Made by a program: the position numbers and the translations under genes. A DNA stretch of 43,572 bases from a virus. The stretch covers positions 1-43,572 of IMG/VR virus record IMGVR_UViG_3300008267_000307; one strand, 5' to 3'. The notes below the pieces were generated by a model, which was given only the letters and a program-made list of their open reading frames with translations, was not told where the DNA came from and made no database searches. Below are positions 1-43,572 of this stretch, one piece after another. Numbering within the stretch: the stretch's first letter is position 1; every line of letters begins with the position of its first letter.

Positions 1-2176
1 ATATGCAACTCCAGAAACTTCTGGTAAAATTTGAAATGTTGTTCCTGCTACATTGTATATTTTATAAGATTTTCCATTCAAAACTCCAGTAGGAGTAGCA
101 ACTAAATTTGTAAACTCTACCAATTTACCATTACTAAAGTTGTGCGCAACAGGAGTTGATACTTGTATGTATCTATAAATTGTAGCATTAGTTCCAGTTA
201 TGTACGAAGCATTTAATGTTGCTAATTTTGGACCGCCTGAAGTAGTAGAAACATAGAATGTTCCTCCCGTTCCCCAACTACTTAAACCGTTTATATATAA
301 TTCAATAGAATTATCTACAGTAAAATCAGAATATAACGGCGGAGTAGATTGCACGTTAACAATTTTTATTAAATCTCCATCTATCATTGAACCGGACGCA
401 GAACTAATTGTAAATCTCAATAATTCTGACATTGTTCCATAAACTGGAGATGGATTAGAATTTAATAACCCAGTATATTTTAATACAAATGTATTTGTTC
501 CTGCAGTTGCAGATATAATGGTTTTATTTCCATTTATTGAAACACTAGGAGTATTATTTGTAAAATTAGATCCGCTAATATCAATAATTTGATTTGTTGA
601 TACGTTATGATTAGTAGATAATGTAAATGTTGTAAACGGAGTTAAAATATCAATAGAAGGATCAGAATAAGTACTTTGTGTCGTAGTTAATAAAGACCCT
701 CCCGGAGTAGAAGAAATTTGAAACGTAGTTAAAGATCCAATTACTGAAATGTTTTTAACATAAAATATTCCATTACCCGGATTACCAACGTTAGAATTTA
801 CATTAGATAATTCAATTTGATCATTATTATCTAAATTTACTGCAGAAAGAATAGTAATTGAATATATATAATTTGGACCGGGTCCTGTAACACTGATACT
901 TCCGTTATAACTAGAATTTACTACATTTGTAATAGAATAAGTTGTAGCTGCATTACCGGCAGAAATAGTAATATTTGCAGTAGCTCCCGCAGTTAATGCG
1001 TTTACGCTTGCTTGTGGTGTATCTCCAGATGTAACGATTGTAGATGGAATTACACCTCCACCACTTGTTTGTGTAATAATTTTTTCATCAACCGTGGTAG
1101 TATAAGTTCCATTAATACTCTGTATCGTAGTAGTACCAGTGATACTAATATCACGACCATTTACCAAGTTATTTGGATTTGTTGTAATTGTTACAGGATT
1201 TTCTGGAACAAGAGTTGTGCCGCCAACATGAGTAAGAGCGATTGAAGTAGTAACTGGTTCTGAAGTAAATCCACTAATTTGAATGTAATTATTCTCTTCG
1301 ATATATGGAGTTGGATCTTGAGTTGGAGCAAAATTTACTTGACCAATTGATCCAATGTTAACTTGAACACTATCGATAGTTAATGGAGCATTTGCTGGAG
1401 TAGTATTTAAATCTGCATAAGTAATATCATTATCAAGTTTTTCAGCAAGACCTAATACGTTAGTTTTAAATGTTTCACCGCTATCAGTAATAGCAAGCTT
1501 GTATGTAGAGTAGTAATTGCCATCAGTAATCATCGAACCTGATTGGTTTAAATTATCAATAGAGTTTAACAATGTGTTAAAATCCATTGGAATAATATCA
1601 GTAAGATAATTATAAACTAAAGTTCTTTCTGACGGAGTACCATAAATGATGTTTTCGTTTGCGTCTTTATAACCCCAAAGAACTCGGTATGCTACTGCAC
1701 TATCTGGAGGTAAAAATCCGGTTAACTGACCTTGTTCAATATCAAGATTTACAGTTAAGTCTAAAGCTTTAACTGCCCCAGCATTTACAATTTGTGTATT
1801 TGGGAAATCTTCAGCAGATTTTGCTGATATTTTTTTAATACCTTCTGATGAGGTAAAATATAAATTTTTATTAGCAACGATGGATTTAATTCTTAAACCT
1901 GCTTCTGTTTCAAAAAAGAAACCAGAAAAATCGATCGTAAGCAATTTTATCGGAATAATGAGCAAGAATTCGTTCTTTATATTCGAATAATTGTTTAACA
2001 GGTTCTGTAGTAAGACCAAGTCCTTCACTGTAGTCTTTATATCCTCGGCGAGACTCAACAACATTATCACGTCGTACAATAACGTCATTTGCAACCAAAA
2101 GAGAACCTTCTGGTAAAGCTAGATTATTCGGACTATAGTTTAATCCTAACGCTTTTAATGTTACTTGAGAAGCCAT
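1..2176 (-). CDS. Tail/virion structural protein, 3'-partial, with an apparent frameshift
   Basis: Large structural protein that runs off the left edge. The first 85 residues (MASQVTLKALGLNYSPNNLA...) read from 2176 until a TGA at 1910-1912. The next reading frame then stays open, without a stop, to base 1 and reads as Thr/Ser/Asn-rich beta-type sequence. A single extra base in the A6 run at 1912-1917 (T6 on the coding strand) explains the break: with five, the protein would read WFLFETEAGLR across the junction. At least about 720 residues. Starts one base after the adaptor gene stop, so it is coupled to it. By position it is probably a tail or tail-hub protein; I recognise no domain. Sequencing error versus real frameshift cannot be decided here. 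Confidence 0.7.
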
Positions 2177-2177
2177 C

Positions 2178-3590
2178 TTAATACCTTCTGCGGAAACGTG
2201 ATTTACCTAAACGTAATAATGAATATCTATTGAAAACTTTTGGAACAGATGATTCAACACGAGAACCGATAAGGGTTGCTTGTTTGTCATCCATCTCCTT
2301 AATTTTTGCAGCACTGATTGCGTAACCTTCTTTATCACCAATTGCCATTAAAACGCGAGACGCTGCTCTCTCTGCAAGTGCGTGATGTAATTCAGAAGGA
2401 ATTTGTGGAATAATACACTCATTTTGTAAACAAATGTAATCACCAACTTTGATAGGATAAAACTCAAGAGTTCCACCAACACTGTTACTAAGGTAGTCTT
2501 GTAATTGATTTACATAGAACTTTCCTCGACCAGCACTGGATAAATTAACTAATTTAACGTCATAAGTATAAGTTCTATGACCAGCATTAGTTTGTAAAAA
2601 ATCCACAAGACATCCATCTGTATACAGAGAAGTTGTAATATCTGTATCAGGATCAAGATATGTGGAACTTAATTTATCAAATTGAATCTCGATTGTACTA
2701 TTATCTAACTCAAATGCTGCAGTATTTAAAACTTCAAACGTTGAAGAAATATCAAGATAATTTAATTCAATAATTGAGGTATTCGCAGGAACATTAGCAT
2801 ATAATCCATCAGCTAAATTTGAAGTAGAACTTATGTTTAATTTAGCGACTTCAGGATTATTAATGTTTAATGCATTAATTGCGTTTGCAATATTATTTGC
2901 AGTTTCATTTTTTGCAGATAATGGAGATGGATTACTGCTAATTAAGAACTCTCCAGAAGCTGGAGTTCCAGATGAAATGGCAGTTAATATAATTGGTATA
3001 GGAGAATCCGTTTGAACATTTAATGTAATTTCAATCGTATCTCCGGCACTAATTAAACTATTATCAGTAACAGTAATGTTTTTATGAAAGTGTTGAATGA
3101 TAGCTGCTCGGTCATCTCTAACCAAGTAATTTGGTCGGAGAAAAAAGAAAAGCACCAAGTTTCCTGTAGGATTCGCGAGCAACTTAGGAGTTAATACTAA
3201 TTCGTTACCTTCAAGATAAAACTTACCGATGGTCTGATTTGAGCCGTTTGATTGCTGGAAGAAAGCCTTATCATCAGGAGCAATACGAGTAATGTCGTAA
3301 AAGTTTCCTGTGCTATCCGAGAACTTAACATCACGCAACGACATACCGATAGCTCGATCGGGAATATCATAACGTGAGATACTTTCTAAAAGCGGAATAG
3401 CTTTACGATAGACAAGGTATTCTTCATGTTCAATCATCAATGTAGGAACTGCATTTAATTGCATTTCCTGATTCAGAAAGGTTACAATGTTATTATATGT
3501 AAAACTATTCTGAGAAAGAGGAAAGGACATGGTAAGCTTTACAGCTTCAACCAAGCCATCGGTTGTCAGATAAGGTTTAATATTTGGCAT
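2178..3590 (-). CDS. Head-tail adaptor-like protein (SU10-type), with an inserted domain
   Basis: 470 residues. The N-terminal ~160 residues are mixed helix/strand. The C-terminal ~100 residues are helical and run ...IPSELHHALAERAASRVL..., a layout typical of adaptor proteins of short-tailed phages such as phiSU10, which sit under the portal and join the head to the tail. Residues ~165-360 are a Thr/Ser/Asn-rich beta segment that looks like an insertion into that core. The protein ends in a basic tail (GKSRFRRRY). It sits between structural genes, 2 bases before the next tail gene, and is preceded by GGTTTTAGCTT rather than a strong Shine-Dalgarno. Family assignment rests on the C-terminal pattern and on context. 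Confidence 0.6.
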   Translation of the reverse strand: MPNIKPYLTTDGLVEAVKLTMSFPLSQNSFTYNNIVTFLNQEMQLNAVPTLMIEHEEYLVYRKAIPLLESISRYDIPDRAIGMSLRDVKFSDSTGNFYDITRIAPDDKAFFQQSNGSNQTIGKFYLEGNELVLTPKLLANPTGNLVLFFFLRPNYLVRDDRAAIIQHFHKNITVTDNSLISAGDTIEITLNVQTDSPIPIILTAISSGTPASGEFLISSNPSPLSAKNETANNIANAINALNINNPEVAKLNISSTSNLADGLYANVPANTSIIELNYLDISSTFEVLNTAAFELDNSTIEIQFDKLSSTYLDPDTDITTSLYTDGCLVDFLQTNAGHRTYTYDVKLVNLSSAGRGKFYVNQLQDYLSNSVGGTLEFYPIKVGDYICLQNECIIPQIPSELHHALAERAASRVLMAIGDKEGYAISAAKIKEMDDKQATLIGSRVESSVPKVFNRYSLLRLGKSRFRRRY

Positions 3591-3603
3591 AAGCTAAAAC
3601 CTC

Positions 3604-4011
3604 TTATGCTTCCATATTTTTTTCTTTAAGCAACTCTTCTAATTTGGCAATTTGTTCTTTGAGTTCTTCAGCAGACATTTCTTCTGGTTCTTTTTCTTCC
3701 ATACCAGCTTCATGTTCTGCGTACTCTTCGCCTTCAGATTCCATTCCTTCATGTTCAGGGGTTTCTTCTTCAAAATCACCCATTCCATTCATGGCATCTT
3801 TTTTACCGACGATCTTCTTTGCCATATCAAGACCTTTTTCAATGCCTTTAGGACTGTCAGAAGCAACGGTTACTTTTTTAAGACCTTTAATCTTGTCAGA
3901 ACCCATGTCCATCATATCATCGCCAAGCTCTTCCAATACTTTGGATTTAGCTTTAGCGGCAATAGGATTCATCTTTTTGCCTTTTTTCAAAAGTTCTTCT
4001 AATTTTTTCAT
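3604..4011 (-). CDS. Small charged protein of unknown function
   Basis: 135 residues in two halves. Residues 1-75 are Lys-rich (KKLEELLKKGKKMNPIAAKA). Residues 78-135 are very acidic, with Glu/Met runs, and end in a predicted coiled coil (SAEELKEQIAKLEELLKEKN). No enzyme motif. An AGGAAG ribosome site lies 9 bases before the ATG. Placed between a small structural gene and the adaptor gene, it may be a scaffolding-like or internal virion protein; this is inference from charge and place only. Confidence 0.75.
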   Translation of the reverse strand: MKKLEELLKKGKKMNPIAAKAKSKVLEELGDDMMDMGSDKIKGLKKVTVASDSPKGIEKGLDMAKKIVGKKDAMNGMGDFEEETPEHEGMESEGEEYAEHEAGMEEKEPEEMSAEELKEQIAKLEELLKEKNMEA

Positions 4012-4031
4012 TAGTATATACTTCCTATTAC

Positions 4032-4274
4032 TTATTTAAAGCTGATGTTGAAAGCTGCAGTACCGCCGGTTTGACCGCTTACAGTTCCTGCAACAGTGCT
4101 GCTAGATACGGAAAGTTCTGCAGAGTAATTTCCGCCTTTTATTCCGTACATCAAATTAATGATGTTTTGAAGCACTTCATCCGGTTTAGTTGTTCCGCCA
4201 GCTAATGCGGTATTAAGATCGCCAACAGATGGACCGACTGATCCAGTATTGATTTGAATGGTCATGTATGCCAT
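4032..4274 (-). CDS. Small Ser/Gly/Thr-rich virion protein, unknown
   Basis: 80 residues, no charged clusters: a short N-terminal strand (MTIQINTGSVG), a central helix (PDEVLQNIINLMYGI) and a C-terminal beta-like part (SSSTVAGTVSGQTGG). Good ribosome site (CAGGAG, 6 bases before the ATG). A TTAACAACT element and a long stem-loop lie in its ~80-base leader, so it probably heads a transcript with the two genes after it. A minor head or tail component is likely; no family recognised. Confidence 0.75.
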   Translation of the reverse strand: MAYMTIQINTGSVGPSVGDLNTALAGGTTKPDEVLQNIINLMYGIKGGNYSAELSVSSSTVAGTVSGQTGGTAAFNISFK

Positions 4275-4297
4275 GTTTTTCTCCTGTTTATTAGAAA

Positions 4298-4341
4298 TAT
4301 CGGTATATTGTTGTTTATATTAACAATACACATCACCGATA
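4298..4341 (-). promoter_or_regulatory. Long stem-loop in the leader of the 80-residue gene
   Basis: Outer arms TATCGGT/ACCGATA and inner arms TATTGTT/AACAATA pair perfectly, with a short asymmetric bulge between them. It sits between the TTAACAACT element at 4355 and the ribosome site. Only three T residues follow the stem on the minus strand, so it is a poor terminator and more likely a 5' leader structure (mRNA stability, or control of initiation). Confidence 0.55.
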
Positions 4342-4354
4342 AATGTATACTGTT

Positions 4355-4363
4355 AGTTGTTAA
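4355..4363 (-). promoter_or_regulatory. TTAACAACT element, long-leader type
   Basis: Minus-strand TTTTAACAACTAA in the gap after the glycine-rich fibre gene, 80 bases before the next ATG, which has its own Shine-Dalgarno. Probable start of a transcript for the small virion protein, the acidic protein and the adaptor. Confidence 0.6.
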
Positions 4364-4377
4364 AATTCCTATTTAAA

Positions 4378-5418
4378 TTATTGGTAATATTCTTCGACGA
4401 TAATTACGCCAGAACCGCCAGTTCCGGCACTTCCTGTTGCAATCCCACCTGCTCCAATGGTGTATGAATATGTAGGAGAAGGATTAACGATTAATGCTTC
4501 AATATAACCTCCAGCAGCTCCGCCTGATCCTCCAATACCTGAACCTCCGCCATTACCACCACCACCTGATCCAGAATTAGGAGTTGCAGGAGTTCCACTT
4601 TGTGTGTACATCGAACCGCCAGCACCTCCAAATGGACTTGCAGCTCCCGCACCACCAGTCATTTCTGTTGTAGAAGATGTACTACCAACAGGAGTATCCC
4701 CACCTTTTAATGCAACAATAGAAATAGCTGGAGAATTTACAGAAACAGTTCCACCTAATCCCGGAGATCTTGGGTTACTGTTGCTTGCGCAAATACCGCC
4801 TTCACCACCATTTGCCGTTAGTAAAGACGATCCAAATGTTGTAGTTCCACCAGTTCCCGCTCTTGTTAAGTTACCAGCAGAGCTACCTCCACCACCTCCA
4901 CCAACCATTTTTATTCGAAGGTATTTAACATTTGGCGGTGTTGTATAAGTTCCAGATCCAACCGTAGTAAGTCGTTGAATTGTAGGAGCAGTAAACATTG
5001 CTGCTAATTGCGGAACTGTAATATCTGTTGGTGTAGCAGGAGATGCTGTATTGTTTGATTTAATTGTATAAGCAGGAGATTGAGATAATTTTACATTACT
5101 CACTGTTCCATCACCCGGAATACCAATAGAATAATTTGTTCCGCTTATTACTTCAATAATCGCCAAATTTAATGGCGCAGTATTAAATGTTAATACATTC
5201 CCAGAAACGTAATAAGTATCCTTGTTCTGATATACTCCAGAGATAAATACTTGAGTATTTACAGCAGATAAAGGAGAAATCGTTAAATTAAATACTTTTT
5301 GTGAACCAGTTCCAATGAACGCATCTCTAACAAGATTAGTTACACCAGTTCCAAATACATCCTGATTTGTGTTTTGTTTGATTAATGATTTTGATGCTAA
5401 TTTTCTTGTTAATGGCAT
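4378..5418 (-). CDS. Tail fibre/tip protein with glycine-rich domain
   Basis: 346 residues. Residues 1-110 resemble a virion-attachment beta domain (NLVRDAFIGTGSQKVFNLT). A linker follows, then a domain from ~165 to the end with many Gly runs (MVGGGGGGSSAG, GSGGGGNGGGSG). Such domains form polyglycine II sandwiches in some phage adhesin tips and carry host-range loops. AAGGAAATAAT precedes the ATG, 9 bases after the collar-domain gene. Role in host recognition is inferred from this architecture. Confidence 0.75.
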   Translation of the reverse strand: MPLTRKLASKSLIKQNTNQDVFGTGVTNLVRDAFIGTGSQKVFNLTISPLSAVNTQVFISGVYQNKDTYYVSGNVLTFNTAPLNLAIIEVISGTNYSIGIPGDGTVSNVKLSQSPAYTIKSNNTASPATPTDITVPQLAAMFTAPTIQRLTTVGSGTYTTPPNVKYLRIKMVGGGGGGSSAGNLTRAGTGGTTTFGSSLLTANGGEGGICASNSNPRSPGLGGTVSVNSPAISIVALKGGDTPVGSTSSTTEMTGGAGAASPFGGAGGSMYTQSGTPATPNSGSGGGGNGGGSGIGGSGGAAGGYIEALIVNPSPTYSYTIGAGGIATGSAGTGGSGVIIVEEYYQ

Positions 5419-5427
5419 ATTATTTCC

Positions 5428-5973
5428 TTAATAAGCGATGCAATAATTGACGTAAGCATTTGTTGGGCGAGTTTCATTACCACCATTATTTCCAATCATG
5501 GAATAAAAATCATATCCTATACTGGCATCGGTATTTGCCGCCGGAAAAGCGGTAAGTGTCGGCATCCCCGCAAATCCCCCAGTATTTGAAGAGCTTCGGT
5601 AAGCAGGATGGTCATGGCTTGCAAATTGACCGCCTTGAACTGAACCTATTAAATTCCCCGTATTTCCGTTCGCATTCATTGCTGTACGAGAGGTTTTATC
5701 CGGATCTTTGTTTGCAGTTCCATCTACACCACGAAGAAACTGTCCTCTAAAATCAGGAACATTAAAACTATTTCCATCAACGTATCCAAACGCAGTTCCA
5801 ATTACTGCGAATAATGCAGGATATGCAGCTCTTGAATAACTTGTTCCATCGCATAATAATGTTCTAGTTAACGCTCCGGTTGAACCACAAGGAAGAATTG
5901 TTCCGGCAGGAATGCCTGTGTATGTTGTAGATGTAATTGGAGTTCCGTATTGTACGCCAGCTATAAGAGCCAT
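5428..5973 (-). CDS. Phage tail-collar domain protein
   Basis: 181 residues that match the phage tail-collar domain: an early PxGTILPCG stretch (GTILPCGSTG), then LLCDGTSYSRAAYPALFAVI and the hallmark FNVPDFRGQFLRG at ~77-89. The C-terminal part (GNNGGNETRPTNAYVNYCIAY) matches the usual end of this family (ETRPxNxxVxYCI). These proteins occur in tail fibres and baseplate spikes. The ATG overlaps the stop of a 36-residue gene (TAATG) and has a GGAG ribosome site inside that gene. Confidence 0.9.
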   Translation of the reverse strand: MALIAGVQYGTPITSTTYTGIPAGTILPCGSTGALTRTLLCDGTSYSRAAYPALFAVIGTAFGYVDGNSFNVPDFRGQFLRGVDGTANKDPDKTSRTAMNANGNTGNLIGSVQGGQFASHDHPAYRSSSNTGGFAGMPTLTAFPAANTDASIGYDFYSMIGNNGGNETRPTNAYVNYCIAY

Positions 5974-6083
5974 TATAATTCTCCTTCAGGTACTTTAACT
6001 TTAACGACTACTTCAGTTTCCATACCTTCATTTACTTTGATAATATTTTCTTCTTTAGTTGTTTCTTTATTATCTTTTTGCAT
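5973..6083 (-). CDS. 36-residue acidic protein, unknown
   Basis: Short open frame starting MQKDNKETTKEENIIK and ending VKVKVPEGEL; lysine- and glutamate-rich. It starts 3 bases after the stop of the big C1q-type fibre and its stop overlaps the collar gene start, with AGGA upstream. The tight packing supports translation. It may only couple translation to the collar gene, or act as a small fibre accessory. Confidence 0.5.
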   Translation of the reverse strand: MQKDNKETTKEENIIKVNEGMETEVVVKVKVPEGEL

Positions 6084-6086
6084 GGA

Positions 6087-9000
6087 CTAGTTTCCTAACC
6101 TGATAATATCAATAAAATTACTATTACTTACTGTTGCACCAGAAAACACTCCTGCTACCGGAGTAACTGTATTTGATCCTGATCGAACATCAATATATTC
6201 TCCGGCATTTAAATGTACAATTGTAGTTCCCGGAATTGATGCCCCAGTTGCTTGGTTAGTAATACAATAACCCATATTTCTGTATATGCTTCCATTTTTA
6301 AAAACAGCCATTGTGTTATTTAGGCCAGTATTTATAATACTAGAAGAAATTTGATATTTACCACTAATAGGAGCGGTAAATTTCCAAACACCTGCACCAA
6401 TAGTTACTGCATTATGTGTATCAAATATTTTAGTATCAAAATTAAATTGAGTATTAATTGCAGTAGCTGCTGGTGTAGTTATTGAATAACTAGCGGTTAC
6501 CGTTTCTGTAGAAGTTATGACCGCAGGACCTGATAAACGTTCTAAACTAAACGCACTTTTTGATCCGGTAGGTGCGCTAATTGTATTATTTAAACGAACG
6601 TCAATTACATTTCCTGCATTAAATTGAAATAAAAATGAACCTTCAATATGTCCATTGCCATCTGCAGATCCGGAAACTGGCAACTGTTGAACATTGTCTT
6701 TATATACACTTGTTGCTGTATATAACGGAGGGTTAGCGGTAGTATATGTGTTTATTCTATAAATACCGGAAACTGGGATGGTGTACTTACCAGTAAGTGG
6801 ATTATATCCTCCATGTGTGTCAAAAGTCACAGTAGGAAAAACAATAGGATTATTTGCAGCAACTGCTGGTGCAGAACCTGTTGCCAACATAGCAACTACT
6901 CTAGTATCAGTGTCATTACTTGCAACAGAATTAGATGACCAACCAGAAATAGGTATTCTTGCAAACAAAGAACAAATTTGTCCTACTGTACCAAAAACCG
7001 AGTTTCCGTTTAGTTTTTGAAGTCCTGCAGTACCCGATCCTTGTTTTCCCAAAGTCAGATATGTAACCGAAGGCTCTATCAATACTTCTCCTGAAAATGC
7101 CTCAATATATGAAGTAGCAAATGATCCTACTTTAGAAAGACTGGGAATTTTTGTTATATCAGATGAAGTAAGACCTGAAGGAATACTAATTCTAGCTTCA
7201 GTAGAGGTTGACGAACCTACTGTAAATTTACCTTGTAATTCAATACTATCTCCAACTCGTCTCCAATTAAAATCTATAGATGTCGGAGTGCCAAGACCGG
7301 TAAATGTTGGAATATAAGATTGCCAATCGCTAATTGCTGGAGCATTTACGCTAATTTGTGGACCAACAAAGAAATCATCAAATACAACAGTACAATTTGT
7401 TGTATATGTGTTGATGTTTAAAATAACAATTCTATATTGAGTCCCTGTAGAACTAGTTTGGAATGTACCACTTGCATATCCTACACCATTAGTTTGAACG
7501 ATGTTATAAACGCCAGCAGGTTGAATCCAATTTGTTCCATCATGAAGATATACAGCAAGAGTGTTAGCTGAAGTACCAGAAGCATTAAATGCATTTGCTG
7601 TACCAGCATTAGCATCACTTGCTAATTTATATGCAAACTTAAATCCAAGAACTTTAGCTTGATCTTCAATATCAATGGTAAATGCTTTAGACGCAATACC
7701 CTTACCTTGAATTGAAACTCCGGTAGTCATTGCGCTATTTAAAGAATAATTTGCTGCTAATTGATTTACCGAAATTACAGTGTTTGTAATTCCTGTTACA
7801 GTAGAAACAAACGATCCTCCAGAAGGTATTTTTGTAGTAGCATCAATAGTTACACCGCTAACAAATTCCCAACCTGAAGTATCTCCAGTTTCAAAATCTC
7901 CATTACCCGGATTATTTTTGTATATGGTAATGTAGTTTTTCAAACCAGATCCGCCAGTAGATCCAGAAAGTCCTGCAGGTGCAACAAAATTACTTGGAGA
8001 TTGACGCTGAACAATTTGAATTGCGTAAGGAGTAGTAGAATAATCAGTATCAAGCTCAATTACAGAACTACTAATTTCTTTATAAAATGCCCCAGTAGTA
8101 AGGTAACTTCCTACCTGACGAGGAATAAATTGACCATTGATATAAACGTCAATAGCTCCGTATGTGTCAGGATTATTTGCTCCGTTAGAATAAGTCCAAT
8201 CAAGAGTAACTTGAGTTTTACCTGATACAGTGGAAAGAGTGCAATGTTGAGGAGTAATTGATCCGTCAAAACGTGCATATGCTTGGTTCAAAGTTCCTGT
8301 AGTAACAATAGGAGACTTTTGCATGTATGCGCGGTATTCAAGAAGATTTACAGTTCCAGATCCAACAGATACATTTGAAAAAAGCATTACATACAATGCA
8401 GTTCCGGGACTAGCAAATGTACCAGATTGAATTTGATCTGTTTGAAAAATTGGGCGAACTCCAGCATCCAACCAAGAAGTATTATTTTGAGAAACAGAAT
8501 ACCCTATTACTGGCACTATATTTGGAGTATAAACGCTTGTTGTAGAATCTTGATAATCAATTAAGAATTCAGAAAATTCAGAATTGTTAAATGCATTAGA
8601 AATAGATGCACCATCAAATACAGATCCGTATAATTCTTTAGAAGAAACAGCTTGAGATACAGTACAAGATCCAGATGCAGTGGTAAATGCAGAATTAATT
8701 GTCAATGGACTAAGTACAGTAATTTTACGAACTTCATTATTAAAAATAATGACATCACCTACAGCCATAAATGCAGGATTTACTGCAAGTGTTGGAGTTG
8801 TAGTATTACCATTAGTGATAGTAGTATTTTCGTATTGAATACTATAATATTGATTTAAAGAACTCCAAGATGCTGTAGTTGCAGTTGGATTAATAGAAGA
8901 AGATGATGCAGTATTTTGATCTTCAAACGTATCTAAAATACGAGCGCGGAAAGCTGTTGCAAGAATGTCATCATTAGATCCACTTGCATCTCCGCCGCCA

Positions 9001-9647
9001 GCAGTACTCCATTTATAGTCAGTACCGTCATACACTAACGCAGTATTTGGATCGGGAGCATTTGCAGGAAGAGTAATCGTATAATCTGCAGGAACTACGG
9101 CAGGAGATTTAATCCCTACATAATTAGAATTATCTGTATCGTAAAATTTTACTTTGTTTTCATCTAAAAGTGAAGCTGCATCAGAATCAATTCTAACAAT
9201 ATTTGTTGCAGATTTTTTTAAATAAACATTACCTACACCATTTGAATTAATATTGATATTTGTATCTGCATTAATATTAAAATCTGTAGCCGAATCAATA
9301 GTTGTATTATTTATAGATAATGATTCAAGTAATACTTCTCCAGTACCTTGAGCTTGCAAAGAAAGATCTTGATTTGAACTAGATTGAATTAATAATGGTC
9401 CACCTGCAATACCAGTAATAGTATCTGCAGTTTGGTTATTAATTACCGGAGCAGTAAGCGTTTTATTAGTAAGTGTCGCAGTAACATCTTCTTGAACTAC
9501 CGCGTCGTTAATTGTTCCATTATGAAGATATAATTTATTATTGTCATCACTACGAACTTCAAGTTCACCGGCTTTCTGACTTTCAGAAGTACCTTTTGGT
9601 GTTATTGCAATACCTTTAATAAAATTTTTATATTCTTTGTTTGACAT
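6087..9647 (-). CDS. Large tail fibre with carbohydrate-binding-like and C1q-like domains
   Basis: 1186 residues. Residues 1-60 (GELEVRSDDNNKLYLHNG) share the N-terminal pattern of the other fibres here and probably anchor to the virion. A repetitive shaft reaches ~215. A jelly-roll domain like family-4/9 carbohydrate-binding modules follows the centre (GNGDFETGDTSGWEFVSG at ~580). Two C1q/TNF-like trimerisation domains form the end: one with THGGYNPLTGKYTIPVSGIY, the last ~140 residues with THNAVTIGAGVWKFTAPISG. The C-terminal half is clearly paralogous to the 633-residue fibre at 24854. Probable receptor-binding protein. Confidence 0.85.
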   Translation of the reverse strand: MSNKEYKNFIKGIAITPKGTSESQKAGELEVRSDDNNKLYLHNGTINDAVVQEDVTATLTNKTLTAPVINNQTADTITGIAGGPLLIQSSSNQDLSLQAQGTGEVLLESLSINNTTIDSATDFNINADTNININSNGVGNVYLKKSATNIVRIDSDAASLLDENKVKFYDTDNSNYVGIKSPAVVPADYTITLPANAPDPNTALVYDGTDYKWSTAGGGDASGSNDDILATAFRARILDTFEDQNTASSSSINPTATTASWSSLNQYYSIQYENTTITNGNTTTPTLAVNPAFMAVGDVIIFNNEVRKITVLSPLTINSAFTTASGSCTVSQAVSSKELYGSVFDGASISNAFNNSEFSEFLIDYQDSTTSVYTPNIVPVIGYSVSQNNTSWLDAGVRPIFQTDQIQSGTFASPGTALYVMLFSNVSVGSGTVNLLEYRAYMQKSPIVTTGTLNQAYARFDGSITPQHCTLSTVSGKTQVTLDWTYSNGANNPDTYGAIDVYINGQFIPRQVGSYLTTGAFYKEISSSVIELDTDYSTTPYAIQIVQRQSPSNFVAPAGLSGSTGGSGLKNYITIYKNNPGNGDFETGDTSGWEFVSGVTIDATTKIPSGGSFVSTVTGITNTVISVNQLAANYSLNSAMTTGVSIQGKGIASKAFTIDIEDQAKVLGFKFAYKLASDANAGTANAFNASGTSANTLAVYLHDGTNWIQPAGVYNIVQTNGVGYASGTFQTSSTGTQYRIVILNINTYTTNCTVVFDDFFVGPQISVNAPAISDWQSYIPTFTGLGTPTSIDFNWRRVGDSIELQGKFTVGSSTSTEARISIPSGLTSSDITKIPSLSKVGSFATSYIEAFSGEVLIEPSVTYLTLGKQGSGTAGLQKLNGNSVFGTVGQICSLFARIPISGWSSNSVASNDTDTRVVAMLATGSAPAVAANNPIVFPTVTFDTHGGYNPLTGKYTIPVSGIYRINTYTTANPPLYTATSVYKDNVQQLPVSGSADGNGHIEGSFLFQFNAGNVIDVRLNNTISAPTGSKSAFSLERLSGPAVITSTETVTASYSITTPAATAINTQFNFDTKIFDTHNAVTIGAGVWKFTAPISGKYQISSSIINTGLNNTMAVFKNGSIYRNMGYCITNQATGASIPGTTIVHLNAGEYIDVRSGSNTVTPVAGVFSGATVSNSNFIDIIRLGN

Positions 9648-9660
9648 TATAAGTTACTCA

Positions 9661-10179
9661 TTAAGTTAATGTTACTAATTCAGTTTTTGCGGAATAAGAA
9701 ATGGTGCTTAAATCGTAATCTTGATTTCCAACAAGATTTTGAGTTTGCAATTCAATTTGATTTGATCCGTTTATAGTGAATGCGTGATATGCAGTTCCGT
9801 CTGATTTTTTATCACCATTAAATTCATCTTGTAAAACCCACTCTTCAGAAGATGTATTAAATGTTCCAGTTAATGTTCCTGCTTCAACAATAGCATTTTC
9901 TGTTGGTTGTCCGTAGTCTACGACTCGGTAAATAGAGTAATCTAATACAAACTTACGAACATAAGCTCCATCAAAGGTAGCTCCAATTATAAATGTAGAA
10001 GTAGGATTTGAATTTTGATTTAACTTAAAAACTGTTGGTGAAACGTCATACGGATTCGCAAATGTTAAAAGCTGCGAAGCCACAAGTTCTGCAAATTGAA
10101 TAACTGCAGGACTCCATAGAGCATCACTCCCGTTATCCGGAAAATTTACTACGTCTGTCCCAATAACAATTTTAGGCAT
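9661..10179 (-). CDS. Beta-rich virion protein of unknown function
   Basis: 172 residues starting MPKIVIGTDVVNFPDNGSDA; no charged coiled coil and no enzyme motif. It overlaps the upstream membrane-protein gene by 8 bases and uses the GAGGAC ribosome site within it. It is followed 13 bases later by the large C1q-type fibre. A fibre partner or tail component is plausible from position. Confidence 0.7.
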   Translation of the reverse strand: MPKIVIGTDVVNFPDNGSDALWSPAVIQFAELVASQLLTFANPYDVSPTVFKLNQNSNPTSTFIIGATFDGAYVRKFVLDYSIYRVVDYGQPTENAIVEAGTLTGTFNTSSEEWVLQDEFNGDKKSDGTAYHAFTINGSNQIELQTQNLVGNQDYDLSTISYSAKTELVTLT

Positions 10180-10438
10180 TATCTTTGTCCTCTGAACTAT
10201 CAGGCTTTATTGTTTTATTTTTTCGTAAAACATATATTCCGCCCAAAGCTGCCACACCAGCAGCGTAGTCAACTCCGTTAAAGTCTGACATCTTAATCTT
10301 GTCCGTAATCTGAATCCCAGAAAATAACAGCTTGAAATTAATTATAAAAAATCCTGTAATAAATGCTGTCACCGTATATGACGGTTTTTTAGTCTTAACG
10401 TCACGCACGATAAGCTTAGACAGCATATTATTAAACAT
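10172..10438 (-). CDS. Small membrane protein, holin candidate
   Basis: 88 residues with two hydrophobic stretches: YTVTAFITGFFIINFKLLF (about 20-40) and YAAGVAALGGIYVLRKNK (about 57-70), then a charged tail (SSEDKDNA). The ATG chosen at 10438 lies 7 bases after a TTAACAACT element; a second ATG (MLSKLIVRD) at 10426 is possible. Neither has a Shine-Dalgarno. Length and topology fit a class-II holin, but it is far from the endolysin gene, so this stays tentative. Confidence 0.6.
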   Translation of the reverse strand: MFNNMLSKLIVRDVKTKKPSYTVTAFITGFFIINFKLLFSGIQITDKIKMSDFNGVDYAAGVAALGGIYVLRKNKTIKPDSSEDKDNA

Positions 10439-10445
10439 CAACTAT

Positions 10446-10454
10446 AGTTGTTAA
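10446..10454 (-). promoter_or_regulatory. TTAACAACT element, 7 bases before a start codon
   Basis: Minus-strand TTTTAACAACTATAGTTGATG, directly between the metallopeptidase gene and the membrane-protein gene. The start codon 7 bases on has no purine-rich ribosome site. Confidence 0.65.
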
Positions 10455-10456
10455 AA

Positions 10457-11290
10457 CTACTGAGGTTTATACCAGCAATGAGGTCTTACACCGATTTTAT
10501 CGCCTTTTTCTTCAGCACAAGCACCTTGGATAGGGTTGTCTTTAGCAAAATCTTCAGTGTATGGCATTCCGCAAACTGCTCCGGCAAAATATGTGTCTAA
10601 ACGACATTGAGCTTTTGGATGCGCATAGTAAATTTTTGGCACTTCAGTTTTATCTGGAGTTGCAAAATCAACAGCTTTCTTTGCTCCAGACAAGCGATTA
10701 AGGACATCAGCCAGAGTATATCCAACCATTGATCCTTTTTCACAAACTTCAATCTCGTCTTGAGATTTGTGCAACAAAGAGCATTTTTCTGTCACGATTT
10801 TAGGTACACCTTCAGCTTTTACTTTACCTTGAGGCATACGAGGAAAGCATTTAGCTGTTGCGTAGTAATCAGATTGTCCTTCGTTAGATGCCCAACCTTG
10901 AGCAGGAAATCCACCTAAATGATGTCCTAATTCGTGACACATAACCATCATAAATGCGTCAGCAGTCATTCCTTCGTATCTTGCAAGTCCACCAAAAGCA
11001 TTGATAACCATACGATTACCTTCTTTTGTTGTATTTGCATTAACAGTGTCATCTTCCCATCTACGGTTAACTTGAAGTTTGTATCCTTTGTCTTTGATTA
11101 GTGCGATTACTACCTTTTCAAAATCATTAAGAACTTTGTTGAATTCTTCTTCTGAGATTCCTTCGTTTTCACTTTCAGATACAAAAATCTGATTTGAAGG
11201 AATGAAATGGCATTCAGGTTCTTTTTGCTTGCAACCCATACCAACGATTGAAAGGATAATAGCTAAACTTAAAAGTTTTATGTAGGTCAT
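10457..11290 (-). CDS. Lipoprotein zinc metallopeptidase (gluzincin-like)
   Basis: 277 residues. Residues 1-19 form a signal peptide (MTYIKLLSLAIILSIVGMG) followed by Cys20, a lipoprotein site, though the lipobox is loose (Gly at -3). The active site is HELGH at 119-123; an NExxSD motif (NEGQSD, 136-141) follows, as in thermolysin-like enzymes, giving Glu137 as third zinc ligand. Several Cys may form disulfides. Likely exported and membrane-anchored, acting on envelope proteins. It stands alone behind the capsid terminator with its own leader and Shine-Dalgarno (CGGAGAG), as expected of a host-derived accessory gene. Start and motif clear; substrate unknown. Confidence 0.85.
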   Translation of the reverse strand: MTYIKLLSLAIILSIVGMGCKQKEPECHFIPSNQIFVSESENEGISEEEFNKVLNDFEKVVIALIKDKGYKLQVNRRWEDDTVNANTTKEGNRMVINAFGGLARYEGMTADAFMMVMCHELGHHLGGFPAQGWASNEGQSDYYATAKCFPRMPQGKVKAEGVPKIVTEKCSLLHKSQDEIEVCEKGSMVGYTLADVLNRLSGAKKAVDFATPDKTEVPKIYYAHPKAQCRLDTYFAGAVCGMPYTEDFAKDNPIQGACAEEKGDKIGVRPHCWYKPQ

Positions 11291-11358
11291 GTTTCTCTCC
11301 GTTTATCTACCAATCGACATTGATTAGTAAGTAAATATAAAGAAACATAAACAAATAT

Positions 11359-11367
11359 AGTTGTTAA
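11359..11367 (-). promoter_or_regulatory. TTAACAACT element right behind the capsid terminator
   Basis: It overlaps the 3' end of the terminator T-tract on the minus strand (TTTTTGTTTTAACAACTAT). The leader to the lipoprotein ATG is 68 bases and has a stem-loop (ACTAATC/GATTGGT) and a 13-codon frame (11307-11348). Because a terminator hairpin fills the upstream side, a normal -35 box is unlikely. Confidence 0.7.
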
Positions 11368-11400
11368 AACAAAAAGGGGGCAGATCAGTGATCCACCCCC
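11366..11400 (-). terminator. Intrinsic terminator after the capsid gene
   Basis: Minus strand: GGGGG, a TG mismatch, GATCA-C-TGATC, a TG mismatch, CCCCC, then TTTTTGTTTT. A strong G+C stem and T-tract, 26 bases after the capsid stop codon. Confidence 0.9.
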
Positions 11401-11425
11401 TCTTATTTATTTATTAACTAATCAA

Positions 11426-12670
11426 TTAAGCTTGGTTAACAATGTTTTTAATGAGTACGTTTTTACCCGGAGAAGCACAGAAAATTGCTTGGTCGGTGTA
11501 ACAACGAAGTTCGTAACCAGAAGCATTTTCAAGATCACGGAAGAAACGGCCATCTGCACCCGGACGTTGGAAGGTAACGTCGGTAGAACCAACGCGAGCC
11601 CAGTCTTCAGCGTACAGGATGTAAGCGTAACCTTCTTTAACGTAGATGGATGGAACGATTTCGATCTCACCATTCTGAGAATGGAACAAGAGAGATTCAG
11701 AACCGTTTTCAGCCTTCTGCTTAGAGTAAGAACCATCGTACTTACGGAGAGCAGCTTGGTCGTTCATCATGTTAGCCCAAGCGCGTGGGTTAACAAGTGC
11801 AGTTACTTTTGCTTCCAAACCTTTTTCTACAGCGCGAGCGATAGATTGATTGAGTTTAGAGAAAGAAAGAGCACCGTTTTGTGCATCGTACTCGTTACCT
11901 TTAAACAAGTTGTAGGTAGAAGTATCGATGTTGAAGAGAACGCCACTGGTAGTCAATACTTTGTGAATACCAACGAATTCGTTACCGTATGCACCTTTGT
12001 GCCAGATAACATCGCCACCAACAATACCTGCAGGAGCAGCATCAACGTTAACAATTTTAGTATCCATGTTAACAGATACTACATTGCAGTAACCTTTGAG
12101 AACGCCAGCAGAAGAGCGGATTTCGAGAGGCATGTTTTCAGCACCTGCCCAGATACCCGGAGCCCATTCAGCGGTAGTGATAGTGATTGCGTTAGTAGTG
12201 ATTGAACCTACAGTTGCATAACCAACTTGACCGTAGATCATTTCGATCTCAAGTTTTTTAACCATAGAACGAAGCATGTTACCAACAACAAACTTAGTTG
12301 CATCCATGAATGCTTGTGCTCCACCTTGTGCTGCGCGGGAAGCTGCAGTGTAACCAAGGATAGAACGGAGAACCGCTGGGGATCCACGAACTTGAGCATC
12401 TTTGATTGCGCCAGAGATTGCTGGAAGGAGAGCAAAAGCATCATCTTCGCTAGATGCGAAAGTGATACCGTGTTCCAAACCAAGAACAACTGGTTGGTGG
12501 TAGAGGTTACCCGGCTGTTTATCTTTAGACATGAATTTAATCATGTTCAAGATTTTAACGCCATCTGGGATAAGCTCTTTCATTTTATCAGCGTACACTT
12601 CTTTGAACAAACCGTTCAAATTACCGACCGTATTATCGGGAGTACTAAATACGTTAGCTACATTAGACAT
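11426..12670 (-). CDS. Major capsid protein, HK97-fold type
   Basis: 414 residues. It follows the scaffold and a small probable decoration protein and is followed by a strong terminator, the usual place for a highly expressed capsid gene. Start MSNVANVFSTPDNTVG; a helical N-arm with KILNMIKFMSKD; a long helix near 125-150; a beta-rich middle; and a C-terminal LYAEDWARVGSTDVTFQ segment like the P-domain of many podovirus capsids. Codon use looks richer in G+C than its neighbours, as for abundant proteins. AAAAGGAAATAAAATAAT precedes the ATG. Function is from context and overall pattern. Confidence 0.88.
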   Translation of the reverse strand: MSNVANVFSTPDNTVGNLNGLFKEVYADKMKELIPDGVKILNMIKFMSKDKQPGNLYHQPVVLGLEHGITFASSEDDAFALLPAISGAIKDAQVRGSPAVLRSILGYTAASRAAQGGAQAFMDATKFVVGNMLRSMVKKLEIEMIYGQVGYATVGSITTNAITITTAEWAPGIWAGAENMPLEIRSSAGVLKGYCNVVSVNMDTKIVNVDAAPAGIVGGDVIWHKGAYGNEFVGIHKVLTTSGVLFNIDTSTYNLFKGNEYDAQNGALSFSKLNQSIARAVEKGLEAKVTALVNPRAWANMMNDQAALRKYDGSYSKQKAENGSESLLFHSQNGEIEIVPSIYVKEGYAYILYAEDWARVGSTDVTFQRPGADGRFFRDLENASGYELRCYTDQAIFCASPGKNVLIKNIVNQA

Positions 12671-12703
12671 ATTATTTTATTTCCTTTTTATTATTTATTT
12701 TTA

Positions 12704-13015
12704 TTATTCAGCAACAACGTAGTGAACGATGATGCAATCACCAGAAACTGGAGCTACAGCAAAAGTTGGAGTGATAACAGAACCAGAGATAGCTACAGCA
12801 GTAGGAGCTACCAAGTTTCCGCCAGCAGCAAGAACTTTATAAATTACTGGAGCATTACCTGTGTAGGTAGATACTGTTTCTTTTACGTCGATGTCTGGGG
12901 TAACAGTTGCAAAATCAGATACAATTTGAGTATCTTCAATGTGCAACATGAGGGTTTGGAATTTAAGAGAAACGGCTTGAACTTCCGCTTTCTTAGGTTG
13001 ATAAGCAATAGACAT
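12704..13015 (-). CDS. Small virion protein, possible head decoration
   Basis: 103 residues. Residues 1-35 start MSIAYQPKKAEVQAVSLKFQ; the rest is Val/Ala/Thr-rich beta sequence (TAVAISGSVITPTFAVAP). It has one of the best ribosome sites in the window (AAAAAGGAG, 8 bases before the ATG) and sits between scaffold and capsid genes, so it is probably made in large amounts. A decoration or capsid-stabilising protein is the natural guess; no family is recognised. Confidence 0.7.
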   Translation of the reverse strand: MSIAYQPKKAEVQAVSLKFQTLMLHIEDTQIVSDFATVTPDIDVKETVSTYTGNAPVIYKVLAAGGNLVAPTAVAISGSVITPTFAVAPVSGDCIIVHYVVAE

Positions 13016-13056
13016 TTTAATGTCTCCTTTTTGTTTATTTTTGTTAATTAGTTATA

Positions 13057-13072
13057 GAATACTATTGTATTC
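13057..13072 (-). promoter_or_regulatory. Stem-loop in the decoration/capsid leader
   Basis: Perfect 6-base-pair stem GAATAC/GTATTC with a 4-base loop, in the 143-base leader between the TTAACAACT element at 13159 and the strong ribosome site. A second, weaker stem (AATTG/CAATT) lies nearer the element. Possible mRNA-stability element for the capsid transcript. Confidence 0.45.
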
Positions 13073-13158
13073 CGGTTATTACTCATCTTTAGGGTAGTAA
13101 AAGCATCCAATTGGGTAGCAATTCGTCCTGTACGATGAAAAAAATTTTATACACCACT

Positions 13159-13167
13159 AGTTGTTAA
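13159..13167 (-). promoter_or_regulatory. TTAACAACT element overlapping the scaffold stop codon
   Basis: The scaffold TAA stop is part of the element (GGATTTTAACAACTAG). It heads a 143-base leader to the small virion protein and capsid genes, which would let these be expressed apart from the scaffold. Confidence 0.65.
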
Positions 13168-14123
13168 AATCCGAAAAACTTTTTATAATCAACTTTATCA
13201 GCGGATTTTTGAGTTTGTTTTGACGCATTATTTACAACTTCTTTGATGCCAGCTTTAGCTGTAGCTGGAGTTACTTGACCGGCTTTAGCTTTAGCAATAT
13301 TTCGTTTACGGAAACGAGTCATTACTTCTTTCCCGATAAATTCTTCAGCAGCTTCTTCGCCCAAAGAATTAATGATGGTTTTAAGGTCACCAAGTAATTC
13401 TTCACGAACAAGTGGCAAAACATCTTTAGGACTAAGATCGATATTCCGTTTAGCACCCAAAAGCATATACTCAGCCATCTTACGAACAACATAAGGTGTT
13501 TTAGGAAGATCACTAGTTTCCAGTGCTTCAGACATTTGATTGTCGATTCGTTCATATTCAATCTGTTGAATACGTTCAAATTCTTGACGCTCATACTCTT
13601 CTTTTTCACGAAGTCTTGCTTCTTTTTCTTTCTTCAGTTCTTCTTGCAATTCCATCGCTTGAAGCTGTTCTGGAGTTAATTGTGCCTTTTTGATTTCTTC
13701 TTCGATTACTTGAGCCGCAAATTCTTTAGGATCAATCCCCATTTGCATCAAGTATTCTCTGGTATTGGATTTCATTCCTTGGAAGAAATGCTTTACTTGT
13801 TGCTCATAGCTTGCTTTTTCTTGCATAGCACGTTGAGCAGCTTTACCCAATTGAAGATTCTTAGTTAAGTAATCAATTACTTCTGGATCTTCTTCAATTT
13901 CAAACGGCAATTCTTCTTCAAATTCTTGTCCGTGTACTTTAAGTTTTAGTTTATTTAGGCGTTTAATTTCCGCCTGAGATTTAGTGGCTAAACCACCTTC
14001 GTTTTCGCTAGATTCTACGTCTTGATCTTGCATCTCAACGTTTGAATCAACTTCACTGCCAGCATTAAGCGCAGCGTTATCTACTGGAGCAGACAGTGCT
14101 GCACCACCATTTTCGTTTGCCAT
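13164..14123 (-). CDS. Capsid scaffolding protein
   Basis: 319 residues, very charged and helical. Residues 1-45 are acidic and disordered. A long coiled coil (about 140-200: KKEKEARLREKEEYERQEFE) fills the centre. The end is basic (VDYKKFFGF), the usual capsid-binding end of scaffolds. It lies immediately upstream of the decoration and capsid genes, as scaffolds do. TTAAAAGGAAACAAT gives a clear ribosome site. Confidence 0.85.
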   Translation of the reverse strand: MANENGGAALSAPVDNAALNAGSEVDSNVEMQDQDVESSENEGGLATKSQAEIKRLNKLKLKVHGQEFEEELPFEIEEDPEVIDYLTKNLQLGKAAQRAMQEKASYEQQVKHFFQGMKSNTREYLMQMGIDPKEFAAQVIEEEIKKAQLTPEQLQAMELQEELKKEKEARLREKEEYERQEFERIQQIEYERIDNQMSEALETSDLPKTPYVVRKMAEYMLLGAKRNIDLSPKDVLPLVREELLGDLKTIINSLGEEAAEEFIGKEVMTRFRKRNIAKAKAGQVTPATAKAGIKEVVNNASKQTQKSADKVDYKKFFGF

Positions 14124-14219
14124 ATTGTTTCCTTTTAAGTCGTCTTTCGATAGACTAATTGGTATCTATCCGGCTATTCGGGTAAGATGATTATTGTTTG
14201 ATTAATAGCAATCACTTAA

Positions 14220-14228
14220 AGTTGTTAA
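14220..14228 (-). promoter_or_regulatory. TTAACAACT element upstream of the scaffold gene
   Basis: Overlaps the TAA stop of the 59-residue gene. The leader to the scaffold ATG is 96 bases and carries a small stem-loop (GTCT/AGAC type) before the AAAGGA site. Confidence 0.6.
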
Positions 14229-14404
14229 CCTTTTTTGCAACCACATTTTTCTTTTGGTTTAGGCTTACAATCGCAATCTTTTTTAGAAACTTTGGATTTA
14301 ATTTTTTTAAATTTACTTTTGTGATTATGGCTTCCAACACCATCAGCATATGCTTCGTGCATCATTGGTTGTAAAGATGTAAAAGTATTTGCTGTATTTG
14401 ACAT
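14225..14404 (-). CDS. 59-residue Lys/Cys-rich protein
   Basis: Starts MSNTANTFTSLQPMMHEAYA and ends with a cluster of four Cys in KKDCDCKPKPKEKCGCKKG, which could bind a metal. CAGGAAAAATAAT precedes the ATG. It is tightly packed after the 53-residue gene (start one base before that gene's stop codon) and before the scaffold. Unknown function; possibly DNA-binding, from its charge. Confidence 0.7.
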   Translation of the reverse strand: MSNTANTFTSLQPMMHEAYADGVGSHNHKSKFKKIKSKVSKKDCDCKPKPKEKCGCKKG

Positions 14405-14405
14405 A

Positions 14406-14567
14406 TTATTTTTCCTGTTTTTTAATAATACGTTCTTGTTTCAACATTTGTTTTGTTGGTTTTTTACCAGAGCCTTTATTTGCTCTGATGTTATCCCAAA
14501 GACCTCGTTGACTATATGAACCGTCTTTACGTTTAATAAGCTTCTTTTTTGTTTTTTCAAATGACAT
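14406..14567 (-). CDS. 53-residue basic protein of the RGLWDNI type
   Basis: Starts MSFEKTKKKLIKRKDGSYSQ and holds RGLWDNIRANKGSGKKPTK, a short basic pattern found in many phage genomes near head genes. Very Lys/Arg-rich, so nucleic-acid or capsid-interior binding is likely. The start lies one base before the stop of the 200-residue gene. Recalled as a conserved phage protein of unknown function. Confidence 0.75.
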   Translation of the reverse strand: MSFEKTKKKLIKRKDGSYSQRGLWDNIRANKGSGKKPTKQMLKQERIIKKQEK

Positions 14568-14568
14568 A

Positions 14569-15171
14569 TTATCTCGATGACTTTCTTCCTGTTAATTCCA
14601 TCAAACGCTGAAATAATGCTTTTTCTTTTTCTGATGCATTATCTACTCTTTGTTCTAAACTTAATGGTTGTTGTATTTTAGTAGGGTTAGATAACGCCGA
14701 AGATTCGACTTCTTCTTTAGGCAATTGTTTTATATTTTTAACCCAAGTTGGTTCCATATCTTTAGCAACAACTCTACCAATATCTTCAGCTTCCGGAACG
14801 TAATGTTTAATTGTACCAATAGGTTGTTCTTCTAATGGTTTAGCAATTACTTTTCCTGCTTCAACCCAATTTGATTTTGGATCCATATGACCAATAGCTT
14901 TGTTGTAAATTTTATGCGGTAATGGGTTATTTACTTCAGAGATATGTTTACGAATTTTACCAAACTTTCCTAGTGGAGATCCTCCGCCAAGAGATCCCAT
15001 CATTGCACTTTCTGTTGCAAATTTAAGATTTCTAGCTCTAACGATTTTATCCCATTGTTCTGGATCGTTTTGCTTTATATACTCATCCATAATAGATGGT
15101 TCGGAATAAGATTCTATCTGTTCCGGAGACATCATAAAATCTTTAAGAGTAAGTTTCTTTTTTTCGCTCAT
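14569..15171 (-). CDS. Virion-region protein, unknown
   Basis: 200 residues, hydrophilic: starts MSEKKKLTLKDFMMSPEQIE, a Gly-rich patch near 60 (MMGSLGGGSPLGKFGK), a proline-containing centre, and a helical C-terminus (ASEKEKALFQRLMELTG). The ATG overlaps the stop of the Dps-like gene (ATGA), so the two are translationally coupled. Possibly an internal head protein; no family recognised. Confidence 0.7.
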   Translation of the reverse strand: MSEKKKLTLKDFMMSPEQIESYSEPSIMDEYIKQNDPEQWDKIVRARNLKFATESAMMGSLGGGSPLGKFGKIRKHISEVNNPLPHKIYNKAIGHMDPKSNWVEAGKVIAKPLEEQPIGTIKHYVPEAEDIGRVVAKDMEPTWVKNIKQLPKEEVESSALSNPTKIQQPLSLEQRVDNASEKEKALFQRLMELTGRKSSR

Positions 15172-15584
15172 TTCATTCTCTGTTTAATTTTGTAGCAACG
15201 CATTTCACATTTATCAGCAATATTGCCAATAAGTTGTTCAGTTCCCGGACTTACGCCAGTAGCAATAATTTGTTTAATTAATGCTTTAAGTTTTTCGTCC
15301 ATTTTATACAGATGATCGTAATAAACTTTATTGTCTTGAACACCAATGCTCGGAGCACCAACAAGCTTATTCATTGCTCCTGTTAATACAGAATTAAGTT
15401 CTAATGGCTCTTCTCCGTAAAGACCGATAATACGTTCAGCAACGCTATCGTAATCTCCAGTTAAATCATCATATACATCTCCGAAAAATGCATGATCCGA
15501 ATGAAACGGAGTTCCTTTTACAAGATTGTGACAGCTATGTGTAAAAAATTGCATAGCTCTCAGTAAATATAGTAGTTCTTTCAT
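15168..15584 (-). CDS. Dps/ferritin-like protein
   Basis: 138 residues. The stretch 16-52 follows the Dps ferroxidase pattern: His19 and His31 are 12 apart, Asp46 and Glu50 (SVAERI) fall at the expected distances, and VKG-x-x-F (22-27) matches the family. The usual Asp four residues after the second His is Gly35, with Asp36 next to it. The C-terminal half is less like classic Dps and has two Cys. It may bind DNA or iron or protect DNA in the particle or infected cell. A strong site (TAGGAGAGGTT) precedes the ATG. Confidence 0.7.
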   Translation of the reverse strand: MKELLYLLRAMQFFTHSCHNLVKGTPFHSDHAFFGDVYDDLTGDYDSVAERIIGLYGEEPLELNSVLTGAMNKLVGAPSIGVQDNKVYYDHLYKMDEKLKALIKQIIATGVSPGTEQLIGNIADKCEMRCYKIKQRMK

Positions 15585-15595
15585 AACCTCTCCTA

Positions 15596-16093
15596 TTATT
15601 TAAAATGATTATAAATATCTTTTGATTTGATTTTGTTAAGTTTTTTCTTAGACCAATTAGGGGTTGTTAACTCAATAGCAAATCCTAACCATTCTAAAAC
15701 ATTAAACCAAGTTTTAGGTTTAAAAAGTTTATTAAATAAATTGTATTCAACGTTTGCGTGTTTAAAACATTCGTTTAAAAAGTCATCGTGGAATTGAGCA
15801 TTAACTTGAACCGCAAATTCTTTTACAATTTTAAAATTTTTATCAAAGTTTTTTTCAAAGAAATAGTTTACAGACATACCATCTTTGTAGAAAACTTTTC
15901 CTTGCTTGTTTTTTGTATCTTTAAATCTTACATATATCTTAGAAAATTTAGTGTTAGATACTAATCTGAATAACCAAGCTAATGGATGAAATCCTCGATC
16001 TACACAAAATCCAACAAAGAATACTTTATCAGAAGTTGCCGGACGATACTGTCTTGCTGGCATTCTAAGAACATTATTATTATGTTTTGCCAT
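15596..16093 (-). CDS. NlpC/P60-like (permuted papain-fold) protein, possibly inactive
   Basis: 165 residues. The layout VFFVGFCVDRGFHPLAWLFR...KFSKIYVRF...EYNLFNKLFK resembles phage proteins of the permuted NlpC/P60 group, which normally read SHxxxRF after the first strand and have a Cys early on. Here His is replaced by Lys (FSKIYVRF). A Cys is present near residue 31 (GFCVDRG). Basic C-terminus. If the fold is right, it may be a non-catalytic relative or may use other residues. Weak ribosome site; it lies 7 bases after the fibre gene stop. Confidence 0.45.
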   Translation of the reverse strand: MAKHNNNVLRMPARQYRPATSDKVFFVGFCVDRGFHPLAWLFRLVSNTKFSKIYVRFKDTKNKQGKVFYKDGMSVNYFFEKNFDKNFKIVKEFAVQVNAQFHDDFLNECFKHANVEYNLFNKLFKPKTWFNVLEWLGFAIELTTPNWSKKKLNKIKSKDIYNHFK

Positions 16094-16100
16094 TTTACAC

Positions 16101-17504
16101 CTATGCTAATGCTCCCGGTCTAATATTTTCTAATCTAAAATCAACATAATTTGCTCCAGTATCAGTTAATACAACTCTTGCTTTTGGTATATTGCTGTAG
16201 GCAGTATTAGTTTGAAATATTACAGAACCAATCGGACAAAACTCCGTTACTGGAAGACCGCTAATTGTCCTAATTTCAGTTTTAGCAGCATCTTCAGCAG
16301 AAGGTTTTGTGTTGTATTGGTTTTCTCCTAATATGCCAATAACAGGATAATTAACGTCATTAGTTGCAAACATATGAATTAAAAAGAAGTGAGTATTTGG
16401 TACTTCAGCTAAACTCCAAACACCTGCCGTATTTAAATTATATGCAGGACGAGTCCCTGTATATCCTGCAGTTCCGTTGTAAATTAACGGAAAAGCATCG
16501 GCAGTTTTCTTTTTCCACGTTCCATTTAAACGATATAAAATTGGAAATTGCGTTTGTGATGGTATAACATGATTTATATCTTCATCCCATATTAGTCCTG
16601 ATAAAGAAGTAAACTGAGCATCTGCATTATTATTACCAGCATTAATTGTAAAATTTGTTAGTCCGCATCCATTAGCAAATGCGGCTCCATGTGTTGTATG
16701 AAGGTATGCATGAGTTGCAGAATCCATTGTAAGACCGTGACGTTCTTCGCCAAATGTTACAATTCTATCTGCTCCGGAAGCAGAAGCATCCCAATAGACC
16801 ACAGCGACAAATGCGCCTTCTGTAAATATATTGGTACTAAAAACCATTGTTGTTACCAATGTTCCAGTATTATCAAAATATAAATAATGAATTCCTGTTG
16901 TATTAGGAATTTGTCTTCCTACGGCAACAAATTTTGAAAATTTTATACCTTTTATGTAAAAATCAAAAGAAGCTCCAACTGGAGAAACAAATAAAGTTCG
17001 AGTAAAATCATCAAATGAAATAGTGCTATCAGTTCTATTTGGAAATCCTGTAGGTTCTTTCATTACTGTAAATAAATTATCAATAACTCCGATCGAATTA
17101 GATACAGCAAGAGTGGTAGGATAGGTTGTATTATTAGGAGAAGCTAACGTTGTAACTTTGTTAATTACATCTTCTTTAAGATTTAATGCAGTTTGAGTTG
17201 CTGTTGAAATTGGTTTATTTAAATCTGAAGTATTATCTACATTTCCTAAACCAACCTGCGACTTATTGTAGTCACCGGCTTGTGCTAATACATCTCCAGA
17301 ACGACCAAAAACTGAAGTAACAACAGTTGTAGTTGTTGGTTGACTAACTAATAACCAAGAGTTTGTTGTTCCATCATACACATACAATGCATGATTATCC
17401 AACTGTTCTACTATATCTCCATCAGAAGGAACTAATGTAAGTCTTTCCGCAGTATTAGAAACTTTTTGTATTCCATCATCTCGTATGTTTCTAAAACTAT
17501 CCAT
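16101..17504 (-). CDS. Tail fibre protein
   Basis: 467 residues. The N-terminus (GDIVEQLDNHALYVYDGTTN) matches the anchor pattern of the other fibres. The region near 85-115 holds the fibre repeat SQVGLGNVDNTSDLNKPIST, common in phage tail fibres. The rest is Thr/Asn-rich beta sequence ending in a likely receptor-binding head. Its ATG follows the TAA of the upstream gene by one base (TAATATG), with AAGGTG as ribosome site. Confidence 0.8.
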   Translation of the reverse strand: MDSFRNIRDDGIQKVSNTAERLTLVPSDGDIVEQLDNHALYVYDGTTNSWLLVSQPTTTTVVTSVFGRSGDVLAQAGDYNKSQVGLGNVDNTSDLNKPISTATQTALNLKEDVINKVTTLASPNNTTYPTTLAVSNSIGVIDNLFTVMKEPTGFPNRTDSTISFDDFTRTLFVSPVGASFDFYIKGIKFSKFVAVGRQIPNTTGIHYLYFDNTGTLVTTMVFSTNIFTEGAFVAVVYWDASASGADRIVTFGEERHGLTMDSATHAYLHTTHGAAFANGCGLTNFTINAGNNNADAQFTSLSGLIWDEDINHVIPSQTQFPILYRLNGTWKKKTADAFPLIYNGTAGYTGTRPAYNLNTAGVWSLAEVPNTHFFLIHMFATNDVNYPVIGILGENQYNTKPSAEDAAKTEIRTISGLPVTEFCPIGSVIFQTNTAYSNIPKARVVLTDTGANYVDFRLENIRPGALA

Positions 17505-17505
17505 A

Positions 17506-17844
17506 TTACACCTTGCCGTTTATAGATACGTTAATTATTCCAGAACCAGAAGAGCATGTATACGCAACTTTAATGTACGCATATCCAGCTTTTTCGACAT
17601 TTATTAATCGACCGCCTACAGCACCCACAGGGATAAAACTATCGATTTGGATAAAAGGTTCGTCCAAATTATTAGATCCGTACAAAGCAATTACTGGATT
17701 AACAGCACTTAATCCGCTCCATGTAGCTTGCATGCAGTATAATGAAATACTTTGAATATTTAATGGAGCAGATTCGTAATTTGTTCCAGCATTGACATTT
17801 TCTAATAGTTTTATATTTAATTTATGAATGATGTAGTCGGTCAT
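17506..17844 (-). CDS. Beta-sandwich-like fibre accessory protein, unknown
   Basis: 112 residues (MTDYIIHKLNIKLLENVNAG...) with alternating beta pattern and LYGSNNLDEPFIQIDSF in the middle, as in small jelly-roll virion proteins. It lies between the LamG protein and a fibre, one base before the fibre start. Probably part of the fibre complex. Confidence 0.65.
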   Translation of the reverse strand: MTDYIIHKLNIKLLENVNAGTNYESAPLNIQSISLYCMQATWSGLSAVNPVIALYGSNNLDEPFIQIDSFIPVGAVGGRLINVEKAGYAYIKVAYTCSSGSGIINVSINGKV

Positions 17845-17869
17845 ATTAATACCTAATATTGTTTATATT

Positions 17870-17878
17870 AGTTGTTAA
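17870..17878 (-). promoter_or_regulatory. TTAACAACT element with an overlapping stem-loop
   Basis: Directly follows the TAA stop of the LamG gene. Its last two bases start a perfect hairpin (CTAATAT/ATATTAG, 5-base loop), 25 bases before the next ATG, which has only a weak AGG. Confidence 0.6.
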
Positions 17879-18931
17879 TTAAAATGCGGCTTGATAATGA
17901 GCTAACACATTAGCTGCGGATAATTCACTTTTATAAAAAGCAACTTCTGCAATATATCCATTAAAAGCTTCTGATAAATTTGAACCCCAACCTCCAATAT
18001 GCCAAGGTGCTTGTAAGCTAATTGCCGCAAAATTGTCAGTTTTTGTGTCTACTGCAATTCCGTCAAGATATAAAACTCGCTTATTTGAACTTTGAGTATA
18101 AACAACATGATGCCATGTATTATTAGTTAATGCAGTAGCTTCATATTGAGAATTAACAGGTTCAGGACCCACTAAATTATTCATATTATATCCGTTTAAA
18201 TAGTATGCCTGTACGTTTCCTGCAGCAAACCTAAGAGAAAAATATGGTAAAATATTCCAACTAGTTACCCCTTCACCCGTCCAATGCGCAATCATATTTC
18301 CTCCGTCAGTACCTTTAAACCACCATTCTATGGATATTGGGCTATCAATATCTGTACTAAAATCTGTAACTAGTCTAGTTTGATTAAACAGTAAAGATTT
18401 ACCTCCTGCTATAGGGCCGGGATTATTATATATAATATTACCCGGCACAGCAACAGTTGCACCTCTATTAGATCCAGAAGAATCTGCTATAGACGTACCG
18501 GAAGATTCATTAAATCTGTAATAAAAATATGGATTATTAGAAAGAATTGCAGATTCGTAAGGACTTAGAGGGTTAATTCCGCCACTAAGAATTAAATCCA
18601 TGGTTGATGCGTTTAAAATATCGGCACGTTTAACAGAAATAAGAGGAGATCTATTTACTCCAGAAACTAAAATTTCGTGAAGTTCGTAATTATCTCCACC
18701 CGCCATTCCCGATTTTAATGGAACTTGCACAGTTTCTGTAAAATCAGATTTAAATCCTGCTGCCAAACGGGCATTGCTATCTGCATGTTTATAAATAACA
18801 GAACTCATGTACCAGTTAGCTTCATCAGATAAACTAGGATGATTTGCTACTGCAGGAATAAGTTTTAATTCTTCTTTGTCGATTGATACTTCTACAGGCT
18901 CATTTGCCTGATGCGATTTTGTTACTAACAT
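17879..18931 (-). CDS. LamG/concanavalin A-like domain virion protein
   Basis: 350 residues. Residues 1-130 are an N-terminal virion part. Residues ~130-350 form a LamG-type jelly roll with its typical markers: FYYRFNESSGTSIADSSG at the start, SIEWWFKG in the middle, NNTWHHVVYTQSSNKRVLYL and FNGYIAEVAFYKSELSA at the end. Such domains bind sugars. Probable adhesin or fibre tip binding surface polysaccharide. AAAAAGGGGAAAATAAA precedes the ATG, just after a terminator. Confidence 0.85.
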   Translation of the reverse strand: MLVTKSHQANEPVEVSIDKEELKLIPAVANHPSLSDEANWYMSSVIYKHADSNARLAAGFKSDFTETVQVPLKSGMAGGDNYELHEILVSGVNRSPLISVKRADILNASTMDLILSGGINPLSPYESAILSNNPYFYYRFNESSGTSIADSSGSNRGATVAVPGNIIYNNPGPIAGGKSLLFNQTRLVTDFSTDIDSPISIEWWFKGTDGGNMIAHWTGEGVTSWNILPYFSLRFAAGNVQAYYLNGYNMNNLVGPEPVNSQYEATALTNNTWHHVVYTQSSNKRVLYLDGIAVDTKTDNFAAISLQAPWHIGGWGSNLSEAFNGYIAEVAFYKSELSAANVLAHYQAAF

Positions 18932-18951
18932 TTTATTTTCCCCTTTTTATG

Positions 18952-18989
18952 TAAAATTGGGGTAGAAAGAAAGCATCCTTCTACCCCAA
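18952..18989 (-). terminator. Intrinsic terminator after the repeat-containing fibre gene
   Basis: Minus strand: TTGGGGTAGAA, loop, TTCTACCCCAA, then TTTT. An 11-base-pair stem just after the stop of the 798-residue fibre gene; the T-tract is short, so it may be partial. Confidence 0.75.
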
Positions 18990-19012
18990 CTTAATGTTAT
19001 ATATTAATCAGA

Positions 19013-21409
19013 TTAGTACATGTAGGTAACATTAATAACGTCACCTTCTTCAATAGCCTCAACTCCGCCGACAGCAAAATCACCCATCCAAGTAATCTTG
19101 GTTTGTGGTGCTGCTTCATAAGCTTCAGGATCAAAGTATACAGATACTGTGTAATCAATTCCTTGGTGCAATGCAAGACGGTTAACAAACACCACTAAAG
19201 AGTTGTCTACCGCTTGTTGAGAAAGAATTACATATTCTAATTCAGAAGCAACATCAATTTCAAAAGTTTCTTTTGCAAAATCTTTAGCTCCAGAAATTTG
19301 AGAATCAACGTATGCCTTGTTTACTGCTTCTTCTGCCGCAACAGGAACAATAGCTACTCCGTTTTCATCTTGCAACAATACTTTGTTGGTGATGATACCA
19401 GTTTCGCCATTGATTTTAGTTTTAGCACCAAGATCAATTACCGGAATTAGTCCAGTATCAATATCCATACCAATTCTGAGTTGAGAAGTGGAAGTTCCCG
19501 CTTCATAGTCATAATCGGTAGAATATTGAGTAAAACCCTGAACGGTAAAGCTTTTGATTTCGGTTTGGAATTCAGTAATAGCACCATAAAACTTGCTAAT
19601 TACCGAATTTCCACTAGAACCAATTCTTATTTCAGACTCGTTACCTGCATTAAGATATAAAGAACCCCATTTGTTCTCAATAGTATATTGTGGAGCGCGA
19701 ACATCAATAAAGTTCGGAAGGAATGTTGCTTGCTGGAAAAGAACTTGGTTTACACCAAATTCGTCTGGGCTAGAACCATAGTAACCAACAGTAGGATCTA
19801 CGTCTTCACCTTTAAGAAATAAGAATGGTCTTGGTCCAACAGCATTGGTTTCAGCCAGGGCTTCAGTACCAAACTTAACAGTAGAAATAATGTTAGTTCC
19901 GCTAGTGTTTTCACCTTCTCCATCAACCAAAATCTTGCTAGTAATCGCATTAAATCCGCCAATATCAAAATTGCCAGTCATTACGCGAGAACCATCCAAT
20001 TTGACCAAAGTCAAATCTTCAGCTTCGAGAGCAGCAACTTCAGTATCAATATTGCCTTGCAATACAACATCAGCAGCACCACGATCAATAATTTCTTGAT
20101 CAAGATCAGAGCGAACTTCTTGAGCATATGCATCAAGGTTAGTTACGCTTTGTTCTACAGTATCAATGTGAACTTGGAGTTCTTCCAAAGCACCTTGTAC
20201 TTGTGTTGCAGCCAAATTGCCAGCAGGAACTACGGAGATAGCAGACGCATCGTGTGCATCTTCTGCATCAACCAAGTGACCAGCAAGCGCATCGCTGTTA
20301 CCAGTATCGATAGAGTTGATCAAAGTAACGATTTCAACAAAGCTATCTTTATCTGCATCAGCCATAGAAAGAATTGCATCAACGCGATCCTTTTCAGTGG
20401 TGATTTGAGATTGAAGTCCTTGCTCAACAGAATCTAACTGACCCTTGTTAATTGCTTCATCAAGCATTAAACCATTAGCCAACCCAGTGATCTTGTTAGA
20501 TCCCATAGGCAAGTTCTGAGTCATTGCTTGAGAACCGTCAAGAAGCATTACACTATTTTCAAGGTTATCAGTGTAATCTTTTGCTTCTTGAACGCCAGAG
20601 TCCAATTGACCTTTATTGACCGCTTCATCAAGCATCATACCATTGGAAAGACCAGTGATCTTGTTGCTTCCCATAGGCAGGTTTTGTTGCATAGCTTGAG
20701 AGCCATCTAATAACATTACTGCATCTTCAAGATTATCAGTGTAATCTTTTGCTTCTTGAACTCCAGAATCTAACTGACCCTTGTTTACCGCCTCATCAAG
20801 CATCAAACCATTTGCAAGGCCGGTAATTTTATTACTTCCCATAGGAAGATTTTGAATCATTGCCTGTGAGCCATCAAGTAGCATTGAACGATCTTCAAGA
20901 TCATCAGTGTAATCTTTTGCTTCTTGAACTCCGCTATCAAGCTGTCCTTTGTTAACAGCTTCATCAAGCATTAAACCATTAGCCAAACCTGTAATCTTGT
21001 TGCTTCCCATAGGGAGGTTATCGGTGAATGCGCGAGAACCATCAAGTTTTACATAAGTAGTAAGGTCTTGAAGTAAGCCATCAAGAGCAGTTTGGTCTTC
21101 AGCAAGTGCATCAGAGATTTCTTTCAAAGTGTCCAACGCTGCTGGAGCACCATTGATGAGATCGCTGATTGCTTGACTGATTGCTGTGTTACGATCGGTA
21201 ATTTCTTGAGTGATCAATCCATTAACGAAGTCTGTATCAGCAACTTGTTTGTCATTGTAAATTTTTACAATATTTTGAGCGGTGTCAAATTTGAACACGT
21301 CAACCAAAGTACCTGAAGCATTTACAGCTTTGATTGCGCCGCCTTGTTCGATTTTAAATTTAGAAGAATCAATACCTTCCAAATATTTCTGTTTAATTAA
21401 ATTAGCCAT
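19013..21409 (-). CDS. Fibre protein with four 56-residue tandem repeats
   Basis: 798 residues. Residues 1-120 are helical. From ~122 to ~340 come four copies of a 56-residue unit (LDGSQAMxQNLPMGSNKITG / LANGLMLDEAVNKGQLDSG / VQEAKDYTD), a trimeric shaft pattern. A fifth, degenerate LDGSRVMTGNFDIGGFNAIT follows near 465. A coiled-coil stretch links them (residues ~345-460). The C-terminal domain is beta-rich (RLALHQGIDYTVSVYFDP) and resembles the end of the 142-residue protein next to it. Good ribosome site (AAAAAAGGGGAAACATAGA). Confidence 0.85.
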   Translation of the reverse strand: MANLIKQKYLEGIDSSKFKIEQGGAIKAVNASGTLVDVFKFDTAQNIVKIYNDKQVADTDFVNGLITQEITDRNTAISQAISDLINGAPAALDTLKEISDALAEDQTALDGLLQDLTTYVKLDGSRAFTDNLPMGSNKITGLANGLMLDEAVNKGQLDSGVQEAKDYTDDLEDRSMLLDGSQAMIQNLPMGSNKITGLANGLMLDEAVNKGQLDSGVQEAKDYTDNLEDAVMLLDGSQAMQQNLPMGSNKITGLSNGMMLDEAVNKGQLDSGVQEAKDYTDNLENSVMLLDGSQAMTQNLPMGSNKITGLANGLMLDEAINKGQLDSVEQGLQSQITTEKDRVDAILSMADADKDSFVEIVTLINSIDTGNSDALAGHLVDAEDAHDASAISVVPAGNLAATQVQGALEELQVHIDTVEQSVTNLDAYAQEVRSDLDQEIIDRGAADVVLQGNIDTEVAALEAEDLTLVKLDGSRVMTGNFDIGGFNAITSKILVDGEGENTSGTNIISTVKFGTEALAETNAVGPRPFLFLKGEDVDPTVGYYGSSPDEFGVNQVLFQQATFLPNFIDVRAPQYTIENKWGSLYLNAGNESEIRIGSSGNSVISKFYGAITEFQTEIKSFTVQGFTQYSTDYDYEAGTSTSQLRIGMDIDTGLIPVIDLGAKTKINGETGIITNKVLLQDENGVAIVPVAAEEAVNKAYVDSQISGAKDFAKETFEIDVASELEYVILSQQAVDNSLVVFVNRLALHQGIDYTVSVYFDPEAYEAAPQTKITWMGDFAVGGVEAIEEGDVINVTYMY
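20375..21046 (-). repeat. Tandem protein-coding repeat, four copies of ~168 bases
   Basis: Four consecutive units in the 798-residue fibre gene. The protein is almost identical between copies, while the DNA differs at many third codon positions (for example Gly-Ser-Asn-Lys-Ile-Thr is written with different codons in each). Confidence 0.85.
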
Positions 21410-21437
21410 TCTATGTTTCCCCTTTTTTTATTTGTTA

Positions 21438-21866
21438 TTATTCAATATCGTAATAAATTATAAGTTTATCATCAGGTTCTAAAAATCCATCAAGACTTAA
21501 TCCATTCCAACTTAGTTCCTGACCATTTACCGTATAATCTATTCCATATCTTTGTAGCGTCCCTCCTTCCAAATTCAAAATTAATGAATCTGGAAATGCG
21601 GGTAAATTCGTTAACGTTACTTTTTTATCCGCTACAGTTTGAGTTGTTAATATAATATTATCATTTATTGTTCTGTACTCTTTTTTATTTTTAAACTCTG
21701 TGTAATCTTCTGCAGACAATGCTCCGGGAGTCGTTTCTGTAGCAAGTGCAATAGAAATTGTATTTCCTGTAACAATTAATCCGTTAGAAGAACCATCAAT
21801 AGGAATTTGAACTACAGCAGTATAATACTCTAAAGCTCCAGTTAAAAAATTAAAACGAAGTGCCAT
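21438..21866 (-). CDS. Fibre-associated protein, unknown
   Basis: 142 residues, starts MALRFNFLTGALEYYTAVVQ. The C-terminal part (RYGIDYTVNGQELSWNGLSL) shares the GIDYTV pattern with the end of the 798-residue fibre, so the two may share a domain. Probably part of the same fibre complex. It contains an in-gene TTAACAACT copy (21642-21650) coding Leu-Thr-Thr, which may be chance. Confidence 0.7.
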   Translation of the reverse strand: MALRFNFLTGALEYYTAVVQIPIDGSSNGLIVTGNTISIALATETTPGALSAEDYTEFKNKKEYRTINDNIILTTQTVADKKVTLTNLPAFPDSLILNLEGGTLQRYGIDYTVNGQELSWNGLSLDGFLEPDDKLIIYYDIE

Positions 21867-21867
21867 G

Positions 21868-22374
21868 TTATGTTCTCACTATAGAAAACAAAGTTACTTT
21901 GGAAGAATCTGTGTAAGTAACAGTTATTGTTGCAACGGTGTCGCCACCTTTTTTATAAACATAAACTTCTGTTGTGTTACTTGGGTACTGAGGATAAATA
22001 GAATCAAACTCATATGGAACAAGAGCATTAGCTTGAATACTTTGAGCATTACCATATGTATCTACTTTTAAAACTTTTTGTGTTCCGGTAACTGTGCCAT
22101 TCACTGTACCAACAATTAAAATAGAATCACGTTCGGCAGCATCTACCTTAACATTTGCATCAATAGAACCATCAGTGTTTATTTTTAACGTGTTGTCACT
22201 TAATGGATCACGAATGGCAATATCAGAATCATCAGCACTACTCCAAAGCTCAGTAATCGTTGCGGTTACTTGAGCATCGACTCGTAATCTGTCGTTTTCT
22301 TCTTCGAATGCTCTCTGAATAATTTGCTCTTGACTCAAATTACTCGGAGGGGTATTTGGTATTCCTACTGCCAT
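21868..22374 (-). CDS. Virion protein, unknown
   Basis: 168 residues. The start MAVGIPNTPPSNLSQEQIIQ is a short pattern I recall from uncultured marine and freshwater phages, function unknown. The centre is acidic and the end is beta-rich (VATITVTYTDSSKVTLFSIV). The ATG lies 6 bases after a TTAACAACT element and has no Shine-Dalgarno. Confidence 0.7.
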   Translation of the reverse strand: MAVGIPNTPPSNLSQEQIIQRAFEEENDRLRVDAQVTATITELWSSADDSDIAIRDPLSDNTLKINTDGSIDANVKVDAAERDSILIVGTVNGTVTGTQKVLKVDTYGNAQSIQANALVPYEFDSIYPQYPSNTTEVYVYKKGGDTVATITVTYTDSSKVTLFSIVRT

Positions 22375-22380
22375 ATAATT

Positions 22381-22389
22381 AGTTGTTAA
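22381..22389 (-). promoter_or_regulatory. TTAACAACT element, 6 bases before a start codon
   Basis: Contains the TAA stop of the upstream repeat/membrane protein gene (AATTAACAACTAATTATATGG). No ribosome site for the next gene. Confidence 0.65.
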
Positions 22390-22820
22390 TTATGAAATTT
22401 TGTTAAAATTGCTAAAGTAGCAATCATTGATTGAACTAATATTAAAATCATCGCCCATTTAGGCAAAGATTCCTTATGTACTATTTCTTTTACTTCTGCA
22501 GGAGTTTCTATTGTTTGATATTCTTTTACGATAATAGGAACTTCAATTCTTTCAAATTGAATTTCTTTCACTAAAATAGGAATCTCTTTGATTTCTATTT
22601 CTTTTATAACAATAGGAACTTCTATTTTTTCTATTTCTTTTACAATTACCGGAACCTCTATTTTTTCAATTTTAATAGATTGCTCTACTAAAGTTTTAGA
22701 AAAATCAGGCATTTTAAATTCCGGCATTTCTCCACCAACAATTATTACACGCTTTGCGTTATTTGGTTCATCATGTTCAGCGGTAAGAATTTGGTTTGGA
22801 TCTCTTAAAGTCATTGGCAT
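22386..22820 (-). CDS. Repeat protein with C-terminal membrane anchor
   Basis: 144 residues. From ~50 to ~110 it has several copies of a ~13-residue unit built as I-x-V-P-(I/V)-(I/V)-(I/V)-K-E (IEKIEVPVIVKEIEKIEVP and so on). A single membrane segment follows (LPKWAMILILVQSMIATLAI), then a short tail. The repeats would form a beta/extended rod held at the membrane or inner virion wall. Its start codon is 7 bases from a TTAACAACT element and lacks a Shine-Dalgarno. Function unknown; a spanin- or injection-related role is speculation. Confidence 0.7.
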   Translation of the reverse strand: MPMTLRDPNQILTAEHDEPNNAKRVIIVGGEMPEFKMPDFSKTLVEQSIKIEKIEVPVIVKEIEKIEVPIVIKEIEIKEIPILVKEIQFERIEVPIIVKEYQTIETPAEVKEIVHKESLPKWAMILILVQSMIATLAILTKFHN

Positions 22821-22827
22821 ATAACAT

Positions 22828-22836
22828 AGTTGTTAA
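22828..22836 (-). promoter_or_regulatory. TTAACAACT element, 7 bases before a start codon
   Basis: The TTAA of the element closes a perfect 8-base-pair hairpin with upstream TTAATATA (TTAATATA/TATATTAA). No Shine-Dalgarno before the ATG. Confidence 0.65.
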
Positions 22837-22860
22837 TATATTGTTGACTATATTAATCAA

Positions 22861-24504
22861 TTAACCAAAAGTATACATAAATATCGAACTTCCTTCAAAC
22901 CTTACAGAAGCACTACTGCCACCATTAAATCGTTCATTATGAACAAATAATTGAGATGAAGTAGGAAGATTTGAACTAGTTCCAATAATAACTCCAGAAG
23001 CAGTTACATTTGCAACAAGAGCAGTTACTCGATAATATACATTTAAACTGTTAATCGGATTATAAAACTTAACTTGGTATATTTCTCCAGTATTTGTTAC
23101 AGGAAAACTAGAACCTAAACTAATTCTAGTGGTATTACCTGCAGTATTTCCATTGTGATATATACAAAAATTTGTATCTCCAGCAAATGAATCATGAGCG
23201 AAAGCAAAAAAGTTAGTTAATGTATTCATTATCTGATTATTATTACTGGAGGAGTTTATGGCAGTAGCAGAAGAAGATAAGTTTGCTCCGAAAAAATGTC
23301 TGCAATTTGCAACATTTGATGCGTCAGAAATTTGAAACAAAGTTCCAAACTTAAATCCTCCGCCGATACAAATAGGAGATGTAGTTATTCTCATTCCAGT
23401 TGTAGATCCTGCAGTAGATGTTGTGTTTAATGTAACATGCGGAATTTTTCCTATTGTGGTAGATCCGCTAAAGTTTGCTAATGCAATAGTACCTGTTGTA
23501 GCAGATGTAGTTCCGTTGTTACCACTTAAAGTTGCCGAACCCATTGTTGTTCGTAATGAGTAATCAATTTCATTTCCGTTTAATTTTTGATTAAAAAACG
23601 CCCAATCATCACTTAATAAAAATCCAGATTGATTATCATTTGCTTGTTTAACTTGAATACTTGTTCCTGATCCAATTACAGAATTAGTTCCATTTGTAAT
23701 AGTAAGAATAGAAGAAACAGATTCGGTTAAATTACCTTTAGTAAGAGTTGGTTCTTTTCCATTTAGTTGAGTTTGAATACTAGACGTAGCATCTAAGTAA
23801 CCAAGAGTGGTGTTGTTTACTGAACTTGCTGAAACTTTTCCCGAACCATCAGACAATAGAATTCTGTTTGTAGTAAGATCCGAAGAAACAATAGTAGATG
23901 CAGCTCCGCTTATTGCAGATTGTGCTCTTGCTGTAGTAAAGTATAAATTTGTAGATCCTTCAGTAACTGAATCTGTTGATCCCGGACTTGGAGAAATTTC
24001 TGTATATGTTGACCCAGACCACCGATAAATTTTATTGGTATCTAGTGCAATATAAATTAATCCTACAGATCCAGATTCCGGAAAACTTGATAAAGCGCTA
24101 TATTCTAAAACATCATCAACATAGCTTGGAAGATATATAGATGCAATTTTAGTTGTAGAATCTAATGGAACATATCCATTCGCAATTCCTTTATTTGCAG
24201 AATTTTCTGGAGTAAACCCTAATGCGGGTTGTTTTGAATCCCAAGACGTTTTTTCTGTATCTGTTACAAATCGATAAGAAGAATTTTGATTTATATTTGT
24301 AGGATTTGTAGTATCTACGTTTTGAACATTTCCTAGTCCTACATCAGAAGATGTCAAAAGACCTGTACCAACACCTAACGAAATCCAAGACCCATCAATA
24401 TATACTCTAATTTGATTTAGGGTAGAATCATGATAAATTTGTCCATCTTTTGGAGAAGATGGAGTTGTTGTTGCTGGCAATACAATGTTTCTAAATTTAG
24501 ACAT
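22861..24504 (-). CDS. Tail fibre protein
   Basis: 547 residues. The N-terminus (KDGQIYHDSTLNQIRVYIDG) is the fibre anchor pattern. The shaft has GLGNVQNVDTTNPTN and YLDATSSIQTQLNGKE, both seen in phage fibres. The C-terminal ~200 residues (GGGFKFGTLFQISDASNVAN) look like a beta-sandwich head and may bind the host. AGGATAATTT precedes the ATG, 8 bases after the assembly-protein gene. Confidence 0.8.
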   Translation of the reverse strand: MSKFRNIVLPATTTPSSPKDGQIYHDSTLNQIRVYIDGSWISLGVGTGLLTSSDVGLGNVQNVDTTNPTNINQNSSYRFVTDTEKTSWDSKQPALGFTPENSANKGIANGYVPLDSTTKIASIYLPSYVDDVLEYSALSSFPESGSVGLIYIALDTNKIYRWSGSTYTEISPSPGSTDSVTEGSTNLYFTTARAQSAISGAASTIVSSDLTTNRILLSDGSGKVSASSVNNTTLGYLDATSSIQTQLNGKEPTLTKGNLTESVSSILTITNGTNSVIGSGTSIQVKQANDNQSGFLLSDDWAFFNQKLNGNEIDYSLRTTMGSATLSGNNGTTSATTGTIALANFSGSTTIGKIPHVTLNTTSTAGSTTGMRITTSPICIGGGFKFGTLFQISDASNVANCRHFFGANLSSSATAINSSSNNNQIMNTLTNFFAFAHDSFAGDTNFCIYHNGNTAGNTTRISLGSSFPVTNTGEIYQVKFYNPINSLNVYYRVTALVANVTASGVIIGTSSNLPTSSQLFVHNERFNGGSSASVRFEGSSIFMYTFG

Positions 24505-24512
24505 AAATTATC

Positions 24513-24854
24513 CTATTTAACAATTGCAGCTCTTGCATTAGCTCGTGCAGTTTTAATCTCAACAGGACAAGGAACTCCAGAATCTAATTCTCTAATAATA
24601 TACCAATCAGTATCTTGTAGATATTTTAAAGATTCTGCGTTAATTTTTTCTTGTTGAATTTGAGCAGTAACATCTATAATTTCTACGGTATATTCTGCTG
24701 GAATAATGTTCCCTGTAGGAAACCCGTTTTCATCTAATTCATCACGTTCAGGAAGTCCGTGTCCAAGAAGATGAATTTGTTCTAATACTTCGCCGTAAAT
24801 ATCTAAATATTCCCAAATACGTCCGTTTTTTTCTGTTACAATTATTTTTTTCAT
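24513..24854 (-). CDS. Tail fibre assembly-like protein
   Basis: 113 residues. The C-terminus (YLQDTDWYIIRELDSGVPCP, then VEIKTARANARAAI) resembles the end of tail-fibre assembly and XkdW-type accessory proteins (LxxTDWxxxR...). It sits between two fibre genes and overlaps the stop of the 633-residue fibre (TAATG), as such chaperones often do. A fibre chaperone is likely. Confidence 0.65.
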   Translation of the reverse strand: MKKIIVTEKNGRIWEYLDIYGEVLEQIHLLGHGLPERDELDENGFPTGNIIPAEYTVEIIDVTAQIQQEKINAESLKYLQDTDWYIIRELDSGVPCPVEIKTARANARAAIVK

Positions 24855-26755
24855 TAGTTACCAATCCTTACAATATCGATAAAGTTAGAGTTAGAAAGCG
24901 TTGCTCCAGAAAACACCCCTGCTGTCGGAGTAACCGTATTTGATCCTGATCTAACATCAATATATTCACCAGCATTCAATTGAACAATCGTAGTTCCCGG
25001 AATTGATGCTCCAGTTGCTACGCTTTGGATATTGTATCCCATGTTACGATAAACGCTTCCATTTTTAAAAACAGACATCGTGTTGTTTGATGTTGCATTG
25101 ATAATGCTTGAAGAAATTTCATACTTTCCGCTAATAGGCGCTGTAAATTTCCATGCTCCAGCTCCCGTTGTAACCGCATTATGTGAATCAAAAATTTTAT
25201 TATTAAAATTAAATTGTACGTTGATTGCAGTAGATGCAGCTGCAGTTATTGAGTAGCTTGCTGTAACTGTTTCTGATGCAGCAACAACACTTGGACCAGA
25301 CAGTCTGTTAAATTGTATTCCGGTATATAAAACAGTTCCAGTTGTGTTATCAGGTCTTAAATCTAATAAATCACCAGCATTACATTGAACCGTTACAGAA
25401 CCAGATCCAGTGTTGCTTGTTATATAACAAAAAGTAGGACCGGCAACGCCATTCTTATACACTTTAAAAGTTACGTTATTATTTGTTGTCTGAATTATTC
25501 CCGCTATTTGAATAAACCCACTAACAGGAACCGTATATCTTCCGGTAGATGTTGAATATGCTCCGTGGGTATCATAAGTAACTGTTGGAAAAATAAAAAC
25601 GCTACCGCTAGTAGTAGAAGGCGGTATTCCAGTAACCGATGTAGTAACAACTCTCGTATCAGTTGCATTTGACATTTGAACTGAGCTACTAAATCCAACA
25701 ATAGGCACTTGAAATCTTGCAATAATAGTATCGTTTGTTGCCCAGGTTGGAGGAAGTGCCGTAGTTACAGCAGTTTCTTGACCAGTGGATGATGATTGAT
25801 AAAATAATTTTACTGTAGTTGCAGACCAATATTGACAGCGGAACAAATATAAGTTTGTTGTGCTAATATCATATCCGATTGCATCGCCAAATGTTGGAGC
25901 AGTCCCTGCTACAGTTGGCGACATCAATTTTGTCGTATCGATTGCATAACCCGAAGGAATAGAGAATGTTGTTTCAGATGCAGCAACCGGAGCACCAGTA
26001 CAGACAAGTTTTACAATACACTCAATACTGTCACCAATTCTTTTAAATTTGCCTGAAATGGTATACCCAGTAGTCCAACTTGTAGTTGGAGTATAATCAA
26101 TATAGTCAGTAACTGGTGTTCCTACCGTAGAAGTTTCTTTTCCAACAGAAAAATTATCAAAATTTACAGTAATTGCACCACCGGCAGCTTGTAATGCAAA
26201 AATTGCTAAACGATATTGTTGTCCAACAACAACACTAGATTGAAAATTACCCGTCACTTGACCAACGCCGGAGTTTTGATTCATCCCTAAAAATCCAGAC
26301 GGTTGTATCCATTTTATTTGCCCAGCAGCGGCAGTTTCATCATAAATATAAACAGCAAATGTTTGTGACCCTAAAATTCCAGACCAGTTTGCATTTAATG
26401 GATTAGTTATTGCTTCATATGAGAAAGAAAAGGTTAGCGGCTTGCCTAAATCTTCTCGTTCAATTGTAAATGCATCGCTTATTATACCTTCTCCTCTAGC
26501 CCAAGTTCCACCTACTTGCATAGAATAAGAACCGGAAATAGGAGTAGAATTAGTAGCGGTGAATGTTGTAATAGACGGTGCCGTAAAATCTACGATTGAT
26601 GTAGTACTAAGAACTCCTCCTATTATTGGTGCAGTACACTTTGACCAGTTATTAACAGAACCATTATTAAATGTCGCATTTGGTATATAATTTTTAACAA
26701 ATTGAACACCTTCTGTAAAATTTGTCTGTATTGTTCTATAGTTTGATGTTGCCAT
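24854..26755 (-). CDS. Tail fibre with carbohydrate-binding-like and tandem C1q-like domains
   Basis: 633 residues. Residues ~20-205 form a carbohydrate-binding-module-like jelly roll (YIPNATFNNGSVNNWSKC at the start, VNFDNFSVGKE at the end). A middle beta domain follows (RIGDSIECIVKL). Then come two C1q/TNF-like domains: one from ~390 with THGAYSTSTGRYTVPVSGF, and the last 140 residues (SHNAVTTGAGAWKFTAPISG), nearly the same as the end of the 1186-residue fibre. Probable second receptor-binding protein made by duplication of the first. AGGAAAATATT precedes the ATG. Confidence 0.85.
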   Translation of the reverse strand: MATSNYRTIQTNFTEGVQFVKNYIPNATFNNGSVNNWSKCTAPIIGGVLSTTSIVDFTAPSITTFTATNSTPISGSYSMQVGGTWARGEGIISDAFTIEREDLGKPLTFSFSYEAITNPLNANWSGILGSQTFAVYIYDETAAAGQIKWIQPSGFLGMNQNSGVGQVTGNFQSSVVVGQQYRLAIFALQAAGGAITVNFDNFSVGKETSTVGTPVTDYIDYTPTTSWTTGYTISGKFKRIGDSIECIVKLVCTGAPVAASETTFSIPSGYAIDTTKLMSPTVAGTAPTFGDAIGYDISTTNLYLFRCQYWSATTVKLFYQSSSTGQETAVTTALPPTWATNDTIIARFQVPIVGFSSSVQMSNATDTRVVTTSVTGIPPSTTSGSVFIFPTVTYDTHGAYSTSTGRYTVPVSGFIQIAGIIQTTNNNVTFKVYKNGVAGPTFCYITSNTGSGSVTVQCNAGDLLDLRPDNTTGTVLYTGIQFNRLSGPSVVAASETVTASYSITAAASTAINVQFNFNNKIFDSHNAVTTGAGAWKFTAPISGKYEISSSIINATSNNTMSVFKNGSVYRNMGYNIQSVATGASIPGTTIVQLNAGEYIDVRSGSNTVTPTAGVFSGATLSNSNFIDIVRIGN

Positions 26756-26768
26756 AATATTTTCCTAA

Positions 26769-28948
26769 TTAAAAATTTCTACTTATTTCTATATATCGAT
26801 CTAATGAGCTAATATATTGCAATGTTATTGAATTATAAAGACCTAATGTTGCTGATCCATTTATAACAGCACCTTTTGCTATATCAGAACTGATTATAGT
26901 TACTGTATTTGTATCGCTTTCGCCAATTAAACGAATTATTGTTCCATTTCCAACAGGAGCAACAGAACCAAATGGTGTAGTAGATAAGGTAACTGCACCA
27001 CTTGCTCCACTAACAACAATAATCTGATTTAAATCTAATTCGCTTGTATTAATTGTTACCGTACCGGATGCCGTAATGGAAGAATTTGTAGATACAGCAG
27101 GTCTAAATTTATACCAATCAAGATTTGTTCCGTTATACCCTAAAACATATTCTGAAGTTGGAGCATTATCTGGAAAAATTAAGTCGTAAGTTGCTGCTAA
27201 TGTATTGTTTGCCTTTAATGTAACAACATTACTATTTGCTTGAAATAGAAAATATTTTGAAGATCCATCTAAATTTTCAAGAGATTCAATACCGCCGGTA
27301 TTTATTGAAACGTAAGTTGTTCCATTTTCTTTATATAAAACTTCTTGAGCATCTAAAGTAATAATCCCCGGAGTACCAGCATTATTTGATTCAATTTTAA
27401 AATTAGACGGAGAGGTAATCGTTTGAATTGTAGGATTATTTGTATCAATATTGATATAATTTAATCCTGTTGTGTCGCCAATAGTAAGTTTACTTGTTCC
27501 GCCTAAATTTAAATACAAATCTTGTGCCGCATCCGGATTTATAGTAAAAGGAGTTCCGCTTGCGCCATAAATAGTATCAAATGTTTTAGACCATTGATAG
27601 TCAGCGCCATCGTACTGCAGTACTTGATATGCTGTTGGTGCTGTTCCCGGAAAAGTAAGAGTGTAACTGTTAACAGGAAGGTCAGCAGCTTTTAATCGTA
27701 AATAATTAGAACCGGAATTTGTTGAAAATTGTAACTCTTTTGAACCTCCAGAAGGATTCCATCCAAGTTCTAAAGACCACGCATCTAGCGATAATCCTGC
27801 ATATGTATATCCGGGAGGTTGAACCATAAGCATGGATTCAATTATTAATATGCTACTTCCGGAAGTTAGTGTTACTCCAGATAAACTATCAGATACTTTT
27901 AAGGCGTATTGTCCCGGAGGATTAACTATAGGTCCAATATACGCATTTGTTCCTTTAATATAAACGTCTCCAGATTCAGCTTTTAATGATGCATCTCCGG
28001 AAGCCGCAGTAATTTCTACTTGGTTTAAAGAAGTAACTTCAAAAGCATCTGCTCCCATTCCAAACGAATCTGATAATGAAAAATATACGTCAGGATTTGA
28101 TGTTATTGTTAATGGGTATGCCGCAGCTAATGGACTAGATTTACAGCTCCCCTAAAAGATGATACCGACATACCTGAAGATATATTAATATCTCCACTTG
28201 GAGAAGCGGTAGTATCTCCGGTAATAATATTAATATTTCCGCTAGTATTTGCGTCAGAATCTCCGGTGTTAATATCAACATTTCCAGAATTAGAAGTTCC
28301 TGTTTGATCTCCAGTTTTAATATTAATAAATCCGGTTGCTACAGCTAATGCATTATTAAACGTTTTAACTAAAACGTTATTACCTTGCATTTCTAATTCA
28401 TATGCAGGATCAGAATTTATCACTAAATCTGCGGTTGCAGAACCTGTAATAGAAGTTACCGTTGCATCACCTAATGTTGGAGTAACTAAGCTTGGACTAT
28501 TTATAGTAGGAGATGTATCAAGAACCACTACCCCGCCAGTTCCTGTTGTTGCAGTAATCTGTGTAGATGCAATTTCGATAGTATTATCGTTAGTGTTGAT
28601 AGTTTTATTCGTAAGTGTATCCGCAGTATCTCTAGCAACTAACACATCAACAGATGCGGTATTAGAAACTGGAAGTTTTACTGTGTTGTTTGCAACGATT
28701 CCCACTTGATTATCTGGAGTAACGGTTACTGTTCCATAAGTCGCAGATGTAATTGCAATTTCCGATGATGCTCCATCAAATTGTATTGCATTTGTTGTGA
28801 TATTCGGGTCAATAGCTTTAATTACGCCAACAAGCGCTGTCGCATTGTCGTTATTGTCTAAGTAAAGCTGTCCCTGTTCCGTCAAAGCAGGTTCGTCGGT
28901 AGGGTTTAACTTTACACCTTTATTTACTCTAAAAAAATCGTTGCTCAT
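26769..28948 (-). CDS. Tail fibre protein, split by an apparent frameshift
   Basis: The frame from 28948 (MSNDFFRVNKGVKLNPTDEP) shows the fibre anchor and a repetitive shaft (GDINISSGMSVSSF), then hits a TAG at 28127. The -1 frame is open through the junction (KSSPLAAAYPLTITSNPD) and joins the 26769-28058 frame (MGADAFEVTSLNQVEITAAS) with no break in sense. One missing G in the G4 run at 28149-28152 would restore one protein of ~726 residues. Its C-terminal part contains a TFPGTAPTAYQVLQYDGADY segment like other fibres. Sequencing error or true break cannot be told apart. Confidence 0.75.
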
Positions 28949-28967
28949 TAAGTTCACTTTCCCTTAA

Positions 28968-31900
28968 TTACAGTTTAGTTAAGATGTATTTCATGGTGAA
29001 ACTTGATCCACCCGGAATGTTTGAAGACGTATATTTTAATTGTCCAGCAGAATCAAATCCAAATGAAACTCCAGCATATATTCCTCCGGCATAAGAATAC
29101 CCTTGTATATTCATTTCAGGAGTAAATGGCGGAGTTATTCCAGTGTATTCGTTGCATCCATACATTTTTGTCACATATGAAGCAGGAACAATCGCATTAA
29201 ATCCGTATAAATTACCCAAATCAGGAAGAGGTTTAATTTGTAGGAAAAAATTTGATGAAAAAGAAACAAGAGTGTCTATAGGAAATCCCGATCCAAAAGG
29301 AACTAATGCTGGAGTATTTACAGTTCCGTCATAATTTAATATGCAGTAATTTTGACAAGAGCTGGTATTATAAATGTACCCACCGCCAATATTTATTAAA
29401 GAATCATTTGCTAAAATTTTATAAACATAAACACTAGGAGCAGTTTCGGCAATTAATGGATTAAAAGCTGTATCTACAGTAATGGTTGATATAGAAGGAA
29501 CATTAAATTTTGCCATAGATTTTAAAGATACTATTGATGGAGATGTAATTTGACTAAAATCTCCTCCTACAAACAATACAGATCCGTCCGTATTTGTATC
29601 CATAGAATAAATGTATGCCATTCCCATCATAAATGTTCCAAATGTGGCAATAAAATATCCCATACCCATATTAATAGATCCACTAAAATCATTTACATAT
29701 AAACCGTTACTGCTATATTTGTAATAATATTCTTGTGCATCAGACCAAGGTACGTTTGAAACCGTAATACTTGGACTTACAGAAAATGAAATATTTGATG
29801 TATATTTATTAACCGGAGTTAGTAAATATGCTGTGGTTGCAAATGATGATCCGTTTGGAATTTGAACATATCCTTGACCGCGTTGGCAAGAAACAATAAT
29901 GGCTTTTGATGTAAGTGGAGTAGTCATGGTCATATCATTAAAATAATCCATGCTTCCAATAATCAGATATCCATATGGAGAGGTACTTGATGCAATATTT
30001 GATGTATATTTGATTTTTGTTACAGAATTAATTGTTCCTGAACTAAACCCAGTTCCACCGCTGGCTATACCAAATCCATCATATAAATCAAACAAATCGG
30101 CACCAGTATTACCGTCAATAAAGCACACACGATTTCTAATATTTCCATTATAGTCAGTAAATCCTCCAAACACCGCAAGAACTGAATTTGTAGAATCTTC
30201 AGTTACATCAATAATTGTGCTAATATACCCATTAAATCCTGTTCCAGTACTGAATGTTGCATCTGTAGCTCCGGCAGCATCTACCTTTTTAATAGTATAA
30301 ATAGATGCAATAGGATCATTATTATACAAAATTGCAGATCCATCAGTAAGTTGTAAAATTTGATTATAAGATTGATTAAGTGGACTTGCTGCTTTTAACT
30401 CAATTCCAGATGGAACATCGCGAGTGATTACAATATCAGCATTAAATCCGTCATAAGTAGTAGGATCTACAACAAATCCTGTTACGTTTTGGTTACTAAC
30501 TCCATTAGAAAGAGTAACAGTTTGAACTGTTGGTCCTCCTCCACCGCCAGTAGAATTAATAGTGAATGTTTTTGCGCCAAGAGTGTTGTCTGTAACAAAC
30601 TCAATATTTGTACCAGCAATAAATTCTACGGTATCTTCACCAACTGCAACTAAAGAAGGTTGCGCAGGACCAGCACCATTGTCAATATTCCAAGTTTTAA
30701 ATGTACTTCCAAGGCTAACTTTAACTACGCCAGCAGAAACTGGAGTAACATCAAACCCTGTATCATTATCAAACTGAATAGTACTAATGTTATTGTAGGT
30801 TTCATTAGGATTTACTAACCCTACTTGCTCTACGGTAATGGTAGAAGATCCGCCACCGCTAGTATAAGAAGGCAATCCGCCCGGACCGCCCGGAGCATCA
30901 GACCATCTACGAAGATTATATTTTAATTCTCCAGCATCGCCGGAGTTATCAGTTACACAAGTAAGAGTAATTTGTCCTAATGCAATGCTTGCAGTAAAAC
31001 TTAATCCAAGCGGAGTAGTTAAATCTACACCAACGTCAGAAACATTTACATTTGTTCCGTCAGAAGTGATGAACAATGTACCTGTAGTCTTTTTAACTCC
31101 ACGAACTACGGAGTAATCTACAATCATGTTTTCAGAATTTGTAATATTGATTGTAAAAACTGTGTTTGGAAGATTGTTTACCAGAGGAACTGTGTAAATT
31201 GCGCTTTGTTCCCAATAGTCTACGCCGTTAAAATGACGAATTACGCGATTAAAATCGTATGAAGTTCCGGTAAATACGCCAGCCTGAAGAGCAAATGCAT
31301 CTCCGTTTTCAACTAAAACATAATCGTTTACTACTGGAGTTTCTACGGATGTCCAACTTACTACTCCAATAGCTACAGTTGCTTCATAAATTTCATTATT
31401 TCCAGTAGAAAGATTGCTAAATAATACTTTATCACCATTTAATATGGTGTAGCCATCAATAACTACAGGAGCTACAGTGGGAAGCGATGTATTTATTGGA
31501 TCATAAACAGTAACTTTAAAGATATATTCATCTTGTTTGCTATTAAAAGTGTTCCAATCTGCAGATGAAAGAGTACCGGTAGTTGAAGTTCCTGCCAATG
31601 CCATAGTAAGCATTTGGTTTCCATCAACACTTAATCCGTTTGCTGGAGTATCGATAGTAACAGGATTATGAGAGCCTTGATCGATAGTAAATCCGGATGC
31701 ACCGGGATTAATAGTAACAATTCCATCTGCATATGGAGCTTTCATATCCCAACCAAGCATATCTGGAGTTACTTCAAGATACCCTTTATCATCAACGCCG
31801 CCATCGTAAACGTGAATACCGGCATTAAATGAAGTATATGCAGATCCGCCGTTATTTACTGTGATATTTTTATCGGTAACATTTAAATTTGTTACGTTTT

Positions 31901-32342
31901 GGTAAACTGTATCTCCGTATATGTTTACATCTGCACCAGCATTACCGATATTGATAGTAGTTGCGTTTGTAACTCCGATCTCAAGAAGTCCCGGAGCAGT
32001 TACATCGATAATACCGGTAGGTGTTAAGTTTAAATTTGCAAATGTCGGAGAAGCAGTAGAATCGATGTCTTGTGGAGTAGAAAGAGTGATGGTATTTGGA
32101 CCATTTGTAACGTCTACTTGATTTGGAGTTCCAGTAAGAGTGGTAGCAATTGGAGCATCACCAGTTTTACCAATAAGAACTTGACCGTCTGCAAGTTGAA
32201 TATCTTGCAAATTAGTAGCTGCATCCGTAACCAAAATAGCATTCGGATCTGCACCAAGAACTGGACCTCCGATGCTTGGAGCACCACCAGAAGAACCAGT
32301 ATCAATAATCTGTCCTGTAAACGGGTCAAAAACGATAGACAT
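28968..32342 (-). CDS. Large tail fibre/spike protein
   Basis: 1124 residues. The first ~60 residues are Gly/Ser-rich (SIVFDPFTGQIIDTGSSGGA). A long beta shaft has INIGNAGADVNIYGD-type repeats to ~200. A middle domain follows (YTILNGDKVLFSNLSTGNNE). The C-terminal half, from ~640, has a repeated pattern of aromatic-rich strands with Gly-Gly and Asn-Asp turns (YLIIGSMDYFNDM, VLFVGGDFSQI), suggesting a beta-propeller-like head. AAGGAACAAAT precedes the ATG. Probably the largest host-contact protein. Confidence 0.8.
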   Translation of the reverse strand: MSIVFDPFTGQIIDTGSSGGAPSIGGPVLGADPNAILVTDAATNLQDIQLADGQVLIGKTGDAPIATTLTGTPNQVDVTNGPNTITLSTPQDIDSTASPTFANLNLTPTGIIDVTAPGLLEIGVTNATTINIGNAGADVNIYGDTVYQNVTNLNVTDKNITVNNGGSAYTSFNAGIHVYDGGVDDKGYLEVTPDMLGWDMKAPYADGIVTINPGASGFTIDQGSHNPVTIDTPANGLSVDGNQMLTMALAGTSTTGTLSSADWNTFNSKQDEYIFKVTVYDPINTSLPTVAPVVIDGYTILNGDKVLFSNLSTGNNEIYEATVAIGVVSWTSVETPVVNDYVLVENGDAFALQAGVFTGTSYDFNRVIRHFNGVDYWEQSAIYTVPLVNNLPNTVFTINITNSENMIVDYSVVRGVKKTTGTLFITSDGTNVNVSDVGVDLTTPLGLSFTASIALGQITLTCVTDNSGDAGELKYNLRRWSDAPGGPGGLPSYTSGGGSSTITVEQVGLVNPNETYNNISTIQFDNDTGFDVTPVSAGVVKVSLGSTFKTWNIDNGAGPAQPSLVAVGEDTVEFIAGTNIEFVTDNTLGAKTFTINSTGGGGGPTVQTVTLSNGVSNQNVTGFVVDPTTYDGFNADIVITRDVPSGIELKAASPLNQSYNQILQLTDGSAILYNNDPIASIYTIKKVDAAGATDATFSTGTGFNGYISTIIDVTEDSTNSVLAVFGGFTDYNGNIRNRVCFIDGNTGADLFDLYDGFGIASGGTGFSSGTINSVTKIKYTSNIASSTSPYGYLIIGSMDYFNDMTMTTPLTSKAIIVSCQRGQGYVQIPNGSSFATTAYLLTPVNKYTSNISFSVSPSITVSNVPWSDAQEYYYKYSSNGLYVNDFSGSINMGMGYFIATFGTFMMGMAYIYSMDTNTDGSVLFVGGDFSQITSPSIVSLKSMAKFNVPSISTITVDTAFNPLIAETAPSVYVYKILANDSLINIGGGYIYNTSSCQNYCILNYDGTVNTPALVPFGSGFPIDTLVSFSSNFFLQIKPLPDLGNLYGFNAIVPASYVTKMYGCNEYTGITPPFTPEMNIQGYSYAGGIYAGVSFGFDSAGQLKYTSSNIPGGSSFTMKYILTKL

Positions 32343-32351
32343 ATTTGTTCC

Positions 32352-32633
32352 TTACGCTGTTCGTTCGGCAGAGATCATTTGGGTTCTTCCGCCATTGGTA
32401 TAAATAATCGTGTATTGATACAAAGTTACATACACACCATTTTGTAATTCTTTAAAAGTATAAATAGCAGTGTCATCCAAAACTGTAGTAGTAGTGATAG
32501 CAACTTCAACTTTTCGTCCAATTTTACCGATCAAAAATCCATTTGTAGTTAATGACGCATCAACATCATTAAAAGAAAGTCTTAATGTTTGTTGATAATC
32601 TCTATCAGATAATAATTTTTCGGTTTTAGACAT
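32352..32633 (-). CDS. Small beta-rich virion protein
   Basis: 93 residues: starts MSKTEKLLSDRDYQQTLRLS; the core has FLIGKIGRKVEVAITTTTV and YTIIYTNGGRTQMISAE. No enzyme motif. Tightly packed between a DUF3008-like gene (start one base before that gene's stop codon) and the large fibre. Probably a structural partner of the fibre. Confidence 0.7.
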   Translation of the reverse strand: MSKTEKLLSDRDYQQTLRLSFNDVDASLTTNGFLIGKIGRKVEVAITTTTVLDDTAIYTFKELQNGVYVTLYQYTIIYTNGGRTQMISAERTA

Positions 32634-32634
32634 T

Positions 32635-32802
32635 TTACTTTTTTCCTATTTTCTCTTTAAGTTTGGAAAATCTTTTTTTACCAACATTACTCTTGGTATA
32701 TTCCTTAGCTTGTTCTTGAGACATTCCAATTTTCTTTGCAACTTTTGGATTATTCTCAATTGCTTTCATTAAACGAAATTGTGCTTTGCTTTTTGCTGGC
32801 AT
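32635..32802 (-). CDS. DUF3008-like small basic protein
   Basis: 55 residues starting MPAKSKAQFRLMKAIENNPK and continuing KIGMSQEQAKEYTKS. The MPAKSKAQxRLM opening is the hallmark of a small family found in many phages and bacteria. Lys-rich. A GGAAGTG site lies before the ATG, which overlaps the stop of the upstream gene. Function unknown. Confidence 0.8.
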   Translation of the reverse strand: MPAKSKAQFRLMKAIENNPKVAKKIGMSQEQAKEYTKSNVGKKRFSKLKEKIGKK

Positions 32803-33048
32803 TTAGCACTTCCATCGTTTTCTAGCTAAACATAAACGTTTTTCTGGAGTTTTAGTGCAGTCAATATTGTGCATTTTTTTCTGACCAGCAGATCTTGCGC
32901 AATAACTATCGCGTCTTGATCCACCTTCAGGCTGCGGTTTTTTTAAATTAGATCCTGTGGCACGATTATATGCTTTACGACCTGATTCAGTCAGTCCGCC
33001 TTTTACAGACTTATGCACTTTTTTAAACTGAAATTTCTTTTTCTCCAT
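32803..33048 (-). CDS. DUF6321-like Lys/Cys-rich protein
   Basis: 81 residues with the family pattern KVHKSVKGGLTESGRKAYNR, then SRRDSYCARSAGQ and a Cys-containing basic end (KTPEKRLCLARKRWKC). Widespread in phages near portal genes; function unknown, probably nucleic-acid binding. The ATG is 6 bases after a TTAACAACT element and has no Shine-Dalgarno. Confidence 0.8.
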   Translation of the reverse strand: MEKKKFQFKKVHKSVKGGLTESGRKAYNRATGSNLKKPQPEGGSRRDSYCARSAGQKKMHNIDCTKTPEKRLCLARKRWKC

Positions 33049-33054
33049 AGTAAA

Positions 33055-33063
33055 AGTTGTTAA
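33055..33063 (-). promoter_or_regulatory. TTAACAACT element, 6 bases before a start codon
   Basis: Four bases after the portal stop codon (CAATAAAAAATTAACAACTTTTACTATGG). No ribosome site for the next gene. Confidence 0.65.
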
Positions 33064-33067
33064 TTTT

Positions 33068-35110
33068 TTATTGCGGCATCATATCCGCTGGATTAGTGGG
33101 AAGATTTTCAAATGGAGCAGGTGGAGTAGGCATGTTTGGCATTTCACTTCCGCCCGGATTTCCCTGTCCTTTAATCATTTCTTCTGGTGTAGATGGCATT
33201 CCTGTTGGAGGTTGCATCATCTGATCCATTGGTGCGCCTTGCGCTCCTTGTTGTGCTTGAGGATTTTGCAACGGTTGTTGGCCTGTCATCATCAATACGT
33301 CAGGATCAACGTTACGAAGCATATCAATATGCTCTTCCATGTGAGTTTGCACAGCTTTTCTAAGCACTGGATCCATACGAAGCTCTGGATCAGACAAAAG
33401 ACCGCGATGTTCCATGATATGCAACTGATGCGTATCAAAAATATCAGCCATTACTTCTTTTCCTTCCATCATAAACTCATTTTCACGCTTAATTAGGAGA
33501 AGTTCGTTCATGTCAGACTCATACATGGTTTCAATTGCACCAGTATTGATGACTTGGAAGTACTCTTGAGGGTTTTTTATGAGGCCCATCTGAAGCATTT
33601 GCTCGGCCATTTGAACACGACCAGCAGTAGTGCGAGCAAGGGGATTACCGACGGTAACAATAACGCGATTAATATCTTGAATGCTATCGGAAGTGAATTC
33701 TTTGAGCATTGGTCTGTTGTTTTTACCGACGAGAGATATAGTTTTTGGCGTTTTGGCATAATCTTTCAAAATGGAAATCAAAGATGTTCCAATTTGTTCA
33801 ATTAATTTTACATAATTGTGCTGAAGACCGGAAATAAACTGTAAAGACATCGACTGAACGAGTGCCAATGCAGTTCCAGACTTCAATGATGCTTCTGGAT
33901 TACCTCTTGTTACAGAGTTTACTCCAGAAATAGTTTCCATCATGGTTTCTAGGGTTTGAAGGAAGCTAAAAATCTCTGGAGCAGTGGCAGTGAGAGCCAA
34001 AGCTTCAGGTTTTTCATTTCCTTCGATAATATTTAATGCTCCTTCAAGAGAATTGATGTTTAAATCCGATCCTCTTGGAACAAACAAGTTTTGTACACCG
34101 AATGCTGACTGGTTAGTAAGGATTGTGCTGTACAAAGAATTAACTGCTTCTTGTAATGGGAACAAATCAAACATCGGAGTATATCCGTATGGAGTTCCCA
34201 TGTACTCACCTGCAGATACACGGAAAATTGGGATCTGGCGGTATGGTAACGGCATATCCAGAAGTGCTAAATCTGCATCTAAAAACAAAATATATCGACC
34301 ATCTGGCATTGCTTCGGTTCTTTTATGAAATAATTCATATACCGGAATGTCATCAGTTTGGTCGTTTGAAAACATGCTTAAACGATATGACGTAGTTGCC
34401 ATATTTTTAGTTTGCATGCCCAAAATCTTTTCTTTTAACTCAGGGTATTTTGCTGCAAGATTAAAGCGGTTCTGGAATGTTCGAACCAAGATCCACTCCT
34501 GATCCCAAGATTCCTTCGTGCCATCAAACACAACATCAAAAGGGGAAAGTGTGTTGAATTCGATTTCTCCTTCAAAATTTTTCTCACCAGTTTCTGGATC
34601 GAAATCGTACAGTTCTCCGGAAGTTGCATTCCACTCTAAGCGCACGAATCCACTGCCAAGAACGACAGCCATTTCTGTTGCACGACGGATGCAATCTTCA
34701 AGACCTTTTTCACGCATGTAATAATCAAGAATTCCGTTTGCGAGATAGGTCTGAGCTAATGATTTATAATCGGTATTAACCGCTCTGGCTTCCATTACAG
34801 GACGATTGGCGGTAATCATGTTAAGAATGTGTTGACCGATGTTACGGAAGTGATTTACAGCCAAGGAAGCGAGTTCGCCTTCTTCACCAGTGAAGCTAAC
34901 GCGATGGGTATCACCAGCAATAGTGGCATTGTATTGGCCATGATAGAAAAGCCAATTGCGAACCAACTGATCTAAATAGTAATTTTGTGATAGAACATTA
35001 TAGAATGAACTTGCGCGGTTTAATGCCTCGCTAGTAACGCGATCAATGGAATCTGCAGCCCAATAGACATCGCCTTTGCTCACTCTATTATCAGCACTAT
35101 AAATACTCAT
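33068..35110 (-). CDS. Portal protein
   Basis: 680 residues, the size of podovirus portals of the SU10/P22-like type. The helical N-terminal part holds ASFYNVLSQNYYLDQLVRNW. The middle has PYGYTPMFDLFPLQEAVNSL, a clear portal-type segment, and a long crown helix (ASLKSGTALALVQSMSLQF). The C-terminal ~100 residues are Pro/Gln/Met-rich and disordered. It starts in overlap with the terminase stop (TAATG), the usual order terminase-portal. It forms the DNA channel at one capsid vertex. Confidence 0.92.
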   Translation of the reverse strand: MSIYSADNRVSKGDVYWAADSIDRVTSEALNRASSFYNVLSQNYYLDQLVRNWLFYHGQYNATIAGDTHRVSFTGEEGELASLAVNHFRNIGQHILNMITANRPVMEARAVNTDYKSLAQTYLANGILDYYMREKGLEDCIRRATEMAVVLGSGFVRLEWNATSGELYDFDPETGEKNFEGEIEFNTLSPFDVVFDGTKESWDQEWILVRTFQNRFNLAAKYPELKEKILGMQTKNMATTSYRLSMFSNDQTDDIPVYELFHKRTEAMPDGRYILFLDADLALLDMPLPYRQIPIFRVSAGEYMGTPYGYTPMFDLFPLQEAVNSLYSTILTNQSAFGVQNLFVPRGSDLNINSLEGALNIIEGNEKPEALALTATAPEIFSFLQTLETMMETISGVNSVTRGNPEASLKSGTALALVQSMSLQFISGLQHNYVKLIEQIGTSLISILKDYAKTPKTISLVGKNNRPMLKEFTSDSIQDINRVIVTVGNPLARTTAGRVQMAEQMLQMGLIKNPQEYFQVINTGAIETMYESDMNELLLIKRENEFMMEGKEVMADIFDTHQLHIMEHRGLLSDPELRMDPVLRKAVQTHMEEHIDMLRNVDPDVLMMTGQQPLQNPQAQQGAQGAPMDQMMQPPTGMPSTPEEMIKGQGNPGGSEMPNMPTPPAPFENLPTNPADMMPQ

Positions 35111-36570
35111 TATTTTTTAACCTTTAAATTTAATATCTTGCGATAGATGTTTTCATTCTCTATCGGATTAGATGTATTTCTATTAAATAAATCTTCACTT
35201 CTAGTTGTTAAACCAAAGCCTTTTGGATACGGATTTAATTTGAAATCTACTGCTCGTAGTAAATAAGCAAGAGCATCTACTGCGTCATAATGCGAACCTT
35301 CTGGACAACGAGAGAAGGTATCTTTGTTTGTCACAGATGCCCATTTTGCATTTTTTAAATGTCTAATGGTAACTTTACATCGAGGATTGATGTATAGTTT
35401 ATTATTTTGCACCATTAATCGGAGGAAGTTAATTGCTGCATGCTTGTCATCTTTTTTTGCAGGTTCAAATCTAACCTGATAATTAGTGGCTTTTAAGATT
35501 TCATTAATTGCCACTAGGTTGTGATCGGCTACACGCTTTTTAGGACGCATAAATTCGTTACTCATTGGGTCAGTGAAGAGCTTTTCTTCCATTTTCTTGA
35601 TGTCCCAGCCAAGTGTATGCAAATGCATATCCTGTCCGTAGGTTACAAGCTCATCTTCAACCACCACTTTATCTTCCTTGAAATCATAGTAAGCAAAGAG
35701 GACCACGGTCCAATCCTTGTAGCCCAAATCCATAGAGACATATGAACTAAAAAATGGGGGTTTAGGCCACGCCTTAACGACCTCTTTTTCTTTATCATCA
35801 GTAAATTCAGGTACAACAGTTCTCGTTGTAGATTTGATAATTTTGCAATAAAGTTCTCGTTGTGTTGCTTCACTGTTCGGACCACCAAGCTCCAAAATTA
35901 AATCTTCTTTTTCTCGTTTATCAATACGGGGATTATCTTCAATTGTTTTTACAACAAGAGATCCTCTTGCATCAGCTTCTTCAATAAAACGAATAAAATC
36001 GTGCTCAATATCTTCAGGAGGAGTAGAAGCTAATAGAATTTTACCTTTGGTAATTAATGTGGTGGGAAGCAAGATGTCTCGGATGCAGTAACTAAGGTCA
36101 GTACAACTACCAGCCTCATCCACGATAGCTAAATCTGAGTCACCACCACGGAGTCTCTCAGCACTCCCACCATCTGTACCGGAAAGTTGAATCTCTGATC
36201 CATTAGGAAAGTAAAAAATGTTATCTTTTGTCTTATAGTCAGGCTTTAGATCTTCTGGACAAGTCTCGAGAATTTTTCTCATCAACGGACGAATGATCAA
36301 ATTGACCTGAACGCGAGTAGGAGCCAAAAACTTTACGATTGCTCCGGGCTTTTTAAGACAAGTTTCAATAGCAAGTACACAAAGAGCGTAAGACTTACCA
36401 GAACGACGAGCTAAAAGCCAAGTTTGAACCCTATGTGTTGTGTTATAATACAATTCATACAGTTCTTTTTGGTTTAAATCGAGAAGCCAAGACAAATTTC
36501 CTCTTCGCCAAAGCGTTTCTCTTACTAATTTCGGATCTACTTTAGACGGTGGCACGAGGTTGTTCGACAT
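35110..36570 (-). CDS. Terminase large subunit
   Basis: 486 residues, normal size. ATPase part: Walker A-like LLARRSGKSYAL with ARRSGKS at 54-60, Walker B LAIVDE at 147-152, and the ASTPP coupling motif at 181-185. Nuclease part: Asp281 in VSMDLGYKDW, Asp349 in KKRVADHN and Asp429/Asp432 in HYDAVDALAYL fit the RNase H-like metal ligands. It pumps and cuts DNA during packaging. It overlaps the upstream gene by 29 bases and the portal by one base or so. An in-gene TTAACAACT lies near its end (35203). Confidence 0.96.
   Translation of the reverse strand: MSNNLVPPSKVDPKLVRETLWRRGNLSWLLDLNQKELYELYYNTTHRVQTWLLARRSGKSYALCVLAIETCLKKPGAIVKFLAPTRVQVNLIIRPLMRKILETCPEDLKPDYKTKDNIFYFPNGSEIQLSGTDGGSAERLRGGDSDLAIVDEAGSCTDLSYCIRDILLPTTLITKGKILLASTPPEDIEHDFIRFIEEADARGSLVVKTIEDNPRIDKREKEDLILELGGPNSEATQRELYCKIIKSTTRTVVPEFTDDKEKEVVKAWPKPPFFSSYVSMDLGYKDWTVVLFAYYDFKEDKVVVEDELVTYGQDMHLHTLGWDIKKMEEKLFTDPMSNEFMRPKKRVADHNLVAINEILKATNYQVRFEPAKKDDKHAAINFLRLMVQNNKLYINPRCKVTIRHLKNAKWASVTNKDTFSRCPEGSHYDAVDALAYLLRAVDFKLNPYPKGFGLTTRSEDLFNRNTSNPIENENIYRKILNLKVKK
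35203..35211 (-). promoter_or_regulatory. TTAACAACT copy inside the terminase gene
   Basis: In frame it codes Leu-Thr-Thr. It lies 92 bases before the portal start, a distance similar to the long-leader copies, so it could drive the portal operon; chance is also possible. Confidence 0.35.
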
Positions 36571-36967
36571 TATTTACCACCAGTTTTAAAAGTTCATCAT
36601 CACTTAGCTTTTGCACAGTTAAATCTGGCATATCACTTTGTTTTTTGTGAATATCAGACAAAATCACTGTGTAAATTTGGAATTTTTTTGCTTCTTCTAG
36701 CGTAAGTTCTCGAACAATTGCTCGTTCTTTCAACAATTCAAGCTGAGTTTCACAAATTAATTGTTCATTTGAGATATCTTTGAGAGGATTTTCGGAAAAA
36801 TCGCCAACAGTTTGAGGTAAACCGTTATTATTCTTAGATTTAAGAAGTTTATTTTCTTCTTTTAGTCCTTCAATTTGTTTTTTAAGCTCAATAATTGTTC
36901 TGAATTGTATATCAGAATGTTCCTGTAGCTCATTAAACGACTTTTCCATGTCATCTAAATGTTTCAT
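36542..36967 (-). CDS. Probable terminase small subunit
   Basis: 141 residues. Residues 1-45 form a coiled coil (LKKQIEGLKEENKLLKSK). Residues 70-125 are helical (LELLKERAIVRELTLEEAKK), as in several small terminases. It lies just before, and overlaps by 29 bases, the large terminase gene, the classic place. No clear DNA-binding motif by eye. The ATG is 6 bases after a TTAACAACT element and lacks a Shine-Dalgarno. Assigned mainly from position. Confidence 0.6.
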   Translation of the reverse strand: MKHLDDMEKSFNELQEHSDIQFRTIIELKKQIEGLKEENKLLKSKNNNGLPQTVGDFSENPLKDISNEQLICETQLELLKERAIVRELTLEEAKKFQIYTVILSDIHKKQSDMPDLTVQKLSDDELLKLVVNNVEQPRATV

Positions 36968-36973
36968 GTACTT

Positions 36974-36982
36974 AGTTGTTAA
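36974..36982 (-). promoter_or_regulatory. TTAACAACT element, 6 bases before a start codon
   Basis: Minus-strand AATTTAACAACTAAGTACATG in the 28-base gap before the probable small terminase. It would head the packaging and portal transcript. Confidence 0.65.
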
Positions 36983-36995
36983 ATTCTAGGAAACA

Positions 36996-38177
36996 TTATT
37001 TTTTCTTAGATGTTTTAGTTTTAGTTCTTGGAAATTTAATAGGTGTAGGAGTTGGAGTAGGTTCATCTTCAGGTTCAGGGATATAATCATGAACTACTGC
37101 ATCTTCTGGTAATGTACCCGGTATTTCAGCTTGATAAAGCTCCATATACTCTCGTTCTCCATAAAGATCTACAGCATTTTTTGGTTGCTGTTTAATTGCA
37201 GGAGTGGAAGTTGGATCCGGTGTTGGCGTAGGAGTTGGCTGTTGTTTAATTGCTGGCCAATTTTGTTTAGTTTGCGGAAAAACATCAGGAAGAATTAATT
37301 GTCCTAAATCTTCATGCCATTGATAACCTTCGGGATTTTGTTGATAAAAATGTGGTTTAAATTTTAATTTATTTAATGCATCTAAAAATGGAATTTCTTT
37401 AAATAAATTTTTATCTCCCACATTTACTTGCTCACTACCAAGGTTAGCTTTTAATAAAGGTTTCAAAATTTCAGGATTAATCATTTGTCTTGCGTGACCG
37501 CCAGCTTCATGCATTAAAAGTCCTGCAGCCATTCTTTGTTGATCAGAATAAAATGGAATTTTTGATAAAACTTGAAGTTGTTGAGGAGTTACATCATCTG
37601 GAATTAATCGAGTTCCTTTAATCCCCCAGTTTTCTTTAAGATTTTGAGCATTTAAATTTTTTTTCCCAATTTTTTCATAAGAAGTTCCTAATTCTTCTGG
37701 AACTATATCTTTTTTTGAATACAAAGGATAAGTCATTCCTCCCAAATTTTTAGAGGTTTTTGGTTGCTCAATTAAAACTTGATGCATTTGTTTTTGATAA
37801 TCTTTTGGAACATTCCACGCATCAAATATTTTTTCAGGAATTTCATCTATAGTTTTAACACCAAGCTTATTTAACGCGATTATAGATAAATTATGATTTA
37901 TTGCGTTTATAATTTGTCCTGCAGTACGGGATTTATTTTCAGGATTATCTAATTCTTTTCTAAATTTTTCTTCAATAAGATCGTAAAATTCTTGTTTTGT
38001 TTTTGGAGCTTTTCCTAAATATGCTTCAATATTATCTCTAGCTTCATAAGGAATTGTTGTATCAAGAGTATCTGCACCACTTTTTGTTCCATGAATCATC
38101 TTTGCTTCGGCAGAAGGCCCAAACAATGTATCTGAGGCAATATTTGCAATTCTGGATAAAAAGTTATTGTCTTCCAT
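36996..38177 (-). CDS. Virion-associated protein with HEAGGH-type motif, unknown
   Basis: 393 residues. The centre carries LLMHEAGGHARQM near 224-236, close to but not the same as a zinc-protease HExxH (here HExxxH), so activity is doubtful. A flexible Pro/Thr linker (PTPTPTPDPTSTP) near 315 and a second one near 375 separate domains. The end is Lys-rich. The multi-domain layout suits an internal virion or ejection protein carrying an enzyme remnant. AGGGTTGGTAA precedes the ATG in overlap with the upstream gene. Confidence 0.6.
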   Translation of the reverse strand: MEDNNFLSRIANIASDTLFGPSAEAKMIHGTKSGADTLDTTIPYEARDNIEAYLGKAPKTKQEFYDLIEEKFRKELDNPENKSRTAGQIINAINHNLSIIALNKLGVKTIDEIPEKIFDAWNVPKDYQKQMHQVLIEQPKTSKNLGGMTYPLYSKKDIVPEELGTSYEKIGKKNLNAQNLKENWGIKGTRLIPDDVTPQQLQVLSKIPFYSDQQRMAAGLLMHEAGGHARQMINPEILKPLLKANLGSEQVNVGDKNLFKEIPFLDALNKLKFKPHFYQQNPEGYQWHEDLGQLILPDVFPQTKQNWPAIKQQPTPTPTPDPTSTPAIKQQPKNAVDLYGEREYMELYQAEIPGTLPEDAVVHDYIPEPEDEPTPTPTPIKFPRTKTKTSKKK

Positions 38178-38417
38178 TTACCAACCCTTATTTAGAGCGA
38201 TCAATAGTACCGCGAATATTACGGAAAGGAGAAGCCATCGGAGATGGGGACGACTAGGCATTCCTTGCATTTGTTTAAGATCAGCAGATTCGCCCATGTT
38301 TGCTGGCATGCGATCTTGAGGCATATTTTGAACCATAGCCAAAAGTTGCTGAATTTGTTCTGGAGTAAGTTCGTTTTGAAAACCTACGTCTTCTTCACCT
38401 TGAAATCTGTTATTCAT
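38178..38417 (-). CDS. Small tail-anchored membrane protein
   Basis: 79 residues. Residues 1-58 are hydrophilic with a helical patch (LTPEQIQQLLAMVQNMPQDR). The end is one membrane segment (RWLLLSVIFAVLLIALNKGW). It shares a cluster with another membrane protein (38419) and the endolysin, so a lysis or membrane-docking role is possible. AAAGGTAATTTAAA precedes the ATG. Confidence 0.65.
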   Translation of the reverse strand: MNNRFQGEEDVGFQNELTPEQIQQLLAMVQNMPQDRMPANMGESADLKQMQGMPSRPHLRWLLLSVIFAVLLIALNKGW

Positions 38418-38418
38418 T

Positions 38419-38706
38419 TTAAATTACCTTTTTAAAGTTTTGACTCATTTTCATTCCAGCTATTGCAGTTTTTAATGAATCAATTTCAGTAGCCATCTTC
38501 ACGATTACTTCGTTTTGTTTAGCTACAGTCTCAACTACTTCGTGCAGTTTTAAATTCTTTTTATTACCTGTAAATTCTTTTACTGCCATAAGAGCAGTAA
38601 GTCCTATCGCAACACCGCATTCTGCAGGTGTAACACCATTAACTACCAATTTAAAAATAAATAGGCAGTACAAAGCCATCGGCAAAACATTATAAATCTT
38701 ATCCAT
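38419..38706 (-). CDS. Membrane protein, holin-like candidate
   Basis: 95 residues from the ATG at 38706 (MDKIYNVLPMALYCLFIFKL), chosen because AAGGAG lies 10 bases upstream; a longer GTG start at 38757 has no proper spacing. Two hydrophobic segments (about 6-22 and 30-45) precede a coiled coil (ETVAKQNEVIVKMATEIDSL). The 'TPAECGVAIGLTALMAVKEF' part resembles small phage proteins near lysis genes. Holin or spanin-type function is tentative; the endolysin is ~1.5 kb upstream. Confidence 0.6.
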   Translation of the reverse strand: MDKIYNVLPMALYCLFIFKLVVNGVTPAECGVAIGLTALMAVKEFTGNKKNLKLHEVVETVAKQNEVIVKMATEIDSLKTAIAGMKMSQNFKKVI

Positions 38707-38773
38707 GATTAAATACACTCCTTGTAATTTTGGCGATAAAATAAACAGGGATTGCACCTCTTTACTTTGTGTT

Positions 38774-38804
38774 ACGATAGGAATCGTTGCAGGTATGAAT
38801 ACCT
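38774..38804 (-). promoter_or_regulatory. Two tandem stem-loops in the leader of the holin-like gene
   Basis: AGGTAT/ATACCT (2-base gap, so likely a shorter stem with a 4-base loop) at 38791-38804 and ACGAT/ATCGT with a 4-base loop at 38774-38787, between the element at 38831 and the ATG. Neither is followed by a T-tract, so they are leader structures rather than terminators. Confidence 0.45.
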
Positions 38805-38830
38805 ACTGGTTATTCCATCGCCATACCAAT

Positions 38831-38839
38831 AGTTGTTAA
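38831..38839 (-). promoter_or_regulatory. TTAACAACT element, long leader with a 4-codon frame
   Basis: It follows the stop of the 457-residue gene. Six bases on lies an ATG that opens only M-A-M-E-stop (38810-38824); the true gene starts 124 bases away. Confidence 0.6.
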
Positions 38840-38840
38840 G

Positions 38841-40214
38841 TTAGTTCTTTGGACGCATTTGTTTATTTTTCATTGAAAGTGCTTCGTCTAAAAATCTTTG
38901 CCAAGATGCTTCATCTTTAGGATTAATTTCTCTATATTTTTCTACAATACCACTAATTAATGGTCTATTATTTGCATTAGGAGCATATATTTCTTTAAAA
39001 AACGCTTTTAATTCGTTTTCATTAAGCGATGCAATACCATCTGTTTCAACAATCATATCTTTAGCGGTAATTAGTTTTGGATGAGGGGGTAATTTTTTTC
39101 CGCTTTGATATGGTTGATTTTTGGGATTTGCATATCGAGGAGACATCTCCATATTTTGCAATTCTGCGTATTTACCGTATTCAGGATCAGATGTTCGTTC
39201 CAGTATTTTTTTAAAAAATTCAGGGTCTGATCTATCTAAGCTCTCAGCATATCGTTTAGCGGAATTATCAAGATGTGTTAATTTTCTGATAAAGTAATCC
39301 GTTTGAGAATCATCTAATCCCATAGCATTAAGTTCTTGCATTGCTTGCTCAGTACTCATTCTACCGGTATTTAAATTATCAACAATGCCACCTATTTTTT
39401 CGTGGTATTTTGGTCGTCCAAAAGACGGATCGTATTGTTTTTCTATTAAGTCAGTTGTTTGTTTATTTCGTTTACTTAGTAGTTGATTTGGAGGCGTTTG
39501 TGGACGATTCCGGAGTTCTTCCATTTTAGCTTCTTTTAGTTTTTCTTCCGGTATTAATTTTTCAGTTTCTTCTGTAGTTTGTCTAGGAGATACTTCTACT
39601 GGAGATTTTGGACCGTATCGATCTCTTAAACCTTGTCGTTCTTTATATAATTGTCCTAAACCTTCTTTTACTTCCATTCTGGGATTAACTACCATTTGCG
39701 GTATTTCTCTTGGAAGCTTAGGTAAAACAGTTCCTCGTATTAATGGAAACGCTGCAGCCATTAGAGCAGGGTCTAACGCCATTTCTGTCCCTGCACCTAA
39801 AACATCTTTCATCTTCAATGTTGCTCCGGGAACTTCAGGAACAGGTGCGCCTATTTTTTGTTCTAGCGCTCCTACTATATCTTCTCCGCTTGCATCATCT
39901 TTATCTATTCCAGATAATTTTCCATACACCTTATTTCTTACAAAAGATGCAGGAGCATCAGCAACGTTTGAGCCAGCTTGCAATGCCCGTAAAATAGCGT
40001 CAGGACGTTCGCTTAAATTAATAGGAGTTCTATCTTCTCTACTCTCCATAGCAAGAGGATATAACTTACTTGTTAGATATTCGTTTACATCATTTGCTGT
40101 TCCAGTAAGTCCTGTAAACTGTTCGGGAGATTCTTCCAATTCTGCATCTAATGGCAAATCTGGATCTCTAGTTTCTTTACCTAAAGTGCTATACGTCTTT
40201 GAAAATTTTGGCAT
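38841..40214 (-). CDS. Probable internal virion protein, unknown
   Basis: 457 residues, very hydrophilic and rich in Pro/Glu/Lys. A helical part near 100-180 has GADP-like turns and a mildly hydrophobic stretch (VLGAGTEMALDPALMAAAFP). A long charged middle follows (PEEKLKEAKMEELRNRPQTP). No enzyme motif. It lies between the endolysin and the membrane-protein cluster, in front of the packaging genes. Ejection-type or scaffold-associated function is a guess. AAGGGTAACTGTA precedes the ATG. Confidence 0.6.
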   Translation of the reverse strand: MPKFSKTYSTLGKETRDPDLPLDAELEESPEQFTGLTGTANDVNEYLTSKLYPLAMESREDRTPINLSERPDAILRALQAGSNVADAPASFVRNKVYGKLSGIDKDDASGEDIVGALEQKIGAPVPEVPGATLKMKDVLGAGTEMALDPALMAAAFPLIRGTVLPKLPREIPQMVVNPRMEVKEGLGQLYKERQGLRDRYGPKSPVEVSPRQTTEETEKLIPEEKLKEAKMEELRNRPQTPPNQLLSKRNKQTTDLIEKQYDPSFGRPKYHEKIGGIVDNLNTGRMSTEQAMQELNAMGLDDSQTDYFIRKLTHLDNSAKRYAESLDRSDPEFFKKILERTSDPEYGKYAELQNMEMSPRYANPKNQPYQSGKKLPPHPKLITAKDMIVETDGIASLNENELKAFFKEIYAPNANNRPLISGIVEKYREINPKDEASWQRFLDEALSMKNKQMRPKN

Positions 40215-40229
40215 TACAGTTACCCTTTA

Positions 40230-40667
40230 TTAGTACTTCCATGTGACATGTGTACCTTGTACCTTTGCAGGTCTAGTATCCACATGCAGGAATGTCTTAG
40301 CGATACCGATGTAAGAAAACAGCTTCTTTGCGTCTTCTAACCACGCCTCTACGCTACTAAGAGAATTAAACTTTACATCTGCAGCATTACCAAGTTCATG
40401 CTGGCTACGTTTAGCAACCACTGTAGATGTCCCACTGTTACGGATATCTTCTTGATGCTTAGTACAGCGAAACCCTGACGTGATAGTTAACGGAACGCTT
40501 TTCAACTCGCGTAAAGAGCTTAGACGCTTTATAAGGTCTTCGCTGATCTTCTGATCGACACAATCATCGTACTCACATTGACAAGCAAATTCTGTTGTAT
40601 TGAAATATTCGTTGATCTTTATCCGATCACCTTTTCTCCAGCGATAGTATCCATTCTCAGGCTTCAT
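40230..40667 (-). CDS. Endolysin, M15 family peptidase
   Basis: 145 residues, the usual length of M15_3-type phage endolysins. It carries the zinc motif SxHxxGxAxD as SQHELGNAAD at 88-97 (His90, Asp97), the later HVD at 128-130 (His128), and an ITSGFRC strand at 62-68, all in the expected order. It should cut the peptide cross-links of peptidoglycan at lysis. No signal peptide, so it needs a holin. The ATG overlaps the stop of the preceding gene (ATGA). Confidence 0.9.
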   Translation of the reverse strand: MKPENGYYRWRKGDRIKINEYFNTTEFACQCEYDDCVDQKISEDLIKRLSSLRELKSVPLTITSGFRCTKHQEDIRNSGTSTVVAKRSQHELGNAADVKFNSLSSVEAWLEDAKKLFSYIGIAKTFLHVDTRPAKVQGTHVTWKY

Positions 40668-40866
40668 TACGTTTTACCTCTTTGTTAATCTGTTTTTTGT
40701 ATGCTTCCATTTGACATTCGATCATGTCAATCTCACCAAAATCTTTAGCTCCATGCCACGCATCCACTAGCTTTTGTATGGTCTGATCTCCTTTGTCATA
40801 CAAAAGGGTGAATTCTCGCACGACATCATTACTCGGCGTGTATAACCTTTTATTGATCGCTGTCAT
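40657..40866 (-). CDS. Small helical protein, unknown
   Basis: 69 residues from the ATG at 40866 (MTAINKRLYTPSNDVVREFT); a longer upstream frame exists but overlaps the zinc-binding gene heavily and lacks a ribosome site. The helix FGEIDMIECQMEAYKKQINK lies near the end. It overlaps the zinc-protein gene by 17 bases and the endolysin by 11, so the three are co-translated. No family recognised. Confidence 0.65.
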   Translation of the reverse strand: MTAINKRLYTPSNDVVREFTLLYDKGDQTIQKLVDAWHGAKDFGEIDMIECQMEAYKKQINKEVKRNEA

Positions 40867-41098
40867 ATTCCGCTTCCTTCTTGATACGATTAACCCGGCG
40901 ACGAAGACGTTGATTGCGTGATTTCTTTTCACTGTCACAGGGAGGACAGAGTCTTCCATTGAACTCTCTTCCTGTCTCAGCATCCACCCACTTCTTATCC
41001 TTCTTGTTTGGATAATAACCTGCGAATGTACGCTTCACTTCACGCTTACAATGTTTACATTCAATAATACTATATTCTTCTTGTTTAATTTCATCCAT
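40850..41098 (-). CDS. Small zinc-binding protein (two CxxC pairs)
   Basis: 82 residues. Cys14-x-x-Cys17 (ECKHCKREV) and the later CPPC (RLCPPCDSEKK) could bind one zinc ion between them, with the loop AGYYPNKKDKKWVDAETGRE. The C-terminus is a very basic helix (NQRLRRRVNRIKKEAE). Small zinc-ribbon proteins of this layout are common in phages; the role is probably DNA binding. The ATG is 9 bases after a TTAACAACT element and lacks a Shine-Dalgarno. It heads the endolysin transcript. Confidence 0.7.
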   Translation of the reverse strand: MDEIKQEEYSIIECKHCKREVKRTFAGYYPNKKDKKWVDAETGREFNGRLCPPCDSEKKSRNQRLRRRVNRIKKEAEYDSDQ

Positions 41099-41107
41099 GT
41101 AAACAAT

Positions 41108-41116
41108 AGTTGTTAA
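41108..41116 (-). promoter_or_regulatory. TTAACAACT element, 9 bases before a start codon
   Basis: Minus-strand AATTTAACAACTATTGTTTACATGG; the ATG has no Shine-Dalgarno. It would drive the zinc-protein/endolysin set. Confidence 0.65.
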
Positions 41117-41669
41117 ATTATCTTCCTAGATCCAGCCCACATATATACTAAAATACAAGGCACCAATCAGAGAATACACCTTCCCTTGACGGCGATGATC
41201 TTCGATCGAATCTGTATTATCTGATTAATTTCTGAGTGATGTAGTGGGAGCCGAAGCGGAAACGAAATCACCTGAGCGAAGCGAAGTTGTTCTTCATCTA
41301 ATTAACAGGTTCCATTTGATACACTACACCCGATTTACCAGATAACGAATTTTTTTTATAAAATTCATCAACCTTATACGAGGTAGGAATTAGATTACTA
41401 TCGACAATTTCATCTAAAACCTTGTGACCATATTTCAGATCATGTCATGCTCGGATTGATGGAGCGAGTGCTGTATCCCTCTGACTCCTGTCATTTCTCC
41501 ACTTGGCTTTCCGCTCAGAACTTATACTAACTAGTTCGACTCTGAGTGCAGGTGCATCGCTGCTATTGAATCTTACGACTCTCAGTTAACCTGCTTTACC
41601 CGACCTGTGATACAATCTTATGTACGCTTTTTTACGGTCCAAATGGGTCAATCTTAGAAGCAATTAGCT
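41117..41669 (-). other. Gene-poor stretch with coding relics
   Basis: No intact gene. It holds a 13-codon frame (41632-41673, MKLIASKIDPFGP) behind a TTAACAACT element, then ~180 bases with only two stops in one frame. A 48-codon open stretch without an ATG follows (41298-41444, LKYGHKVLDEIVDSN... ending YQMEPVN). Nearer the next gene, another frame reads GKVYSLIGALYFSIYVGWI. These look like pieces of broken genes. Part of it (41240-41290) has a GAAGCG-type composition unlike the rest. No tRNA seen. Confidence 0.5.
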
Positions 41670-42227
41670 TCATAGAGAGTTGTTAAAATGAAAGGATCTA
41701 TTTTGAATAAAGTCTTTGGTGAGATCATTGTCTGCAATGACTAATCCCTTATCTGTGAGCTTATAATTGGGATAGTGCGTTGATATGAACTTCTTAGCTT
41801 CCTCTACCTTATCAAACACACCCAATATCGTCTTAGGTCTTGTTCCTAGAATCATGTACACAATCACACAAAAGTTCTTATGACGATTTCTGGCTATGTG
41901 CATCTTAATCTTTGGTTTCGTAGAACGAAGCATACTAACATACTGCGTATAACCTTGAGCTACATACTCGTCATTATACTTGACTAATTTAGTTTGTCTT
42001 ATGAACTTATCTGGTTCTATTTCTATAATCTCTAACACTACCTTACCAGATTCTATGTCATTCTTTAGTTGACTAAATTTATCTTGCATCAACTGCGTAG
42101 AGAACATATTCCTAACATGACCTACCATAGACTGAGATTCAGACACATAAAATCTCTTGTCTACATCATTCCTATAAACTACAATTACATCCTTTTTAAA
42201 CAGATCAGATAGATTAAAACTACTCAT
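41670..42227 (-). CDS. Unknown protein, first gene of the minus-strand set
   Basis: 185 residues from the ATG at 42227 (MSSFNLSDLFKKDVIVVYRN); the longer start at 42272 would place the TTAACAACT element inside the gene, so the shorter is preferred. Two similar halves are hinted at: VIVVYRNDVDKRFYVSESQS near the start and FCVIVYMILGTRPKTILGVF later, both followed by helices. Basic, no known motif. The stop overlaps the ATG of a 13-codon frame (ATGA). Possibly regulatory, given its place beside the control region. Confidence 0.65.
   Translation of the reverse strand: MSSFNLSDLFKKDVIVVYRNDVDKRFYVSESQSMVGHVRNMFSTQLMQDKFSQLKNDIESGKVVLEIIEIEPDKFIRQTKLVKYNDEYVAQGYTQYVSMLRSTKPKIKMHIARNRHKNFCVIVYMILGTRPKTILGVFDKVEEAKKFISTHYPNYKLTDKGLVIADNDLTKDFIQNRSFHFNNSL
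41678..41686 (-). promoter_or_regulatory. TTAACAACT element, 4 bases before a 13-codon frame
   Basis: Lies within the 3' end of the 185-residue gene and is followed by ATGAAGCTAATTGC. The frame ends after 13 codons, so the gene it served may be broken. Confidence 0.55.
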
Positions 42228-42235
42228 ATAATTCA

Positions 42236-42244
42236 AGTTGTTAA
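42236..42244 (-). promoter_or_regulatory. TTAACAACT element, 8 bases before a start codon
   Basis: Rightmost copy, in front of the first minus-strand gene (GAATTAACAACTTGAATTATATGAG). No Shine-Dalgarno. Confidence 0.65.
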
Positions 42245-42424
42245 TTCCTAGAGTTATAACATGCCTAATCACGCTACTCTAACAGCCATAATTTCTAATA
42301 CAAATAATAACAAGGAATTACAAAGGGATTTAAATTTCTATGGAATGGTGAGTGTTCCTAGAGTGAGATTTTGATTTAGTGCCTGAGAGCATAGCTTACG
42401 TCTTCGTATCGCGCAAAGCAACAT

Positions 42425-42478
42425 ACCCCCCTCCCCCTACCTCATACCTCTCCCCTCACTCCATCCTACCACACCTAA
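42425..42478. repeat. Strand-biased C/T tract
   Basis: The plus strand is almost free of G here (CCCCCCTCCCCCTACCTCAT and onward); the minus strand has G-runs GGGGG and GGGGGG plus GGGG that could form a quadruplex. Confidence 0.6.
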
Positions 42479-42485
42479 AACAATC

Positions 42486-42711
42486 TGTCACATTATTTAA
42501 ACTACTGACATATCATCAACTTAACTTATGACCTATTAAATAATAACCGTTTAATATATCATGATGCGATCAGCTTGTCAATAGGCTATGTCATTACTTA
42601 TTCTAATGAGATCATATAAGCCATACTAATGAAGTGATGAATCTTATCATGACGCTTATGTCATTGTCAACATTATTTAAACTGATGATATGTTATCAGT
42701 TAGACTTATGG
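42486..42711. repeat. Imperfect direct repeat, two ~46-base copies 180 bases apart
   Basis: Copies at 42486-42531 and 42665-42711 share the exact 14-mer ACATTATTTAAACT (42490 and 42670) and a matching CTTATG end. The second copy also contains a palindrome AACTGAT...ATCAGTT (42680-42701). Confidence 0.6.
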
Positions 42712-43092
42712 AGATTAGTTTGATTTTATATAGTGCAATTATGTAAACAATTATTACATAAGACAAGTTTATTTATACACAACCAGTTTAATTTTATACT
42801 TATTCAACCAACCAATCCAATCAACAATAATCATTTATTACATAATTTGACCAAACTACTTTAGTCAGTATAAAAATGCTGGAACTAAATACCTGAGTTA
42901 CTCAATTAATTTTGCGTTTATTTTCGATTTAAGCATGGGGTGAGACGATACAAGGCTAACCATTGACACAAGCGTTAAAATAGAAATAACAGGAAATAGA
43001 CTATTTCTTAACATTTACTCTATATATTATTAAGATGATTATTTGACTAACCTAATCGGATTATTTTTTTTCATTTTATTTTTATTTTTTTG

Positions 43093-43121
43093 TTGACGCT
43101 AGCATCAAGCTACGATAGAAC
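43093..43121 (+). promoter_or_regulatory. Sigma70-type promoter for the structured RNA
   Basis: TTGACG at 43093-43098, a 17-base spacer, then TAGAAC at 43116-43121. Predicted start near the A at 43128. The -10 is not perfect; the T-rich stretch just upstream could help as an UP element. Confidence 0.55.
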
Positions 43122-43127
43122 TATTGC

Positions 43128-43542
43128 ATCGAGACGGTGAGACGTAACGATAAGACAGCGACACGGGCAAGCTGATTGATATGCTCAGGATTTATCTTCC
43201 GGTAAGATAGTCAATAACGTATTGTTATTGTCAACTAACATAAGTGCTACACAGCATTAGTGGATTAAAATAGAACGACAGGCGTAGGTCAGACTACGTT
43301 GGTCAACTTTTAAATAAGTAAGTTTTAGGGAAAGTAATTTCCTTTTGAAGCAATGCGTTCAGTGGGTTAAATATCGCCAAAGCGCCGATCATTCGGATAA
43401 GGTAAGAGACGACCAAAATGCTAGGGAATAAAAATGCTTATGCACCACGTTACACCCAAGGGTAATCCGATCAAAAGGATACGATAAGGTAACGTGTAAC
43501 CGATTAAGATTGACAACCTTAATCAGGTTTTTTTGTTTTTTT
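43128..43542 (+). ncRNA. Candidate structured non-coding RNA, ~410 bases
   Basis: No long frame on either strand, but a dense series of perfect stem-loops in order: TATCTT/AAGATA (43193-43209), CAATAAC/GTTATTG (43212-43230), AGTGCT/AGCATT (43243-43258), CGTAG/CTACG with outer GAC/GTC (43277-43304), GGAAA-GTAA-TTTCC with a GNRA loop (43329-43342), CCGA/TCGG (43385-43396). Then comes a three-way junction closed by CACGTTAC/GTAACGTG (43446-43496) with ACC/GGT and ATCC/GGAT arms inside, then an intrinsic terminator. A promoter precedes it. I could not match it to tmRNA, RNase P RNA or a group I intron. Large phage RNAs such as GOLLD and ROOL are the nearest known kind in style. Confidence 0.6.
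43500..43542 (+). terminator. Intrinsic terminator on the plus strand
   Basis: GATTAAG (43502-43508), 9-base loop, CTTAATC (43518-43524), then TTTTTTTGTTTTTTT. Points rightward only, since the minus strand has no T-tract, so a rightward transcript must cross this region. Confidence 0.85.
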
Positions 43543-43572
43543 ATCAAGCTAATAACCTTGTAAGTTTTACAT

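Follow-up and report, generated by a model that had tools for sequence, protein, structure and literature searches.

Promoters of the T7 class combine a rigid specificity block with an AT-rich melting stretch and a purine start, and the core of T4 late promoters is AT-rich. Among the systems closest to the one described here, the promoters of phages phiEco32 and 7-11 depend on the phage sigma factor gp36 and follow the consensus TAATGTATA (PMC4331800), T4 late promoters depend on gp55/gp33 (PMC2988020), and the late promoters of phage AR9, AACA-N6-T[A/G], are used by its own multisubunit polymerase and give leaders of 26 nt or longer (PMC5312081). Here we analysed an entire IMG/VR virus record of 43.6 kb (the window), which comprises a late module without early region. 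The 9-base word TTAACAACT recurs along it, and is in all likelihood the recognition core of a phage-specific late promoter present about 16 times in the record.

The element would belong to the phage-specific late promoters, while its sequence, spacing and machinery appear unlike those of phiEco32, T4 and AR9. As in phiEco32 and 7-11, a single box of about 9 bp stands in several copies before structural genes, and early and late blocks occupy different strands; however, the logo of the sites reads TTAACAACT and not TAATGTATA, the copies are more numerous, and the recognisable sigma gene of those phages had no counterpart found here. With T4 the element shares a short, downstream-only promoter, many copies among the late genes and, as we propose, phage proteins that would redirect the host polymerase, but the T4 core is read by a sigma-2-like protein, whereas the core here contains CAAC and no sigma-like match was obtained. 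The late promoters of AR9 likewise have an AACA block followed by T and a purine start, but the T-purine peak in our sites falls 8 bases past AACA, not 6, and an AR9-type multisubunit polymerase was not found. The order of specificity block, AT-rich stretch and purine start is shared with T7-class promoters, for which no polymerase gene of that type was found here; a T7-like register (A, C, A, C and T in common with the T7 promoter) was abandoned for want of such a polymerase. A literature search for the 9-mer TTAACAACT returned matches on unrelated subjects only.

The minus strand of the window carries all identified structural genes (terminase, portal, major capsid and tail-type) together with 16 exact copies of TTAACAACT, and the plus strand has none. 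An earlier note made from the sequence had listed the same 16 positions and this single orientation, and its estimate of about one copy per window by chance is borne out by dinucleotide shuffles (mean 1.16, maximum 4), 0 of 100 of which reached 16. When one mismatch was allowed, 37 occurrences were observed vs 25.5 expected, a weak excess; because the excess nearly vanishes in this way, the 9-mer is rigid. Stop codons are overlapped by three copies (13159, 14220 and 22381) and abutted by one (17870), which accounts for the four cases described before. The earlier statement that fourteen copies lie at or between gene ends also holds, with 21642 and 35203 (the latter close to the terminase gene's end) clearly intragenic and 41678 within a gene's final codons, and A does follow ACT at 11 of 15 sites when 21642 is set aside. 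We infer the label 'late' for the genes preceded by TTAACAACT from their content (terminase, portal, capsid, tail); a scaffold label for the 319-aa gene would be a guess from position only. The 82-aa gene after the 41108 core, with its ATG 9 nt on, is absent from the automatic gene table, and an ATG 4 nt past the 41678 core opens just 13 codons. An Rfam search of the window gave zero matches.

Table 1 Putative late promoter cores and landmark features in the window.
Feature	Position	Strand	Context or evidence
Putative core	42236..42244	(-)	GIY-YIG-like gene (42227-41670; assigned by sequence inspection), ATG 8 nt downstream
Putative core	41678..41686	(-)	In last codons of preceding gene; then ~550 nt without long ORF; orthologous in G003
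Putative core	41108..41116	(-)	Small CxxC-type gene (41098-40850), ATG 9 nt downstream
Putative core	38831..38839	(-)	Small membrane protein gene, ATG ~124 nt downstream; orthologous sites in several relatives
Putative core	36974..36982	(-)	141-aa gene just upstream of terminase, ATG 6 nt downstream, predicted leaderless
Terminase large subunit gene	35110..36570	(-)	PF03237, phrog_2
Putative core	35203..35211	(-)	Within 3' end of terminase gene; portal ATG 92 nt on; conserved in G003
Portal protein gene	33068..35110	(-)	PF16510, phrog_156
Putative core	33055..33063	(-)	81-aa gene, ATG 6 nt downstream, predicted leaderless
Putative core	22828..22836	(-)	144-aa gene, ATG 7 nt downstream
Putative core	22381..22389	(-)	Over stop codon; 168-aa gene, ATG 6 nt downstream, predicted leaderless
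Copy of the word, weakest case	21642..21650	(-)	Within coding sequence of 142-aa gene; next ATG 232 nt on; word also in G003
Putative core	17870..17878	(-)	Abutting stop codon; ATG 25 nt on
Putative core	14220..14228	(-)	Over stop codon; 96 nt to 319-aa gene before capsid block; orthologous in most relatives
Putative core	13159..13167	(-)	Over stop of 319-aa gene; next ATG 143 nt; leader 125-157 nt in several relatives
Major capsid protein gene	11426..12670	(-)	phrog_14242, E 9.4e-14
Intrinsic terminator of capsid gene	11372..11404	(-)	Predicted hairpin, -22 kcal/mol, and T run; stops short of core at 11367
Putative core	11359..11367	(-)	Just past capsid-gene terminator; ATG 68 nt on; terminator and core recur in relatives
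Putative core	10446..10454	(-)	89-aa gene, ATG 7 nt downstream
Putative core	4355..4363	(-)	80-aa gene, ATG 80 nt on; orthologous in G003

Megablast of the window against annotated phages gave no match. Among annotated phages, only one of Silvanigrella had a capsid relative of full length (CP017838, 29.5% identity), and in it we found 0 copies of TTAACAACT and no obvious equivalent word. Scans of IMG/VR with terminase and capsid gathered about 50 relatives, some of them 70-90 kb in length, plus one contig in a proteobacterial MAG. The family comprises uncultivated phages of about 70-95 kb, in which the late genes form a block on one strand and the opposite strand has an early block encoding helicase-primase, DNA polymerase, nucleases and ribonucleotide reductase. 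The motif search suggested in the earlier note was extended to these genomes, and the word proved to be conserved family-wide with its junction positions kept. In most relatives TTAACAACT is confined to the strand of the capsid gene, and 13 related assembled records hold 119 late-strand copies vs 11 on the opposite strand. Eight of those 11 precede a gene on their own strand within 100 nt (one in G005 lies 6 nt from the listed start of an M15-peptidase gene), and the promoter reading is supported because the orientation of the element follows the gene that it precedes. In G003, the closest relative with an early region (capsid identity 92%), 13 of 15 comparable sites of the window have an exact counterpart (0.7 expected), with flanks that are 71.5% identical. 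Among the phages, the element recurs upstream of the 308-338-aa gene that precedes the capsid block and of the gene following it, and also downstream of the capsid gene and of a 138-aa gene. The TTAACAACT group forms one clade in the capsid tree (support 100/99). Against the promoter reading, copy 21642 and some copies in relatives are intragenic, and L033, inside the clade, has 0 exact copies in 18 kb. NORP111, the host MAG, shows no enrichment of TTAACAACT (18 vs 33 for the reversed word), a weak comparison in that its own phage contig uses TTAACAAGT.

Outside the TTAACAACT clade, other core words were found: TTAACAAGT in G017, N111 and G011, TTAACAGAT in L043, TTAACAAAT in G034 and G040, and AACAAAT with free first bases in G033 and G038. 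These variants lie mainly on the late strand and have T-purine at the same distance, which is clearest for the first three groups that offered sufficient sites. Variation among the relatives falls at position 8 of the 9-mer (C, G or A), and the core thus evolves, mainly at the predicted positions -9 to -7, like a recognition sequence.

Downstream of the core, an AT-rich stretch ends in T-purine. The T peaks at index 14 and the purine at index 15 (C never), even when sites with an ATG there are left out, reaching 95% and 100%, respectively, in relatives whose core is TTAACAAGT, and 88% and 100% where it is TTAACAAAT. The predicted leader varies between sites from 0 to ~150 nt, with some long leaders conserved, and the start codons show a hard edge: one lies 3 nt past the core and none at 0-2, 4 or 5 nt, followed by 10, 7 and 6 at 6, 7 and 8 nt (P ~4e-9 relative to starts spread evenly over 0-9 nt, a guide value, as some close relatives are counted). 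Altogether, 24 of 123 sites have the start codon 6-9 nt past the core. We propose (AT-rich)-TTAACAACT-N5-T-[A/G] as the full promoter, in which the core would span -15 to -7 and the first transcribed base would be the purine 6 nt past it. A start at this position would explain both the hard start-codon edge and a leaderless class. Where the ATG follows at 6-9 nt the message would begin at the ATG or within ~3 nt of it, and the remaining sites would have a leader of about 5 to 150 nt; about one-fifth of sites are predicted to yield leaderless or nearly leaderless mRNAs. As predicted, this defines a late transcription signal for a widespread, practically uncultivated phage family, and gives a simple rule for marking its late genes and their starts.

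Conservation, orientation, geometry, terminator association and variants of the element are computed results, and it is from such sequence comparison that we infer promoter activity, start site, late timing and use of the host polymerase. The phage RNA polymerase or sigma-like factor that the earlier note had suggested looking for was sought in the related genomes, and none was detected. Since the search for a phage polymerase was negative, the reader would most likely be the host RNA polymerase, with a phage-encoded factor redirecting it. It is quite possible, if short of probable, that this factor is sigma-like and other than the winged-helix protein considered below, comparable to gp36 of phiEco32 or gp55 of T4. 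Both phiEco32 and 7-11 share this genome layout and have a single-box promoter of 9 bp (PMC4331800), and a split sigma reads T4 late promoters (PMC2988020); against this, 11 records searched for sigma regions 2 and 4 had no hit at E<=1, a search that diverged sigma mimics could escape, and the core is not AT-rich like TAATGTATA. Host sigma70-like promoters were mildly enriched, and no more than that, on the early strand.

It is unlikely that the promoter is read by a phage RNA polymerase that is too diverged to detect or is encoded outside the studied records. Its rigid core, with an AT-rich stretch and T-A-G behind it, does resemble the promoters of single-subunit polymerases, and AR9 late promoters, AACA-N6-T-A/G (PMC5312081), have a layout similar to the AACA-N8-T-R seen here. 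However, PF00940 (T7-type single-subunit polymerase) had 0 matches in 28 related records, with T7 itself as positive control at 9.9e-110, PF04998 (Rpb1-type multisubunit polymerase) had 0 matches in 16 records with 14/14 controls positive, and the catalytic DxDGD-type motif matched no convincing ORF. In G018, a genome with identical ends of 69 bases, no unassigned early protein is as large as a polymerase.

The earlier note had offered mRNA processing and a translation signal beside a phage-specific promoter; comparative evidence strongly favours the promoter, and the other two readings fared poorly. Cleavage of a long late transcript at the word by a nuclease, leaving new 5' ends at the junctions, would suit a strand-specific, junction-located element with some copies over stop codons, but is very improbable, because readthrough RNA should be scarce directly behind terminators and 9 of 130 copies have a strong intrinsic terminator that ends <=60 nt before them (vs 2 of 520 random places; close relatives included). 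This terminator-then-core arrangement recurs behind the capsid gene. The AT-rich stretch with T-purine is also promoter-like, and G015 has a back-to-back inverted pair of TTAACAACT with the appearance of two divergent promoters. A word in the leader that guides ribosomes or a phage protein to a nearby ATG is just as improbable, because most copies lie beyond ribosome-binding distance: the cluster of start codons at 6-9 nt does match that distance, but most sites stand 10 to ~150 nt from the ATG, with some of these long leaders conserved, the word is without purine-rich Shine-Dalgarno character, copies stand behind terminators, and the fixed-position T-purine is kept at sites without a nearby ATG.

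For a late promoter read by redirected host polymerase, the leading, conjectural candidate factor would be a predicted RFX/D5-type winged-helix protein encoded on the early strand beside a small basic partner. The window record is without the early region and these genes were studied in relatives, where the two adjoining early-strand genes, for the winged-helix protein and the basic 140-aa partner, occur in essentially all genomes holding that early part. The AlphaFold model of the former (pLDDT 87) has two winged-helix domains, and its nearest solved folds were RFX5 (Z 7.4) and RFX1 bound to an X-box (Z 6.5), followed by the phage P4 origin-binding domain (Z 6.1) and the D5-like end of ASFV PrimPol (Z 5.6); Foldseek E values were not significant. 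Pfam Pox_D5 matched 12 of 35 members (best 1.2e-6). The basic partner gave no informative structural match, and PDB sequence searches with both proteins returned nothing. Known RFX/D5-type winged-helix members bind X-boxes or replication origins; the candidate is like them in predicted fold, and we know of no promoter role for this fold in phage late transcription.

The TTAACAACT phages carry two-domain forms of the winged-helix protein, as G003 does at L080:16141-16929. A single domain is present in the proteins of G017, N111 (L142:3294-3623), G011, G033, G034 and G038, relatives with TTAACAAGT, TTAACAAAT or AACAAAT cores, in none of which TTAACAACT is the main late word. Because the TTAACAACT group is one clade, this amounts to one coincidence of changes. 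In G040 a single winged-helix domain is joined to an unrelated second half, which by eye looked like an AP2 domain and had no Pfam match. We tentatively consider the winged-helix protein as a candidate reader of TTAACAACT, possible but short of probable; it could instead act in replication or packaging. A fuller scheme is more doubtful, namely that the tandem winged-helix protein and its basic partner replace sigma as the late-promoter specificity factor, that gain of the second domain accompanied a change from an ancestral AACAA(A/G)T to TTAACAACT (an AAC-AAC repeat), and that many late messages are leaderless. Core variants with C, G or A at one position pair with architectures of a single candidate DNA-binding protein, which makes testable how a phage without detectable polymerase or sigma redirects transcription, and if the winged-helix protein is indeed the reader, this would be a new mode of setting promoter specificity. 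It speaks against the proposed reading that C stands at -11 and -8 of the core, whereas the -10 box that melts in sigma-type promoters is AT-rich, and that little space would be left for a normal holoenzyme by a factor sitting 6 nt away from the start.

Two long leaders, one before the 319-aa gene that precedes the capsid block and the other before the next gene, are conserved in length among the window and its relatives, at 68-96 nt in most cases for the first and 125-157 nt in most for the second. Hairpins are possible within both. Further upstream on the late strand, approximately 366 nt of an ORF-poor stretch was found to share 88% identity with the related phage G003. This stretch has mild structure (z -1.6), and an Rfam search with it returned no match; it is possibly a noncoding RNA or a decayed gene.

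Coordinates of the features described in the window and in related phages
Feature	Record	Position	Strand	Location
Long leader, element to start codon	window	14123-14219		same place in relatives
Long leader, element to start codon	window	13015-13158		same place in relatives
~550 nt without long ORF	window	41116-41672	minus	between elements 41678 and 41108
Winged-helix protein	G040	L176:2346-2966		
Two elements back to back, forming AGTTGTTAATTAACAACT	G015	contig 80241-80258		locus L098

The relative L043 carries a further core variant, TTAACAGAT. No exact copy of the element was found in L033, where a word resembling TTACCAACT in the customary position may serve as the core. In G015, an opposite-strand gene has its ATG 6 nt away from the two adjoining elements, and this arrangement looks like a divergent promoter pair. 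The G038 relative (L188-L192) has a noncoding repeat around GGCCCTAACGTCAGCGCCCTTT, with about five occurrences on the late strand.

The winged-helix protein, the candidate reader of the element, has an unrelated stretch in place of its second winged-helix domain in G040. A likeness of this stretch to an AP2 DNA-binding domain was seen by eye; Pfam did not confirm it. The early region (L100-L103) of G018, a complete-looking relative, encodes an integrase, a PHB-regulator DNA-binding domain, an FlbD-like protein and a response regulator, which hints at a temperate life of this phage and at interference with host regulation.
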